Position numbers and translations under genes: made by a program. Positions 1-64,000 of a stretch of 64,000 bases of DNA are shown piece by piece; position 1 is the first letter of the stretch; every line of letters begins with the position of its first letter. The notes under the pieces are model-generated. The model saw nothing but the letters and a program-made list of their open reading frames with translations. It did not search any database and was not told the DNA's origin. Origin of the DNA: Olleya sediminilitoris (lineage in GTDB: Bacteria > Bacteroidota > Bacteroidia > Flavobacteriales > Flavobacteriaceae); the NCBI RefSeq assembly GCF_016785945.1, contig NZ_JAEMEF010000007.1, positions 1-64,000 of the forward strand. The letters are read 5' to 3'.

Positions 1-3000
1 GAATCTAACTGGTTTAAAATCTCTGCATTATTTAATTCTAAATCAAAAACCGCAATACCATCTGTATCGTTATCACAAACTTCTAATGGACTTGGGTCTG
101 TGATTTGTGGGGTTGGGTAGACGATTAGGGTTAACGTTTCATAACTAGCACATGCTGTTGATATGGTTGTACTTTCTACTCGTACATAAATAAATTGAGT
201 GTTTTCTACAATGTTATTATAAGGACTAGTTAGTGGGTTAACATTTAACTGAGCGTCACTTGACGTTTCATGATAGGTTACTGTTAATCCTGGTGCGCCT
301 GCTGTGATTTCGGCATCTGCATCTGTTAGTGTAAATAATCCAAAACCATCACTATCTGGATCACAAAATGTTAGATCTGATGGAGGAAAGGTTACTGGTG
401 CTTGCTCTACTTCTAATTGTAACGTCGTAGTTGTATAACACGTCGTATTTACATCTTCTACTCGCACAAATATAATTTGTGGATTACTGATGTTATCATA
501 AGGTATTGGCAATGGATTAATCTCTAAATCTGCGTCTGACTGCGTCAAATAATATGTCACTGAATACGCTGGGTTACCTCCACTAATCTCGTTGTTTTTG
601 ATACTTAAATCTATACTGGTTAATCCATCTGGTGTACCATCATCACATACTGATAATGCTGTTGGTGTGACTGCTGTGGGTAATGGGTAAACTGTTACTG
701 TTTGATTAGTTGTAGTAGGACAAGGTCCATTGGTAGTATAATCAACACTATAACTAGCGTTAGAAACTCCACCTGTAATTAATCCTGATGCAGTATCCAA
801 TGTAGCTGTGTCTCCTGCTGGAGGAGCAATATTAAAACTAAATGTTCCTCCTGATAAACCATTAATAGTCGCCATTGCACCATCACAAGTTGGTTGATAA
901 GTAAATGAAGAATCATCAGCTGACAATACATTTAAAATTTGTGTACTTGAAGCAATACATGCTCCTGCAGTTGTATATTCAATAGTGTATGAATTTCCTG
1001 GAGTAGCCAAAGTTACCGTTCCTGTGTTTGCATCAATTATAGCCGAATCTGTAACAGCTGGATTGAAAGCAAAGGTTCCTCCTGGAGTCACTACTGAATC
1101 TACAATACCTCCATCACAGTTTGGTTGCACAGTAAAAGCTGGATCATCCGCATTTAAAACAGTTGCATTTTGGAAACTATTTTCTGGACATGGTCCTCCT
1201 GTTGTATATTCAACAGTATATGTTACACCCGAAACACCATTAGTAATTTCACCTGTAACAAAATCAATAACTGCTCCATCTGTTACTGCAGGATTAAAAG
1301 CAAATACACCTCCTGAATCACCTAAGATATTCATTGTTGCTCCATCACAGTTTTCTAGAACTGAAAATGATGGATCTTCTACTGGATAAACAGTCACATC
1401 TTGTGTACTACTATCAGGACAAGTTCCAGCTGTAGTATATTCTACAGTATAAGTCGTACCAGAAGTTCCGTTTATTATTGTTCCAGTTGCAGAATCTATA
1501 GTAGCTGAATCTGTAGGTAATGGGTTAAAAGCGTATGTTCCTCCTGAAGTTGCTTCAGTATCAACAATACCACCATCACAAGTTGGAGTCATTGTAAACG
1601 ACGGATCATCTGTATTAGGAATTATAAGTTCTTCTGAATTGGTAGAAGGACATGTACCTGTTGTTGTATAATCTATGTTATATGTTGTACCCGAAACTGC
1701 ATTAGTCACTTCTCCAGTGGTAGGATCAATAATCGCACCATCACCTAAATCAGGATTAAAAGCAAAAGCCCCTCCTGGAGTTGCTATTCCAGAAACAGTT
1801 CCTCCTGAGCAATTAGGAGTTACTATAAATGAAGCATCATCTCTTGGATTTACAATTAATTCAAAAACAGGTATAGGTGAAGCTAAATAACATGCATCAT
1901 CTCCTGATACTTGAACTCTAACATATATAGGCTGTGGGTTTACAGTATTTGTATAATCACTGACCAAAGCAGTTCCTGACACACCTGCATCTGCATCTGC
2001 AAAGGTTAAGTAATATGTAACTTCAAATGCAGTTGACGACTGGGCACCTAAAATAGCTGTATTTTGACTCTCTAAATCAAAAGGTTCAAATCCATCATTT
2101 GATATATCATCGCAAACCTCCATATCTGGAGCCGGATTAATAATTGGTTGAGTAGTAATGTTTAATGTAAAAGTTTCTGTCTCATAACAACCTGAACTTA
2201 AATACTCTACTCTAACATAAATAGTTTGTGGCATACCTAATGTCGCCAAAGAGCTATAAGAATCAGGTGTAGCTATAGCTGCTGTATTATTGTCAGCATC
2301 TACTTGAGTTTCAAAATAAGTAATTACTAAATCTGTAGATATTGCAGAAGAAGCAGTCATTACCGCATCATTTTCAGTTAAATCAAAAATATAAGGAGGA
2401 GCTCCTGGATTACATAAAAACAAATCATTTGGTTCTCCATTATCGATTTCTGGCAATACGTCTATACAAACAACCTCAGTGTACTCACATCCAAAATCAT
2501 CATTAGTTCTATAAGTATAACAATGTGTTCCTGCAGTTGTTGGTTGAACAACAATATCATTTCCTGTTACATTAATTATTGAAGGATCTGTATCCCATCC
2601 TTCAGTTACTGTTGTTGGTGTAAAAGATAATTCTGGTGGTTGTAAATTAGGATCAAACTCTATTCCCCAAGAAAAGATAGTTCCATCATCCACTGATAAG
2701 TTATCAATTACTTGAATAGTCCAATCTCCATTTAAAGGACTTCCTAACAAATTATTAAAATCACCTGTTGGCAAATAAGTACCTGGTGCCCATGAGTTAC
2801 CTGGTGGGTTACTTCCTGCTGTAACCGTTGAACCATTATTGACTGTGGTTGTTCCTGTGGATGCCCAACAATAATCAGCTCCTACTCCAGGAGTTTGATC
2901 ATCTAAATTATTAGCTCCACCAAAATAGGTACCTCCTCCACCTCCATCGTATAGCTGAGTTTGCTGTCCAGTTGGACTAATAATAAAGATATCTAAATCA

Positions 3001-3998
3001 CCTGAATAAGAATGTTCCATGTTAATGCAAATACTTACTACCTGACTAACATCTGTTAAAGTTTGAGAAGACTCATAGCAATCTACTGTTATAGAGGTCT
3101 CATATGTCGCTCCAGATTGATCTGGTAAAACGGTCACACCACTAACTGGAGGAGTACAATCATTAATATATTCAGTTGGAGTAACAACTCCTGTTATTGT
3201 TGTGGATTCTCCAAAACAAATAACACTATCGACAGCTTCTGTCCCTGTAAAATCTGGTTCTGTACCAACTTGAATAACTTGATTAATTAAATTTGTATTA
3301 GAACAACCATTAGGGTCTGAATCTGTATTAGTATCTGTGACATTTAAGTTTACAATATATACACCAGGTGTTGTATAAGAAAATGTAGCTGTTTGACCAG
3401 ATATAAAGTTACCGTCACCTAAATCCCACTCATAAGTAGCACCTGTACCATCAACTGAAAAGTTTGCACTACCATCTAACGTTATAGATTCGTTTGGACA
3501 AACCCAAATATACCCATCTCCATTTGGTGCTGGAGAAGAACTATCTAATTGTGAAACTATAGTTTGACAAGGTTCAAAACATGAAACATTTGCTGCCCAA
3601 CCAGATGCATTTGCTGTTCCATTAGATGTAAACTCAATAGTTAAACAACCTGATGGATTATTTGGTGTAGCAGAAACAAAACCAGGATTATTGGCTGCTC
3701 CTCCGCCAGAAAACTGACCAAAAGCATTTGCCGTATTATCATCTCCATCAAAAATAGTCATTGTATCAGAATTTAACTCCGTACTAAAAGCTGTAAAATC
3801 TAGTTGAACTTGTTGACCTGGAACATCTGGACAAATTGTCAAAATAAAACTTTCTCCGTCTGAGTAATTTGCTGCAGATCCACCAGAATCATAAAACACA
3901 CCACCACATTGACTTACTGTTGTGGATTGCATTAATATGTCTTGAGAAAAAGATATAAATGAGTTTAATAATATAAGGGCTACTAAAAACTTCTTCAT
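1..3998 (-). CDS. Giant secreted multi-domain repeat protein (T9SS-type surface adhesin), 3' end outside the window
   Basis: The frame is open from the ATG at 3998 to the window edge (1,332 codons). Residues 1-20 are a signal peptide (MKKFLVALIILLNSFISFSQ). Next come a CUB-like region (about 30-140), a PKD domain containing YEWDLGDG (about 150-235) and a proprotein-convertase P-domain-like region (about 280-430, ending near DDGTIFSWGIEF). The rest is repeats: a roughly 90-residue module with a CDD/CDP start, a Y-x-T-x-x-DA core and a IYVRVE end, seen at about 2450-2160, 2130-1860, 670-400, 395-110 and cut off at the edge, interrupted by five tandem 77-residue repeats. Such proteins in Flavobacteriia normally end in a type IX secretion or gliding-type sorting domain, which would lie outside the window. 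The gene starts 45 bases after the small gene at 4044-4517 with no obvious terminator between, so the two may be co-transcribed. An adhesin role is inferred. Confidence 0.9.
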   Translation of the reverse strand, partial: MKKFLVALILLNSFISFSQDILMQSTTVSQCGGVFYDSGGSAANYSDGESFILTICPDVPGQQVQLDFTAFSTELNSDTMTIFDGDDNTANAFGQFSGGGAANNPGFVSATPNNPSGCLTIEFTSNGTANASGWAANVSCFEPCQTIVSQLDSSSPAPNGDGYIWVCPNESITLDGSANFSVDGTGATYEWDLGDGNFISGQTATFSYTTPGVYIVNLNVTDTNTDSDPNGCSNTNLINQVIQVGTEPDFTGTEAVDSVICFGESTTITGVVTPTEYINDCTPPVSGVTVLPDQSGATYETSITVDCYESSQTLTDVSQVVSICINMEHSYSGDLDIFIISPTGQQTQLYDGGGGGTYFGGANNLDDQTPGVGADYCWASTGTTTVNNGSTVTAGSNPPGNSWAPGTYLPTGDFNNLLGSPLNGDWTIQVIDNLSVDDGTIFSWGIEFDPNLQPPELSFTPTTVTEGWDTDPSIINVTGNDIVVQPTTAGTHCYTYRTNDDFGCEYTEVVCIDVLPEIDNGEPNDLFLCNPGAPPYIFDLTENDAVMTASSAISTDLVITYFETQVDADNNTAAIATPDSYSSLATLGMPQTIYVRVEYLSSGCYETETFTLNITTQPIINPAPDMEVCDDISNDGFEPFDLESQNTAILGAQSSTAFEVTYYLTFADADAGVSGTALVSDYTNTVNPQPIYVRVQVSGDDACYLASPIPVFELIVNPRDDASFIVTPNCSGGTVSGIATPGGAFAFNPDLGDGAIIDPTTGEVTNAVSGTTYNIDYTTTGTCPSTNSEELIIPNTDDPSFTMTPTCDGGIVDTEATSGGTYAFNPLPTDSATIDSATGTIINGTSGTTYTVEYTTAGTCPDSSTQDVTVYPVEDPSFSVLENCDGATMNILGDSGGVFAFNPAVTDGAVIDFVTGEITNGVSGVTYTVEYTTGGPCPENSFQNATVLNADDPAFTVQPNCDGGIVDSVVTPGGTFAFNPAVTDSAIIDANTGTVTLATPGNSYTIEYTTAGACIASSTQILNVLSADDSSFTYQPTCDGAMATINGLSGGTFSFNIAPPAGDTATLDTASGLITGGVSNASYSVDYTTNGPCPTTTNQTVTVYPLPTAVTPTALSVCDDGTPDGLTSIDLSIKNNEISGGNPAYSVTYYLTQSDADLEINPLPIPYDNISNPQIIFVRVEDVNTTCYTTTTLQLEVEQAPVTFPPSDLTFCDPDSDGFGLFTLTDADAEITAGAPGLTVTYHETSSDAQLNVNPLTSPYNNIVENTQFIYVRVESTTISTACASYETLTLIVYPTPQITDPSPLEVCDNDTDGIAVFDLELNNAEILNQLD
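684..1841 (-). repeat. Five tandem 77-residue protein repeats
   Basis: Five consecutive copies of a 231-base unit lie inside the giant secreted protein. Each begins D-D/E-D-x-S/A-F, contains CDGG or a variant, then GGxFAFNP, TG-x-I/V-T, and ends YTVEYTT-x-G-x-CP. The first three units I counted are exactly 77 residues; the last is one or two longer. Equal length with diverged sequence points to old duplication with selection on domain length. These are likely beta-rich stalk domains. Confidence 0.85.
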
Positions 3999-4043
3999 TG
4001 GTATATAAGTTAAGATATATGTTTTCTTAAAAAAAAGAATAAT

Positions 4044-4517
4044 TTATTTTCTGTTTGTCTGAGATTTGATAACTATGAAATAATTAGTATTATCAATTTT
4101 ATAGATACTTGAACCTATTATAAAAAAATTAAGGTTATACTTTAAAGGATTAAAAGTCGATTTGTTAAAAACCTTATCTCGTGTTAAATTTAAGTTATAA
4201 TGATCAAACAACTCCACGGAAGATAATCTTGTGAATTTATTTTCATCTTTAATATTTGGCATTTGTTTGATTTCAATCCTATTCCTTAATAGATGCTTAA
4301 AATCTTTAACTTTTTGCTTATTATTTAAAATATACTCATTCAACTTATCTTGATACACTTCCTTCAACATTGACATTTCTTTAGCAGTAAGGGGTGTGTC
4401 TACATTTTTACCGTATTTAACTAGCTGTGTTTTTTGTTTTGTTTTAGTTTGAGCTACTCCTTGCTGAGAAAACATCAAAATTCCAAATAATAGTGTTAAG
4501 AATACTCTAAGTTTCAT
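4044..4517 (-). CDS. Small secreted protein of unknown function (157 aa)
   Basis: It begins with a clear signal peptide (MKLRVFLTLLFGILMFSQQG, cleavage near VAQ). The mature part is lysine-rich and probably helical (about 45-100), followed by a more hydrophobic C-terminal part containing YNLNFFIIGSSIYKI and NYFIVIKS. I recognise no family and no catalytic motif. The gene lies directly upstream of the giant secreted protein on the same strand. Its upstream region carries a two-block promoter identical in design to the ones before fecR and the surface lipoprotein at 32870-34561, so it may belong to that sigma-factor regulon. It could be a chaperone, an adaptor or a stator for the giant protein, but this is a guess. 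Confidence 0.75.
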   Translation of the reverse strand: MKLRVFLTLLFGILMFSQQGVAQTKTKQKTQLVKYGKNVDTPLTAKEMSMLKEVYQDKLNEYILNNKQKVKDFKHLLRNRIEIKQMPNIKDENKFTRLSSVELFDHYNLNLTRDKVFNKSTFNPLKYNLNFFIIGSSIYKIDNTNYFIVIKSQTNRK

Positions 4518-4615
4518 TGTTTTTAAGAATAAGATTATGGTCGAAAATTAAGGAAATTTTAATTAACAATATGTTAATATAGCTATCTATATTAAGATTT
4601 TTACAATTCCTACAC

Positions 4616-4650
4616 ATATAACAAGTACATTTAACAATTCCCTACCCTAA
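4616..4650 (-). promoter_or_regulatory. Predicted ECF-sigma promoter, copy C
   Basis: On the minus strand TTAGGGTAGG (4650-4641) is followed after exactly 16 bases by TTGTTATAT (4624-4616). The same blocks and spacing occur at 34619-34653 and 35237-35271. It points at the ATG at 4517, about 100 bases downstream. Confidence 0.6.
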
Positions 4651-4669
4651 TACAAATTTATTTATTGTT

Positions 4670-4677
4670 TATCTTTG
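4670..4677 (+). promoter_or_regulatory. Probable folE promoter -7 box
   Basis: TATCTTTG matches the Bacteroidota -7 consensus TAnnTTTG and lies 37 bases before the folE ATG. No good TTG is seen at the -33 distance, so this is a partial match. Confidence 0.4.
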
Positions 4678-4714
4678 CAAATTATTAAAAACATCACTTA
4701 CAGACTTTATTTAA

Positions 4715-5395
4715 ATGAAGATTGAAAACAACATAGATGATCATGATGAAATTGGTGATAACCATATAAGTACAAATCATGATACACCCTTAAGAGCAGA
4801 TGCTTTTGAACTATCAGATACTGATAAAATCAACAGTATAAAAAAAGATGTGACCAGCATTATGCAAACTTTAGGGTTAGACCTAACAGACGATAGTCTA
4901 AAAGGGACACCTAATCGTGTGGCTAAAATGTTTGTAAACGAAATTTTTTCAGGTTTACATCCTGACAAAAAACCTAAAGCTTCGACATTTGACAATAAAT
5001 ACCAATATGGTGAAATGTTAGTCGAAAAAAACATTACTGTTTATTCTACTTGTGAGCACCACCTTTTACCTATAGTAGGTAAAGCTCATGTAGCGTACAT
5101 ATCTAATGGTACTGTTGTAGGTTTATCTAAAATGAATCGAATTGTAGATTATTATGCAAAACGACCACAAGTACAAGAGCGTCTAACCATTCAAATTGTT
5201 AAAGAATTGCAAGAAGCTTTAGGTACAGAAGATGTTGCTTGTATTGTTGACGCTAAACATTTATGTGTTAACTCTAGAGGTATCAGAGATATTGAAAGCA
5301 GCACAGTGACCTCAGAATTTGGAGGTCAATTTAAAAACAAAGAAACTAAACGCGAATTTTTAGATTACATTAAACTAGATACTAAATTTCACTAA
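4715..5395 (+). CDS. folE: GTP cyclohydrolase I
   Basis: Converts GTP to 7,8-dihydroneopterin triphosphate, the entry step to folate and, through QueD/QueE, to 7-deazaguanines. Zinc-site and core motifs are visible: CEHHLLP with Cys and His ligands near residue 112, VGLSKMNRIVDYYAKRPQVQE, and a late Cys in the segment containing KHLCVNSRG. The length of 226 aa is usual for the family. The first 30 residues are acidic and variable. It is followed after 6 bases by cysS, so the pair is probably one transcript. A Bacteroidota -7 box (TATCTTTG) lies upstream. The window also encodes a QueE, a later enzyme in the 7-deazaguanine branch. Confidence 0.97.
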   Translation: MKIENNIDDHDEIGDNHISTNHDTPLRADAFELSDTDKINSIKKDVTSIMQTLGLDLTDDSLKGTPNRVAKMFVNEIFSGLHPDKKPKASTFDNKYQYGEMLVEKNITVYSTCEHHLLPIVGKAHVAYISNGTVVGLSKMNRIVDYYAKRPQVQERLTIQIVKELQEALGTEDVACIVDAKHLCVNSRGIRDIESSTVTSEFGGQFKNKETKREFLDYIKLDTKFH

Positions 5396-5401
5396 TTACT
5401 A

Positions 5402-6886
5402 ATGGAACTTTACAAACATCAAAACATAAAAATATACAATTCGCTAACTGGCGAAAAAGACAATTTTAAACCTATTAACGAAGGTTATATTGGTATGTAT
5501 GTTTGCGGACCAACAGTATATAGCAATGTGCATTTAGGAAATGTTAGGACGTTTATGTCTTTTGACGTTATCTTTAGATATCTAAAACACTTAGGCTTTA
5601 AAGTACGTTACGTAAGAAACATAACAGATGCTGGACACCTAGAAAACGATGCAGATGTAGGTGAAGACAAAATCACAAAAAAGGCAAGATTAGAAGAAAT
5701 TGAACCTATGGAAGTCGTGCAACGCTACACCGTTGATTTCCATAATATATTAAATACCTTTAATTTTCTACCTCCAAGTATAGAGCCTACTGCAACTGGA
5801 CATATCATTGAACAAATAGAACTTATCAAAACTATAATAGATAATGGTTTTGCTTATGAAGTTAATGGATCAGTGTATTTTGATGTTCACAAATATGATG
5901 AAACTAATAATTACGGAGTACTAAGCAAGCGTAAACTTGAAGATTTAATCCATAACACAAGAGCTTTAGACGGACAATCAGACAAGAAAAACCCTCAAGA
6001 TTTTGCTTTATGGAAAAAAGCCGAACCAACACACATTATGCGTTGGCCATCTCCTTGGAGTGATGGATTTCCGGGTTGGCATTTAGAGTGTACAGCAATG
6101 AGTACTAAATATCTTGGAGATCAATTTGATATTCATGGTGGAGGAATGGACTTAAAATTCCCACATCACGAATGTGAAATCGCGCAAAACCAAGCAGCAT
6201 TAGGCAAATCTCCAGTAAACTATTGGATGCACGCCAACATGTTAGAACTTAATGGACAACGCATGTCAAAATCTACAGGAAACACTGTAAATCCAGACGA
6301 GCTTTTATCCGGAAACAACAAATTTTTCAGCAAAGCTTACACACCAAGTGTTATCAGGTTTTTTGTAGCACAATCGTCTTACAGAAGTATTTTAGACCTT
6401 ACTGACGATGGACTTTTAGCCAGCGAAAAAGGATATAACAGATTAATGGATGGTGTTAATCAATTAGATCATTTAAAAGCTTCAAAAACATCAACATTAG
6501 ACATTGCTACATGGAAGCAAAAATGTTATGACGCCATGAATGACGATTTCAATACACCTATTGTCATTGCCAATTTATTTGAAGCGGTTAAATACATCAA
6601 TCAGATAAAAGAAGGAAGCGCAACATTAAACGCAACAGACCTTGAGTATTTAAAAACAACAATCCACGCCTTTGTTTATGATATTTTAGGCTTAAAAAAT
6701 GACAAAACCGAAGCTGGAGCTGGTACAGACAAATTATCTGGAGCTGTACAATTATTAATAAAACTACGTCAAGAAGCCAGAGTCAATAAAGATTTTGCTT
6801 TATCAGATCAAATAAGAGATGAGCTAGCCGAAGCTGGAATACAACTTAAAGACGGTAAAGATGGCACAACTTTTACGACAAACTAA
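5402..6886 (+). CDS. cysS: Cysteine--tRNA ligase
   Basis: Class I aminoacyl-tRNA synthetase that charges tRNA-Cys in the cytoplasm. The HIGH-type signature appears as [13 protein letters not shown] (about residues 34-46, including the zinc-binding Cys), further zinc ligands lie in WHLECTAMS and HHECEIAQ, and the KMSKS-type loop is RMSKSTGN (about 288-295). The C-terminal DALR-like helical domain follows ([16 protein letters not shown]). The length of 494 aa is normal. It sits 6 bases after folE and is closed by a hairpin that starts 7 bases after its stop codon. Confidence 0.98.
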
Positions 6887-6893
6887 ATACATC

Positions 6894-6920
6894 AAATCCT
6901 CTCCAATGGAGAGGATTTTT
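6894..6920 (+). terminator. Intrinsic terminator between cysS and yidD
   Basis: An 11-base perfect stem (6894-6904 with 6908-6918) with a 3-base loop is followed by T residues. It begins 7 bases after the cysS stop and ends 6 bases before the yidD ATG. Confidence 0.75.
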
Positions 6921-6926
6921 TATACC

Positions 6927-7148
6927 ATGAAAAAAATAATATTAGCACCATTTTTATTTCTCATTAAGGTTTACCAAAACCTCATCTCTCCATTTACACC
7001 TGCAACTTGCAGATACCAACCAACTTGCTCACACTACACCAAAGAAGCCCTTCAAAAACACGGATTATTAAAAGGACTAAAACTTAGTATTAAACGCATT
7101 TTTAGTTGTCATCCTTGGGGAGGAAGCGGTTACGACCCAGTACCATAA
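6927..7148 (+). CDS. yidD: Membrane protein insertion efficiency factor YidD
   Basis: Small amphipathic membrane-associated protein thought to assist YidC-dependent insertion. The family signature is complete: [12 protein letters not shown] near residue 16, then [14 protein letters not shown] with its two Cys, and [14 protein letters not shown] at the C-terminus with the third Cys. I chose the ATG at 6927 (73 aa) because it gives the family's usual start ([17 protein letters not shown]). The open frame extends upstream to 6861, but that part overlaps cysS and runs through the terminator hairpin. The ATG lies only 6 bases after the hairpin, so either yidD is read by read-through or the hairpin affects its expression. 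Confidence 0.93.
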
Positions 7149-7167
7149 ATACTTTTATTAATAATTT

Positions 7168-7250
7168 GGGCGTTTTAACAGGCTGTCCGCTATATCTTTT
7201 TTAAGAAAAATAAAAAAGGATGCCACTTCCATCCTTAACGCACTTGCGCC
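7168..7250 (+). repeat. Dispersed flavobacterial intergenic repeat, copy 1
   Basis: Starts GGGCGTT, then contains CAGGCTGTCCGCTATATC and AAAAAGGATGCCACTTCC, and ends CCTTAACGC. The ends are inverted relative to each other (GCGTT / TTAACGC), and the middle can fold (ATCTTTTTTA against TAAAAAAGGAT). The same ordered blocks occur on the minus strand at 9013-9122. It sits alone in the 200-base gap between yidD and lgt. Confidence 0.7.
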
Positions 7251-7348
7251 AAAAATTAGCATAAACATTAATTTATTGCTAAACCTTTGTCAAGTAATTC
7301 TAATTAATAAAGCATAAATACTATATTTACAACTCCAAAAATCAAACT

Positions 7349-8278
7349 ATGTATATACTTAAATTCGATTGGAATCCTTTAACAGGAATCGATATAATAG
7401 GAAATTTTAAAATTCATTTTTATAGCCTAATGTGGATCGCAGCATTTGTGATTGGACACGCTATAATGAAACGTATTTTTAAACGCGAAAAAGTAAATCT
7501 AGAATTTTTAGATCCATTATTTATTTACACCGTTTTAGCTACCATGCTTGGTGCACGATTAGGACATGTAATATTTTATCAGCCAGAATTAATTGGCCAA
7601 GATCCTTTAAGTGTTATTTTGCCATTTAAATTTGTAGGTGGTTTTGAGTTTCAAGGGTTTCAAGGACTAGCTAGTCATGGAGCAGCAATTGGTATAATAA
7701 TAGGTATGTATTTATACCGTAAAAAATACCAATACAAATCTATGATGTGGATTTTAGATCGTATTGTAATACCTGTAGCCTCTGGAGCTGTTTTTATAAG
7801 AATTGGAAACTTTATAAACTCTGAAATTATTGGTAAAATAACAGACTCTGACTTTGGTGTTAGATTTGTGCAAGAGTACTACAACAAATATGAAATTGTT
7901 CAAAAAACAGGAATTAAGGATGTTAAAAAAGCCTACGCTTCTATTACTGACAATCCAAATATGGCTTCTTTACTAGAAGCTGTTCCGTTTAGACATCCTG
8001 CACAATTGTATGAGTCGTTTAGTTATATTTTTGTGTTTTTAATCCTTTGGTTTGTTTACACAAAGACGACTAAAAAAGATCAAACAGGATTTTTATTTGG
8101 TTTATTTTTAATACTACTTTGGAGTGTTAGATTTTTTGTCGAGTTTGTTAAAGAACCACAAGGTGACGAGTTTATTAACTGGTTTGGTCTTAACACAGGA
8201 CAATGGTTAAGTGTTCCGTTTATATTAATTGGATTGTACTTTATGTTTATTTTTAAACCAAAAACGACTACTAAATAA
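7349..8278 (+). CDS. lgt: Prolipoprotein diacylglyceryl transferase
   Basis: Inner-membrane enzyme that transfers diacylglycerol from phosphatidylglycerol to the lipobox Cys of prolipoproteins. Seven or so hydrophobic segments are visible. The conserved HG motif appears as ASHGAAIG (about residue 110), the signature as RIGNFINSEIIGK (about 151-163), and the late conserved region as FRHPAQLYES (about 212-221). The length of 309 aa is typical for Bacteroidota. Its stop codon overlaps the start of the next gene (TAATG). That next gene encodes a lipoprotein and therefore a substrate of this enzyme. The upstream gap holds the dispersed repeat. Confidence 0.97.
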   Translation: MYILKFDWNPLTGIDIIGNFKIHFYSLMWIAAFVIGHAIMKRIFKREKVNLEFLDPLFIYTVLATMLGARLGHVIFYQPELIGQDPLSVILPFKFVGGFEFQGFQGLASHGAAIGIIIGMYLYRKKYQYKSMMWILDRIVIPVASGAVFIRIGNFINSEIIGKITDSDFGVRFVQEYYNKYEIVQKTGIKDVKKAYASITDNPNMASLLEAVPFRHPAQLYESFSYIFVFLILWFVYTKTTKKDQTGFLFGLFLILLWSVRFFVEFVKEPQGDEFINWFGLNTGQWLSVPFILIGLYFMFIFKPKTTTK

Positions 8279-8781
8279 TGAAATTATATACCAAAATTTT
8301 AACTCTAGCCTTATTTTGTAGCCTAGCTTTTGTTTTTAATGCTTGTAAAGATGATAAAACAGTTGATCCTATAAAAGTTGATTTTAAAAAAGAAGGTGAA
8401 TTAACCATTTTTAAAGGCACTACAGACACTATTGTAAAGGTATTTAATATTGAGATTGCTAAAAGTGATTACGAAATACAAACAGGGTTAATGTATCGTG
8501 ATAACATGAAGGATGACCAAGGTATGTTATTTGTGTTTCCTGAGGTTAGAGAACGCTCTTTTTACATGAAAAACACACGTATTGCTTTAGACTTAATATT
8601 TTTTGATCATAATAAACGTATTGTTAGTTTTCAGGAAAACGCAAAACCAATGGATGAAACTAGCTTACCGTCTAACACTCCTGCTCAATTTGTACTAGAA
8701 CTTAACGCTGGAATGGCTCAAAAACTTTTACTTGATGTTGGAGATAAAATGGATTACTTTGAGTATTTATTAGAAAAATAA
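8278..8781 (+). CDS. DUF192-family surface lipoprotein
   Basis: The signal peptide ends in a lipobox FNAC (Cys near residue 23), followed by KDDK. This resembles the flavobacterial lipoprotein surface-export signal (acidic residues right after the Cys). The rest is a DUF192 domain: YEIQTGLMYRDNM, GMLFVFPEVRERSFYMKNT, LDLIFFD, VLELNAGMAQKL. The fold is known but its function is not established. It starts inside the lgt stop codon (TAATG), so translation is probably coupled to lgt. A strong terminator follows 17 bases after the stop. Confidence 0.9.
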   Translation: MKLYTKILTLALFCSLAFVFNACKDDKTVDPIKVDFKKEGELTIFKGTTDTIVKVFNIEIAKSDYEIQTGLMYRDNMKDDQGMLFVFPEVRERSFYMKNTRIALDLIFFDHNKRIVSFQENAKPMDETSLPSNTPAQFVLELNAGMAQKLLLDVGDKMDYFEYLLEK

Positions 8782-8798
8782 AAGGCTTATTTTATAAT

Positions 8799-8835
8799 AA
8801 AAGGCTAATTGTAATTGTACAATTAGCCTTTTTTT
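8799..8835 (+). terminator. Terminator after the lgt operon
   Basis: A 15-base perfect stem (8799-8813 with 8818 onward) and a 4-base loop are followed by a run of seven T. Confidence 0.9.
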
Positions 8836-9012
8836 ATTGAAAAATTTGACAACTACCTTACTTACACAACGTAATTTTTAATCCAACCTGACTGGATTTA
8901 TATACCTTACTAAAATCAAACTTAAACCGTTTAAATACTATTTTAAGAGGACTAATTGTTTTACCATAACAAAGAGAAAACAACCCTTTTTAGAGACGTA
9001 AATTTACGGATA

Positions 9013-9122
9013 GGTTGCGTTAAGGATTGATGTGGAAATCCTTTTTGTGAGGCACGAGCAAAAAGATTGTAACGGAAAGCCTGACGCACTTTTGCAACTA
9101 AAAGCAAAAGTGGGTAACGCCT
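9013..9122 (-). repeat. Dispersed flavobacterial intergenic repeat, copy 2
   Basis: Read on the minus strand it starts GGCGTTACCC, then contains GTCAGGCTTTCCGTTACAATC, AAAAAGGATTTCCAC, and ends AATCCTTAACGC. These are the same blocks in the same order as at 7168-7250, with two extra hairpins: CACTTTTGC against GCAAAAGTG, and AATC-TTTTTG against CAAAAAGGATT. It fills most of the 366-base gap between the DUF192 gene and secDF. Nothing else is seen in 8836-9012. Confidence 0.7.
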
Positions 9123-9145
9123 AAAAAACAAATTACTGTAAACAT

Positions 9146-9180
9146 AAAAAAGCCTTTCTAAATTAATAGAAAGGCTTTTT
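9146..9180 (-). terminator. secDF terminator
   Basis: The stem AAAAAGCCTTTCTA pairs with TAGAAAGGCTTTTT around a 6-base loop, 22 bases after the secDF stop. Confidence 0.9.
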
Positions 9181-9201
9181 AATATTAAGACTAGTGTTTG
9201 A

Positions 9202-12200
9202 CTACTTAACTACTGTTTCGTCCACAACTACTTCTTTCTTTTTTAATGCGTCTGCTGCATTTCCTTTTTTAACAAAGTCATACATGATTGGTGTTGCAAT
9301 AAATAATGATGAGTAGGTACCTACTATTACACCAACTATTAATGCGAACATGAATCCTCTAATAGACTCTCCTCCAAAAATGAAGATTGCTAATAATACC
9401 ACTAAGGTTGTTAAAGATGTATTTAACGTACGACTTAATGTACTACTTAATGAGCTGTCTATTACTTTATCAAATTCCCAACCTGTGTACTCGTTAAAAA
9501 ACTCACGAATTCTATCAAATACTACAACGGTGTCATTTAATGAGTATCCAATTACTGTTAGGATTGCTGCAATAAATGCTTGATCAATTTCCATTGAAAA
9601 TGGCATGAACTTGTATGTAATAGAGAATACACCTAATACGATAATTACATCATGGAATACTGCTGCTACTGCACCAAGGGAGAATTGCCATCTTTTAAAA
9701 CGGAAAAGAATATAAAGGAATACAACTACTAATGATCCTAAAACTGCCCAGAAAGAGGCTTGTTTAATATCGTCTGCAATTGATGGACTTACTTTGTATT
9801 GATCCATAATACCAATTTGCTTGTCTGCTTTTGATAAGTCTTTAAAATCTTCAAAAGACACACCTTTAAGGTAAGGTTGTAATGCTGTGTATAGCTTACT
9901 TGTTACTTCTTCATCAACCTCGTTAGCTGTTTCGTTAATTTTATATTTAGTTGAGATTTTTAAATTATTATCGTCTCCAACTGTTTTTACTGTTGCACTA
10001 CCAAATACGTCTTGAGAAGCTAAAATACCTTCAATCTCCACTGCGCTTACTGGCTCTGCAAATCTAACTTGCGTTGTACGTCCTCCAACAAAATCAATAC
10101 CTTGATCTAAACCATTTGTAAATAATGATCCTAAACTTAATACTAATGCTACTGCTGATATGATGTAAGCAACTTTACGTTTTTTAAGAAACTCGATATT
10201 GATGTTTCTAAATAAGTTTTTAGTTAAACCTGTTGAGAAATCTAATTGACCACCTCTGTTTGAATACCAGTCTACTAATAATCTTGTAATAAAGATTGCT
10301 GTAAATAGTGATGTACCAATACCTATTAATAATGTTGTTGCAAAACCTTTAATTGGTCCTGTACCAAATACAAATAATATTAATGCAGTTAATCCTGTTG
10401 TAATGTTGGCATCTAAAATTGATGATAATGCATTACTAAATCCGTCTTGAATAGCAGATTTTTGATCTTTACCCTTGGATAGTTCTTCTCTGATACGCTC
10501 AAATATAAGAACGTTTGCATCCACAGACATACCAATAGTTAATACTATACCTGCAATACCAGGAAGTGTTAATACTGCTCCAATACCTGATAATACACCA
10601 AAGATTAATAAGATGTTGAATAACATTGCTATGTCAGCAAATAATCCACCTTTACCATAGTAAAATACCATCCAGATTAATACTAATGCTAATGCAATAC
10701 CAAATGACATTGTACCACTATCAATTGCTTCTTGACCTAAAGATGGTCCAACAATACTACTTTGAATAATCTCTGCACGAGCTGGTAATTTACCTGCACG
10801 TAAAACGTTAGCTAAATCTGTTGCTTCACTTAAGCTAAAGCTTCCAGAAATTTCAGTACTTCCTCCTGCAATTGGTCCAGTAGATGATGATGGTGCAGAG
10901 TATACAGTATTATCTAAAACTACAGCTATTTGACCTTGCGTTTTAAAAGCCTCACCTGTCATTTTTTCCCAGATTTTAGCTCCTTTACTATTCATTTGCA
11001 TACTAACTACAACCTTATTTGCTTGGTTATAAGATTGACGTGCATCTGTTACAACCGCTCCATTTAATGGTGGCTCATTGTCTCTGTTTCCTTTTAGGAC
11101 AAAAAGATCTACTAACTCACTATTTTCTGTTGGTTTACCAAAAACAAATTTAGTATGTTTTAATTCTGATGGTAATAATGCCTTTACTTCTGGCATAGAT
11201 AAGTAACTTAATACTTGCTCTCTGTCTGCAATATTAAATTGTGCTAAAGTTGCTCCAAAACCAGGACCAGCCATTAGGTCTAATAATGGGTTAACCTCGT
11301 TTACAGTTTCGTTTTCTTCACCTGTAAGTGCTGCAATAGCTTTTTCTTCTTCAGTTAATTCTTTAGCTTCAGTAGTTTCTTCTGAAGTTGTTTTAGCTTC
11401 TAATTTAGTTTTAAGTAAGTCATTAGCTTGAATTAAAAACTGATTGAATTGATCTGCTTTTAAACCTTCCCAAAACTCTAATTGTGCTGTTTGAGTAATA
11501 AGATCTGTAGCACGTGCTACGTCTTTAACACCTGGTAATTCTAATAATACACGTCCAGAGTTACCTAAACGTTGGATGTTTGGAGAGGTTACACCAAACT
11601 CATCAATACGTTTACGTAATACCTCAAAAGCAGAAACGATTGACTCGTCTACCTTTGTTTCTAATACACGTTTAGTATCACTATCAGACATATTTAAGTC
11701 TATCTCTCCAACTAAAGATCTGTTAGCAAAGATATCTGGAGAGGCTAATTTTTTATCTCCTTTGATAGCGTCAAAAGCTACATAAAAATCTTCTAAATAC
11801 GTGTTTTGACTGTTTTTTTGAATTTCGTCTGCATCATCTAAAGCTTTTCTGAAAGTTGGATTTTTACTATCGTTAGCTAATCCAATTAAAAGATCTTTTA
11901 CAGATATTTGAAGTATTGCTTCTAAACCACCTTTAAGGTCAAGACCTAACTTCATTGAGTTTTGTTTTACATCCTCATAAGTGTTACCTAAAAAAACACT
12001 TTCTTTTGATGTTGCTAACGAGTCTAAATAACTTGTCGCATAATCGTTAACTTTTGCTGTACGATCTGATGCTGAAGCTTCAATTTTGCTTTCAGCCAAT
12101 TGTGCTGCATTGTTTTCTATCGCATTATTTTTAAATGTGAAAGACAATTGGTAAATACTTACCAATCCAAACAATACTGCAAATAGTTTTACTAATCCTT

Positions 12201-12210
12201 TATTTTGCAT
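9202..12210 (-). CDS. secDF: Protein translocase subunit SecDF (fused SecD and SecF)
   Basis: RND-type inner-membrane protein that uses the proton gradient to complete Sec export. SecD and SecF are fused (1,002 aa), as is common in Bacteroidota. The SecD part starts with a membrane segment, then LGLDLKGGLEAILQI (about residues 87-101) and the periplasmic P1 region (IDEFGVTSPNIQRLG, LLELPGVKDVARA). Six membrane segments follow, with GMSVDANVLIFERIREEL. The SecF part begins near INIEFLKKRKVAY, with GIDFVGGRTTQVRF and the matching GYSLNDTVVVFDRIREF. An insert rich in Glu and Thr (about 270-300) is lineage-specific. It ends in a strong terminator. Confidence 0.97.
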   Translation of the reverse strand: MQNKGLVKLFAVLFGLVSIYQLSFTFKNNAIENNAAQLAESKIEASASDRTAKVNDYATSYLDSLATSKESVFLGNTYEDVKQNSMKLGLDLKGGLEAILQISVKDLLIGLANDSKNPTFRKALDDADEIQKNSQNTYLEDFYVAFDAIKGDKKLASPDIFANRSLVGEIDLNMSDSDTKRVLETKVDESIVSAFEVLRKRIDEFGVTSPNIQRLGNSGRVLLELPGVKDVARATDLITQTAQLEFWEGLKADQFNQFLIQANDLLKTKLEAKTTSEETTEAKELTEEEKAIAALTGEENETVNEVNPLLDLMAGPGFGATLAQFNIADREQVLSYLSMPEVKALLPSELKHTKFVFGKPTENSELVDLFVLKGNRDNEPPLNGAVVTDARQSYNQANKVVVSMQMNSKGAKIWEKMTGEAFKTQGQIAVVLDNTVYSAPSSSTGPIAGGSTEISGSFSLSEATDLANVLRAGKLPARAEIIQSSIVGPSLGQEAIDSGTMSFGIALALVLIWMVFYYGKGGLFADIAMLFNILLIFGVLSGIGAVLTLPGIAGIVLTIGMSVDANVLIFERIREELSKGKDQKSAIQDGFSNALSSILDANITTGLTALILFVFGTGPIKGFATTLLIGIGTSLFTAIFITRLLVDWYSNRGGQLDFSTGLTKNLFRNINIEFLKKRKVAYIISAVALVLSLGSLFTNGLDQGIDFVGGRTTQVRFAEPVSAVEIEGILASQDVFGSATVKTVGDDNNLKISTKYKINETANEVDEEVTSKLYTALQPYLKGVSFEDFKDLSKADKQIGIMDQYKVSPSIADDIKQASFWAVLGSLVVVFLYILFRFKRWQFSLGAVAAVFHDVIIVLGVFSITYKFMPFSMEIDQAFIAAILTVIGYSLNDTVVVFDRIREFFNEYTGWEFDKVIDSSLSSTLSRTLNTSLTTLVVLLAIFIFGGESIRGFMFALIVGVIVGTYSSLFIATPIMYDFVKKGNAADALKKKEVVVDETVVK

Positions 12211-12240
12211 GGTTTTGTTTATTTAATGTCAAATTTTAAA

Positions 12241-12265
12241 TTACGTTAGCATATAATTAACGTAA
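12241..12265. promoter_or_regulatory. Inverted repeat upstream of secDF
   Basis: TTACGTTA and TAACGTAA form a perfect 8-base inverted repeat with a 9-base spacer, 31-55 bases before the secDF ATG. It could be an operator or a weak 5' hairpin. Nothing here identifies a binding protein. Confidence 0.4.
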
Positions 12266-12358
12266 GGCTTGACAATTTTTTTATTTATATAAAATGAATT
12301 GTTTATACACTTCAATTGGTCAACTGAAGTGGTGTTTTAAATAAGTGTTGAAATGTAA

Positions 12359-12937
12359 TTAAGCTATTGGTCCAGCTCTACCTTCAGGAATATTAAAGGT
12401 CCCTTTATCTATACTAATTGAGATATTAGTATTTACTTTATGTGTTGTAAATGATAGTAATGTTAGTTGTAAAGTATTTTCAGCTATAGCTGAAAAAGTT
12501 AAAACTACTTGTGAAGCTCTAAGGTATTCTTGCTTAGCTTCCACCATATAATCTCCATCAAAACCTGCTCCAGAAGGCGTTGATGTTTTTATTTCAGAAA
12601 CATCTAAATTATAACTTTGATTAGAAGACTTGTTGTCATCAAGATATACTGTTTCTTGGTTGTGTAACAATATAGCTTTGACATTTTCTACATCAACATC
12701 ACTATAATATGTTATTTTAAGTGTGCCATTTTGCTCTGTAACTTGTGTGTTTTTAGCACCTATTACCTGAAGCTGATTTTTAATGGCACTTATAACCACT
12801 TCTGTTTGAGAAACAGTAGCTTGTTGGTCAGAAAAATGAAAGTCTATTTGCTGATTGGGTACAGCAATTTGTTGTTGACTAGCAACAAAAAACGCAAATG
12901 TAGCAAGTAATGTACCAAAGTACCATTTTGACTTCAT
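12359..12937 (-). CDS. Exported or membrane-anchored protein of unknown function (192 aa)
   Basis: The N-terminus has one hydrophobic segment (WYFGTLLATFAFFVAS), a signal peptide or anchor. Residues about 40-95 have an alternating pattern (VVISAIKNQLQVIGAKNTQV, then GTLKITYYSDVDVENVKAIL). This loosely resembles the ferredoxin-like P1 repeat of SecD. The C-terminus is GRAGPIA. I recognise no named family. It lies 148 bases upstream of secDF on the same strand and could share its transcript. Confidence 0.7.
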   Translation of the reverse strand: MKSKWYFGTLLATFAFFVASQQQIAVPNQQIDFHFSDQQATVSQTEVVISAIKNQLQVIGAKNTQVTEQNGTLKITYYSDVDVENVKAILLHNQETVYLDDNKSSNQSYNLDVSEIKTSTPSGAGFDGDYMVEAKQEYLRASQVVLTFSAIAENTLQLTLLSFTTHKVNTNISISIDKGTFNIPEGRAGPIA

Positions 12938-13005
12938 GCGCCAAATATAAAAAATAAGGTGATATTTATATAATCTTTAGATGATTAAAACCATTTTTAA
13001 ACAAA

Positions 13006-13033
13006 AAAAAAGCAACTAAATAGTTGCTCTTTT
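13006..13033 (-). terminator. Terminator after the DUF4412-like gene
   Basis: The stem AGCAACTA/TAGTTGCT is flanked by A and T runs, 22 bases after the stop codon. Confidence 0.85.
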
Positions 13034-13054
13034 AAATATTAGAAAAAATGCAGA

Positions 13055-13705
13055 TTACATTCCTTCCATTTTCTCATATCCTTCTGGAGGTGTTAAGCTA
13101 AACTTATCATCTGATACAGATTCTTTTTTGATATCTGTTACTTCATAAGTCATTGCCATATCTTGACCTGCTTGGCTAACATTAATAGTCATTAATAAAG
13201 GAAAGCCTTTAAATTTTTCTCCAAACTCTACAGTTTGTTGATTTGATGCCTCAATAGCTTCAGTAGTAAAAACTTTCATTGTCATAGCGACACCTTGTTG
13301 ATTCATTGTGATGTTATATTGCTCACAATTATATCCTAAAATAGTCTTAGTTTCGTCACCTTTAGTGATTTCAATTCCTGAGGTATCTGGAGTTTCGTTA
13401 ATATCACTTAAAGTAAACTTCTTACCCATCATTGGGTTATTAAGCAATGTTAACATTTGCTTAGCTTCAGTATCAATAATAGAAACAGACTCACCTGACA
13501 TTGGGTTATTTGTTTCTGATCTTGTTTTGTCATCTTTAAAGTATGTTATAATATTAATATCTCCTACCATTTGAAGCTGAGCATTCATCTGTTCATTAGG
13601 ACTTGACATTGTCATTTTTGAAGCAATAACCCCTTCGGTTATCTTCTCTTGAGCAACCATAGAAATACTAAACGTTGCTAATAATAAAAATACTAATTTT
13701 TTCAT
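13055..13705 (-). CDS. Secreted DUF4412-like protein
   Basis: It has a signal peptide (MKKLVFLLLATFSISMVAQ) and a beta-rich, methionine-rich mature part. Features such as TMSSPNEQMNAQ, KTILGYNCEQYNI, MKVFTTEAIEASN and a C-terminal FSLTPPEGYEKM are like periplasmic DUF4412 proteins, which are LolA/LolB-like in outline. The assignment is by pattern only; its ligand and role are unknown. It has its own terminator. The upstream gap to mdh (13706-13889) contains two hairpins and no gene. Confidence 0.75.
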   Translation of the reverse strand: MKKLVFLLLATFSISMVAQEKITEGVIASKMTMSSPNEQMNAQLQMVGDINIITYFKDDKTRSETNNPMSGESVSIIDTEAKQMLTLLNNPMMGKKFTLSDINETPDTSGIEITKGDETKTILGYNCEQYNITMNQQGVAMTMKVFTTEAIEASNQQTVEFGEKFKGFPLLMTINVSQAGQDMAMTYEVTDIKKESVSDDKFSLTPPEGYEKMEGM

Positions 13706-13790
13706 TTTATAAATGTTGTTATGATTAAATGCGGTTATGTTGTTTGTCTTATTAATGACAAATACCTTGCCACAACAATTTTACAACAAT

Positions 13791-13830
13791 AAATAGAAAG
13801 CTACAATAATAGCTTTCTATTTATTTTTTT
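13791..13830. terminator. Second hairpin between mdh and the DUF4412-like gene
   Basis: AAATAGAAAGCTA pairs with TAGCTTTCTATTT, and a T-rich stretch follows on the plus strand. No plus-strand gene lies before it, so it may be a back-up terminator for mdh or belong to an unseen transcript. Confidence 0.45.
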
Positions 13831-13835
13831 TAAAC

Positions 13836-13869
13836 AAAAAAAAAGACTATCGATTAGGATAGTCTTTTT
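13836..13869 (-). terminator. mdh terminator
   Basis: The stem AAAAAGACTATC pairs with GGATAGTCTTTTT around a 5-base loop, 21 bases after the mdh stop. Confidence 0.9.
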
Positions 13870-13889
13870 AAAAATTATATTGGTAATTA

Positions 13890-14816
13890 TTATAATTCTA
13901 ATAACCCATTTGTTTTCTTAACACCTTCTGCAGACTCTGCTAACTTCGCTTTTTCCGCATCAGATAAACTGATTTCTACAATTTTCTCGATTCCGTTTGC
14001 ACCTAATACACATGGTACACCAATTGATAAATCACTTAATCCAAATTCTCCATCTAATAATGCTGAACAAGGGAAAATCTTTTTAGTATCACAAGCAATT
14101 GCCTGTACCATTCCTGATACTGCAGCTCCAGGTGCATACCAAGCAGATGTACCTAATAAACCTGTAAGTGTTGCTCCACCTACTTTAGTATCTTGCACAA
14201 CTTGCTCCATTCTTTCTTCTGATAAAAACTCAGATACTTTAACGCTATTTCTTGCTGCTTTGTTAATTAATGGAACCATCCCTTTATCAGAATGTCCACC
14301 AATTACCATTCCGTCGACGTCGCTAATAGGTGCTTCTAAAGCCTCTGCTAGTCTGTATTTGAAACGTGCAGAATCTAAAGCTCCACCCATTCCGATAATT
14401 CTGTTTTTAGGTAAGTCAGTAGTTTTGTGTACTAAATAAGTCATAGTATCCATTGGGTTACTTACAACTATAATGATAGTGTCTGGAGAGTGCTGAATTA
14501 AACTAGATGATACTGTTTTTACAATTCCTGCATTAATACCAATTAGCTCTTCACGAGTCATTCCTGGTTTACGAGGTATACCTGAAGTAATTACACAAAC
14601 ATCAGATCCTGCTGTTTTGCTGTAATCATTTGTTACACCAGTTATTTTTGTGTCAAAACCATTTAATGATGCTGTTTGCATTAAATCCATTGCCTTACCT
14701 TCTGCAAAACCTTCTTTAATGTCTAATAGCACAACTTCTGAAGCAAAGTCTTTGATTGCAATATACTCTGCACAACTTGCTCCTACTGCTCCTGCTCCTA
14801 CTACTGTTACTTTCAT
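13890..14816 (-). CDS. mdh: Malate dehydrogenase
   Basis: NAD-dependent oxidation of malate to oxaloacetate in the TCA cycle. The Rossmann glycine motif VVGAGAVGASCAEY is at residues 4-17, the substrate-binding arginines are in GIPRKPGMTREEL (about 80-92), and the catalytic His is in GGHSDKGMVPL. It is of the LDH-like type found in Bacteroidota, and 308 aa is the usual length. The window also carries citrate synthase, a neighbour in the same pathway. It is a single-gene unit with its own terminator. Confidence 0.96.
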   Translation of the reverse strand: MKVTVVGAGAVGASCAEYIAIKDFASEVVLLDIKEGFAEGKAMDLMQTASLNGFDTKITGVTNDYSKTAGSDVCVITSGIPRKPGMTREELIGINAGIVKTVSSSLIQHSPDTIIIVVSNPMDTMTYLVHKTTDLPKNRIIGMGGALDSARFKYRLAEALEAPISDVDGMVIGGHSDKGMVPLINKAARNSVKVSEFLSEERMEQVVQDTKVGGATLTGLLGTSAWYAPGAAVSGMVQAIACDTKKIFPCSALLDGEFGLSDLSIGVPCVLGANGIEKIVEISLSDAEKAKLAESAEGVKKTNGLLEL

Positions 14817-14906
14817 ATTATTATAAATTAATTAAATTAAGTGTGTTTTTTCTTGTTTTACAAAATTAACATTTTAAAATTACTTTTTATTAAGAAAACT
14901 ATAAAT

Positions 14907-15920
14907 CTAGAACATCAAATTTAATCCTAATGAAGCTGTATCAAATTCGGCTAAAGTATAAGATGCATTTATACCAAAAACACCTAATTTAAGATTAGCA
15001 CCTAAAGTTGCTGTGATACCTGATGTTTTAGAATCTACTGTAAAAGGGTCCACAATTTCTTCTGAAAACAAAACACCATCTGACACGCGATATGTACCTA
15101 ATAAATCTGTTTTAGAATCTGCACTTAAATAACCCAAAGCACCATAAACATTGATAACTTCAAATTTAGTACCTGCAATTAATTGAAATAGCAAACTATT
15201 GACATTAGTTTGTACTTGTTGGTTTTCGCCATCAACAACTTCTGTATTGGTAAAATCATAATTTGCATCTAAATGAGTGTATGAAACTAATCCAGAAATT
15301 GCTACTGGAAACAAATTATCTGCTGGTAACAATGCTGTAAATTCTTGTTGAATACCAATACCATACAAACCTACTTTAACATCTTCAGTCTCTACCTTTG
15401 GAAAAAATCTTGCTTTTATCTGAGTCCCTTCAAACACATTAAAACTTCCTTGTAAAAAAGCAGTCGGAATTAAATTTACATTTGAAGCTCCTATACCTGT
15501 TGGCAAAGTCAATTCGACCTCTTGACTACCAAAAATTGGATCGTCATAAGTAACCAAAACTGTTACATCAGGATCATTATGTCCTAACGCTGTTGCTACG
15601 TTTTTAGATGAACTATTATCAGGAAATCTAATGTTTTCATAATCGCTAACATTCATTTCAAATGCTTTATTTTCATCTTTAATAAATGAAGCATTTCCGA
15701 CTATAGATAATTCAAACCCGTATTTTTTGCGGACTTTTGCATTATTAAACCAACCTGAGCTTATCCCATAAGCTAAACCATCTGTAGCTGGTAACAAGTA
15801 ATCTGAAGCAAACCTTTTTGCATCTCCTACACCTGCTGCTAGTAATTCGTTTAAATTCTCTTGTGACCAACTTAATTGAGTTGTCAGTAATAATCCAAGT
15901 ATAACTATTGTTTTTTTCAT
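14907..15920 (-). CDS. Predicted outer-membrane beta-barrel protein (DUF6588-like)
   Basis: A signal peptide (MKKTIVILGLLLTTQLSWSQ) is followed by NELLAAGVGDAKRFASDYL and a series of alternating beta strands, ending in NASYTLAEFDTASLGLNLMF. The C-terminal Phe and aromatic pattern fit an outer-membrane barrel. The start of the mature region resembles the DUF6588 family. The function is unknown. No clear terminator is seen before mdh, but the gap of 90 bases leaves operon membership open. Confidence 0.75.
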   Translation of the reverse strand: MKKTIVILGLLLTTQLSWSQENLNELLAAGVGDAKRFASDYLLPATDGLAYGISSGWFNNAKVRKKYGFELSIVGNASFIKDENKAFEMNVSDYENIRFPDNSSSKNVATALGHNDPDVTVLVTYDDPIFGSQEVELTLPTGIGASNVNLIPTAFLQGSFNVFEGTQIKARFFPKVETEDVKVGLYGIGIQQEFTALLPADNLFPVAISGLVSYTHLDANYDFTNTEVVDGENQQVQTNVNSLLFQLIAGTKFEVINVYGALGYLSADSKTDLLGTYRVSDGVLFSEEIVDPFTVDSKTSGITATLGANLKLGVFGINASYTLAEFDTASLGLNLMF

Positions 15921-15996
15921 TGCTATTATTTTAAATATTAACGTAAAAAAATATGTTTTAGTTTTTACAATAGAGGGATTTGTAAAAGCATAAAAA

Positions 15997-16025
15997 AAGG
16001 AAACATTTATATAAATGTTTCCTTC
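15997..16025 (-). terminator. gyrB terminator
   Basis: A palindromic stem (GGAAACATTTAT with its complement) with flanking A and T runs lies 24 bases after the gyrB stop. Confidence 0.85.
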
Positions 16026-16048
16026 TAATATAAAAATATATTTATTGT

Positions 16049-18001
<1,953 letters not shown>

Positions 18002-18103
18002 TTAAATACGTTTTATTTCTAATCAATATTAATAAGATCGCGTTTTAAAAACGAAATCTCAAAAAGCCTATTTTTAATTAAAAAATCATGCTTTTTTGTG
18101 CAT

Positions 18104-18131
18104 AAAAAAAGATGCTTTACAGCATCCTTTT
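18104..18131 (-). terminator. Terminator-like hairpin in the gyrB leader
   Basis: On the minus strand GATGCT-GTAA-AGCATC is followed by seven T. It begins a few bases after the predicted transcription start of gyrB and 106 bases before its ATG. A competing pairing of the T run with the A run at 18092-18098 is possible. It may be an attenuator. Confidence 0.55.
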
Positions 18132-18140
18132 GAATACAAC

Positions 18141-18170
18141 CAAATATACAAAATAAAAACTGTTTTTCAA
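18141..18170 (-). promoter_or_regulatory. gyrB promoter
   Basis: On the minus strand TTG (18170-18168), exactly 19 bases, then TATATTTG (18148-18141): a full match to the Bacteroidota TTG-N19-TAnnTTTG pattern. The predicted transcription start is near 18134. The rest of the 395-base gap 18000-18394 holds only this, the leader hairpin and the terminator of the next gene. Confidence 0.75.
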
Positions 18171-18337
18171 GTGGTTTTAAGCGCATTTGATAAAAATTAT
18201 TAACATTTGTTGATTAATAGTAAAACGCCTTAAAAGGGATTAAAACTCAGCTATATTAAATGTTGAGCATTCATTTTATACTAAACAACTAAGATTGATA
18301 TACAAAATCGCTTAAAACAGATATTTTTAAATACAAT

Positions 18338-18369
18338 AAAAAGCCGACTTTAAACAGAATCGGCCTTTA
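18338..18369 (-). terminator. Terminator after the LamG/T9SS gene
   Basis: GGCCGA pairs with TCGGC(T) and a T run follows on the minus strand, 26 bases after the stop codon. Confidence 0.8.
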
Positions 18370-18394
18370 AAAAAGATTTTATTTGATTAAAATG

Positions 18395-19852
18395 TTAATA
18401 TTTTACTACTTGCTTAGTTGTTACACCGAGTTCAGTTTGAATTTTAAATAGATATACACCACTTTGAAAAGAAGATAACTCTATTTGTGTTTTTGAATTT
18501 AATCTTTCCGCTTTTAACAAGCGTCCATTTATATCATATACATTTATTAATCCTTTTTCATTAATACCACTTAAAATAGTTACCCTGTTTTGTGTTGGAT
18601 TTGGATAAATTTTGACATCATTACTTAAATTTAAATTGGCTATAGATAGTGTAGCACAAATGTTACCTGTGGCAACTGCGCTTCCTGCTAACCAGTTCGA
18701 TGTTGTGCCATTCAATGCCATGTTGTTAAGAGTTGCATTATTTGCAGAGGGAGAAGCGTCTACAACAGTTGTTATTGTAGCATTATTAGCTGCACCATTA
18801 CCTTGATTAAACCTATAATACGATATTAAACCAATTTCATTACCCATTAATTCACAATTCATTTTATCTTGAATTTCCGTCTGTGATCTAGCTGTATTCC
18901 AAATTCTAACCTCATCTACACTTCCATTTAAATGCTCACCCCAAAAAGATGTTCTATAAGACGACCCTATACCTAATAAGTCACCTGTTGTTGCGTAAGT
19001 TGTATTAATTGAACCAACACTAACCCCATCTATATAAGCTGTTAATGTAGAGCCATTAAAAGAAACCGCGACATGATGCCAATTATTATCGTTAAGTGTT
19101 CCTCCTGCATTATAATCATTAAACTCTCCAACAACATAAAGCTCACCACTACCTAATACTAACAAACCGAACCTTTGGTTACTACTTTGGTTTCCATAAT
19201 TAACTATGGTACCTGTTATTGTTGTGTTGGTTTTTACCCACGCCTCTACTGTTCTTGTTGAGTTTCCAAAAGGTAACGAACTATTACTGGTATTTGCGCG
19301 ATCGTCTATACCATCAAAATTTAAGTGGGTTGCCGGAACTGGTATGATAACAAACGTTTTAAACCAAACATCGTAGGTATTATAAAGACCAGTATCTCCA
19401 TTATCAAAGAAATAACCTCCACCACTGTACCCTCCAAACGTGAGATTGAAATTAATTGATGCAGAACCTAAACCTCTAAAATCTATGGTGTACATACTTC
19501 CGGAAATTACAGGAACTGAAGTAGATAATGCTACCATCACTTCATCAGTAGATCCAGATGTTGTGGATGTGATATCTAAAAGCGTTGTGTTAAGTAATGT
19601 TCCTCCATAACCATTTCCATCATAAATTCTAAGCTGAAAAGTTCCAGGCGAAAAAGCTCCAGTATCTCCTAATTTAAGGCTGATATGACTTAAATCTCCT
19701 GTTATACCAGCTGTAAAAGATTGGCCAAGTGGATTTGTTTCGTTTGTGCTTGAGCTAATACTACTTCCTGAAGAGTGAGATTGATCTAAGGTTTGGGAAA
19801 AAATACTAGTGATTGTAAAAAAGCAGGTAATAAAAAGTAATTTTAATTTCAT
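18395..19852 (-). CDS. Secreted LamG-domain protein with T9SS sorting tail
   Basis: A signal peptide (MKLKLLFITCFFTITSIFSQ) is followed by a beta-sandwich region (about 25-170). A LamG/concanavalin-like domain follows (about 175-325, with LNFDGIDDRANT, RTVEAWVKTN, NWHHVAVSFNGSTLTAYIDG and GSVDEVRIWNTARSQTEI). The last 75 residues are a typical type IX sorting domain (VKIYPNPTQNRVTI, INVYDINGRLLKAE, SGVYLFKIQT). The protein is therefore secreted or surface-attached; LamG suggests binding to glycans or proteins. No enzymatic motif is seen. It is monocistronic with its own terminator. Confidence 0.9.
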   Translation of the reverse strand: MKLKLLFITCFFTITSIFSQTLDQSHSSGSSISSSTNETNPLGQSFTAGITGDLSHISLKLGDTGAFSPGTFQLRIYDGNGYGGTLLNTTLLDITSTTSGSTDEVMVALSTSVPVISGSMYTIDFRGLGSASINFNLTFGGYSGGGYFFDNGDTGLYNTYDVWFKTFVIIPVPATHLNFDGIDDRANTSNSSLPFGNSTRTVEAWVKTNTTITGTIVNYGNQSSNQRFGLLVLGSGELYVVGEFNDYNAGGTLNDNNWHHVAVSFNGSTLTAYIDGVSVGSINTTYATTGDLLGIGSSYRTSFWGEHLNGSVDEVRIWNTARSQTEIQDKMNCELMGNEIGLISYYRFNQGNGAANNATITTVVDASPSANNATLNNMALNGTTSNWLAGSAVATGNICATLSIANLNLSNDVKIYPNPTQNRVTILSGINEKGLINVYDINGRLLKAERLNSKTQIELSSFQSGVYLFKIQTELGVTTKQVVKY

Positions 19853-19980
19853 AAGTTGATTAATTTTTTAAATTTTTGGGAGTGAATTTAAAAAAAATAA
19901 AATGACACAAAACATTTAATAGAAAAATAAAACATATTAAATTTAATTCCTGGTTATATTATTATAATAAAACAATTGCA

Positions 19981-20005
19981 AAAAACCTCGCAGAAGCGAG
20001 GTTTT
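19981..20005 (-). terminator. asnB terminator
   Basis: CCTCGC-AGAA-GCGAGG with flanking A and T runs, 42 bases after the asnB stop. Confidence 0.85.
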
Positions 20006-20046
20006 GAAGTTAAAAATCTAATTTTATTTAATTCGAATACATCCAT

Positions 20047-21720
20047 TTAAGACGTTGCATATGATTTATCATGCACATTAGCAATGGCACGACCACTTGG
20101 CTCATTCATGTTTTTAAAAGCCTCATCCCACTCTAACGCAGTTGCTGTACTACAAGCCACACTTGCTTCTTGAGGCACGCTTAAAGCTGCTGCATCACTT
20201 GGAAAATGTCCTTCAAAAATAGAACGATAATAAAACTCTTCTTTGTTTTGTGGTGTTTGTATTGGGAAACGGAATTTTGCATTTTCCATTTGCTCATCAC
20301 TCACTTCTTTCTCTACTACTTCTTTTAAAGTATCTATCCAACTATAACCAACACCATCACTAAATTGTTCTTTTTGTCTCCAAGCCACACTTTCTGGCAA
20401 CATGTCTTCAAATGCTTTACGGATTACCCATTTTTCCATACGTTCTCCATTTATCATTTTATCCTGTGGGTTGATTCGCATAGCAACGTCCATAAATTCT
20501 TTATCCAAAAATGGCACACGTCCTTCAATTCCCCAAGCAGCTAAACTTTTGTTTGCTCTTAAACAATCATACATGTGTAATTTATCTAACTTACGTACTG
20601 TTTCTTCATGAAACTCTTGTGCATTTGGTGCTTTATGAAAGTATAAATAGCCTCCAAAAATCTCATCTGCACCTTCACCAGACAGTACCATTTTAATTCC
20701 CATAGACTTAATAACTCTAGCCATTAAATACATTGGTGTTGATGATCGGATTGTTGTTATATCATAAGTTTCGATATTATAAATTACATCCTTAATGGCA
20801 TCTAAACCTTCTTGGATTGTAAATTTAATTTCATGGTGAACTGTCCCGATATGATCTGCTACTTTTTGCGCAGCAGCTAAATCTGGAGATCCTTCTAACC
20901 CAACAGAAAAACTATGTAATTGTGGGTACCAAGCATCTGATTGGTCATCTGACTCTACACGTTTTTGCGCGTATTTTTTTGCTATTGCAGAAGTAACAGA
21001 ACTATCTAATCCTCCTGAAAGCAAAACACCATAAGGCACATCACTCATTAACTGTCTATGCACAGCAGCTTCTAAAGCTTCTTTTACCTCAGCAATACTT
21101 GTTTCGTTTTCTTTTACAGCTTCATACTCGCTCCAATCTCTGTTATACCATTTTACAAACTCACCATCTTTACTAGACATGTAATATCCTGGAGGAAACA
21201 ATTCAATTTTAGTACATATACCTTCTAAAGCTTTAAGCTCTGAAGCTACATAAAAGGTTCCGTTTTGATCCCAACCAATGTATAATGGAATAATTCCCAT
21301 GTGGTCACGAGCAATAAAATATTCATCTTTTTCGGTATCATAAATTGCAAAACCAAAAATACCATTCATTTCATCTACAAAATCAACACCTTTTTCTTGG
21401 TATAAAGCCAAAATAACTTCGCAATCACTTTCTGTTTGAAATTGGTACTTACCTTCAAATTGTTTGCGTAAATCTCTGTGGTTGTATATTTCTCCATTTG
21501 CAGCCAATACTAATTTATTATCTGGACTAAATAATGGTTGTTTTCCTGAAGCAGGATCTACAATTGCTAAACGCTCGTGCGCCAAGATAGCTTTATCGTC
21601 GCTATAAATACCTGACCAATCTGGTCCACGATGACGTATTGTTTTAGACATTTCTAAAACCTGAGGTCTTAAATCTTCACTTTTTTGTTTTAGGTCGAAA
21701 GCACATACAATTCCACACAT
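20047..21720 (-). CDS. asnB: Asparagine synthase B (glutamine-hydrolysing)
   Basis: Makes asparagine from aspartate, ATP and glutamine. The N-terminal Ntn glutaminase starts MCGIVCAFD with the nucleophile Cys2, plus RHRGPDWSG and ANGEIYNH. The synthetase domain has the PPi-loop SGGLDSS (about residue 235), IGTVHHEIKF and VLSGEGADEIFGGY. The length of 557 aa fits the B type. The intergenic region with the divergent gene at 21913 is 192 bases, AT-rich and probably holds both promoters, but I see no perfect promoter match. Confidence 0.97.
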   Translation of the reverse strand: MCGIVCAFDLKQKSEDLRPQVLEMSKTIRHRGPDWSGIYSDDKAILAHERLAIVDPASGKQPLFSPDNKLVLAANGEIYNHRDLRKQFEGKYQFQTESDCEVILALYQEKGVDFVDEMNGIFGFAIYDTEKDEYFIARDHMGIIPLYIGWDQNGTFYVASELKALEGICTKIELFPPGYYMSSKDGEFVKWYNRDWSEYEAVKENETSIAEVKEALEAAVHRQLMSDVPYGVLLSGGLDSSVTSAIAKKYAQKRVESDDQSDAWYPQLHSFSVGLEGSPDLAAAQKVADHIGTVHHEIKFTIQEGLDAIKDVIYNIETYDITTIRSSTPMYLMARVIKSMGIKMVLSGEGADEIFGGYLYFHKAPNAQEFHEETVRKLDKLHMYDCLRANKSLAAWGIEGRVPFLDKEFMDVAMRINPQDKMINGERMEKWVIRKAFEDMLPESVAWRQKEQFSDGVGYSWIDTLKEVVEKEVSDEQMENAKFRFPIQTPQNKEEFYYRSIFEGHFPSDAAALSVPQEASVACSTATALEWDEAFKNMNEPSGRAIANVHDKSYATS

Positions 21721-21912
21721 AATTTTATATATTTTAATATCTTTAATTCTAATTGATATAGCAAATATTGGTTTTATGTTTCAATATTAAAACACTAAAG
21801 ACTTTAATGATTACATATTTTAACTAAAAAACAATTTTTAATAAAAAAATGAAATTAAAATACTAAGTAAAAGTATTATTAACTTTACACATCACAACCT
21901 AAGCCTGATAAA

Positions 21913-23190
21913 ATGAAACTAACAAAGCTACTTATTATAATATTTTGCATACAATTAAACGCACAAACGTCATGGCAACCAACACCAAACAGTATAAACA
22001 ATACAAATAACCAGAGATTTGATGATGTGTTTTTTTTAAACGACAACTTAGGTTGGGCTGCAAATGGATTTTACGCAGCTGTATATAAAACTACTGATGG
22101 TGGACTAACTTGGTCTGAACAACTAAACCAAACAGATCTAGGTAGTAGTCATTACTTTAGAAACATAGAGTTTTTGGATGAAAACATTGGTTTTTTAGGT
22201 ACCTTAAATGGATTATTTTACAAAACAATAGATGGTGGAGTAACCTGGACCAGCGTTACTACTATAGCACCAAATCCTGCTGCTATTTGTGGTTTAGATA
22301 CTGTTGGAACAAATACAATTTATGGTTGTGGTGCTTATTTTAACCCAGCTTTTATTATTAAATCTACAGATAGTGGTTTGACTTGGCAATATATTGATAT
22401 GTCTGTTTATGCTGATGCATTGGTTGAAATCTATTTTCTAAATGATACCGTTGGCTATGTTGCTGGACAAAATAGTAATGGAGGCACATTATTAAAAACA
22501 GAAGATGGAGGAAATACATGGATCGAAATTTACAACTCAAACACACCTGGAGATTACGTATGGAAAATACAAGTTTTAGAGAGTAATACCGATTATATTT
22601 TTGGAGCTGTTGAGTCTACTACAACTGCACTTGGTAAATTTATTAAATCTACTGATGCTGGCAACACTTGGTTTGCAGCAGATGCTCCAGAAACACAATT
22701 ACAAGCTGTAGGCTTTGTAAGTGAGACACATGGTTGGATTGGAGGACACACTACTGGTTTTTATGAAACTACAGATGGTGGATTAACTTGGACCAATTTA
22801 AATATAGGTAATAATCTTAACCGTATTTTTATAGTCTCATCAACTTTAGCCTATGCAGCAGGAACAACTATTTACAAGTACACAGACCAAACTTTAGGCA
22901 CAACAGATCTAGCTGTTAAAGCGAAATCGCCTTTACAAATCAAACTGACAAAAAACCCAGTGAATGATTTTTTAAAGTTCACTATACATTTTAAAGCAAA
23001 TGACAATTTACTGATTGAGCTTTATAATACCAATGGTAAATATTTAAAACGTTTAACTAGAGAGCATATTACAACTTCCAATGATAATAAAAATTACAGC
23101 TTTAATGTTAAAGATTTAGCTAGTGGAATTTATTATTTGGATTTTCATAATAACAGCGGAAGACAAACCGTAAAATTTATTAAACAATAA
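21913..23190 (+). CDS. Secreted YCF48-like beta-propeller protein with T9SS sorting tail
   Basis: The signal peptide is MKLTKLLIIIFCIQLNAQ. The body consists of propeller-type repeats of the form YKTTDGGLTWS, YKTIDGGVTWT, KSTDSGLTWQ, LKTEDGGNTWI, KSTDAGNTWF and YETTDGGLTWT, about 45-50 residues apart, as in YCF48/BNR-like photosystem-assembly-type propellers. The final 80 residues (LTKNPVNDFLKF, IELYNTNGKYLKRL, ASGIYYLDF) are a type IX sorting domain. It is an exported protein of unknown role, with no glycosidase catalytic residues seen. Its stop codon abuts the stop of the convergent HNH gene with no gap. Confidence 0.9.
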   Translation: MKLTKLLIIIFCIQLNAQTSWQPTPNSINNTNNQRFDDVFFLNDNLGWAANGFYAAVYKTTDGGLTWSEQLNQTDLGSSHYFRNIEFLDENIGFLGTLNGLFYKTIDGGVTWTSVTTIAPNPAAICGLDTVGTNTIYGCGAYFNPAFIIKSTDSGLTWQYIDMSVYADALVEIYFLNDTVGYVAGQNSNGGTLLKTEDGGNTWIEIYNSNTPGDYVWKIQVLESNTDYIFGAVESTTTALGKFIKSTDAGNTWFAADAPETQLQAVGFVSETHGWIGGHTTGFYETTDGGLTWTNLNIGNNLNRIFIVSSTLAYAAGTTIYKYTDQTLGTTDLAVKAKSPLQIKLTKNPVNDFLKFTIHFKANDNLLIELYNTNGKYLKRLTREHITTSNDNKNYSFNVKDLASGIYYLDFHNNSGRQTVKFIKQ

Positions 23191-23739
23191 TTACACTTTA
23201 ATGTGTCCCCAGTTTTCTCCTGTTTTAATACGATGTAATTGCATCTCTGAAACACCAAACTGTCGTGCTAAAATTTTTAACCTTGTACGCCTTTTAGGAT
23301 CAAAAAGTCGTTTTTTAAGCCTGATTACTTGAGTTTCTGTTAATTTAGATGTTGGTATAACCTTCTTTCTGGTTAGGTAATGAGGATTACTAAACTGATG
23401 GATTTCTTTTTCTCTTTTAGTAGCCCATTTTAGATTTTCAACAGTATTATTAGTTTTACTGTAATCTAAATGCAATACATATTTGGCATCTTCTGGTTTT
23501 TCTAAATGATGCTCGGCTACTAATTTATGAATATATCTTGCTGTACGCTTACCGTCTTTTTTAATCACAGGTATTGTACAATATCCATTTACAAGGTATT
23601 GTTTTTCTATTAAAACTTCTTCACCATGATCAATTTTAATTAATCGACCATAGTTAGATATTTTAAATTTCATCTGTTCGGAAATCTTATCGTCAAAGGT
23701 TATGAGTTTCCAATTTTCATTGTAAAAATTTCTAATCAT
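23191..23739 (-). CDS. Free-standing NUMOD4/HNH-like DNA-binding protein
   Basis: The N-terminus has a NUMOD4-like pattern (NENWKLIT then MKFKISNYGRLIKI). The middle is an HNH_3-like core (IHKLVAEHHL, then VLHLDYSKTNNTVENLKWAT, with His and the NN/NL pair of the beta-beta-alpha-metal fold). The C-terminus is a helix-turn-helix (about 140-175, ARQFGVSEMQLHRIKTGENW). Such proteins can be homing-type nucleases or regulators; there is no host intron here. I chose the ATG at 23739 (182 aa). A 20-residue longer form from 23799 is possible but adds an unrelated-looking stretch. It lies downstream of queE on the same strand. Confidence 0.75.
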   Translation of the reverse strand: MIRNFYNENWKLITFDDKISEQMKFKISNYGRLIKIDHGEEVLIEKQYLVNGYCTIPVIKKDGKRTARYIHKLVAEHHLEKPEDAKYVLHLDYSKTNNTVENLKWATKREKEIHQFSNPHYLTRKKVIPTSKLTETQVIRLKKRLFDPKRRTRLKILARQFGVSEMQLHRIKTGENWGHIKV

Positions 23740-23803
23740 ATTGTAAAAATTATAAAGATTATTTACGCCATGATTAATAGCTATAGTGCAATAATACAAC
23801 TAT

Positions 23804-24433
23804 TTACGGAATATTTAGGTATTTATGCGTTTGTAAAGATACTTTCCATTTTGGGTTAGCCATAACATAATCAACAATCATAGGTATCATTGTGTCACGT
23901 TTACTCCATTCTGGTTGCAGATATAAAATACAATTATCGTTTACTTTTTCGGCTTGGGCTTCAGCAAATTTAAAATCGTCTTTATTGTATATAATACATT
24001 TTAACTCATGAGCCTTATCATAAACGCCTTGAGTTGGTAGTTTCATTTTTTTAGGAGATAAGCAAATCCAATCCCATTGACCAGTTAACTCATAAGCACC
24101 AGAGGTTTCAATATGTATTTTACAGCCTTCGGCTTTAAGCTTATCAGTTAACGCTGTCATGTCCCAAGTTAAAGGCTCACCACCAGTAACCACAACAGTG
24201 TCACTATATTTTTTTGCATTTGCTACTATTACATCTGTACTTGTTGGAGGATGTAAATCTGCATTCCAACTTTCTTTAACATCACACCAATGACAACCAA
24301 CATCGCAACCACCAATTCTTATAAAATAAGCAGCAGTTCCTTTATGATATCCTTCACCTTGAATGGTATAAAACTCTTCCATTAAAGGCAACATCAATCC
24401 TTTGTTTACTAAATCTTGCGTCTCTTGCTTCAT
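23804..24433 (-). CDS. queE: 7-carboxy-7-deazaguanine synthase
   Basis: Radical SAM enzyme that contracts 6-carboxytetrahydropterin to 7-carboxy-7-deazaguanine, for queuosine and related tRNA or DNA modifications. The cluster motif is CDVGCHWC (CX3CX2C, about residue 45), preceded by FYTIQGEGYHKG. VVTGGEPLTW binds SAM, and later CILYLQPEWSK. The length of 209 aa is normal. The ATG at 24433 is preferred; the open frame reaches 24442 only through a TTG. A -7 box at 24440-24447 would place the transcript start at or next to this ATG. FolE, needed earlier in the same route, is also in the window. Confidence 0.94.
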   Translation of the reverse strand: MKQETQDLVNKGLMLPLMEEFYTIQGEGYHKGTAAYFIRIGGCDVGCHWCDVKESWNADLHPPTSTDVIVANAKKYSDTVVVTGGEPLTWDMTALTDKLKAEGCKIHIETSGAYELTGQWDWICLSPKKMKLPTQGVYDKAHELKCIIYNKDDFKFAEAQAEKVNDNCILYLQPEWSKRDTMIPMIVDYVMANPKWKVSLQTHKYLNIP

Positions 24434-24439
24434 AGCTTG

Positions 24440-24447
24440 CAAAGATA
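24440..24447 (-). promoter_or_regulatory. queE -7 box
   Basis: TATCTTTG on the minus strand fully matches TAnnTTTG. It ends 6 bases before the A of the queE ATG, implying little or no 5' leader. No clear TTG is seen 19 bases upstream. Confidence 0.45.
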
Positions 24448-24531
24448 ATCTTATATGTTGAAAGTTTTAAATATTTAAAGTTGAAAGTTTTTGAGCTACA
24501 ATTAGTATTTTTACAACAAATATTTTTTAAA

Positions 24532-26061
24532 ATGAGTAAACAAGACCAGTTTTTTAAACACATCACAGAAGGAAATACTTGTAAAGGAGACTTTATTACA
24601 CTTGGATCTGCCATGTTAGATGGTCAAACGGTTAAAGATGCTTTTGTAAATGTCCCATTAAAAACCATGAATAGACATGGTCTAATTGCAGGTGCAACAG
24701 GAACTGGTAAAACAAAAACATTACAGGTTTTAGCAGAGAATTTAAGTGACAAAGGGGTTCCGGTTTTACTTATGGATATAAAAGGTGATTTAAGTGGATT
24801 AGCACAACCTAGTCCTGGTCATGTAAAAATTGACGAACGTCACGCTAAAATAGGACTTGACTTTGAAGCCAAAGGTTTTCCTGTAGAAATTATGTCGCTA
24901 TCAGAACAAGATGGTGTTAGGCTTCGTGCAACTATTAGCGAGTTTGGACCTGTTTTATTATCTAGAATTTTAGACCTAACAGATACACAATCTGGTATAG
25001 TTGCTGTTATTTTTAAGTATTGTGATGACAACAAACTACCGCTTTTAGACCTTAAAGATTTTAAAAAAATATTACAATACTGTACCAATGAAGGTAAAGA
25101 CGAATTTAAAGAAGAATATGGTCGCATCTCTTCAGCTTCAACAGGAGCTATTCTTAGAAAAGTAATTGAAATTGAACAACAAGGTGGTGATTTATTTTTT
25201 GGAGAAAAAAGTTTTGAAGTCGAAGATTTACTACGCACCACAAGAGATAGTCGAGGTTATATAAACATTATTAGGCTAACAGACATACAAGACAGACCTA
25301 AGTTGTTTTCTACATTTATGTTAAGCTTACTAGCTGAAATTTACGAAACCTTACCAGAACAAGGAGACTCTGGACAACCAGAATTAGTCCTATTTATAGA
25401 CGAAGCACATTTAATTTTCAACGAAGCTTCAAAAGCATTATTAAACCAAATAGAAAGCATCGTAAAACTTATACGTAGTAAAGGGGTTGGACTATATTTT
25501 GTAACACAAAACCCAACAGATGTACCAGAAGGTGTTTTAAGTCAATTAGGTTTAAAAATTCAGCATGCTTTACGTGCCTTTACAGCCAAAGACAGAAAAG
25601 CCATTAAATTAGCTGCACAAAATTATCCAGATACAGATTATTATGACACTGCAGAAATCCTAACCGCACTTGGTACTGGTGAAGCATTGGTGTCTGCACT
25701 TGATGAAAAAGGTAGACCAACACCATTAGCTGCAACAATGATGCGTGCACCAATGAGTAGAATGGACGTGTTAACAAACAACGAATTACAAAATTTACTA
25801 GACGATTCTAAATTAGTTTTAAAATATAACGAAACCATAGATCGTGAGAGCGCATACGAGCTATTAAACAAAAAAATTGATAAAGCCGAAGCTTTACAAG
25901 CGCAAGAAGATGCAAAAGCCGAAAAAGAAAAGGCTAGCAAGCAAACCAAAACAACCTCAACACGTCGTCGTAGCACAGCACAAAACCCAATAATAAAGGT
26001 TTTAACCAGTGCAACATTTATAAGAAGTGTTTTTGGTATTTTAAAACGAGTAATGAAATAA
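24532..26061 (+). CDS. HerA-like ATPase (DUF853 family)
   Basis: P-loop ATPase of the HerA/FtsK type with Walker A GATGTGKTKT (about residue 54), an early aspartate in LLMDIKGDLSGLA, and Walker B LVLFIDEAHLIF (about 287-298). The arginine-containing region FVTQNPTDVP follows. The C-terminus is a Lys/Glu/Ala helix (coiled coil, about 440-480) followed by basic TRRRS. The family is widespread, and its substrate and role are not settled; a DNA-pumping role is inferred from HerA. The ATG at 24532 (509 aa) gives the family start MSKQDQFF; the frame is open up to 24481. It is first of seven closely spaced plus-strand genes. Confidence 0.92.
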   Translation: MSKQDQFFKHITEGNTCKGDFITLGSAMLDGQTVKDAFVNVPLKTMNRHGLIAGATGTGKTKTLQVLAENLSDKGVPVLLMDIKGDLSGLAQPSPGHVKIDERHAKIGLDFEAKGFPVEIMSLSEQDGVRLRATISEFGPVLLSRILDLTDTQSGIVAVIFKYCDDNKLPLLDLKDFKKILQYCTNEGKDEFKEEYGRISSASTGAILRKVIEIEQQGGDLFFGEKSFEVEDLLRTTRDSRGYINIIRLTDIQDRPKLFSTFMLSLLAEIYETLPEQGDSGQPELVLFIDEAHLIFNEASKALLNQIESIVKLIRSKGVGLYFVTQNPTDVPEGVLSQLGLKIQHALRAFTAKDRKAIKLAAQNYPDTDYYDTAEILTALGTGEALVSALDEKGRPTPLAATMMRAPMSRMDVLTNNELQNLLDDSKLVLKYNETIDRESAYELLNKKIDKAEALQAQEDAKAEKEKASKQTKTTSTRRRSTAQNPIIKVLTSATFIRSVFGILKRVMK

Positions 26062-26068
26062 TATTTTT

Positions 26069-26082
26069 CGCTTTCGCGGAAA
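26069..26082. repeat. CGCTTTCGCGGAAA motif, copy 1
   Basis: A GC-rich 14-mer in an AT-rich intergenic stretch, identical to 37531-37544 inside the TonB-receptor gene. It contains the near-palindrome TTTCGCGGAAA. Confidence 0.5.
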
Positions 26083-26102
26083 TCACATAACCAACAATAA
26101 CA

Positions 26103-26654
26103 ATGAAAAAAACAATATTATCCCTAAGTTTATTAACCTTAATATTATCATCTTGTAACAACGAAGCTGATAAATTTTTAGTTACCAATCAAAACATTGG
26201 ATTATTAACAGACTCTACTCAAGTTAAAGATTTAAAAAATATTTTTGCGGAAGACTCATTAATAAACCCAATAGCTGGTGACGAGTTTTCAGGCACATTA
26301 AATACTATTGATATTTATGAAAATGGAGGAAAACTATTATTAAGCTTAACTCCCAAACAAGCGCTAGACTCAACAGCTACAATATCTAGCATCAAAATTA
26401 AAGACCCAAGATTTAAAACAGACAAAGGCATAAACAGTAAAAGTACATTTGGAGATATTAAAGCCAACTATACGATTACTAAAATTCAAAACTCTTTTAA
26501 AAGCGCCTCTATTTTTGTAAAAGAAACAGATGCTTTTTTCTTAATTGATAAAAATGAATTGCCAGCTGAATTTAGATTTAATATGACTAAAACTATTGAA
26601 GAAGCTAATATACCTGAAACTGCAGCAATAAAATCTTTTATCTTAGGTTGGTAA
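26103..26654 (+). CDS. Lipoprotein of unknown function (183 aa)
   Basis: The signal peptide MKKTILSLSLLTLILSSC ends in a lipobox with Cys18, followed by NNEADKF. The mature part is a mixed alpha/beta domain with SKSTFGDIKANYTITKIQNS and DAFFLIDKNELPAEF, suggesting a soluble periplasmic or surface domain. I recognise no family. It follows the HerA-like gene by 41 bases and precedes a small membrane protein by 13 bases, so it is probably part of the same transcript. Confidence 0.75.
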   Translation: MKKTILSLSLLTLILSSCNNEADKFLVTNQNIGLLTDSTQVKDLKNIFAEDSLINPIAGDEFSGTLNTIDIYENGGKLLLSLTPKQALDSTATISSIKIKDPRFKTDKGINSKSTFGDIKANYTITKIQNSFKSASIFVKETDAFFLIDKNELPAEFRFNMTKTIEEANIPETAAIKSFILGW

Positions 26655-26667
26655 AATATAATTAAAA

Positions 26668-27003
26668 ATGAATACCAAATCAATACTTAATGACACTGTA
26701 AAATGGTGGGAAAGTAAAAGATTGATTTACAATATTATTGTTGGATTAGTTGGGTTAATTACTATATTAATAATGCAACCAATACATTTTGGATTTTTTG
26801 AATGTATTGGAATAATTATCTGGGGAATTGGAGCAAATATTTTTTTTAGCCTAGGAACATTAGTAGAAATTTTTGATTTGTACTATTTTAAAGGAAAACT
26901 AAAACTACACAACTATAGACCACTATTTTTAACACTAGGTTTATTTATTGCTTGTTTGATTACTTATACCAATGTAGTCAGTTATTATTTTTATCTATTT
27001 TAA
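26668..27003 (+). CDS. Small integral membrane protein (111 aa)
   Basis: Three membrane segments are visible: about 21-37 (YNIIVGLVGLITILI), 42-65 (FFECIGIIIWGIGANIFFSL) and 88-110. An N-terminal WWESKRLIYNI precedes the first. No family or catalytic motif is recognised. The gene ends one base before the cupin gene, indicating translational coupling within the operon. Confidence 0.75.
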   Translation: MNTKSILNDTVKWWESKRLIYNIIVGLVGLITILIMQPIHFGFFECIGIIIWGIGANIFFSLGTLVEIFDLYYFKGKLKLHNYRPLFLTLGLFIACLITYTNVVSYYFYLF

Positions 27004-27004
27004 T

Positions 27005-27373
27005 ATGAAAAATAAAAAATACACAATACAAAACAGTCCTTTTGTTGTTCCAACAACAGACGGAAAACTAATAGAAGAACACGTAGGTTTAGCAACCGAT
27101 GGTAATAAAGACATCAGTATTGCACATATGGTAGCTCCTGCTGGTTGGAGTGAACCATTTCAAACACCAGAATTTGATGAGTACACCTATATTATAAGCG
27201 GAAAAAAACAATTTATAATTGATGATGAACAAATTGTACTTGAAGCTGGACAATCTATTAAAATAGAAAAAAACACACGTGTTCAATACTCTAATCCATT
27301 TACTGTGGCTTGCGAATATATTGCGATTTGCACACCAGCATTTTCGATGGATTTAGTAAACAGAGAAGATTAA
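27005..27373 (+). CDS. Cupin-fold protein
   Basis: A single small beta-barrel: APAGWSEPFQTPEFDEYTYI, SGKKQFIIDDEQIVLEAGQS and EKNTRVQYSNPF follow the two cupin motifs in order. The usual His-x-His metal ligands of motif 1 are replaced (QTPEFDE), leaving only acidic residues, so metal binding is doubtful. It may be a sugar- or ligand-binding cupin rather than an oxygenase. The length of 122 aa is normal for a one-domain cupin. Confidence 0.82.
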   Translation: MKNKKYTIQNSPFVVPTTDGKLIEEHVGLATDGNKDISIAHMVAPAGWSEPFQTPEFDEYTYIISGKKQFIIDDEQIVLEAGQSIKIEKNTRVQYSNPFTVACEYIAICTPAFSMDLVNRED

Positions 27374-27381
27374 AAAACATA

Positions 27382-28221
27382 ATGAAAAAAACAATTGCTA
27401 AAGTACTTCCTAAAATAATTGGTAACAGTTTAAATGCTATAAGCTACATAGCTCCAAAATATGCAAGCGTAAAAGCTTTAGATATATTTGCAACCCCTAA
27501 AAAAGGACGTTTAAATCCAAAACAAAAAGCATTTCTAAACACTGCAACCCAATCCTCTTTAGATTATAACGATTTAAAAATACAAACCTATAACTGGAAA
27601 GGTACTAAAGAAACTATTTTATTAGCCCATGGATGGGAAAGTAATAGCTTTAGATGGAAGCAAATTATAACAGATTTACAAGCTCAAGATTATAATATTG
27701 TAACTTTAGATGGTCCTGCACATGGACAATCTTCTGGAAAACAATTTAATGCTATTTTGTATTCAGAGTTTATAAATGTAGTAGCCAATCATTATAATCC
27801 AAATGTTATTGTAGGACATTCGGTTGGAGGTATGTCTTCAATATTTTTTCAACATAAATATCAAAATAAAAGTCTAGAAAAAATGGTGTTACTTGGTGCT
27901 CCTTCAGAGTTTACCAAAGTATTTAAAAACTACGTTAATATGCTAGGTTATAATAAACGTATAGAAAATGGTTTAAACCAAATTGTACTAGAACGTTTCA
28001 ATTATAAACCTTCACATTTTTCGGCTGCCAAGTTTTCAAAAGAAATTAATTTACAAGGATTAATAATTCACGATACACAAGATAAGATTATTAAATATGA
28101 TGAAGCTAAGTTAATTTCATCTAACTTTAAAAATTCAACATTAATAACAACTGAAGGTTTTGGTCATGGATTACGCGATAAAAGTGTAAATCAAGCTGTG
28201 GTAAACTTTATAAACGCCTAA
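27382..28221 (+). CDS. Alpha/beta hydrolase
   Basis: Serine hydrolase of the alpha/beta fold (279 aa). The oxyanion region is LLAHGWESNSFRW (about residue 81), the nucleophile elbow GHSVGGMSS (about 153-161), the acid probably in IIHDTQDKIIKYDEA, and the His in GFGHGLRDKS near the end. The substrate cannot be read from the sequence. The ATG at 27382 is chosen; the frame stays open to 27310, but that part overlaps the cupin gene. It is part of the compact plus-strand operon. Confidence 0.88.
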   Translation: MKKTIAKVLPKIIGNSLNAISYIAPKYASVKALDIFATPKKGRLNPKQKAFLNTATQSSLDYNDLKIQTYNWKGTKETILLAHGWESNSFRWKQIITDLQAQDYNIVTLDGPAHGQSSGKQFNAILYSEFINVVANHYNPNVIVGHSVGGMSSIFFQHKYQNKSLEKMVLLGAPSEFTKVFKNYVNMLGYNKRIENGLNQIVLERFNYKPSHFSAAKFSKEINLQGLIIHDTQDKIIKYDEAKLISSNFKNSTLITTEGFGHGLRDKSVNQAVVNFINA

Positions 28222-28225
28222 TATT

Positions 28226-29116
28226 TTGGAAGAAAAACTAACAAGACTTAATAAATACCTCAGCGAAGCTGGTTATTGTTCTCGTCGTGAAGGCGATAAA
28301 TTAATTGATGCTGGACGTGTCACAATAAATGGTGTTGTACCAGAAATGGGCACTAAAGTAAGTCCAAATGATGTGGTTGCAGTTGATGGAGAAATTATTA
28401 CAAAATCTAACCAAAAACCGGTTTACTTAGCCTTTAACAAACCCGTTGGAATTGTTTGTACTACAGATACTAATGTAGAAAAAGACAACATTATAGATTT
28501 TATAAATTATCCTAAACGTATTTTTCCAATTGGAAGATTAGATAAATTAAGTGATGGATTAATCTTTATGACAGATGATGGTGACATTGTAAACAAAATA
28601 TTACGTGCCAGTAACAATCATGATAAAGAGTATATTGTGACGGTTGACAAACCAATATCGCAAACGTTTATTAAAAGAATGGCTGGAGGTATATATCTTG
28701 AAGATTTGGATAGAACCACAAAAAAATGTGTAGTAAAAAAAATAGACTCGCATACCTTTAGCATTATTTTAACCCAAGGTCTAAACAGACAAATTAGACG
28801 TATGTGCGAATATCTAACCTACGAAGTGACCTCACTTAAACGTGTTAGAATTATGAATATAAAGCTTGATGTTCCTGTTGGAGAGTATCGTGAGTTTACT
28901 GAAAAAGAATTAAAAACATTACACTTACTTTTAGAAGACTCGACTAAAGTACACGAAACTAAAACTAACAACGAAAACTCTTCTAGGATTAGCAAAGCTA
29001 GTAAAGATAGACAATCCAAAAATAAACCTGAAGCTGAACAATCTAAAAGAGAAGATACAAGTCGATCAAGATCTAATCAAGATAGACCTATAAGAAACAG
29101 ACGTAAAAAAGATTAA
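28226..29116 (+). CDS. rluF: 23S rRNA pseudouridine synthase, RluF-like
   Basis: RsuA/RluF-type enzyme converting a uridine to pseudouridine in 23S rRNA. It has an N-terminal S4 domain (LTRLNKYLSEAGYCSRREGD), then LAFNKPVGIVCTTD, the catalytic Asp in FPIGRLDKLSDGLIFMT (about residue 112), and QGLNRQIRRMCEYL. The last 50 residues are a basic, low-complexity tail (lysine, arginine, serine). The start is TTG at 28226: a stop lies at 28211, no ATG lies between, and the S4 domain begins at residue 5. The family assignment is firm; the exact target U is inferred. Confidence 0.88.
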   Translation: MEEKLTRLNKYLSEAGYCSRREGDKLIDAGRVTINGVVPEMGTKVSPNDVVAVDGEIITKSNQKPVYLAFNKPVGIVCTTDTNVEKDNIIDFINYPKRIFPIGRLDKLSDGLIFMTDDGDIVNKILRASNNHDKEYIVTVDKPISQTFIKRMAGGIYLEDLDRTTKKCVVKKIDSHTFSIILTQGLNRQIRRMCEYLTYEVTSLKRVRIMNIKLDVPVGEYREFTEKELKTLHLLLEDSTKVHETKTNNENSSRISKASKDRQSKNKPEAEQSKREDTSRSRSNQDRPIRNRRKKD

Positions 29117-29118
29117 TT

Positions 29119-29541
29119 ATGAGTAGTATATCTCCTTTTCATTTAGCAATTCCTGTACATAACCTTCAAGAGTGTCGTATTTTTTATAGAGATATTTTAA
29201 ACTGTGAAGAAGGACGTAGTAGTGACCATTGGGTTGACTTTAACTTTTTTGGGCATCAGTTAGTTATTCATTTTAAAGAAAAAACAGATGAAGACACTTC
29301 GGGTAATGAAGTAGATGGAAAACAAGTGCCTGTACCACATTTTGGAGTGGTTATAGATTGGGACGTTTTTACAACTTTTGAAAACGATTTAAAAACCAAA
29401 AACATCAACTTTATTATTGAGCCTTATGTTAGATTTGAAGGTCTAGTGGGAGAACAAAAAACCATGTTTTTTAAAGACCCTTCTGGTAATGCTTTAGAGT
29501 TTAAAACCTTTAGGGATCAATCGCAGTTATTTGCTAAATAA
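29119..29541 (+). CDS. VOC-family (glyoxalase/dioxygenase fold) protein
   Basis: A two-module vicinal-oxygen-chelate protein of 140 aa. Candidate metal ligands are His in FHLAIPVHNLQ (residue 8), His in VPHFGVVIDW (about 75) and Glu in NALEFKTF (about 129). The closing MFFKDPSGNALEFK is typical of the family. The substrate is unknown. It starts 2 bases after the rluF-like stop and ends the seven-gene run. No terminator is evident in the 19-base gap to the convergent gene. Confidence 0.87.
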   Translation: MSSISPFHLAIPVHNLQECRIFYRDILNCEEGRSSDHWVDFNFFGHQLVIHFKEKTDEDTSGNEVDGKQVPVPHFGVVIDWDVFTTFENDLKTKNINFIIEPYVRFEGLVGEQKTMFFKDPSGNALEFKTFRDQSQLFAK

Positions 29542-29560
29542 AGTACTTTAAAATTAATTA

Positions 29561-30442
29561 CTAATTATCAAATGTTTGAGTAGAATTAACTACAATCAAA
29601 TCTTTATTTTGTAATTTAAGTGTGGTTAAATAGTTTAATGATGGACAACATCGTCCATCATCTTCTGCATAGCAAGAAGACTTACCATATATTAAATTAT
29701 TTTCTATTTTATCTAATTGAATAAAACCTTGACATTCAGTAATTTCCCAATTAGATTTAGTGGTTAAAAATGAAAAACTAGCATCTTTTTGTTGTAAAAA
29801 AACAAATAAATCTATCCACCATACATTACCTCCACCTCCACCACCTTCTGTATTAACAGGAATAATCATATCCTCTAACCCATCATTATTTAAATCTCCG
29901 TAGTACAAAAACTTTTTATCTCTAACTCTAGGTAGTGTAACAGCCATTTGAAAAAAACCATATTTCTCATCGTCATTTTCTGGTTTTGCATAATATATTA
30001 AAGAGCGTAAACTATCACTTTTAGTATCCACTAAAATGGTTTCTTTACCATAGTTTACATTATAGTAATTAAGAATATGATTACTAACATTAGTGTCTAG
30101 AAAAAATTTTTGTTTAGTTAAAAATCCATCAAACACATATACAGTATCATTCGCTTTTTGAATGCCAACCCATTCTCCTTTAATTATCTTGTTATTATCT
30201 TCAATGTCTTGAAAAACACCTGTTCGATATATAACAGAAACCGTTTGATTTAAATCAAATTTTCCTAATATTTTATCTTTTGGAGATTGTCTATAATTTA
30301 GACCAGATTCTGCTGAAACATAATATTTTTCAGCTTTTTTTTTAGGAAAACTTTTTAATGAGCTTGTTTCTAAAACTTCATCTTTACAACTCACACTTGT
30401 TATTAAAAGATAAACAAGTGTGAGTACGCTAAAATATTTCAT
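29561..30442 (-). CDS. Lipoprotein with SH3-like domain
   Basis: The lipobox SVSC (Cys19) is followed by KDE, resembling a flavobacterial surface-export signal. Residues 40-110 look like a bacterial SH3 domain (YYVSAESGLNYRQSPKDKIL, then GEWVGIQKANDTVYVFDGFL). A later segment (YYGDLNNDGLEDMIIPV) resembles an FG-GAP or EF-hand-like calcium loop, followed by a Gly run (TEGGGGGGNVWW). The function is unknown. Convergent with the VOC gene; it lies 37 bases downstream of folD on the same strand. Confidence 0.8.
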   Translation of the reverse strand: MKYFSVLTLVYLLITSVSCKDEVLETSSLKSFPKKKAEKYYVSAESGLNYRQSPKDKILGKFDLNQTVSVIYRTGVFQDIEDNNKIIKGEWVGIQKANDTVYVFDGFLTKQKFFLDTNVSNHILNYYNVNYGKETILVDTKSDSLRSLIYYAKPENDDEKYGFFQMAVTLPRVRDKKFLYYGDLNNDGLEDMIIPVNTEGGGGGGNVWWIDLFVFLQQKDASFSFLTTKSNWEITECQGFIQLDKIENNLIYGKSSCYAEDDGRCCPSLNYLTTLKLQNKDLIVVNSTQTFDN

Positions 30443-30479
30443 TGTAAAGAATATTTGATCTGTTATTTATAAATAACAA

Positions 30480-31361
30480 TTATCTATTATTGTGTCTTTC
30501 TCTAGCCAATAGTGTATTTTTAAGCAGCATTGCTATTGTCATTGGTCCTACTCCACCAGGTACAGGTGTGATGTGACTTACTTTTTTACTAACGTTTTCA
30601 AAGTCAACATCTCCAGTAATACGGTAACCTCTTTCTTTGGTCTCATCTGGTACACGTGTTATACCAACATCTATAATTACAGCATCATCTTTTACCATTT
30701 CTGCTTTTAAGAAATTAGGCACACCTAATGCCGAAATGATAATATCTGCTTGACTTGTTATTTGCGTTATATTTTTGGTGTGACTGTGTGTTAAAGTCAC
30801 TGTACTGTTACCAGGAAAACCTTTACGTCCCATTAAAATACTCATTGGTCTTCCTACAATATGAGAACGTCCAATCACGACAGTATGCTTACCTTTAGTA
30901 TCAACTTGGTATCTATCTAACAACTCTAAAATACCAAAAGGAGTTGCAGGTATAAAAGTAGACATGTCTAGTGCCATTTTACCAAAATTCATTGGATGAA
31001 AACCATCCACATCTTTATCAGGATGTACAGCCATTAATACCTTTTGGGTATCTATTTGTTCTGGTAATGGTAATTGGATAATAAAACCGTCAATATCACT
31101 ATTATTATTAAGTTCTTCAATTTTATCTAACAATTCAACCTCACTTGTTGTGTTAGATAATCTTACCATTGTAGACTCAAAACCTACACGTTCACAAGCT
31201 CTAACTTTACTTCCTACGTAAGTTAAACTTGCTCCATCATTACCGACAATAACTGCTGCTAAATGAGGAACTTTCTCATTGTTAGCTTTCATTTTATCAA
31301 CTTCGGCTTTGATTTCGTTTTTAATATCGTTGCTGACTTTTTTACCGTCTAAAATTGTCAT
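30480..31361 (-). CDS. folD: Bifunctional methylenetetrahydrofolate dehydrogenase / cyclohydrolase
   Basis: Interconverts 5,10-methylene- and 10-formyl-tetrahydrofolate. Signatures: the catalytic Lys in TYVGSKVRACERVGF (about residue 54), DGFIIQLPLPEQID, VIGRSHIVGRPMS of the Rossmann part, and PGGVGPMTIAMLLKNT near the C-terminus. The length of 293 aa is normal. It lies between ffh and the SH3-like lipoprotein, all on the minus strand; the ffh terminator lies 47 bases before its ATG. Confidence 0.97.
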   Translation of the reverse strand: MTILDGKKVSNDIKNEIKAEVDKMKANNEKVPHLAAVIVGNDGASLTYVGSKVRACERVGFESTMVRLSNTTSEVELLDKIEELNNNSDIDGFIIQLPLPEQIDTQKVLMAVHPDKDVDGFHPMNFGKMALDMSTFIPATPFGILELLDRYQVDTKGKHTVVIGRSHIVGRPMSILMGRKGFPGNSTVTLTHSHTKNITQITSQADIIISALGVPNFLKAEMVKDDAVIIDVGITRVPDETKERGYRITGDVDFENVSKKVSHITPVPGGVGPMTIAMLLKNTLLARERHNNR

Positions 31362-31395
31362 TTTTTTAGTTGTGTGTTAGTTAATTATATAAAAT

Positions 31396-31423
31396 AAAAA
31401 AACATGAGTTACCTCATGTTTTT
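31396..31423 (-). terminator. ffh terminator overlapping the stop codon
   Basis: AACATGAG and CTCATGTT pair around a 4-base loop, and T runs follow on the minus strand. The upstream arm encodes the last ffh codons (K-N-M-R) and the TAA is in the loop. Confidence 0.8.
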
Positions 31424-32737
31424 CATTGCATTCATCATTGCTTTTCCTTTTCCTCCTTGCATCATTTTCATCATCTTGCTCATCTGATTAAATTGCTTAA
31501 GTAATTGGTTTACTTCTTGAACCGAAGTTCCAGATCCCTTTCCAATTCGTTTTTTTCGACTGGCATCGATAATTGAAGGGTTAGTTCTTTCTTTAATAGT
31601 CATGGAGTGGATAATGGCTTCAATACCTTTAAAAGCATCGTCATCAATATCTATATCTTTCATCATTTTACCTGCTCCAGGAATCATCCCAATCAGGTCT
31701 TTCATGTTACCCATTTTTTTGATTTGCTGGATTTGCTTTAAGAAATCGTCAAAACCAAATTGGTTTTTAGCAATCTTCTTCTGAAGTTTTCTAGCTTCAG
31801 CTTCATCAAATTGTTCTTGAGCTCTTTCAACAAGTGATACAACATCTCCCATTCCAAGAATACGATCTGCCATACGTGAAGGATAAAAGACGTCAATAGC
31901 TTCCATCTTTTCACCTGTACCAATAAATTTAATTGGTTTATTTACTACAGATTTAATTGATATTGCTGCTCCACCACGTGTATCTCCATCTAACTTAGTT
32001 AAGATAACACCATCAAAGTTTAAGACATCATTAAAGGCTTTTGCTGTATTTACAGCATCTTGACCTGTCATTGAGTCTACCACAAATAATGTCTCTTGTG
32101 GTTGTATAGCTTTATGGATGTTAGAGATTTCTGTCATCATGGCTTCATCAACAGCTAAACGTCCAGCTGTATCTATAATCACCACATTATGTCCATTTTG
32201 CTTTGCATGGGCAATACCTGCTTGCGCTATAGCAACTGGATCTGTATTACCTTTATCACTGTAAACATCTACTTTTATTTGATCTCCTACTACGTGTAAT
32301 TGATCAACAGCTGCTGGACGATACACATCACAGGCAACTAATAAAGGTTTTTTAGTTTTTTTGTTTTTTAAGAAATTAGCAAGCTTACCAGAAAATGTAG
32401 TTTTACCAGATCCTTGTAAACCTGACATTAATATAATGGTTGGTGTACCAGACATATTGATGCCTTCAACATCTCCACCCATTAATTGTGTTAGCTCATC
32501 TTTTACAATCTTAACCATTAACTGTCCTGGTTGTAACGTTGTTAATACGTTTTGACCAAGCGCTTTTTCTTTAACGGTATTAGTAAAATTTTTGGCTATT
32601 TTAAAGTTAACATCGGCATCTAAAAGTGCTCTACGTACTTCTTTTAGGGTTTCGGCAACGTTTACTTCTGTAATACTACCATGACCTTTAAGTACATGTA
32701 ACGCTTTATCTAACTTTTCGCTTAAATTATTAAACAT
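31409..32737 (-). CDS. ffh: Signal recognition particle protein Ffh (SRP54)
   Basis: GTPase that binds signal sequences with 4.5S RNA and targets ribosomes to the membrane. It has an N domain, then G domain motifs GLQGSGKTTFSGKLA (about residue 103), DTAGRLAVDE, and ILTKLDGDTRGGAA, and a methionine-rich M domain (MGNMKDLIGMIPGAGKMMKD, MMKMMQGGKGKAMMNAM). I chose the ATG at 32737 (442 aa, start MFNNLSEKLDKAL). The open frame extends to 32839 but adds an unrelated hydrophobic stretch. A TATTTTTG -7 box at 32761-32768 leaves a leader of about 17 bases. Confidence 0.97.
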   Translation of the reverse strand: MFNNLSEKLDKALHVLKGHGSITEVNVAETLKEVRRALLDADVNFKIAKNFTNTVKEKALGQNVLTTLQPGQLMVKIVKDELTQLMGGDVEGINMSGTPTIILMSGLQGSGKTTFSGKLANFLKNKKTKKPLLVACDVYRPAAVDQLHVVGDQIKVDVYSDKGNTDPVAIAQAGIAHAKQNGHNVVIIDTAGRLAVDEAMMTEISNIHKAIQPQETLFVVDSMTGQDAVNTAKAFNDVLNFDGVILTKLDGDTRGGAAISIKSVVNKPIKFIGTGEKMEAIDVFYPSRMADRILGMGDVVSLVERAQEQFDEAEARKLQKKIAKNQFGFDDFLKQIQQIKKMGNMKDLIGMIPGAGKMMKDIDIDDDAFKGIEAIIHSMTIKERTNPSIIDASRKKRIGKGSGTSVQEVNQLLKQFNQMSKMMKMMQGGKGKAMMNAMKNMR

Positions 32738-32760
32738 AAATTTTCTGATTTTAAGAAGCA

Positions 32761-32768
32761 CAAAAATA
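32761..32768 (-). promoter_or_regulatory. ffh promoter -7 box
   Basis: TATTTTTG on the minus strand matches TAnnTTTG. At the expected 19-base distance there is TTCG, close to the TTTG of the -33 element. Confidence 0.5.
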
Positions 32769-32815
32769 GGAATTTGAAGCGTATTTACGAAGTTTAGATT
32801 ATAAATAATTACATA

Positions 32816-32842
32816 AAAAAAGGCTGCTAAAATTAGCAACCC
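32816..32842 (-). terminator. Terminator after the large surface lipoprotein
   Basis: On the minus strand GGTTGCT pairs with AGCAGCC (one G-U pair) and a seven-T run follows. It lies 28 bases after the stop codon. Confidence 0.8.
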
Positions 32843-32869
32843 TTAATCAACTTAACTAAAACTAAATTT

Positions 32870-34561
32870 TTAATCGCAATCTTTATCTAAAACAACTTCA
32901 ATATTGCTATTTGTTACTTCATGTAATATTATTTGATTTGCAGTACACTCTACCACATAATAGTTTCCATCTAAAATCTGTACATTTCCTCCTGAAATAT
33001 CTGATAAAGTAACCACAACTTGTCCTCCATCTTGAGAAGTAGACCAGTTACCTGTGTAGTTTTCGTTATCTGAATTTATAATCATGTTTTGATCATTTTC
33101 AAAATTTATATTGAAAATGTTAAAACTAGAATCACCTTCATAATTTGAAATTACCCATTTACAATCTTGTAAAATACCGTCAACATCACCTTCAGTACAA
33201 GATGAAGCACAATTTTGTACAATTAAATTCACAGTAAATATTTGAAATTCGTTTGGATTATTTACATGCTCTACTCTTACATAAATCACTTCAGTACTTG
33301 ACATATTAGTGTATGGAGAAGCTAAAGGATTTACACTAGCATTAGCATCTGCTTCTGTATTAAAATAATAAATATTTAGATCACTTGATGTACAGTTTGG
33401 ATAAAGCTCGTCTAATACAATTGTAGTTTGAAGGTCCAAACTTCCGTCGTCATCACAAACTGTAAATGTTATATCTTCAAAACAACTGTAAGCGAAATTA
33501 ACATCACAATTTTGCTCTAAAACAACTAAGGTTTGGGTATTCATATTATATAATTCAAATAGATTTGTTTGACTACAATTGTCTATGATCCAAGATCCTG
33601 ATAAATCTTCCCAATTAGTATCTAAATCTAATATAAATTGATTATCATCATTTTGACTAACCGTCCAAACACCATCATGTACTGAGTTACCATAAAGGTT
33701 ATATGTTACAAAACTATAGTCTACATTAAATTGAATGTAATAACTATTTAATGGATCTGTTGTATTATACACTGGTAAATTCCATATACATTCTTTTAAG
33801 GCTAATTCTATTGCTTGATCTGTACAATCAGTATCATAAAAATTAAAGTCATCGTCTTCATCACAATCATCTTCAGCTTCAGCTATAGCAATTTCTAACT
33901 CTTGATTACTATTAACTTCTATAGTGTTGCCATCTGCTAAAATTAAAGTTACAGGAAAATTTAAACTAGTTATTACTGATGCGTTTAAGCTTTCTAAAAA
34001 CAGGTATAAAGCCTCGTCATTATCTACGGTTACTGTTTCGCTAACTTGGAAATCTGTATCGTAAATAGAAAATGCTATTGGATACTGGATGTCTATACAT
34101 TCAATATCATCATCAACTTCATTTTCATCATTACAAGTATTAATAAGTGCTAATAATTCTGATTCAGTATTAATAGTTATTGTTGAATAATCATTAAGTG
34201 TTAACGTTATAGGATAGCTAAACTGAATAGCCTCTTGACCCATTGTAAAGGTTTGAAACATTGTTTCTAGTTCTGCGTATTCTTCTATACTCTGAATTGT
34301 TATTGTAACACCATTTGTTGTAATTGTTACAGGTAAGACCACCTCTACACAGTTAGCATAATCTATGATATTGTCTATCGATCCATCATTTAAAGCAACC
34401 ATAGACATGAGGTTGGCTGTGTCAGAATTAGCTTCAATAACATCCTCTTGCTCAGGGTTTACAATATCAGAAACTTCGTCTTGACAGGACAACACTAAGG
34501 TTAAAAACAATATTGGTAAGTAAAAATAAAATTTGAACGGTTTAAAATTAAAGGTCTTCAT
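32870..34561 (-). CDS. Large repeat-containing surface lipoprotein next to ECF-sigma/FecR/TonB receptor
   Basis: The lipobox VLSC (Cys26) is followed by QDE, a flavobacterial surface-export type signal. Residues 70-245 hold four imperfect repeats of about 40-45 residues, each with a Y/F/L-P-[VI]-x-[IFL] strand, an ITI/IEV strand and an acidic helix (for example FPVTLILADGNTIEVNSNQE). Two similar lipocalin-like blocks follow (about 265-365 and 455-563, starting ECIWNLPVYN and DCKWVISNYEG). Between them is a roughly 90-residue module (CDDDG, YYFNTEADANASVNPL, VIYVRVE) also present several times in the giant protein at 1-3998. I chose the ATG at 34561 (563 aa); the frame is open to 34627. It is divergent from the sigma gene and carries the shared two-block promoter. 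The function is unknown; ligand or partner of the TonB receptor is inferred. Confidence 0.85.
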   Translation of the reverse strand: MKTFNFKPFKFYFYLPILFLTLVLSCQDEVSDIVNPEQEDVIEANSDTANLMSMVALNDGSIDNIIDYANCVEVVLPVTITTNGVTITIQSIEEYAELETMFQTFTMGQEAIQFSYPITLTLNDYSTITINTESELLALINTCNDENEVDDDIECIDIQYPIAFSIYDTDFQVSETVTVDNDEALYLFLESLNASVITSLNFPVTLILADGNTIEVNSNQELEIAIAEAEDDCDEDDDFNFYDTDCTDQAIELALKECIWNLPVYNTTDPLNSYYIQFNVDYSFVTYNLYGNSVHDGVWTVSQNDDNQFILDLDTNWEDLSGSWIIDNCSQTNLFELYNMNTQTLVVLEQNCDVNFAYSCFEDITFTVCDDDGSLDLQTTIVLDELYPNCTSSDLNIYYFNTEADANASVNPLASPYTNMSSTEVIYVRVEHVNNPNEFQIFTVNLIVQNCASSCTEGDVDGILQDCKWVISNYEGDSSFNIFNINFENDQNMIINSDNENYTGNWSTSQDGGQVVVTLSDISGGNVQILDGNYYVVECTANQIILHEVTNSNIEVVLDKDCD

Positions 34562-34618
34562 TTTGATTTTTTTTTGGTTATTTCTTCTTTTCATAGCAAT
34601 ACTTATAACTTGCTGAAT

Positions 34619-34653
34619 ATAAAACAACTCATGTACAAATAATCCTACCCTAA
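34619..34653 (-). promoter_or_regulatory. Predicted ECF-sigma promoter, copy A
   Basis: On the minus strand TTAGGGTAGG (34653-34644), 16 bases, TTGTTTTAT (34627-34619). It points at the lipoprotein ATG at 34561, about 58 bases downstream. Identical in design to 4616-4650 and 35237-35271. Confidence 0.65.
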
Positions 34654-34703
34654 TTAAAAAAAAATAGTTCTATTATTGTAAATTAATTATCTAAAGTTAT
34701 TTA

Positions 34704-35219
34704 ATGCCTAAACAGTTACATCAAAATATTTGTGATAAATCTTTATTTGAATCGTTTTTTAAAACGCATGCTAAAAACTTACATGACTTTTTGTTTTATA
34801 AATTTGGAACGCATTTAAATCCTGAAGATAAAGCACAAGAAGCTTTTGTTAAATTATGGGAAAACTGTAAAAAAGTACCACCTAATAAAGCTAAAAGTTA
34901 TGTGTTTACAATTGCAAATAATTTAATGTTAAACGAAGTAGCGCATCAAAAGGTTGTACTAAAACATCAAAAAACAATAACCACACACCACACAAATTTG
35001 TCTCCTGAATTTTTATTAGAAGAAAAACAATACAGACAAAAACTAGAACAAGCTATTGCAAATTTAACCGAAGCACAACGTGTGGCATTTTTATTAAATC
35101 GAGTTGAAGGTAAAAGATTTAAAGAAATTGCTACCTTACTAGATATTAGCACAAAAGCAGTAGAAAAGCGTATTTATGGTGCCTTGAAAAAATTACGTCA
35201 GGAAATTGATGAATTATAA
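34704..35219 (+). CDS. ECF-type RNA polymerase sigma factor
   Basis: FecI-like sigma-70 family protein of 171 aa. Region 2 is seen in LHDFLFYKFGTHLNPEDKAQEAFVKLWEN (about 27-55, in pieces) and the following SYVFTIANNLMLNE. Region 4 is a helix-turn-helix in LTEAQRVAFLLNRVEGKRF, then EIATLLDISTKAVEKRIYGA. Next to FecR and a TonB receptor with a signalling domain, it should form a cell-surface-signalling unit in which receptor occupancy frees the sigma factor. Its own upstream region lacks the two-block motif found before fecR and the lipoprotein, so it may be expressed from a basal promoter. Confidence 0.93.
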   Translation: MPKQLHQNICDKSLFESFFKTHAKNLHDFLFYKFGTHLNPEDKAQEAFVKLWENCKKVPPNKAKSYVFTIANNLMLNEVAHQKVVLKHQKTITTHHTNLSPEFLLEEKQYRQKLEQAIANLTEAQRVAFLLNRVEGKRFKEIATLLDISTKAVEKRIYGALKKLRQEIDEL

Positions 35220-35236
35220 ATAAAAAATTTATTTCT

Positions 35237-35271
35237 TTAGGGTAGGATTTTTCGCTACTAACTTGTTTTAT
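35237..35271 (+). promoter_or_regulatory. Predicted ECF-sigma promoter, copy B
   Basis: TTAGGGTAGG (35237-35246), 16 bases, TTGTTTTAT (35263-35271). It lies in the 67-base gap between the sigma gene and fecR and ends 15 bases before the fecR ATG. Confidence 0.65.
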
Positions 35272-35286
35272 TGTTGAATTGAAGTT

Positions 35287-36186
35287 ATGGATAAAGAACA
35301 ATTAATCTTAAAATGGTTAGATAATAACCTGACACCACAAGAGCTTGAAGCATTTAAAGCTCTTGAGGATTATGAAGCTATTATTAAATTATCTAATTAT
35401 AGTCAAGGTTTTAAAGCTCCTAATTTTGATACCGAAGCAAATTATAATGCTGTTTTATCTAAACTAAACAAGACACCTAAAGCTAACAAAAATTGGTGGA
35501 CACCTGTTTTAAAAATTGCTGCAATTTTAGCAATTTGTTTTGGTGCTTATTATTACACAACTACTTTAGATACTGTTATTGTAACACAATTAGCTGAAAA
35601 AAGTATCATTGAATTACCTGATAATTCTTCTGTAAATTTAAATGCACAATCAAGTATAACTTACAATACAAACCAATGGACCTCTAAAACACGTGAAGTT
35701 TCACTAAAAGGAGAAGCCTTTTTTAAAGTCGAAAAAGGTAGCACTTTTGATGTCATAACACCTTCAGGTACAGTTACTGTTATTGGTACACAATTTAATG
35801 TAAAACAACGTTTAAATTATTTTGAAGTTACTTGTTTTGAAGGTATTGTAAGCGTACAATCAAATGATAAAAAAACAATATTAAATGCAGGTCAATCGTT
35901 TTTAATTATCAATAATAAAACCATAAATAGTCATCCTGTTACAAAACATAATCCTGATTGGATCAACAATGTTAGTAGCTTTATTAGTGTTCCGTTAAAC
36001 CAAGTATTAGCAGAATTTGAAAGACAATACAACGTTAAAATTGATGCTAAAAACTTTGACCAAAACGTATTGTTTTCTGGTAAATTTACGCATGATGATA
36101 TTACAATTGCATTACAATCCATAACACAACCATTGCAGTTACAATACAAAAAAGTTAACAACACTATTATTTTAACGCGTGAGTAA
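35287..36186 (+). CDS. FecR-family anti-sigma factor
   Basis: Single-pass inner-membrane regulator of 299 aa. The cytoplasmic N-terminus (1-75, LILKWLDNNLTPQELEAF) should bind the sigma factor. One membrane segment (ILKIAAILAICFGAYYY, about 75-92) follows. The periplasmic FecR domain is IELPDNSSVNLNAQSSITYN to FEGIVSVQS (about 110-195), and the C-terminal DUF4974/STN-like part (VPLNQVLAEFERQYNVKIDA) ends at 299. It overlaps the TonB receptor gene by 8 bases, so the two are translationally coupled. The two-block promoter lies directly upstream. Confidence 0.95.
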   Translation: MDKEQLILKWLDNNLTPQELEAFKALEDYEAIIKLSNYSQGFKAPNFDTEANYNAVLSKLNKTPKANKNWWTPVLKIAAILAICFGAYYYTTTLDTVIVTQLAEKSIIELPDNSSVNLNAQSSITYNTNQWTSKTREVSLKGEAFFKVEKGSTFDVITPSGTVTVIGTQFNVKQRLNYFEVTCFEGIVSVQSNDKKTILNAGQSFLIINNKTINSHPVTKHNPDWINNVSSFISVPLNQVLAEFERQYNVKIDAKNFDQNVLFSGKFTHDDITIALQSITQPLQLQYKKVNNTIILTRE

Positions 36187-38452
36187 ATCGTTAAAAGCTA
36201 CTGTACAAATATTTATATTACTGGTTTTTAGCTACTCTGTTTATGGCCAAAAAAAGCAGCCTCTTTTAGATGTATTATCAACCTTAGAGTATCAATTTAA
36301 GGTTAGTTTTTCTTATGCAGATCAAACCATAAAAGGTGTTATGGTTACCTATGATAGTAAAGACGAATTATCTAGTATTTTAAATAACATAGAAAATCAA
36401 ACAGGTTTAAAATTCAATCTCTTAGATGATCATTTTATTACCGTTTCCACAACAAAAAATAATTTTAGTTTTCAAAAACTAGACGAGGTTGTTGTCTCCA
36501 ATATACTTACAAAAGGTATCCATAAAAACAAATCTGGTAACATAACTATTAGTCCTAAATCCTTTGGACTATTACCAGGTCTGATAGAACCTGATATTTT
36601 ACAAACCATTCAAGCTATTCCTGGTGTTTTAAGTGTAGATGAAACCGTTTCAAACATTAATGTAAGAGGTGGTACACACGACCAAAATCTAATACTTTAC
36701 GATGGAATAAAAATGTATCAATCTGGTCATTTCTTTGGACTAATATCTGCATTTAACCCTTATTTAACAAAACACGTTGAGGTTATTAAAAATGGTACTA
36801 CTGCACGATTTGGCGACGGAGTTTCGGGTGTTGTAGACATGCAATTGTTAGACAACACAAATCAAGATTTAAATGCAGGAATTGGTGTAAATATGATTAC
36901 AGCAGATGGCTTTGCTGTCATTCCGTTAGCCAAAGACACACAACTACAATTAGCAACCAGAAGATCTTTAACAGATGTATTAACCACACCTACTTATAAT
37001 CAATATTTTAAACGTGTCTTTCAAGATTCTGACGTAACAAATAACGAAACTTATACTACCAGTAAAGACGCTTTTAGATTTAGTGATATTGCACTAAAAT
37101 TATTACATGATTTAAGTCCCAAAGACAAGATTAGATTTACTCTTTTAAACATCTTCAATCAATTAGATTTTGAAGAAACCTATAACAGTGATACTTCACA
37201 AAACACAAGTAACCAATTAACACAACAAAACCGAGCATCTTCCATACAGTATAAACGAGATTGGAACCATCAGTTTACAACTAATTTTAGTGGTTATTAC
37301 ACCAATTACGATTTAAAATCTACAGATTACGACATCACCAATAATCAACGTTTAGTACAAGAAAACAAGGTCATTGATAATGGATTTAATCTTGATGCCA
37401 ATTATAAATTCACTCCTTTAATTAACGTTAATACTGGGCTTCAATTTAGTCAAATAGCAGTAAGTAATATAGAAGAAATCAACACTCCTTTATTTAAACG
37501 TAATCTTAGACGTGTACTTCGTACTTTTAGCGCTTTCGCGGAAACTGAGCTTCGTACAAAAAACAAAAAAACAGTATTAAAATTAGGAGTACGACATAAC
37601 TATTTCAGGAAATTCAATATTTCTATTACAGAACCAAGACTATATTTAAGTCATCATTTTTTAAAACATTTTAAAGCCGAAATTACGGGTGAACATAAAA
37701 GTCAAAGTACTTCACAAATTATAGATTTCCAAAATGACTTTTTAGGTGTTGAAAAAAGACGATGGGTTTTAGCCAACAATAACACAATACCAATTCAAAA
37801 AAGTAAACAAATTAGTTTAGGACTATCCTTTAATAAAAATAAATGGTTGATTAGTACAGAAGGCTATTACAAACTAGTCGATGGTATTACTACACGTAAT
37901 CAAGGATTTCAAAATCAATACCAATACACCAATGCATTAGGTCGCTATGATGTCAAAGGAATTGATGTTTTAATAAATAAAAAAATAAAAGATTTTAGTA
38001 CTTGGGTTAGCTACAGTTACAGTAATAACAACAATGTATTTAAAGCCCTAAATCAAGGTCAAAAATTTGCAAGTAATTTTGATGTACAACATCAAATAAA
38101 CTTTGGTAGCACCTATAATTGGCAACAATTAAAAGTTGCATTTGGTGTAAATTGGCATACAGGAAAACCTTACACTCAACCAAATGCTCAAAATCCAATA
38201 TTAAATAACACCATCAACTATCAAAAACCAAATAGTAGTCGTTTGGATGATTATATAAGAGCTGACCTATCCTCTACTTATCAATTTAAATTAGGACAAA
38301 ATAAAGCCGAATTTGGAGCTTCAATTTGGAATATTTTAAACAAAGAAAATATCTTAAATACCTACTACACCATAAATAATAATGAGATTTCTAAAATCGA
38401 AAACGTGTCTTTAGGACTGACTCAAAATGTGAGTTTTAGAATTTGGTTTTAA
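36179..38452 (+). CDS. TonB-dependent receptor with STN signalling domain
   Basis: Outer-membrane receptor of 757 aa. A signal peptide (FILLVFSYSVYGQ) is followed by an STN domain (about 28-95, LLDVLSTLEYQFKVSFSYAD), which contacts FecR. The plug follows (about 105-225, with INVRGGTHDQNLILYDGIK and FGDGVSGVVDMQL), then a 22-strand-type barrel ending NVSFRIWF. There is no carboxypeptidase-like extension. The start is GTG at 36179, overlapping the fecR stop by 8 bases; no ATG fits the signal peptide better. The substrate is unknown. Its natural partner may be the divergent surface lipoprotein. Confidence 0.92.
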   Translation: MSKSLKATVQIFILLVFSYSVYGQKKQPLLDVLSTLEYQFKVSFSYADQTIKGVMVTYDSKDELSSILNNIENQTGLKFNLLDDHFITVSTTKNNFSFQKLDEVVVSNILTKGIHKNKSGNITISPKSFGLLPGLIEPDILQTIQAIPGVLSVDETVSNINVRGGTHDQNLILYDGIKMYQSGHFFGLISAFNPYLTKHVEVIKNGTTARFGDGVSGVVDMQLLDNTNQDLNAGIGVNMITADGFAVIPLAKDTQLQLATRRSLTDVLTTPTYNQYFKRVFQDSDVTNNETYTTSKDAFRFSDIALKLLHDLSPKDKIRFTLLNIFNQLDFEETYNSDTSQNTSNQLTQQNRASSIQYKRDWNHQFTTNFSGYYTNYDLKSTDYDITNNQRLVQENKVIDNGFNLDANYKFTPLINVNTGLQFSQIAVSNIEEINTPLFKRNLRRVLRTFSAFAETELRTKNKKTVLKLGVRHNYFRKFNISITEPRLYLSHHFLKHFKAEITGEHKSQSTSQIIDFQNDFLGVEKRRWVLANNNTIPIQKSKQISLGLSFNKNKWLISTEGYYKLVDGITTRNQGFQNQYQYTNALGRYDVKGIDVLINKKIKDFSTWVSYSYSNNNNVFKALNQGQKFASNFDVQHQINFGSTYNWQQLKVAFGVNWHTGKPYTQPNAQNPILNNTINYQKPNSSRLDDYIRADLSSTYQFKLGQNKAEFGASIWNILNKENILNTYYTINNNEISKIENVSLGLTQNVSFRIWF
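37531..37544. repeat. CGCTTTCGCGGAAA motif, copy 2
   Basis: Identical to 26069-26082. Here it is inside the receptor gene and encodes part of SAFAET. Confidence 0.5.
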
Positions 38453-38494
38453 ATTCTCTTAAAATTAATTAACAAACTATTATAACTTACAAAA

Positions 38495-38512
38495 ACATAC
38501 TAACTGGTGTTT
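38495..38512. promoter_or_regulatory. Candidate TetR operator 1
   Basis: ACATAC-TAACTG-GTGTTT, an imperfect inverted repeat with a 6-base spacer, 17 bases before the tetR-family ATG. It has the same layout as the site at 39148-39165. Confidence 0.5.
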
Positions 38513-38528
38513 TTTATATTTTTACGTC

Positions 38529-39131
38529 ATGCAGCAAGAATTAAAATCAGAATTAACTAAACAATTAATACTGGATAACGCCTTTAATCTTTTTTACAAG
38601 TCTGGATTTAAATCTACTAGTATTGATAAAATAATGAAAGCTACAACTTTAAGTAAAGGAGCATTTTACCATCATTACAAAAACAAAAAACAACTTGGAT
38701 TAGAAGTCATAACTTTAAAAGTTGAAAAAAGAGTTGTTAATGGAATGATTTTACCTTTAAAACAAACTGGTAATGCTTTTAATATATTGGAAAATGTATT
38801 TTTAAATCGCTTAAAATCTTTTCCTTTTTTTGAAAAACAACATGGCTGTCCTATGAATAATTTAATAAACGAAATTGGTGATCATGAAGTTGCTTATCAA
38901 TTAGCCCTTAAAAACATAGTAGAAAACTGGAAACTATCTTTAATGACTTTAATAGAAAGAGGTCAAGCTGAAAAAACTATTAAAAACACGCTTTCAAGTA
39001 AAGCAATCGCTGTTTACTTAATTAGTGCGTTTGAAGGTATTAGAGGTATTAGAAAATTGTATAATGATGATTTAATACTGGATGACTACCTTCTAGGACT
39101 ATCTATTTATCTACAACAAGTTAAATATTAA
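38529..39131 (+). CDS. TetR-family transcriptional regulator
   Basis: A 200-aa repressor-type protein. The N-terminal helix-turn-helix is LDNAFNLFYKSGFKSTSIDK then TLSKGAFYHHYKNKKQLGLE (about 16-58). The helical C-terminal ligand-binding domain has HGCPMNNLINEIGD and AIAVYLISAFEGIRGIRKLY, as in repressors of detoxification genes. The inducer is unknown. A candidate operator overlaps its own promoter and a second one precedes the next gene, so it probably controls itself and the two enzymes that follow. Confidence 0.93.
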   Translation: MQQELKSELTKQLILDNAFNLFYKSGFKSTSIDKIMKATTLSKGAFYHHYKNKKQLGLEVITLKVEKRVVNGMILPLKQTGNAFNILENVFLNRLKSFPFFEKQHGCPMNNLINEIGDHEVAYQLALKNIVENWKLSLMTLIERGQAEKTIKNTLSSKAIAVYLISAFEGIRGIRKLYNDDLILDDYLLGLSIYLQQVKY

Positions 39132-39147
39132 TTTTTTTTAACCCAAA

Positions 39148-39165
39148 ACATACCAATAAGTATGT
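39148..39165. promoter_or_regulatory. Candidate TetR operator 2
   Basis: ACATAC-CAATAA-GTATGT, a perfect inverted repeat extended by A and T on both sides, 20 bases before the HAD gene. It has the same first half-site and spacer length as 38495-38512. Confidence 0.6.
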
Positions 39166-39185
39166 TTTTAAAAACATCAAATAAA

Positions 39186-39989
39186 ATGAGTAACAAAAGA
39201 AGAGATTTTATTAAAAAAACAGCTTTATTAAGTTTAGGTGGAGCTGCAATACCACAATTTGGAATGGCTAATTCAACAGACAATAATTCAAATTCTAAAA
39301 TAATAACAGATCTAAGACCAAAAGTCTTATTTTTTGATGTTAACGAAACTTTACTTGACCTAACAGTCATGAAAAAAAGTGTAGCAGATGCACTTGGTGG
39401 CAGAAAAGATTTATTAAAATTATGGTTTACCACAATGCTACAATATTCATTAGTATCAACTGTTGGAAGACAGTATAATGATTTTGGTATTATTGGTGCT
39501 GCAGCTTTACAAATGGTCGCTCAAAATAACGGGATTACTATTACAGAAGACGATGCAAAAAACTCCATCTTAGGACCTATTAGATCATTACCTGCTCATC
39601 CAGAAGTTAAAGCATCATTACAAGCACTAAAAGATGCAGGTTATAAATTAATATCTTTTACAAACTCATCTAACAAAGGTGTTAAAACACAATTTGAAAA
39701 CGCTGGCTTAACTCAATATTTTGATGATAGGTATAGTATTGAAGATATTGGTAAATTTAAACCACATACTGATGCTTATGATTGGGCTGCTAGAAAAAGT
39801 GGTTTAAATCCAAACGAGTGTATGTTAGTTGCAGCACATGGTTGGGACATTGCTGGAGCCATTTGGGCTAACTGGAGAACTGCATTTATTAGTAGACCAG
39901 GAGCTCAACTTTATCCTTTAGCTAATCCACCAGAAATAAATGAATCTAATTTAAAATTAATTGCAGAGCAACTAATAAAACTAAAATAA
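39186..39989 (+). CDS. Exported haloacid-dehalogenase-type hydrolase with Tat signal
   Basis: The N-terminus is Tat-like (NKRRDFIKKTALLSLGGAA). The HAD domain begins at about residue 46 with VLFFDVNETLLDL (nucleophile Asp), continues with LISFTNSSNKG (Ser/Asn), KFKPHTDAYDWA (Lys) and AAHGWDIAGA (late Asp), the type II haloacid dehalogenase order. The carboxylate-binding Arg of authentic L-2-haloacid dehalogenases appears to be replaced (LWFTTMLQYSL), so the substrate may differ. I chose the ATG at 39186 (267 aa); the frame is open from 39162. It is followed after 7 bases by the SDR gene and preceded by a TetR operator candidate. Confidence 0.88.
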   Translation: MSNKRRDFIKKTALLSLGGAAIPQFGMANSTDNNSNSKIITDLRPKVLFFDVNETLLDLTVMKKSVADALGGRKDLLKLWFTTMLQYSLVSTVGRQYNDFGIIGAAALQMVAQNNGITITEDDAKNSILGPIRSLPAHPEVKASLQALKDAGYKLISFTNSSNKGVKTQFENAGLTQYFDDRYSIEDIGKFKPHTDAYDWAARKSGLNPNECMLVAAHGWDIAGAIWANWRTAFISRPGAQLYPLANPPEINESNLKLIAEQLIKLK

Positions 39990-39996
39990 AAAGCAT

Positions 39997-40731
39997 ATGA
40001 AACTTAAAAATAAAGTCATAATTGTAACAGGATCTTCTAGAGGTATTGGAAAAGAAGTCGCAATCGTACTAGCAAAAAATGGTGCTACAGTAATTGTTAA
40101 TTATTCAAATAGCGAAGAAGAAGCTAATAACACCGTAAACACTATCACAAATAATGGAGGTTTAGCCACAACAATACAAGCCGACGTAAGCAATAAAGAT
40201 GAAGTCACTAAGTTATTTGATAAAACTATTGAAACTTATGGAAAAGTAGATGTTTTAGTAAACAACGCTGGAATTATGATTTCAAAACACTTAAAAGATA
40301 CGACAGAACAAGATTTTAAAAGACAATTTGAAGTTAATGTTGGCGGAATATTTAATACATTACAAGAAGCTGATAGTAAGCTTGCTGATAATGGAATTAT
40401 AATTAATTTTTCATCAAGTACTACAAAACTAATGTTACCAACCTATTCTATATATTCAGCAACAAAAGCAGCTGTTGAACAAATTACTAGAGTATATTCT
40501 CAAGAAATTGGTCGTGGTATTTCTGTAAATGCAATTGCTCCTGGAGCAACAGAAACCGAACTATTTCTAAAAGGTAAATCTGAAGAGACTATTAAAAATC
40601 TAGCTTCTAAAACAGCCTTTAATAGGCTAGCTAAACCAATTGATATTGCAAATGTTGTATTATTTTTAGCAAGTGATGACTCTAAATGGATATCTGGACA
40701 AGTTATTGGTGCCAATGGTGCATTGGTTTAA
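39997..40731 (+). CDS. Short-chain dehydrogenase/reductase
   Basis: NAD(P)-dependent oxidoreductase of 244 aa. Cofactor motif TGSSRGIGKE (residues 11-20), NNAGIM (about 88-93), catalytic Ser in INFSSSTTK, and YSIYSATKAA with the Tyr-x3-Lys pair, then APGATETELF. It is in the classical SDR family. The substrate is unknown. It forms an operon with the Tat-HAD gene under the TetR protein, suggesting a small detoxification unit. A bidirectional terminator follows. Confidence 0.92.
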   Translation: MKLKNKVIIVTGSSRGIGKEVAIVLAKNGATVIVNYSNSEEEANNTVNTITNNGGLATTIQADVSNKDEVTKLFDKTIETYGKVDVLVNNAGIMISKHLKDTTEQDFKRQFEVNVGGIFNTLQEADSKLADNGIIINFSSSTTKLMLPTYSIYSATKAAVEQITRVYSQEIGRGISVNAIAPGATETELFLKGKSEETIKNLASKTAFNRLAKPIDIANVVLFLASDDSKWISGQVIGANGALV

Positions 40732-40748
40732 TGCAAAATTTTTAAATA

Positions 40749-40782
40749 AAAAAACGTCCAAAATCTAATTTTGGACGTTTTT
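40749..40782. terminator. Bidirectional terminator between SDR and the deiminase-fold gene
   Basis: AAAACGTCCAAAA pairs with TTTTGGACGTTTT, with A and T runs on both sides. It serves the converging genes ending at 40731 and 40803. Confidence 0.88.
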
Positions 40783-40802
40783 ATAAATTTTCAAACAACT
40801 AT

Positions 40803-41717
40803 CTAATCTCTTAATAAAGGCATTGTACTACATCTTAACAAACCTTCTTGCTTTGCTATTTCAGCATAAGGCACTTCTTCAACTGTAAATCCTTTGTCTC
40901 TTAACCAAGTATTAAGTCTAGTAAAATTTTGTTCTGAAATAATAATGTTTTCAGAAATACTAAATATATTACTATTCATATTAAACATTTCTTCCTTAGA
41001 AATAATAAAACAATTGTCTTTTCCAAAAAAGTTTAATAGCCATTCAAACTCAGACTCGTCTCTAAAACCTTCTTTGTGTAAAATCGCTTTATCTGTCCCT
41101 ATAGGTTGAAAACAACAATCTAAATGTAAAGCGTTATCATAAGGATTAGTTTGAGATTTGTTTAAATCAAAGCTCATTACTTTTTTATCAGGAAATTGTT
41201 GGGTAATAAAATCAACTCCAGCTTTATTTGTTCTTGCAACAATATAATCTGAGTAATCTTCACCTCTGTAAGTACCTACAAAAATATAGTCATTCCATAA
41301 CATTACATCACCACCTTCAATGTGTACTTCTTCTGGAGGTCTTATTACTTTTTCTGGATCTATTTGGTCTATAACATATTGTATTGCTTCTAATTCGTTT
41401 TCACGATCTGGAAGAATATTTGCTTTAATAAAAACATCATCAATAACAAACGCAATATCTCTAGCAAAAATTTGATTACAATCTTTGATTAATTCTGGTC
41501 TATAAACTTTAACATCATATTTTTCAAAAATAGCTGCTACAGCTTCCATTTCATTAACCATATCTGCTTCAATTGGATAAGTACCGGCTTTGATATGTAA
41601 TAAAGATTTAGGATCGTAAGCCTCTTCTAATTTTGGAGTTGGACCATTACTAACTGCTGTTCCTAAAACGACAGCTCTTAGTCTAGAGGTTTCGTTTTTT
41701 ACATTAATTTTTAACAT
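40803..41717 (-). CDS. Arginine deiminase / dimethylargininase-fold hydrolase
   Basis: Pentein-fold guanidine-modifying enzyme of 304 aa. The catalytic set is present: acidic residues in VHIEGGDVML (about residue 134), His in ALHLDCCFQPIG (about 198) and Cys in LLRCSTMPL near the C-terminus (about 297). The N-terminus LRAVVLGTA is typical. It could be a dimethylargininase, an arginine deiminase or an amidinotransferase; the sequence alone does not decide. It is downstream of gltA but a terminator separates them. Confidence 0.87.
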   Translation of the reverse strand: MLKINVKNETSRLRAVVLGTAVSNGPTPKLEEAYDPKSLLHIKAGTYPIEADMVNEMEAVAAIFEKYDVKVYRPELIKDCNQIFARDIAFVIDDVFIKANILPDRENELEAIQYVIDQIDPEKVIRPPEEVHIEGGDVMLWNDYIFVGTYRGEDYSDYIVARTNKAGVDFITQQFPDKKVMSFDLNKSQTNPYDNALHLDCCFQPIGTDKAILHKEGFRDESEFEWLLNFFGKDNCFIISKEEMFNMNSNIFSISENIIISEQNFTRLNTWLRDKGFTVEEVPYAEIAKQEGLLRCSTMPLLRD

Positions 41718-41730
41718 AAAGTAAAGATAT

Positions 41731-41764
41731 AAAAAAGCTTCATAAATATTTATGAAGCTTTTTG
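41731..41764 (-). terminator. gltA terminator
   Basis: AAAAAGCTTCATAAA pairs with TTTATGAAGCTTTTT, 20 bases after the gltA stop. Confidence 0.88.
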
Positions 41765-41783
41765 TTGTATAATTTATTAGATT

Positions 41784-43070
41784 TTATCTGTCAGAAATTG
41801 ACTTGAAAGATCTTAAGTTTTCACCAATATAAATTTGTCTTGGACGTCCAATTGGTTCTTTACGAAGTCTCATTTCTTTCCATTGTGCAATCCAACCTGG
41901 TAAACGACCTAAAGCGAACATTACAGTAAACATTTCTACAGGAATCCCCATAGATCTGTAAATAATACCTGAATAAAAATCTACGTTTGGATATAGTTTT
42001 CTTTTAACAAAATAGTCATCACTTAAAGCCTCTGATGCTAAACCTTTAGCGATATCTAACACTGGATCTTCAATTCCTAAATCTCCTAAAACTTCGTCTG
42101 CAGCAACTTTAATAATTTTTGCTCTTGGGTCAAAGTTTTTGTAAACTCTATGTCCAAAGCCCATTAAACGGAAAGGATCTTCTTTATCCTTTGCCTTTGC
42201 CATAAACTTTTTAGTGTCTCCTCCATCTTCTTTAATAGCTTCTAACATTTCTAATACAGCTTGGTTTGCTCCACCATGTAATGGACCCCAAAGTGCAGAA
42301 ATACCTGAAGATAAAGATGCAAATAACCCTGCGTGAGATGATCCAACAACTCTTACAGTTGATGTAGAACAGTTTTGCTCATGATCTGCATGAAGGATTA
42401 ATAACTTATCTAAAGCATTTAACAAGATGTCATTTTGTACGTAATCTTCATTTGGCTTTTCAAACATCATTTTTAAGATGTTCTCTACATAACCTAAGTT
42501 TTTGCTTCCGTAATTTAAAGGTTGTCCTTTTCTTTTACGCATTGTCCATGCTACTAATACAGGGAATTTACCTAATATTTTAACAATGGCTTTGTACATA
42601 TCCTCTTCAGAATCTACATTTACAGAAGAAGGATTAAATGCTGTTAAAGCACTGGTTAATGAAGATAAAACTCCCATTGGGTGAGCTGACTTAGGAAAAG
42701 CTTCTAAGATTTTCTTTAAGTCTTCATCAACATGAGATTCCTCTTTAATATCACTATGAAACTTGTCAAGTTGATCTTGCGCTGGTAATTCACCAAATAT
42801 TAACAAATAAGCTACTTCTAGGAAATCTGCTTTTTCAGCTAATTCTTCAATAGAGTATCCTCTATATCTTAAGATTCCTTTTTCTCCATCTAAAAAGGTA
42901 ATAGCACTTTCACAAGATCCTGTGTTTTTAAAACCTGGATCAATTGTAGTAACTCCACCAGTAGCAGATCTAAGTGTTTTGATATCTATTCCTATTTCAT
43001 TTTCAGTACCTACAATTAATGGAAAGTCATGTTTTTCTCCATTAATTTCAAGCGTTGCTTTATTTGACAT
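41784..43070 (-). CDS. gltA: Citrate synthase
   Basis: Condenses oxaloacetate and acetyl-CoA to citrate. The catalytic residues are seen: His in ALWGPLHGGANQ (about 265), His in GFGHRVYKNFDPR (about 306) and Asp in PNVDFYSG (about 362). The length of 428 aa is typical of the type II hexameric form. With malate dehydrogenase elsewhere in the window it covers two adjacent TCA steps. It lies 183 bases after eno with its own terminator. Confidence 0.97.
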   Translation of the reverse strand: MSNKATLEINGEKHDFPLIVGTENEIGIDIKTLRSATGGVTTIDPGFKNTGSCESAITFLDGEKGILRYRGYSIEELAEKADFLEVAYLLIFGELPAQDQLDKFHSDIKEESHVDEDLKKILEAFPKSAHPMGVLSSLTSALTAFNPSSVNVDSEEDMYKAIVKILGKFPVLVAWTMRKRKGQPLNYGSKNLGYVENILKMMFEKPNEDYVQNDILLNALDKLLILHADHEQNCSTSTVRVVGSSHAGLFASLSSGISALWGPLHGGANQAVLEMLEAIKEDGGDTKKFMAKAKDKEDPFRLMGFGHRVYKNFDPRAKIIKVAADEVLGDLGIEDPVLDIAKGLASEALSDDYFVKRKLYPNVDFYSGIIYRSMGIPVEMFTVMFALGRLPGWIAQWKEMRLRKEPIGRPRQIYIGENLRSFKSISDR

Positions 43071-43197
43071 ATATATTGATTTATTTGATGTTCAATTGGT
43101 CTGTAAATTTACAAAAACTATAACGATTTAGAAAACGTATTTATAATGCTTTTAACAATTTTAGTATAAGAAATTTTTATTATTGACTTTAAAACAA

Positions 43198-43229
43198 GAA
43201 AGCCTTTCAAAATTAATTGAAAGACTTTA
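43198..43229 (-). terminator. eno terminator
   Basis: CTTTCAA-AATTAA-TTGAAAG with flanking AAG and CTTT, 25 bases after the eno stop; the T run is short. Confidence 0.7.
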
Positions 43230-43253
43230 ATAAAGTTTTAATTTAAAATTAAA

Positions 43254-44594
<1,341 letters not shown>

Positions 44595-44660
44595 TCAGCT
44601 ATAAATAGGAAATATACAAGAAATACATAAAATTTTATCTATAACGATTTAGTAAAAGAA

Positions 44661-44695
44661 AAAAGACAACGAATATTTAAAATCGTTGTCTTTTT
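44661..44695 (-). terminator. carA terminator
   Basis: AAAAGACAACGA pairs with TCGTTGTCTTTTT, immediately after the carA stop. Confidence 0.88.
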
Positions 44696-44699
44696 AGTA

Positions 44700-45803
44700 T
44701 TACTTATTTTTTATATTTTCTATAAATTGATCAAATAGATAAGAAGAGTCGTGTGGACCAGGACTCGCTTCTGGATGATACTGAACAGAAAACACATTTT
44801 TAGATTTCATTTTTAAACCAGCAACTGTATTGTCGTTTAGATGAACATGTGTAATCTCTAAATCAGGATGAGCTTCTGCCTCTTCTCTATTGACTGCAAA
44901 ACCGTGATTTTGAGAAGTTATTTCACCTTTACCTGTTACTAGATTTTTTACAGGATGATTAATACCTCTATGACCATTATGCATCTTGTAAGTTGAAATA
45001 CCGTTAGCTAAAGCAATAACTTGATGACCTAAGCAAATACCAAATAAAGGCAAATCATTTTCAATAACTTGTTTTGCTAATGTTTGTGCTTCTACCAGAG
45101 GTTGAGGATCACCAGGACCATTTGATAAAAAATATCCATCAGGATTCCATGCTTTTAAATCTTCAAAAGTAGAGTTATAAGGAAACACCTTTACGTAAGC
45201 ATCACGTTTAACAAGGTTACGTAGTATATTTTTTTTGATTCCAATATCCAAAGCTGCTATTTTAATTGAAGCGTTTTCGTCACCAACAAAATAAGGCGTT
45301 TTAGTAGATACTTTAGAGGCAAGCTCTAAACCATTCATAGATGGTATCTCTGATAATTGTTTTTTAAGAGAATCAACGTCATCAACTTCAGTTGTAATAA
45401 CAGCATTCATGGCTCCATTATCTCTAATATAGCTTACTAATGCACGCGTATCAACATCTGAAATAGCTAATAGGTTATTTTCATTTAAGAAATCTTCTAA
45501 TGAACCATTAGAGTCTTCTCTAGAATAATCATAACTGAAATTTTTACAAATCAAACCAGCTATTTTAATTGAATCAGATTCTACTTCTTCATCATTAACA
45601 CCATAGTTACCTATGTGTGCATTGGTCGTTACCATTAACTGACCAAAATAAGATGGATCAGTAAAAATTTCTTGATAACCAGTCATACCTGTATTGAAAC
45701 AGACTTCTCCAAATGCAGATCCCTCTCTACCTACAGCTTTACCATGAAAAATGGTACCATCTTCTAATAAGATTAATGCTTTTTTTAATTTTTGATACTT
45801 CAT
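44700..45803 (-). CDS. carA: Carbamoyl phosphate synthase small subunit
   Basis: Glutamine amidotransferase subunit that supplies ammonia to CarB for arginine and pyrimidine synthesis. The N-terminal domain has GEVCFNTGMTGYQEIFTDPS, and the class I amidotransferase part has FLSNGPGDP, the nucleophile Cys in FGICLGHQVIAL (about residue 260) and the His/Glu in VQYHPEASPGPHD. The length of 367 aa is normal. carB is not in the window. It is flanked by terminators on both sides, so it is its own transcript although it follows rplQ. Confidence 0.97.
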   Translation of the reverse strand: MKYQKLKKALILLEDGTIFHGKAVGREGSAFGEVCFNTGMTGYQEIFTDPSYFGQLMVTTNAHIGNYGVNDEEVESDSIKIAGLICKNFSYDYSREDSNGSLEDFLNENNLLAISDVDTRALVSYIRDNGAMNAVITTEVDDVDSLKKQLSEIPSMNGLELASKVSTKTPYFVGDENASIKIAALDIGIKKNILRNLVKRDAYVKVFPYNSTFEDLKAWNPDGYFLSNGPGDPQPLVEAQTLAKQVIENDLPLFGICLGHQVIALANGISTYKMHNGHRGINHPVKNLVTGKGEITSQNHGFAVNREEAEAHPDLEITHVHLNDNTVAGLKMKSKNVFSVQYHPEASPGPHDSSYLFDQFIENIKNK

Positions 45804-45833
45804 AGTCTTTAAAAAAGTTTAGCAAAATTGCAT

Positions 45834-45869
45834 AAAAAAAAGGATAATCTAAAATAGATTATCCTTTTT
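45834..45869 (-). terminator. Terminator of the ribosomal superoperon (after rplQ)
   Basis: AAAAGGATAATCTA pairs with TAGATTATCCTTTTT, 22 bases after the rplQ stop. It closes the 17-kb ribosomal block. Confidence 0.9.
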
Positions 45870-45890
45870 ATATTAAATGCTTATTAACAT

Positions 45891-46355
45891 TTATTCTTCT
45901 TCGTTAGTTGCTACAGGTGGAGTAACTGTTTTATTACTTCCTCCTCTTCTACTTCTACGAGTCGATTTTTTAGCTTTTTTATCAGCATTGTAGATTTCGT
46001 TGTAGTCTACTAATTCGATCATAGCCATATCAGCGTTATCACCTAGACGGTTACCTAACTTGATAATTCTTGTATATCCACCTGGACGATCACCAATTTT
46101 AGCAGCTACGTCTCTGAATAATTCAGTTACAGCTTCTTTTTGACGTAACTTTGAAAAAACGATACGTCTATTATGAGTAGTATCATCTTTTGACTTAGTA
46201 ATCATTGGCTCAATAAATCCTTGTAATGCTTTAGCTTTTGCAACCGTAGTATTAATACGTTTGTGCTCTATTAAAGAACAAGCCATGTTAGCTAACATTG
46301 ATTTTCTGTGAGCTGTTTTTCTACCTAAGTGGTTAATTTTTTTTCCGTGTCTCAT
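45891..46355 (-). CDS. rplQ: 50S ribosomal protein bL17
   Basis: [21 protein letters not shown] is the family start, followed by [17 protein letters not shown] and [17 protein letters not shown]. At 154 aa it is about 25 residues longer than the E. coli protein. The extra C-terminal tail is lysine/arginine/serine-rich ([11 protein letters not shown]) and ends acidic (NEEE). Last gene of the superoperon, 60 bases after rpoA. Confidence 0.97.
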
Positions 46356-46415
46356 GACATTTAAAATTTAATCATCATCTTGCTTCTACTCTTTTGAGGA
46401 GCAAAATATGATGTA

Positions 46416-47408
46416 TTAGTCTTTATCTAGTTTATATTTTGATAAGTCCATTCCGAAATTAAGACCTTTAACATTTACTAATTCTTCTAGCTCAGTTAAA
46501 GATTTTTTACCGAAGTTACGGAACTTCATTAAATCATTTTTATTAAAAGATACTAAGTCTCCTAAAGTATCTACTTCTGCAGCCTTTAAACAATTAAGAG
46601 CACGAACAGATAGGTCCATATCAACTAATTTAGTTTTAAGTAACTGTCTCATATGAAGAGATTCTTCATCATAAGTTTCAGTTTGTGCAATTTCATCAGC
46701 CTCTAATGTTATACGCTCATCAGAGAATAACATAAAGTGGTGTATTAAAGTCTTAGCAGCTTCTGTTAAGGCATCTTGAGGACTAATTGATCCGTCAGTT
46801 TGAATTTCAAAAACTAATTTTTCATAGTCAGTTTTTTGCTCTACACGGTAATTTTCAATGCTATACTTAACATTTTTGATTGGTGTGTAAATTGAATCAG
46901 TAAAGATTGTTCCAATAGGTGCTGAAGCTTTTTTATTTTCTTCTGCAGGAACGTAACCTCTTCCTCTTTCAATAGTGATTTCCATGTTAATGTTAACCTT
47001 AGAATCAAGATTACAGATAACTTGATCTGTATTTAAAACTTGAAATCCAGATATAAACTTCTGAAAGTCACCTGCTACAATTTTGTCTTGACCAGAAATA
47101 GAAATAGAAATTGACTCATTGTCAACATCTTCTATTTGACGCTTAAAACGAACTTGTTTTAAGTTTAAAATTATTTCTGTCATATCTTCAACAACACCTG
47201 CGATTGCTGAAAATTCGTGATCTACACCTTCTACTCTAACAGATGTGATAGCAAATCCTTCTAAAGAAGATAATAAAACTCTTCTTAAAGCATTTCCTAC
47301 TGTTAGACCGTAACCTGGTTCTAATGGTCTGAATTCGAATTTACCTTCGAAATCAGTAGAATCAATCATGATTACTTTGTCGGGCTTCTGAAAATTAAAT
47401 ACTGCCAT
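46416..47408 (-). CDS. rpoA: RNA polymerase alpha subunit
   Basis: The N-terminal assembly domain has [20 protein letters not shown] (residues about 31-50) and [14 protein letters not shown]. The C-terminal DNA-binding domain has [20 protein letters not shown] and [14 protein letters not shown]. The length of 330 aa is normal. It follows rpsD by 95 bases. The adjacent hairpin and promoter upstream of rpsD probably make rpsD-rpoA-rplQ separately expressed from the rest of the block. Confidence 0.98.
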
Positions 47409-47503
47409 ATGTCTTCGTTTTAATTGTTATTTAGTTGCGCGGTTTATAAGCTTGAAGATCACAAATAAACCCTTTGGCTAAATACCAATGTGATTAATAT
47501 ATA

Positions 47504-48109
47504 TTATTTAGAGTATAATTCTACGATGAATTGCTCATTAATGTTTTCCGGAATCTGGATTCTAGCAGGAACAGAAACATAAGTTCCTTCTTTTTTCTCG
47601 CTATTCCATGTAATCCATTCAAAAACATTGCTAGAGTTAGATAAAGATCTATCAATAGCCTCTAATGACTTAGACTTTTCTCTTACAGCAACTACATCAC
47701 CAGCTTTAAGTTGGTAAGATGGTACGTTTACTAACTCACCATTTACAGTAATATGTCTGTGAGATACTAATTGTCTTGCTCCACTTCTAGAAGGAGAGAT
47801 TCCCATTCTATAAACTACATTATCTAATCTAGACTCACATAATTGTAATAAAACTTCACCTGTAATTCCTGGTGCAGCTGTAGCTCTTTTGAACATGTTT
47901 CTGAATTGACGCTCTAATACACCGTAAGTATACTTAGCTTTTTGCTTCTCCATTAACTGGATTGCATATTCAGATTTTTTACCACGTCTTCTGTTGTTTC
48001 CATGTTGACCTGGTGGGTAATTTCTTTTTTCGAAAGACTTATCATCTCCGAAGATAGCTTCTCCAAATTTACGAGCTATTTTAGTTTTAGGACCAGTATA
48101 TCTTGCCAT
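47504..48109 (-). CDS. rpsD: 30S ribosomal protein uS4
   Basis: Start [20 protein letters not shown], then the S4 RNA-binding domain with [20 protein letters not shown] and [15 protein letters not shown]. 201 aa. It lacks the N-terminal zinc cysteines. In many bacteria uS4 represses its own alpha operon; here the 186-base leader with a large hairpin and its own -7 box could be where that acts (inference). Confidence 0.98.
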
Positions 48110-48207
48110 TTTTAATTTGTTTTAAGAGTGATTATGAATTAAGGTCTTAATCTTATCCTTCGATAATCGTTAATCTCTTGTTGATACTTGTTTTTAAATT
48201 CAGTTTG

Positions 48208-48215
48208 CAAATATA
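48208..48215 (-). promoter_or_regulatory. Internal promoter -7 box before rpsD
   Basis: TATATTTG on the minus strand, directly downstream of the 48221-48258 hairpin and about 100 bases before the rpsD ATG. No TTG lies at the -33 distance, which falls inside the hairpin. Confidence 0.5.
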
Positions 48216-48220
48216 CACAA

Positions 48221-48258
48221 AAAATTAATATCATCTGAATACAGATGATATTAATTTT
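48221..48258 (-). terminator. 17-bp hairpin between rpsK and rpsD
   Basis: A perfect 17-base stem (48221-48237 with 48242-48258) with a 4-base loop. On the minus strand it ends in six T. It is a strong terminator candidate inside the ribosomal block. Confidence 0.75.
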
Positions 48259-48295
48259 AAATGCTGAGCTTAGACTTAATTACGTTATAACGTGA

Positions 48296-48688
48296 TTAAA
48301 CTCTTCTTCTTTTAGGAGGACGACATCCATTGTGTGGTAATGGAGTAACATCAATAATTTCTGTTACTTCAATTCCTGCATTATGAATAGAACGGATAGC
48401 AGATTCTCTACCATTTCCTGGTCCTTTAACGTAAACTTTCACTTTTTTCAATCCAGCTTCTTTTGCAACTTCAGAAGCATCTTCTGCTGCTAATTGAGCT
48501 GCATAAGGAGTGTTTTTCTTAGATCCTCTAAATCCCATTTTACCAGCAGATGACCATGAAATTACGTCACCTTTTTTGTTGGTAAGAGAAATAATGATGT
48601 TGTTAAATGAAGCTGTAATGTGTGCTTCACCAACCGCATCAATAATAACTTTACGTTTTTTTGTACTTTTAGCGTTTGTCTTTGCCAT
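48296..48688 (-). CDS. rpsK: 30S ribosomal protein uS11
   Basis: Contains [55 protein letters not shown] and the basic end [15 protein letters not shown]. 130 aa, normal. It lies 101 bases after rpsM and is followed by a large hairpin. Confidence 0.98.
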
Positions 48689-48789
48689 ATTCTTATTGTT
48701 CTTTGTTTTAGTTGATAGTCGTTAGAATCCTAAACCATTATAATTTCAAACAGATTCCTTCCAACGTCTAAATACTAAAGACCAAATTA

Positions 48790-49164
48790 TTATTTAGTTG
48801 CTTTTTTCTTGTTAGCAACAGTTTTTCTTCTACCTTTTCTTGTTCTAGAGTTGTTTTTAGTACGTTGACCTCTTAAAGGTAAACCAGCTCTGTGACGAAT
48901 ACCTCTGTAACATCCAATATCCATTAATCGCTTAATGTTTAATTGTGTTTCAGAACGTAATTCACCTTCAATAGTAAAAGTTCCAACAGCGTCACGGATT
49001 GCTCCTATTTGATCATCTGTCCAATCTTGTACTTTAATGCTTTCGTCAACTTTAGCTGTTGCTAAAATTTCTTGAGCTCTACTTCTACCTACACCGTAGA
49101 TATAAGTTAAAGAAATAACTCCTCTTTTTTGTTTTGGTATGTCTACACCTGCTATTCTTGCCAT
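48790..49164 (-). CDS. rpsM: 30S ribosomal protein uS13
   Basis: [20 protein letters not shown] start, [31 protein letters not shown] and the basic C-terminus NARTRKG-like ([19 protein letters not shown]). 124 aa, normal. Two bases separate it from rpmJ. Confidence 0.98.
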
Positions 49165-49166
49165 AA

Positions 49167-49283
49167 TTACCCTTGTCTTTGTTTGAATCTAGGATTCTTT
49201 TTGTTAATGACGTAAAGTCTACCTTTTCTGCGTACAATTTTACAATCTGCACTTCTTTTTTTAACTGATGCTCTTACTTTCAT
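49167..49283 (-). CDS. rpmJ: 50S ribosomal protein bL36
   Basis: A 38-residue protein found by translating the gap between rpsM and infA. It starts [20 protein letters not shown] and ends NPRFKQRQG, the family pattern. The zinc ligands Cys11, Cys27 and His33 are replaced by Ser, Asn and Phe; only Cys14 remains, so this is a zinc-free form. It lies 4 bases after infA. Confidence 0.95.
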
Positions 49284-49287
49284 CGTA

Positions 49288-49503
49288 TTAGTATCTATAG
49301 GTTATTCGAGCCTTACTTAAATCGTAAGGGCTCATTTCTAATTTTACTTTATCTCCAGGTAATAACTTAATGTAATGCATACGCATCTTACCCGAAATAT
49401 GTGCGGTCACAATATGACCATTTTCTAATTCTACACGGAACATAGCATTTGATAATGCTTCAATTATTGTTCCGTCTTGTTCTATTGCTGCTTGTTTTGC
49501 CAT
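49288..49503 (-). CDS. infA: Translation initiation factor IF-1
   Basis: S1/OB-fold protein of 71 aa: [55 protein letters not shown]. Binds the ribosomal A site during initiation. Ten bases after secY; no adk or map gene lies between, as usual in Bacteroidota. Confidence 0.97.
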
Positions 49504-49513
49504 AGTGAAAAAA

Positions 49514-50863
49514 TTAAGCTACTGCTTTTCTGTTTTTACCTGTTTTCATCAAGCCATCATAATGTCTATTTAACAAGTAAGAATTTACTTGTTGCATAGT
49601 ATCTATTGCAACTCCAACCATAATTAATAAAGATGTCCCTCCAAAAAATAAGGCCCAACCTTGTTGTACATTTAATAACTTAACAATAAAGGCAGGAAAG
49701 ATAGCAATTAATGCTAAAAATATTGAACCAGGTAAAGTTATTTGTGACATGATTTTATCTAAATATTCTGATGTTTCAGATCCTGGTCTAATGCCTGGAA
49801 TGAAACCTCCACTTCTTTTTAAATCATCAGCCATCTTATTAGTTGGTACTGTGATTGCTGTATAGAAATATGTAAATATTATAATTAATAAAGCAAATAC
49901 TAAATTATACCAGAATCCGAAGATATCTGAAAAATTAGATTGTAACCATAATCCTGAAGCAGTATCTTTTAATAAAGATGAACCACCTATTAGACCAGGT
50001 ACAAACATGATTGCTTGAGCAAATATGATTGGCATAACTCCCGAAGCATTAAGCTTTAAAGGAATATATTGTCTTGAACCAAAAACATTTTTTTCATATC
50101 CACCAGTTGCAGATCTTCTTGCATATTGTACCGCAATTTTACGAACAGCCATTACCAATAAGATTGATAATAAGATAATAACAAACCAAATAACGATTTC
50201 AAATAAAATCATCATTACATTATTACCTGTTTCTAATCTAGAAGCAGCATTTTGTAAAAAAGATTTAGGTAAAGTAGCAATAATACCTACCATAATTAAT
50301 AATGAGATTCCATTACCAATACCTTTATCGGTAATTTTTTCCCCTAACCACATTGCAAAGATACAACCTGTAACTAAAATAACAATTGATGAAAAATAAA
50401 ACATTCCTCCTTGTCCTAATAAAAACGCAGAGCTTGGAATACCAAACATCGGTTGTAAACTGGCTAAATAACCTGGTGCTTGTACTAAGCAAATTGCAAT
50501 AGTTAACCATCTAGTTATTTGAGTGATTTTTTTCTGACCACTAGCACCTTCTTTTTGCAGTTTTTGTAAATAAGGAATAGCAATTCCCATTAATTGTACT
50601 ACAATAGAAGCAGAAATATATGGCATAATACCAAGTGCAAATACTGAAGCATTTGCAAATGCTCCTCCTGTGAATGCATTTAAAATTCCAAAGATACCTT
50701 CTGATGTTCCAGATTGTAAACTTTCTAATTGTGTTGCATCAATACCAGGTAATACTACTTGTGCTCCAAAACGATAAACTAATAACAAAGCTAGAGTGAC
50801 TAGGATTCTGTTTCTCAGTTCTTCAATTTTCCAAACATTTTTTAATGTCTCTATAAATTTCAT
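49514..50863 (-). CDS. secY: Protein translocase subunit SecY
   Basis: Ten-helix channel of the Sec translocon. N-terminal [18 protein letters not shown], the plug region [20 protein letters not shown], then [16 protein letters not shown] and the cytosolic loop [20 protein letters not shown]. 449 aa, normal. It is co-transcribed with the spc genes, between rplO and infA. SecDF, its accessory complex, is also in the window. Confidence 0.98.
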
Positions 50864-50877
50864 GCGATCAATTGTTC

Positions 50878-51330
50878 TTATAAAGTTACAGCTTCACCTC
50901 CTGCTGCTTCAATTGCAGCCTTTGCAGTAGCGGTAAATTTATGAGCTGTTACACTTAGTTTAGTTTTTAATTCTCCTCTTCCTAAAATTTTAACTAGCTC
51001 GTTTTTACCAGCTAATCCTAACTCTACTAGAGTATCAAAATCTAAAGTGTCATTAATAATTTTATCGTCAACTAATTGTTGAATAACATCAAGGTTAACA
51101 CCTTGATATTCTTTACGATTTATATTAGTAAAGCCAAATTTAGGTACTCTACGTTGAAGTGGCATTTGCCCTCCCTCGAAACCTACTTTCTTAGAATAAC
51201 CAGATCTAGACTTGGCACCTTTGTGACCACGTGTAGCAGTACCACCTTTACCAGAACCTTGTCCTCTACCTATTCTTTTACCTTGACTTTTAACTGAACC
51301 TTGTGCAGGTTTTAAATTACTTAAATCCAT
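50878..51330 (-). CDS. rplO: 50S ribosomal protein uL15
   Basis: MDLSNLKPAQGSVKSQGKRI start, then RGQGSGKGGTATRGHKGAKS and FEGGQMPLQRRVPKFGF. The C-terminal region LSVTAHKFTATAKAAIEAAG is typical. 150 aa. Between rpmD and secY. Confidence 0.97.
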   Translation of the reverse strand: MDLSNLKPAQGSVKSQGKRIGRGQGSGKGGTATRGHKGAKSRSGYSKKVGFEGGQMPLQRRVPKFGFTNINRKEYQGVNLDVIQQLVDDKIINDTLDFDTLVELGLAGKNELVKILGRGELKTKLSVTAHKFTATAKAAIEAAGGEAVTL

Positions 51331-51341
51331 TTTCAGTATTG

Positions 51342-51524
51342 TTATTTAGTTTCTTCAACAGAAACTAAGTGATTTACTTTTGCTACCATACCTAAAATAT
51401 TAGGAGTAGCCTCATGTTCTATAGTTTGCCCAATCTTTTTAAGACCAAGAGCTAATAAAGTTCTCTTTTGTCTTTGTGTTCTGTTGATTGCGCTTTTAAC
51501 TTTTGTTACTTTTATCTTAGACAT
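51342..51524 (-). CDS. rpmD: 50S ribosomal protein uL30
   Basis: A 60-residue protein: KVTKVKSAINRTQRQKRTLL, ALGLKKIGQTIEHEATPNIL, GMVAKVNHLVSVEE. Family length and motifs match. 11 bases after rpsE. Confidence 0.96.
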   Translation of the reverse strand: MSKIKVTKVKSAINRTQRQKRTLLALGLKKIGQTIEHEATPNILGMVAKVNHLVSVEETK

Positions 51525-51535
51525 TGCTGTTGTGA

Positions 51536-52060
51536 TTAACCGTTAAAAACTTTTTCTAAAGAGATACCTCTTTCACGAGCAATCGTCTTTGGATCTCTTA
51601 ATTGTAATAAAGCATCAAAAGTTGCTTTTACAACGTTATGAGGATTTGATGATCCTTGAGATTTAGATAATACGTCATGTACACCAACTGCTTCTAAAAC
51701 TGTTCTTACAGCTCCACCAGCAATAACTCCTGTACCAGGAGCTGCAGGTATAATGTTTACTCTTGCTCCACCAAATTTACCTTTTTGTTCATGTGGCAAT
51801 GTACCTTTCATGATAGGAATGCGTACTAAATTTTTCTTAGCATCTTCAATTGCTTTTGCGATAGCACTAGCAACATCTTTAGATTTTCCTAAACCATGTC
51901 CTACAACACCAGCTTCATCACCAACCACTACGATTGCTGAAAAACCAAATGCTCTACCACCTTTTGTTACTTTAGTAACTCTCTGTACACCAACTAAACG
52001 ATCTTTAAGATCTAATCCACTTGGTTTTACTAACTCTGCGCTTTTGTATTTTTGATACAT
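51536..52060 (-). CDS. rpsE: 30S ribosomal protein uS5
   Basis: The N-terminal double-stranded RNA-binding part has [20 protein letters not shown] and [17 protein letters not shown]; the C-terminal part has [20 protein letters not shown] and [15 protein letters not shown]. 174 aa, normal. Six bases after rplR. Confidence 0.98.
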
Positions 52061-52066
52061 AATTTC

Positions 52067-52420
52067 TTAGAATTTAAGTCCTCCTTCTCTAGCTCCTTCA
52101 GCTAATGATTTTATTCTACCATGATATAAGTAACCACCTCTATCAAAAGCGATAGTTTCAACACCAGCCTTTAAGGCTTTTTCTGCTATAGACTTACCTA
52201 CTAATGCAGCTACTTCTACTTTGTTTCCTTTTGCAGCAATATCTTTATCTCTAGAAGATGAAGCAACTAATGTTTTACCATTAACATCATCTACTATTTG
52301 AGCATAAATTTCTTTATTACTTCTAAAAACAGCTAATCTAGGTCTAGTTTCTGTACCAGAAACAACCTTACGGATTCTGTTTTTAATTCTTATTCGTCTT
52401 TCGTTTTTTGTTAACGCCAT
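52067..52420 (-). CDS. rplR: 50S ribosomal protein uL18
   Basis: [57 protein letters not shown] and REGGLKF are family features; it binds 5S rRNA. 117 aa. Nine bases after rplF. Confidence 0.97.
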
Positions 52421-52429
52421 AACTAATTA

Positions 52430-52972
52430 TTATGCTGATTTACCTGCTTTTCTTCTTAATATTTCTCCTACAAATTTAATACCTTTTCCTTTGTATGGTT
52501 CAGGTCTTCTAAATCCTCTAATTTTAGCAGCAACTTGTCCTACTAATTGTTTATCATGAGAAGTTAATTTGATTATTGGATTTTTTCCTTTATCAGAAAC
52601 TGTTTCAACTTTAACTTCAGGAGCTAAACTTAACACTATATTATGAGAAAAACCTAAAGCTAAATCAAGGACATTACCTTGATTTGATGCTCTATATCCA
52701 ACACCTACTAGTTCTAATTCTTTAGTCCACCCTTTAGATACACCTTCAATCATGTTAAAAACTAATGAACGGTATAAACCATGTTTAGCTTTTTGATCTT
52801 TGGTATCTGCAGAACGTGTAACTAATACATTTCCATCTTCAACTTTTACGTCAACAGTATCAAAAGGTTGATTAAGTTCTCCTAATTTTCCTTTTACTGT
52901 TATTACGCTATTATCTACTGTTACAGTTACTCCTTCTGGAATGGCAACTGGATTATTTCCTATTCTTGACAT
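52430..52972 (-). CDS. rplF: 50S ribosomal protein uL6
   Basis: Start MSRIGNNPVAIPEGVTVTVD, then KGKLGELNQPF, VGVGYRASNQGNVLDLALGF and the C-terminal signature RRPEPYKGKGIKF. 180 aa, normal. Nineteen bases after rpsH. Confidence 0.98.
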   Translation of the reverse strand: MSRIGNNPVAIPEGVTVTVDNSVITVKGKLGELNQPFDTVDVKVEDGNVLVTRSADTKDQKAKHGLYRSLVFNMIEGVSKGWTKELELVGVGYRASNQGNVLDLALGFSHNIVLSLAPEVKVETVSDKGKNPIIKLTSHDKQLVGQVAAKIRGFRRPEPYKGKGIKFVGEILRRKAGKSA

Positions 52973-52991
52973 TTTCTTCTGGATTTAAAAA

Positions 52992-53390
52992 TTAGTAAAC
53001 GTAACATAAAACTTCACCACCAACGTTTTCACGTTGTGCTTGCTTTCCTGTCATTACTCCATGAGAAGTAGAAACTATAGCAATACCTAATCCATTAAGG
53101 ATACGTGGTAATTCTGTAGAACTAGAATATTTACGTAAACCAGGCTTACTGATTCTTTGTAACTTTCTAATTACTGGTTCTTTTGTTTCCTTATTATATT
53201 TTAAGGCAATTTTGATTGTACCTTGAACAGTAGAATCGTCGAACTTATAACTTAAAATATATCCTTGATCGAATAATATTTTAGTAATGTTCTTTTTTAA
53301 ATTTGAAGCAGGTATTTCAACTACTCTGTGATTAGCACGCACTGCGTTTCTAATTCTAGTTAAATAATCTGCTATTGGATCTGTATACAT
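52992..53390 (-). CDS. rpsH: 30S ribosomal protein uS8
   Basis: Start [20 protein letters not shown], then [39 protein letters not shown] and [21 protein letters not shown] chose the ATG at 53390 (132 aa), which gives the family start; the frame extends to 53441 but that would add 17 foreign residues. In E. coli uS8 regulates the spc operon; no similar leader was recognised. Confidence 0.97.
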
Positions 53391-53449
53391 ATGTATTGAT
53401 TTGCGGGCTTGGTTTTCGAAATATATCGAACCTAAGACCAATTAAAATT

Positions 53450-53719
53450 TTACCAACTTGCTTTTTTAACACCAGGTATTAACCCTTGGTTAGCCATTTC
53501 TCTAAACATTACACGAGAAATACCAAAAGTACGCATGTAACCTTTTGGTCTACCAGTTAATTTACATCTATTATGTTGACGTACAGGTGAAGCATTTTTT
53601 GGAAGCTTTTGTAATGCTTCATAATCTCCAGCTTTTTTCAAAGCTTTACGTTTTTCAGCATATTTAGCAACTGTTTTTGCTCTCTTAACCTCGCGGGCTT
53701 TCATTGATTCTTTAGCCAT
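53450..53719 (-). CDS. rpsN: 30S ribosomal protein uS14
   Basis: 89 aa: [60 protein letters not shown]. This is the zinc-free form (one Cys only). Four bases after rplE. Confidence 0.97.
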
Positions 53720-53722
53720 AAC

Positions 53723-54274
53723 TTAGTTTTTTTGAAAAGGTAACCCTAATTCTGTTAATAATGATTTAGCTTCTTTATCTGTTTGAGCAGATGTTACAAA
53801 TGTAATATCCATTCCGTCAATTTTATTAACTTTGTCAATATTTATTTCAGGGAATATTATTTGCTCAGTAACTCCTAGGTTGTAGTTACCTCTTCCGTCA
53901 AATCCTGTAGCTTTTATACCGTTAAAATCTCTAACACGTGGAAGTGCTGAAGTGATTAAACGATCTAAAAATTCGTACATTCTTTCACCACGTAAAGTAA
54001 CTTTTGCACCAATAGGCATTCCTTTACGTAATTTAAATGTAGCAACATCCTTTTTAGATAAAGTTGATACTGCTTTTTGTCCTGTTATAGTCGTTAGTTC
54101 ATCAACAGCGTAATCAACTAATTTTTTATCAGCAACAGCAGCTCCAACTCCTCTAGAAAGTACAATCTTTTCTAGTTTAGGAACTTGCATTACATTATTG
54201 TATCCAAATTCTTCTGTAAGAGCAGCAATTACTTTGCTTTTATACTCTTCTTTTAGTCTCGGTGAATATTCCAT
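53723..54274 (-). CDS. rplE: 50S ribosomal protein uL5
   Basis: 183 aa: [38 protein letters not shown]-type region [40 protein letters not shown], and [18 protein letters not shown]. Binds 5S rRNA. Two bases after rplX. Confidence 0.98.
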
Positions 54275-54276
54275 AA

Positions 54277-54588
54277 CTATATTACTTCATTAGATTTTTT
54301 AGAAAATCTGACTTTCTTATCACCTTCTACTCTGTAACCTACTCTTGTTGTTTCTCCTTTAGAAGTTAACAATGATAAGTTAGAAAGGTTAATAGGAGCC
54401 TCTTTTTCTACGATACCTCCTTGAGGGTTTTGTGCACTTGGTTTAGTATGTTTCTTAACCATGTTTACACCTTCAACTATAGCTTTGTTCTTTTCGATAA
54501 ATACTTTTTGTACTAATCCTTCAGAACCTTTATGGTCTCCAGCAATAACCTTTACGGTATCTCCTGTTTTAATTTTTAGCTTTGTCAT
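54277..54588 (-). CDS. rplX: 50S ribosomal protein uL24
   Basis: 103 aa, KOW-domain protein: [52 protein letters not shown]. Assembly initiator of the large subunit. 11 bases after rplN. Confidence 0.97.
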
Positions 54589-54599
54589 CTTTTTATCAA

Positions 54600-54968
54600 T
54601 TAAAGCACCTCTGGTGCTAATGATACAATTTTCATGAATTGTTTATCACGAAGTTCTCTAGCTACAGGTCCAAAAACACGTGTACCTCTCATTTCACCCG
54701 TTGGGTTTAAAAGTACACAAGCGTTATCATCAAATCTTATATAAGATCCATCTGGACGTCTAACTTCTTTCTTAGTACGAACAACAACTGCTGTAGATAC
54801 AGCTCCTTTTTTAATGTTTCCATTAGGAGTTGCGTCTTTTACAGTAACAACAATTTTGTCACCTACAGATGCATATCTTCTTTTAGTACCACCTAGAACA
54901 CGTATTGTTAATACTTCTTTTGCTCCAGTGTTATCTGCTACTCTTAGTCTTGATTCTTGTTGTACCAT
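54600..54968 (-). CDS. rplN: 50S ribosomal protein uL14
   Basis: 122 aa: [56 protein letters not shown] and [15 protein letters not shown]. Two bases after rpsQ. Confidence 0.98.
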
Positions 54969-54970
54969 AA

Positions 54971-55228
54971 TTACTTCGCTCTTTCAATTATTTCAACTAA
55001 TCTCCAACATTTAGATTTACTTAAAGGTCTAGTTTCCATGATCTTTACAGTATCTCCAATATTACAATCGTTTGTTTCGTCGTGTGCAACGTATTTTTTA
55101 GTTTTTAACACGAACTTTCCGTACATAGGGTGTTTTACTTTTTTTACTTCGGCAACTACAATTGATTTTTGCATTTTGTTGCTAGTAACTATCCCTATAC
55201 GCTCTTTTCTTAAGTTTCTTTTTTCCAT
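54971..55228 (-). CDS. rpsQ: 30S ribosomal protein uS17
   Basis: 85 aa, OB fold: [60 protein letters not shown]. Thirteen bases after rpmC. Confidence 0.97.
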
Positions 55229-55241
55229 CTTGTAAGCAGAA

Positions 55242-55433
55242 TTATTTTAAATCTCTTTTAGTTAATTCTGTTGCAATTTTTGCAACCGTACGTCTTACTT
55301 GACGTATTTGTATTGGATTATCTAAAGGAGAAACTGCATGAGCCATTTTTAAATCTAAATAGCTTCTCTTTGTTTCACTAAGTTTCTCTTGTAACTCAGC
55401 TACAGATAATTCTTTAATTTCTGATTGTTTCAT
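55242..55433 (-). CDS. rpmC: 50S ribosomal protein uL29
   Basis: 63 aa helical hairpin: [58 protein letters not shown]. Thirteen bases after rplP. Confidence 0.96.
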
Positions 55434-55446
55434 AATATCAAATAAA

Positions 55447-55866
55447 TTATGCTTGGTAATCTCTAGCGATTACAAACTTAGTTTTTACTGGTAATTTTTG
55501 AGCTGCAAGTCTTAATGCTTCTTTAGCAACATCTAAAGGCACTCCTCCAACTTCAAAAAGGATTCTTCCTGGTTTAACAACTGCTGCCCAATACTCGACT
55601 GCACCTTTACCTTTACCCATACGTACTTCAAGAGGCTTTTTTGTAATAGGTTTATCTGGAAATATTTTAATCCAAAGTTGACCTTCTCTTTTCATGTAAC
55701 GAGTAGCTGCAATACGTGCTGCTTCAATTTGACGTGATGTTAAAAAGTTAGAATCTAATGATTTTATTCCAAAAGTTCCGTTTGAAAGTTGGTGACCTCT
55801 ACCAGAGTTCCCTTTCATACGTCCCTTTTGCATTTTTCTAAATTTTGTTCTTTTAGGCTGTAACAT
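55447..55866 (-). CDS. rplP: 50S ribosomal protein uL16
   Basis: 139 aa: [80 protein letters not shown]. Twenty bases after rpsC. Confidence 0.98.
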
Positions 55867-55886
55867 TTTTTCTGTTCTTTAAAAAA

Positions 55887-56603
55887 TTACTTTCTACGAC
55901 GTTGTTGTGGTTTTCCACCTTGACGTCCACCTTTTCCTTGCTTCTTAGCTAAGCCAACAAGAGGAGAAAGCTCTCTTTTACCATATACTTCACCTTTCAT
56001 GATCCATACTTTAACCCCTAATCTACCATAAGTAGTATGAGATTCAACTAAAGCATAATCAATATCGGCTCTGAAAGTTGATAAAGGAATACGTCCTTCT
56101 TTGTAGTGTTCAGAACGTGCCATTTCAGCACCATTTAAACGACCACTAATTTGGATCTTTATTCCTTCAGCGTTCATACGCATTGTTGCAGCAATAGCCA
56201 TTTTAATAGCACGTCTGTATGAAATTCTATTTTCAATTTGACGAGCAATACTAGATGCTACTAAAAATGCGTCTAATTCAGGTCTTTTTATTTCAAAAAT
56301 GTTGATCTGAACTTCTTTTCCTGTAATCTTCTTAAGCTCTTCTTTTAACTTGTCTACCTCTTGACCACCTTTTCCGATAATAATACCAGGTCTAGCAGTA
56401 GTGATAGTAACGGTTACAAGTTTTAAAGTTCTTTCAATTATTACACGAGATACACTAGCTTTAGATAAACGCGCGTGAACGTATTTTCTGATCTTATCGT
56501 CTTCGGCAAGTTTATCACCATAATCGTTTCCTCCGTACCAGTTAGATTCCCATCCTCTGATAATTCCTAAGCGATTTCCGATTGGATTTGTCTTTTGTCC
56601 CAT
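55887..56603 (-). CDS. rpsC: 30S ribosomal protein uS3
   Basis: 238 aa: [22 protein letters not shown] domain [58 protein letters not shown]. The C-terminal tail is Gly/Gln/Arg/Lys-rich. Seven bases after rplV. Confidence 0.98.
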
Positions 56604-56610
56604 ATCTATC

Positions 56611-57018
56611 TTAGCTTTGTGTATTATTGTTAGCTGCTACTACGATTGTTACGTGGTTTGAGCGTTTTCTTATTCTGTGAGCACGTCCTTGTGGAGCTGG
56701 ACGTAATCTTTTTAACATAGATCCACCATCTACTCTTATTTCTTTAACAAATAACTCTGCATCTTCAATGCTAGCGTCTTCGTTTTTAGCTTGCCAATTA
56801 GCGATCGCAGAAAGTAATAACTTTTCTAAACGATTAGATGCTTCTTTTTGGCTAAACTTCAAAATATTAAGTGCCTTTTCTACGCGTTCACCTCTTACTA
56901 AATCGGCTACTAAACGCATTTTTCTTGGTGACGTAGGACAGTTATTAAGTTTAGCAAAAGCGATTTGCTTTTTACCTTCCTTGATAGCGTCTGCCATTTG
57001 TTTTTTACGACTTCCCAT
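56611..57018 (-). CDS. rplV: 50S ribosomal protein uL22
   Basis: 135 aa: [75 protein letters not shown]. The N-terminus ([19 protein letters not shown]) is longer than in E. coli. Three bases after rpsS. Confidence 0.97.
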
Positions 57019-57021
57019 AGC

Positions 57022-57300
57022 TTACTTTTTACCTTTATTTTTAGCACCAGCGTGACCTCTAAAAGATCTTGTTGGTGAAAATTCTCCTAATTTATGTCCA
57101 ACCATGTTTTCTGTAACATAAACTGGAACAAACTGACGACCGTTATGCACTGCAATAGTTTGTCCAACAAAATCTGGAGTTATCATACTTGCTCTTGACC
57201 AAGTTTTAATAACGGTTTTTTTGTTAGATTCTACATTAGCAGCTACTTTTTTCTCTAATTTATAGTGAACGTAAGGTCCTTTTTTTAATGATCTTGCCAT
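57022..57300 (-). CDS. rpsS: 30S ribosomal protein uS19
   Basis: 92 aa: [74 protein letters not shown]. Six bases after rplB. Confidence 0.98.
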
Positions 57301-57306
57301 GATTTA

Positions 57307-58131
57307 TTATTTCTTTCTACGTTCTACAATATATTTATTACTCGCTTTAGTTTTAGAACGTGTTCTATATCCTTTAGCAGGTATACCGTTTCTAGAACGT
57401 GGATGTCCACCTGATGATTTTCCTTCACCACCTCCCATTGGGTGATCAACTGGATTCATAACAACTGGTCTTGTTCTTGGTCTTCTTCCTAACCATCTAC
57501 TACGTCCTGCTTTACCAGAAACTAATAATTGATGATCAGAGTTTGATACAGCTCCAATAGTTGCCATACAAGTCACTAAAATTAATCTAGTCTCACCTGA
57601 AGGTAATTTAATTGTTGCAAATTTACCATCTCTTGCCATTAATTGAGCAAAAGCACCAGCACTTCTAGCCATTACAGCACCTTGACCTGGTCTTAACTCT
57701 ACACAAGAAATAATAGTACCTAATGGAATATTAGCTAATGGCATAGCATTACCGATTTCAGGAGTTGCCCCTTCACCTGATACTACTGTCTGTCCAACTT
57801 GTAAACCATTTTGAGCAATGATATAAGTTTTCTCGCCATCTTGATAATTTAATAATGCAATGAACGCTGTTCTGTTAGGATCATATTGGATCGATGCAAC
57901 TTCTGCAGGAACACCTACCTTAGCTCTTTTAAAATCGATTATACGATATCTACGTTTATGACCACCACCTTTATAGCGCATTGTCATACGTCCTTGACTG
58001 TTTCTACCACCTGATCTTTTTTTCGGAGCTAATAAGCTTTTTTCCGGCTTGTCAGTAGTAATGGCGTCAAATCCATTAACTACTCTAAATCGCTGACCTG
58101 GTGTGATTGGTTTTAATTTTTTTACTGACAT
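57307..58131 (-). CDS. rplB: 50S ribosomal protein uL2
   Basis: 274 aa: [60 protein letters not shown], and the C-terminal [19 protein letters not shown] with the conserved His. Ten bases after rplW. Confidence 0.98.
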
Positions 58132-58141
58132 TTGTCTTTAA

Positions 58142-58432
58142 TTACATGTTAGTGTATAAATCAATCATTTCACCTTCCGCCAGTTGTACAATTGCTTTTT
58201 TAGTAGCATTTGTTTTACCATGCTGAATACCAGTTTTTGTAAACTTGGTACTTCTATCTGGACGGACATTAATTGTACGAACTTTTTCAACAGAAACTCC
58301 ATAAGCAGCTTCCACTGCTTTTTTAATTTCTACCTTGTTCGCCTTAGTGTTCACAAAGAAACTGTAGCAGTTATTCAACTCGCTATTAGCAGTTGCTTTT
58401 TCTGTGATTATAGGTTTAATTAAGATATTCAT
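58142..58432 (-). CDS. rplW: 50S ribosomal protein uL23
   Basis: 96 aa: MNILIKPIITEKATANSELN, FFVNTKANKVEIKKAVEAAY, GVSVEKVRTINVRPDRSTK. It sits at the exit tunnel as docking site for SRP (ffh is also in the window). Six bases after rplD. Confidence 0.97.
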   Translation of the reverse strand: MNILIKPIITEKATANSELNNCYSFFVNTKANKVEIKKAVEAAYGVSVEKVRTINVRPDRSTKFTKTGIQHGKTNATKKAIVQLAEGEMIDLYTNM

Positions 58433-58438
58433 TTTGTT

Positions 58439-59068
58439 CTATTTACTTAAATTCGACTCAATTCCTTCTAGAGAACCCTCTAAAAGAATAATTTGATTTG
58501 CATTTAATATTTTATAAGTACTTAACTCTGAGCTAGTTATAACTTGTGAGCTTTTTAAATTACGTGATGACAAATATACATTATTATTTGACGCACCCAA
58601 GACAAACAGTGATTTTTTGTTTTGTAAGTCTAATGCATTTAAAATTGCTGTAAAGTTTTTTGTTTTTGGAGCATCAAAATTAAAGTCTTCTAAAACGATA
58701 ATTGACTTTTCATTTGCTTTAATACTTAATGCAGACTTACGCGCTAAACGTTTTAAGTTTTTATTAAGTTTAAAAGAATAATTTCTAGGTCTTGGTCCGA
58801 ACATACGTCCTCCTCCTCTAAAAACACCTGACTTGATACTACCTGCTCTGGCTGTACCTGTTCCTTTTTGTTTTTTAATCTTACGTGTACTTCCAGTAAT
58901 CTCAGCTCTTTCTTTAGATTTGTGAGTACCTTGTCTTTGGTTAGCTAAGTATTGCTTAACATCCAAATATACAGCATGATTATTAGGTTCAATAGCAAAA
59001 ACACCGTCAGAAAGGTCTGCCTTTCTACCTGTTTCTTTTCCGTTTATATCTAAAACTGCTACTTTCAT
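58439..59068 (-). CDS. rplD: 50S ribosomal protein uL4
   Basis: 209 aa: [75 protein letters not shown]. In E. coli uL4 regulates the S10 operon through a leader; here the hairpin at 59724-59750 is a possible analogue. Its start overlaps the rplC stop by one base (TAATG). Confidence 0.98.
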   Translation of the reverse strand: MKVAVLDINGKETGRKADLSDGVFAIEPNNHAVYLDVKQYLANQRQGTHKSKERAEITGSTRKIKKQKGTGTARAGSIKSGVFRGGGRMFGPRPRNYSFKLNKNLKRLARKSALSIKANEKSIIVLEDFNFDAPKTKNFTAILNALDLQNKKSLFVLGASNNNVYLSSRNLKSSQVITSSELSTYKILNANQIILLEGSLEGIESNLSK

Positions 59069-59685
59069 TATTTTCTAATAATTACATAAGCGTTTTTATG
59101 TCCAGGTACACAACCTTTAACAACAAGTAAGTTCTTTTCTGGAACTACTTTTAAAACTCTTAAATTTTCAACTTTTACTGAATCTGTTCCCATTCTACCT
59201 GCCATACGCATTCCTTTGAATACTCTTGCAGGATAAGAAGCTGCTCCAATCGATCCTGGTGCTCTTAAACGGTTATGTTGACCGTGAGTCGCTTGACCTA
59301 CACCACCAAATCCATGACGTTTAACTACCCCTTGAAATCCTTTTCCTTTAGATGTACCAGATACATCAACAAATTCACCTTCTGTAAAGTGATCTACTGT
59401 TATAGCATCACCTAATTTGTACTCCGCATCAAAACCTTTGAATTCAACAACTTTGCGTTTTACAGAAGTTCCTGCTTTTTTAGCGTGACCTAAGTCAGCT
59501 TTAGTAGCACTCTTTTCTGTCGCGTCATCGAAACCAAGTTGAACAGCACTATAACCGTCAACTTCTTCAGTTCTGACTTGGGTAACGATACATGGTCCAG
59601 CTTCGATCACTGTACATGGCATATTTTTACCATTTTCATCGAAGATGCTGGTCATACCGATTTTTTTTCCAATTAACCCAGACAT
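59068..59685 (-). CDS. rplC: 50S ribosomal protein uL3
   Basis: 205 aa: [78 protein letters not shown]. The gap of 143 bases to rpsJ is unusually long for this block and holds a strong hairpin. Confidence 0.98.
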
Positions 59686-59723
59686 AATAATTATTTATTT
59701 ATTGTTACTATTTATTAAAAACT

Positions 59724-59750
59724 CAAGGCTGAAAATACGTTTCAGCCTTG
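59724..59750 (-). terminator. Hairpin between rpsJ and rplC
   Basis: A perfect 11-base stem (59724-59734 with 59740-59750) and a 5-base loop; on the minus strand A-G-TTTTT follows. It looks like a terminator or attenuator, 39-65 bases before the rplC ATG. Confidence 0.65.
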
Positions 59751-59828
59751 AATTGTATTTTTACCGTTTTTCCTTCGCTCGAAGCTTAGGACATGTTTCG
59801 CTTAAAATCTTTAAACGAATGGTGTTAC

Positions 59829-60134
59829 TTACACTTTAATCTCAACTTCAACTCCACTTGGTAATTCAAGTTTCATTAAAGCGTCAATAGTTTTAGAAGA
59901 TGAAGAGTAAATATCTAATAATCTCTTGTAAGAGCTTAATTGAAATTGTTCTCTTGACTTCTTATTTACGTGTGGTGAACGTAATACAGTGAAAATTTTC
60001 TTGTGTGTTGGTAATGGAATTGGTCCAGTTACAACAGCACCAGTACTCTTTACTGTTTTTACAATCTTTTCAGCAGACTTATCAACTAAATTATGATCGT
60101 AAGACTTTAATTTTATTCTAATTTTTTGACTCAT
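59829..60134 (-). CDS. rpsJ: 30S ribosomal protein uS10
   Basis: 101 aa: [80 protein letters not shown]. Also the transcription anti-termination factor NusE. 12 bases after fusA; no tuf gene between them. Confidence 0.98.
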
Positions 60135-60146
60135 TTTCTTTTAGTT

Positions 60147-62273
60147 TTAAGCTTCAACGCCTTTAGCTGCTTTGATTACTTCTTCAGATACATTTGAAGG
60201 AGTTTCAGCATAGTGTGAAAATTCCATAGTAGATGTAGCTCTACCAGAAGATAATGTTCTTAATGTTGTAACATATCCAAACATTTCTGATAATGGCACA
60301 GTAGCTTTAACAGTTTTTGCTCCAGCTCTATCACCCATGTCACTTACTTGACCTCTTCTTCTGTTTAAATCTCCAACAATGTCTCCCATGTTTTCTTCAG
60401 GTGTAATTACCTCAAGTTTCATGATTGGTTCCATTATTACAGCTTTAGCTGCTTTTGCTGAGTTTTTAAACCCAAGTTTAGCTGCTAATTCGAAAGATAA
60501 TTGATCCGAATCCACATCGTGATAAGATCCATCTTTTAATGTAACTTTCATTGCATCAACCTCAAAACCAGCTAGTGGCCCATTAGCCATTGCCATTTTA
60601 AATCCTTTTTCAATAGAAGGGATAAATTCTTTAGGAACGTTACCACCTTTAATTGTAGATTCAAATTGTAATCCTGTTACACCTTCATCAGCTGGCTCGA
60701 TAGTAAATACGATATCTGCGAATTTACCACGTCCTCCAGATTGCTTTTTATAAACTTCTCTGTGATCTGCTGGTCTAGTAATAGCTTCTTTATACTCAAC
60801 TTGTGGCTGACCTTGATTAACTTCTACTTTAAACTCACGCTTTAAACGGTCTACAATAATATCTAAGTGAAGCTCACCCATACCAGATATAATTGTTTGT
60901 CCTGAAGCTTCGTCTGTTCTAGCTGTAAATGTAGGATCTTCTTCTGCTAATTTAGCTAAAGCCATACCTAATTTATCAACATCTGCTTTAGTCTTAGGCT
61001 CAACTGCGATACCAATTACTGGATCTGGGAAGTCCATAGATTCTAAAACTATAGGATGTTTTTCATCAGACATAGTATCTCCAGTCTTAATGTCTTTAAA
61101 TCCTACAGCAGCTCCAATATCTCCTGCTTCAATAAAATCGATAGCATTTTGTTTATTAGAGTGCATTTGATAAATACGAGAAATACGTTCTTTTTTCCCT
61201 GAACGGTTGTTAAGGATATAAGATCCAGCGTCTAAACGACCTGAATAAGCTCTAAAAAATGCTAAACGTCCTACGAAAGGATCTGTAGCAATTTTAAATG
61301 CTAATGCAGCGAAAGGCTCTTTAACATCTGGCTTACGAATTTCTTCTTGTTCAGTATCAGGGTTCATTCCTTTGATACCTTCTTTATCTGTTGGAGACGG
61401 TAAGTAGCGACATACTGCGTCTAATAAAAACTGTACTCCTTTATTTTTAAATGCAGAACCACAAATCATTGGAATGATTGCCATATCCATTACAGCAGCC
61501 CTAAGTGCAGCATGCACTTCTTCTTCTGTAATAGAATCTTCGTCTTCCATGAATTTTTCTAAAAGATTCTCGTCATAACTTGCTACTTCTTCAATTAAAA
61601 GTGCACGATACTTACGAGCTTCTTCTTTCATATCTTCTGGAATTTCAATAACATCAAAAGTTGCCCCTTGAGTTTCGTCATGCCATACGATAGCTCTGTT
61701 TTTTACTAAATCAATAATACCTTTAAAATCTGCTTCATCACCAATGTTTAAAACGATTGGCACAGCGTTAGATTTTAACATATCTTTTACTTGTTGACAA
61801 ACTCCTAAGAAGTTTGAACCTTGACGGTCCATCTTGTTAACAAATCCTATTCTTGGTACTTTATAGTTATCAGCTAATCTCCAGTTAGTTTCTGATTGAG
61901 GCTCAACACCATCAACAGCACTAAATAAAAATACTAACCCGTCTAATACACGTAATGAACGATTTACCTCTACTGTAAAATCAACGTGACCAGGAGTATC
62001 AATAATATTAAAGTGGTACCCTTTAGTTTCTGGTGTTGGTTGAGCATTTTCAAGTGGAAATTGCCATGTACAAGTCGTTGCAGCAGAAGTAATTGTAATA
62101 CCTCTTTCTTGCTCTTGCTCCATCCAGTCCATTGTAGCAGCACCATCATGTACTTCTCCAATTTTGTGAGAAACTCCTGTGTAATAAAGAATACGCTCTG
62201 TTGTTGTAGTTTTACCTGCATCAATATGAGCTGCAATTCCGATATTTCTTGTGAATTTTAAATCTCTTGCCAT
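60147..62273 (-). CDS. fusA: Elongation factor G
   Basis: Translocation GTPase of 708 aa. G1 [15 protein letters not shown] (residues about 15-29), G2 region with [12 protein letters not shown]3 [10 protein letters not shown]4 [10 protein letters not shown], then domain II and III motifs ([20 protein letters not shown]) and the domain IV/V part ([20 protein letters not shown]). The length is typical. Between rpsG and rpsJ in the block. Confidence 0.98.
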
Positions 62274-62279
62274 TTCTTA

Positions 62280-62756
62280 TTAAAATCTAAAGTGAGAGAA
62301 TGCTTTGTTGGCTTCTGCCATTTTGTGTGTGTCCACACGTTTCTTTACTGCTGCCCCTTCTTCTTTAGCTGCTGCTAAAATTTCTGAAGCCAAACGCAAT
62401 GCCATAGACTTTTCGTTTCTCTTACGAGAATAACTAATCAACCATTTCATTGCAGTTGAAACCTTACGATCTGCACGTATTGGATTAGGAATTTGAAATG
62501 TTGCTCCTCCTACTCTACGACTACGTACTTCTACGTGAGGCATAACATTAGATAATGCATCTTTCCAAATTTCTAAAGCTGTTTTTTCTTCATCTGTCTT
62601 TTTAGTATCTACGATATCAATTGCATCATAAAATACTTTAAAAGCTACAGACTTCTTTCCGTCCCACATCATCATATTAACAAATCTAGTTACTAACTGA
62701 TCGTTAAAACGAGGATCCGGTAAAAGCGGTCTTTTTTTCGCTGCTCTTTTTCTCAT
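62280..62756 (-). CDS. rpsG: 30S ribosomal protein uS7
   Basis: 158 aa: [74 protein letters not shown]. Six bases before fusA and 22 after rpsL. Confidence 0.98.
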
Positions 62757-62778
62757 GTCTTCTTCTTAAGTTTTTTAA

Positions 62779-63153
62779 TTAACTTTTAGGGCGTTTTGCA
62801 CCATACTTAGATCTACGTTGTGTTCTACCTGCAACACCTGCTGTGTCTAAAGCACCACGAACGATGTGATATCTAACTCCTGGCAAATCTTTTACCCTTC
62901 CACCTCTAACCAATACTATCGAGTGCTCTTGTAAATTGTGACCTTCTCCGCCGATGTATGCATTTACTTCGTTTCCGTTTGTTAAACGAACCCTTGCCAC
63001 CTTACGCATTGCTGAGTTAGGCTTTTTAGGTGTCGTTGTATAAACACGAGTACACACACCACGTCTCTGAGGACACGAATCTAAAGCAGCCGATTTACTC
63101 TTCTTGGTTATTTTGGCTCTTCCTTTTCGTACTAATTGTGAAATTGTTGGCAT
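62779..63153 (-). CDS. rpsL: 30S ribosomal protein uS12
   Basis: 124 aa: [100 protein letters not shown]. The two lysine positions of the decoding loop (PKKPNS and the KDLPG) are wild type. First gene of the superoperon, with a strong promoter 45-75 bases upstream. Confidence 0.98.
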
Positions 63154-63197
63154 ATAATTTTAATATAATTTTATGTTACCTCTCTCTAAGAGGGGTG

Positions 63198-63228
63198 CAA
63201 ATGTATGAATTATAATTCATAAATCAAA
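63198..63228 (-). promoter_or_regulatory. Ribosomal superoperon promoter
   Basis: On the minus strand TTTG (63228-63225), exactly 19 bases after its TTG, then TACATTTG (63205-63198): a full match to the Bacteroidota pattern. The predicted start is near 63191. A short inverted repeat (CCTCT/AGAGG) lies at 63179-63195. Confidence 0.8.
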
Positions 63229-63334
63229 CCTTAATTCATTAATTTTCAATAGAATTTAAAATATATTCAAAGACTCATATTAAATAATAAGTTTTTTACG
63301 TTAAATTTATCTCTCACCTTTACAATCACACAAA

Positions 63335-64000
63335 TTGCTTTTAAGAAAATTTATTTTATTACTTTATATTTTACACTCTGTAACCTCACAAAGTCAAAAT
63401 ATTAATTTAAAAATTGAAACCTATCCAAATGCTGAATCAAAAATAATACCATACAACAAGCATCACTACTCATCTAAATCTATCACTAACGAAATTAAAG
63501 CATTTCAAAAACAACTATTCAACGAAGGATACTTAAACAATGAAGTTACTGAAATCTCAACAAAGGACTCTACAAATTACAAGTGCATCATAATACTAAA
63601 AAACAAAATAAAATTTGTTCATATATATATAGACAAAAAAAACATTACCGATTCAGTATATCAGGAACTAAATCTTACAAAGAGTAAAAACAAAAACTAT
63701 TATATATCTGAATACACAAAGCTTGAAAAAAACCTAGAACTTCAAAATAGAATAATCAACAACAAAGGCTATCCATTTAGCGAGTTAAGTTTAATTGAAA
63801 TACAAAAGAAAAATGACTCAACACTTACTGGAAAACTTAAAATTGATACTAATGAAAAAAAACGAGTACTAAACAGAATTGTCATTAAAGGATATGAAAA
63901 ATTCCCTAAATCTTACCTAAGACACTTTCTTAAAATAAAAAAAGACAAAACCTTTAATTTAGATGAAATTAATACAAAGACAATCAGCTTAAACAATCTT
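63335..64000 (+). CDS. POTRA/BamA-like outer-membrane protein, N-terminal part
   Basis: An open frame of 222 codons reaches the window edge. The TTG at 63335 starts a signal peptide (LLRKFILLLYILHSVTSQSQ). Then come two beta-alpha-alpha-beta-beta-like POTRA units: about 45-75 (NEIKAFQKQLFNEGYLNNEV) and about 170-222 (RIVIKGYEKFPKSYLRHFLK). This is the layout of BamA/TamA or two-partner-type proteins that end in a 16-strand barrel. A stop lies at 63302 and there is no ATG anywhere in the visible frame, so the start is a non-ATG codon. It is divergent from rpsL (181-base gap). The substrate is unknown. Confidence 0.8.
   Translation, partial: MLLRKFILLLYILHSVTSQSQNINLKIETYPNAESKIIPYNKHHYSSKSITNEIKAFQKQLFNEGYLNNEVTEISTKDSTNYKCIIILKNKIKFVHIYIDKKNITDSVYQELNLTKSKNKNYYISEYTKLEKNLELQNRIINNKGYPFSELSLIEIQKKNDSTLTGKLKIDTNEKKRVLNRIVIKGYEKFPKSYLRHFLKIKKDKTFNLDEINTKTISLNNL

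Follow-up and report, generated by a model that had tools for sequence, protein, structure and literature searches.

A predicted ECF sigma-factor promoter code linking a FecR/TonB-receptor locus to giant secreted surface proteins in Olleya sediminilitoris and its relatives

Bacteroidota have many ECF sigma factors that are accompanied by FecR and TonB receptors. In the FecI/FecR/FecA systems, described in E. coli and for Pseudomonas iron carriers, an ECF sigma factor acts together with a FecR-type regulator and a TonB-dependent receptor; the sigma factor drives the receptor promoter, and fecIR is not autoregulated (PMC9249621, in part). The locus of Olleya sediminilitoris described here has the same three components, but its fecR belongs to the receptor operon and follows a predicted promoter of the sigma factor's own, whereas in the Fec systems it is co-transcribed with the sigma gene. 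The unit here, moreover, usually includes a divergent lipoprotein gene, and the further targets appear to be giant secreted surface proteins, whereas there they are transport genes.

Dma, of the Das1/Dma1 system, is reportedly a single protein spanning both membranes, going by the title of a paper. Das1/Dma1 of Bacteroides thetaiotaomicron is, like the present locus, a Bacteroidota envelope ECF circuit; it consists of an ECF sigma factor and an anti-sigma factor and is linked to outer-membrane vesicles (PMC12596196, in part), whereas the circuit here uses a separate FecR and TonB receptor. PorY/PorX/SigP of Porphyromonas gingivalis also ties an ECF sigma factor to type IX secretion (T9SS), but there a two-component system acts on T9SS component genes (PMC4800418, in part), whereas the present circuit would place T9SS substrates under a FecR/TonB sensor. 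Within the Flavobacteriaceae, putative ECF promoters before T9SS-related genes include SM6 of Flavobacterium psychrophilum, which is characterised by a CGT box at -10 and is found upstream of genes for the T9SS machinery (PMC9723704, in part); the motif here, in contrast, is GGTAGGA-N16-TGTTWTAT, located before a TonB receptor and T9SS substrates. GGTAGG does not occur in the main text of PMC9723704, and neither a GGTAGG-type ECF promoter nor a comparable code for sigma factors with FecR and TonB receptors was found in the parts of the open-access literature that the search covered.

The DNA analysed (the window) comprises 64,000 nucleotides, forward-strand positions 1-64,000 of contig NZ_JAEMEF010000007.1 in assembly GCF_016785945.1. 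Its relevant features are as follows.

34704..35219, plus strand: ECF sigma factor of 171 aa, called sigma A; Pfam Sigma70_r2 and Sigma70_r4_2 both exceed the cut-off
35237..35271, plus strand: predicted sigma-A promoter before fecR; exact motif, block 2 ending 15 nt before the ATG
35287..36186, plus strand: FecR-type membrane sigma regulator, 299 aa; Pfam FecR (PF04773) 67.2 bits (cut-off 24), FecR_C 39.5 bits
36179..38452, plus strand: TonB-dependent receptor of 757 aa, its N-terminus bearing a short signalling-like domain; Pfam Plug 39.1 bits
34619..34653, minus strand: predicted sigma-A promoter serving the divergent lipoprotein gene; exact motif
32870..34561, minus strand: putative surface lipoprotein, 563 aa; conserved N-terminal domain, then lipocalin-like and adhesin-repeat-like parts
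4616..4650, minus strand: predicted sigma-A promoter of the p157-giant 1 operon; exact motif
4044..4517, minus strand: putative secreted protein of 157 aa (p157), first gene of the operon; no family match
1..3998, minus strand: giant secreted protein 1 (giant 1); CUB, PKD, P-domain and repeats (Pfam), truncated at window base 1, where the contig ends

Sigma A has regions 2 and 4 only, as in FecI/FecR/TonB systems, and scores 105 bits with TIGR02985 (Bacteroidetes ECF family 1), under the curated cut-off of 126.4. The FecR product is encoded next to it. In the receptor, residues 26-87 match FecR_C at 23.4 bits, just under the cut-off of 24.4, and the STN model gave no match at E<=0.001 in the Pfam scan. 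Since the fecR and receptor genes overlap, they probably form one operon. The lipoprotein start was taken as 34561 (the list of open reading frames also permits an earlier TTG start at 34627); neither this protein nor p157 matched a Pfam or NCBIfam family. The AlphaFold2 model of the lipoprotein has a mean pLDDT of 83.2, its Foldseek matches are lipocalin-like with probability 1.0 but E about 0.01, and the protein has repeats in common with giant 1. A prophage at 49-63 kb was considered and rejected, the ten proteins scanned there being SecY, ribosomal proteins and EF-G.

The sequence-only reading of this DNA had reported three exact two-block copies with a 16-nt spacer, each pointing at a gene start. 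The window scan recovered all three, and they remain the only window matches when up to three mismatches are allowed; dinucleotide shuffles of the window gave a mean of 0.08 such matches, and 0 of 100 shuffles reached three. The conserved core, GGTAGGA-N16-TGTTWTAT, is shorter than the motif first proposed; both the initial TTAG and the T that opens block 2 vary among relatives. The whole assembly (3.42 Mb) holds four exact copies, one copy with two mismatches and three with three; the reversed pattern, used as a control, has 3 matches at up to three mismatches. This genome-wide scan, which the reading had proposed, returned no unrelated exact match and upheld the three targets, but added one that had been missed: the fourth exact copy (C36:2904-2938, minus strand, on another contig) lies upstream of a second giant CUB/PKD protein (giant 2). 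The two-mismatch copy at C35:117034 (minus strand) was rejected as a fifth target because it fits the B pattern (see below) exactly and sits in a B locus. None of the three-mismatch copies looks like a promoter: C35:80378 is inside a 432-aa reading frame, C1:449076 is inside a 410-aa frame of the opposite strand, and C12:26092 is directed into a neighbouring gene, whose 3' end it overlaps.

Ten genomes of the genus carry 29 strict-core sites, present in 10/10 (reversed control 0), and all 29 precede the lipoprotein, fecR-receptor, p157-giant 1 or giant 2, the giant 2 assignment in genome G001 having been made by eye. Conservation at orthologous loci, a check that the reading had named, was found more widely. 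Sigma similarity was the sole criterion for a set of 80 named loci; two of these end short of fecR, and 77 of the 78 scored have a core of at least 13/14 upstream of fecR, ending 14-17 nt before the ATG in 71 of the 77. The divergent side has a core of at least 12/14 in 80/80, a score that no locus reached in more than 1 of its 50 shuffles (the shuffle control was applied to this side only); a relative of the lipoprotein was not found there in 12 of the 80. The motif also precedes fecR in 49/49 of an overlapping set made of the window and 48 further loci, left from 60 regions after 12 without a sigma factor of the sigma-A kind were excluded; the motif list was in view when some of the 48 were selected, and the 80-locus set is the less biased. 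In three loci, 712-895 nt with an open reading frame of 218-264 aa separate sigma and fecR, and the motif is still 16-17 nt before fecR.

At the level of the family (199 genomes), strict-core sites were found, among the matches listed, in 66 of 77 genomes with a sigma-A relative (E<=1e-60, a cut-off chosen after the table was seen) and in 2 of 122 without, counts for which Fisher values overstate significance, as genomes share descent and are not independent. Of the 11 sigma-A genomes without such a site, 7 have, among the matches listed, a best E of 1e-60 to 1e-65, where paralogues score too. p157 has matches in 39 of the 199 genomes, own included (39 of 41 matches examined, one per genome). 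The motif stands upstream of p157 in 20/28 genomes with sigma A among the matches listed (own included, and G187 counted despite its poor first block) vs 0/10 without; G127, with a 57% identical sigma factor and no motif, was excluded from both groups. Further core sites in other genera precede other genes, and the site is inside an open reading frame in 4 of 29 such loci sampled; outside the sigma and p157 loci the sites considered are samples (29 loci, and 20 among the sites listed).

The reading had noted that two copies flank the sigma gene, which is correct, but had overlooked that no copy is directed at the gene itself; autoregulation was rejected, as no type-A site points at the sigma gene within the window. 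Upstream of this gene a primary-sigma box, TAnnTTTG, is exact in 1/49 loci (shuffled mean 2.5), and the looser TAnnTTTR is found in 24/49, a figure without a shuffled baseline.

Two paralogous sigma/FecR/receptor/lipoprotein sets bear different blocks at equivalent places. In most A loci, as in those B and C loci that were examined, the lipoprotein gene stands back to back with sigma. The B pattern, GTAGGGTAA-N12-TTGTCTTA, is present in 7/7 genus genomes with sigma B and 0/3 without, and the C pattern, TCAGGR-N15-TTGTTRTAT, in 2/2 with sigma C and 0/8 without (reversed control 0 for each); both patterns were derived from the B and C loci themselves, so that only their absence elsewhere counts as a test. 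The region-4 helix of the sigma factor reads mostly ISTKAVEKRIYGAL in A, ISQKAVEKRMS-AL in B and VT-KVVEYRIYSAF in C, differences that run in step with promoter type. Outside the genus the codes blur: relatives of sigma B in L178 and L190 have block 2 TTGTTWTAT before fecR, and AAGGA replaces TCAGG before fecR in 2 of 9 C loci.

From this evidence as a whole, sigma A very probably reads the GGTAGGA-N16-TGTTWTAT promoter. The proposal of the sequence-only reading that the sigma factor at 34704 drives the motif-bearing units gains support from comparison of sequences, since the motif tracks sigma presence and changes in the paralogous circuits, which that reading had missed. It appears highly probable that the locus is a surface-signalling circuit of the FecI/FecR/TonB type, with its own sensor and surface proteins, including giant T9SS substrates, as outputs. 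A signal at the outer-membrane receptor (36179-38452) would pass to FecR (35287-36186) and on to the ECF sigma factor (34704-35219), which would then guide RNA polymerase to the four clear targets here, namely fecR-receptor, the divergent lipoprotein, the p157-giant 1 operon and giant 2. The sites look promoter-like, exclusive, conserved and covarying with sigma by sequence comparison, and known families lead us to expect such signal transfer and transcription from them. The circuit would couple its own sensor to a few secreted surface proteins, including at least two giants that are T9SS substrates in relatives. A full-length giant 1 relative (L125) is 2404 aa long and carries a T9SS type B sorting domain, TIGR04131, which scores 119.6 and 122.5 bits (cut-off 35) in L125 and L132, full-length relatives of giant 1 and giant 2; the T9SS-type surface protein of the earlier reading is thus borne out in relatives, whereas giant 1 and giant 2 of this genome are truncated by contig ends.

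Fixed-spacing blocks could also be two half-sites for a transcription factor encoded elsewhere, with no sigma promoter involved. This appears extremely improbable: neither block repeats the other, directly or inverted, promoter type shifts with the sigma paralogue and its region-4 helix, and the motif is mostly 14-17 nt from the fecR ATG, so that little room is left for a separate promoter. It is likewise highly unlikely that the sites are true ECF promoters while giant 1 and giant 2 are mainly read by another sigma factor of overlapping preference. Within the genus, the giant 1 sites often read GGTAGGG or GGTAGGT in place of GGTAGGA, and 8 of the 28 sigma-A genomes are without a clear p157 site, as another reader might produce; but block 2 at the giants of the genus is of type A (TGTTWTA), not the B type TTGTCTTA, the genus has 23 B-pattern sites but none of them at a giant, the site is kept in none of the ten genomes having p157 but not sigma A, and the genome has only two sigma factors of this kind (E<=1e-12).

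Sigma A as reader is compatible with a further alternative, which concerns the signal only, namely that the circuit is an ordinary regulator of nutrient or iron uptake, with the surface proteins as accessory nutrient binders. This is possible, if on the unlikely side. Most descriptions of FecR/TonB systems concern iron carriers (PMC9249621, in part), and the weak lipocalin-like matches of the lipoprotein model would suit it, as a lipocalin fold can bind small ligands; yet no permease or enzyme gene is directly downstream of any motif copy in the genome, the four targets are a sensor operon and surface proteins, and the relatives' giants, where full-length, are T9SS substrates that carry CUB, PKD, P-domain or choice-of-anchor-L domains. 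More tentatively, and with still less probability, the receptor may sense the cell's own exported surface layer, the lipoprotein or the giants serving as ligand or presenter, and the circuit may monitor coat assembly or neighbour contact and adjust it; several copies of the module with distinct codes would then be insulated parallel surface programmes.

The same wiring in dozens of related bacteria looks like a real, largely unstudied form of cell-surface control. The case supplies an exact promoter code with its target list across ten genus genomes, and three paralogous codes varying with residues of the sigma recognition helix, which make the specificity of these sigma factors directly testable. 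Surface signalling here appears tied to giant secreted T9SS proteins and not to uptake, which suggests that such receptors regulate the building of the cell surface.

The putative two-block ECF-type promoter (core GGTAGGA-N16-TGTTWTAT) occurs at 4616–4650 (minus), 34619–34653 (minus) and 35237–35271 (plus). The sequence-only reading described these three copies as identical and attributed them to the ECF sigma factor encoded between the last two; all are exact, and they are the sole matches in the window at up to three mismatches (shuffled window sequence: mean 0.08 matches; three matches in 0/100 shuffles). The genome-wide scan that it proposed yields four exact copies in the 3,416,957-base assembly, plus a single two-mismatch copy and three three-mismatch copies, the latter three lying within genes or running into them; the reversed pattern, as a control, gives three matches. 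The fourth exact copy is located on contig C36, 166 nt upstream of a second giant CUB/PKD protein (giant 2). The genes concerned in the window are:

34704–35219, plus strand, ECF sigma factor (sigma A)
35287–36186, FecR protein
36179–38452, TonB-dependent receptor (plug domain; short FecR_C-like domain at the N-terminus)
32870–34561, minus strand, 563-aa lipoprotein, divergent from sigma A
4044–4517, minus strand, 157-aa putative secreted protein (p157)
1–3998, minus strand, giant CUB/PKD protein downstream of p157 (giant 1), truncated at base 1 by the contig end

The p157 and sigma genes (4044–35219 in the window) lie on the same contig, 26–41 kb apart, in at least 16 genomes with both matches listed. 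At the loci mapped, ffh is constantly found beside the lipoprotein side and folE beside p157.

Conservation of the promoter at orthologous loci, also put forward for checking, is high. Among 80 named loci gathered by sigma similarity alone, 78 extend to fecR, and in 77 of these at least 13 of the 14 scored core positions are present before fecR (all 14 in 62/78), the exception being Kordia jejudonensis with 10/14. The motif ends 14–17 nt from the fecR ATG in 71 of the 77. On the divergent side, at least 12 core positions are found in 80/80 loci and all 14 in 45/80, scores equalled in at most 1/50 shuffles per locus, and a relative of the lipoprotein is encoded there in 68/80. At the variable position of block 2, A predominates before fecR (62/77 sites) and T on the divergent side (50/80). 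In a second, overlapping set (the window and 48 of 60 fetched regions, sigma 55–100% identical), the motif precedes fecR in 49/49 loci, matching 14–19 of 19 positions and lying 15–17 nt from the ATG in 46/49; both blocks are visible in columns aligned on the ATG alone, with the motif not used. At three loci (L150, L155, L164), sigma and fecR are set apart by an ORF of 218–264 aa; the motif keeps its place at fecR.

Within the genus, the original pattern is present at up to two mismatches in 10/10 genomes. The strict core GGTAGG-N17-TGTTWTAT has 29 sites in these genomes (reversed control, 0), 28 of them upstream of the lipoprotein, fecR, the p157-giant 1 pair or giant 2 in tblastn maps; the remaining one is upstream of giant 2, as judged by eye.

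The motif also follows sigma A across the family. With A required after GGTAGG, the strict core occurs in 66/77 genomes having a sigma-A relative vs 2/122 without one among the matches listed (E≤1e-60, a cut-off chosen after inspection of the table; Fisher 2.6e-38, kinship of genomes ignored), and reversed-control sites occur in 5/199. When sigma A is counted at 60% identity or more and a site at 12/14 core positions or more, p157 is preceded by a site in 20/28 genomes with sigma A, weak G187 included, vs 0/10 without (Fisher 9e-5; 4e-4 with G187 counted as lacking the site). More distant relatives of the sigma are present in three of these ten (G051, G088, G132).

Paralogous sets carry other codes. 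A second set in the same genome, composed of lipoprotein, sigma B, fecR and receptor (C35:115.9–121.3 kb; L010 7876–13289), has the promoter GTAGGGTAA-N12-TTGTCTTA at three places: upstream of fecR, of the lipoprotein and of a small ORF beside sigma B. A third set, C, has TCAGGR-N15-TTGTTRTAT. These patterns were derived from the B and C loci, and the test is therefore their absence elsewhere. Three B sites are found at the B locus in each of the seven genus genomes with sigma B, and none was found in the three genus genomes lacking it. One extra B site each in G001 and G009 (L426, L432) lies upstream of the same secreted protein with a HEIGH motif, presumably a thermolysin-like peptidase, a family name read from the motif. 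Sigma C is encoded in two genus genomes, and all five C sites of the genus fall at their C loci. Sigma region 4 differs among A, B and C at fixed sigma A positions 149, 152, 155, 157, 158 and 161, each at least 0.89 uniform within its group, and, by eye, at position 150. That promoter code and sigma vary together is the strongest indication from sequence that these promoters are read by the sigma encoded beside them. Outside the genus, block 2 before fecR reads TTGTTWTAT at the loci of two relatives of sigma B (L178, L190), TCAGG is missing before fecR in 2/9 C loci and present on the lipoprotein side in 9/9, and six loci of other sigma relatives (L186, L212–L216) show assorted blocks; the promoter codes blur there.

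Further targets were sought in other genera at 29 loci, selected among the remaining strict-core sites in the family-wide list (L386–L414) and judged by eye. The site precedes a lipoprotein or secreted protein in 17/29, one locus holds a giant 2 relative, and the site is inside an ORF in 4/29; at the remainder, the genes downstream are of other kinds or none is evident. Besides a giant 2 relative (L193) and a p157-giant 1 pair (L181), twenty loci from an earlier, looser list (L177–L196) include several lipoproteins, and several of the sites have no obvious gene downstream. The assorted lipoproteins and secreted proteins behind single sites of the first sample hint at lineage-specific members of the regulon.

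A family search with the lipoprotein and p157 matched no family. The N-terminal part of the lipoprotein is conserved and its C-terminal part variable (alignment of 35 sequences). Its AlphaFold2 model (mean pLDDT 83.2, pTM 0.44) had no Foldseek match at E≤0.001; small lipocalin-like proteins were returned with probability 1.0 but only at E≈0.01, and alignments to adhesin or Ig-like chains were loose. Residues 291–449 have repeats in common with giant 1 (64–143 aa, 27–36% identity, best blastp E 1.4e-8), so the two proteins, each encoded behind the promoter, have a building block in common. The assignment of giant 1 to the T9SS-type proteins is borne out in relatives, where one giant 1 of 2404 aa has a C-terminal T9SS type B sorting domain; a giant 2 of 2165 aa in another relative ends likewise. 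Bases 560–686 of the window, in giant 1, are identical over 127 bases to the start of C36 in giant 2 (L009 1–127). Assemblers commonly use a k-mer of 127, so a repeat present in both giant genes is the probable breakpoint of the contigs, and bases 1–686 may be misassigned.

The type of system is already known. The literature searched, a partial selection without the main ECF classification paper, did not yield the promoter code or its exclusiveness, the partnership with a lipoprotein, giant T9SS proteins as outputs, or the three codes. By analogy with the Fec family (PMC9249621), receptor engagement would be relayed through FecR to sigma, which would then fire four promoters. Because fecR is a target of its own sigma, the circuit would contain feedback: an anti-sigma role of FecR would make it negative, a requirement for FecR in sigma activity positive.
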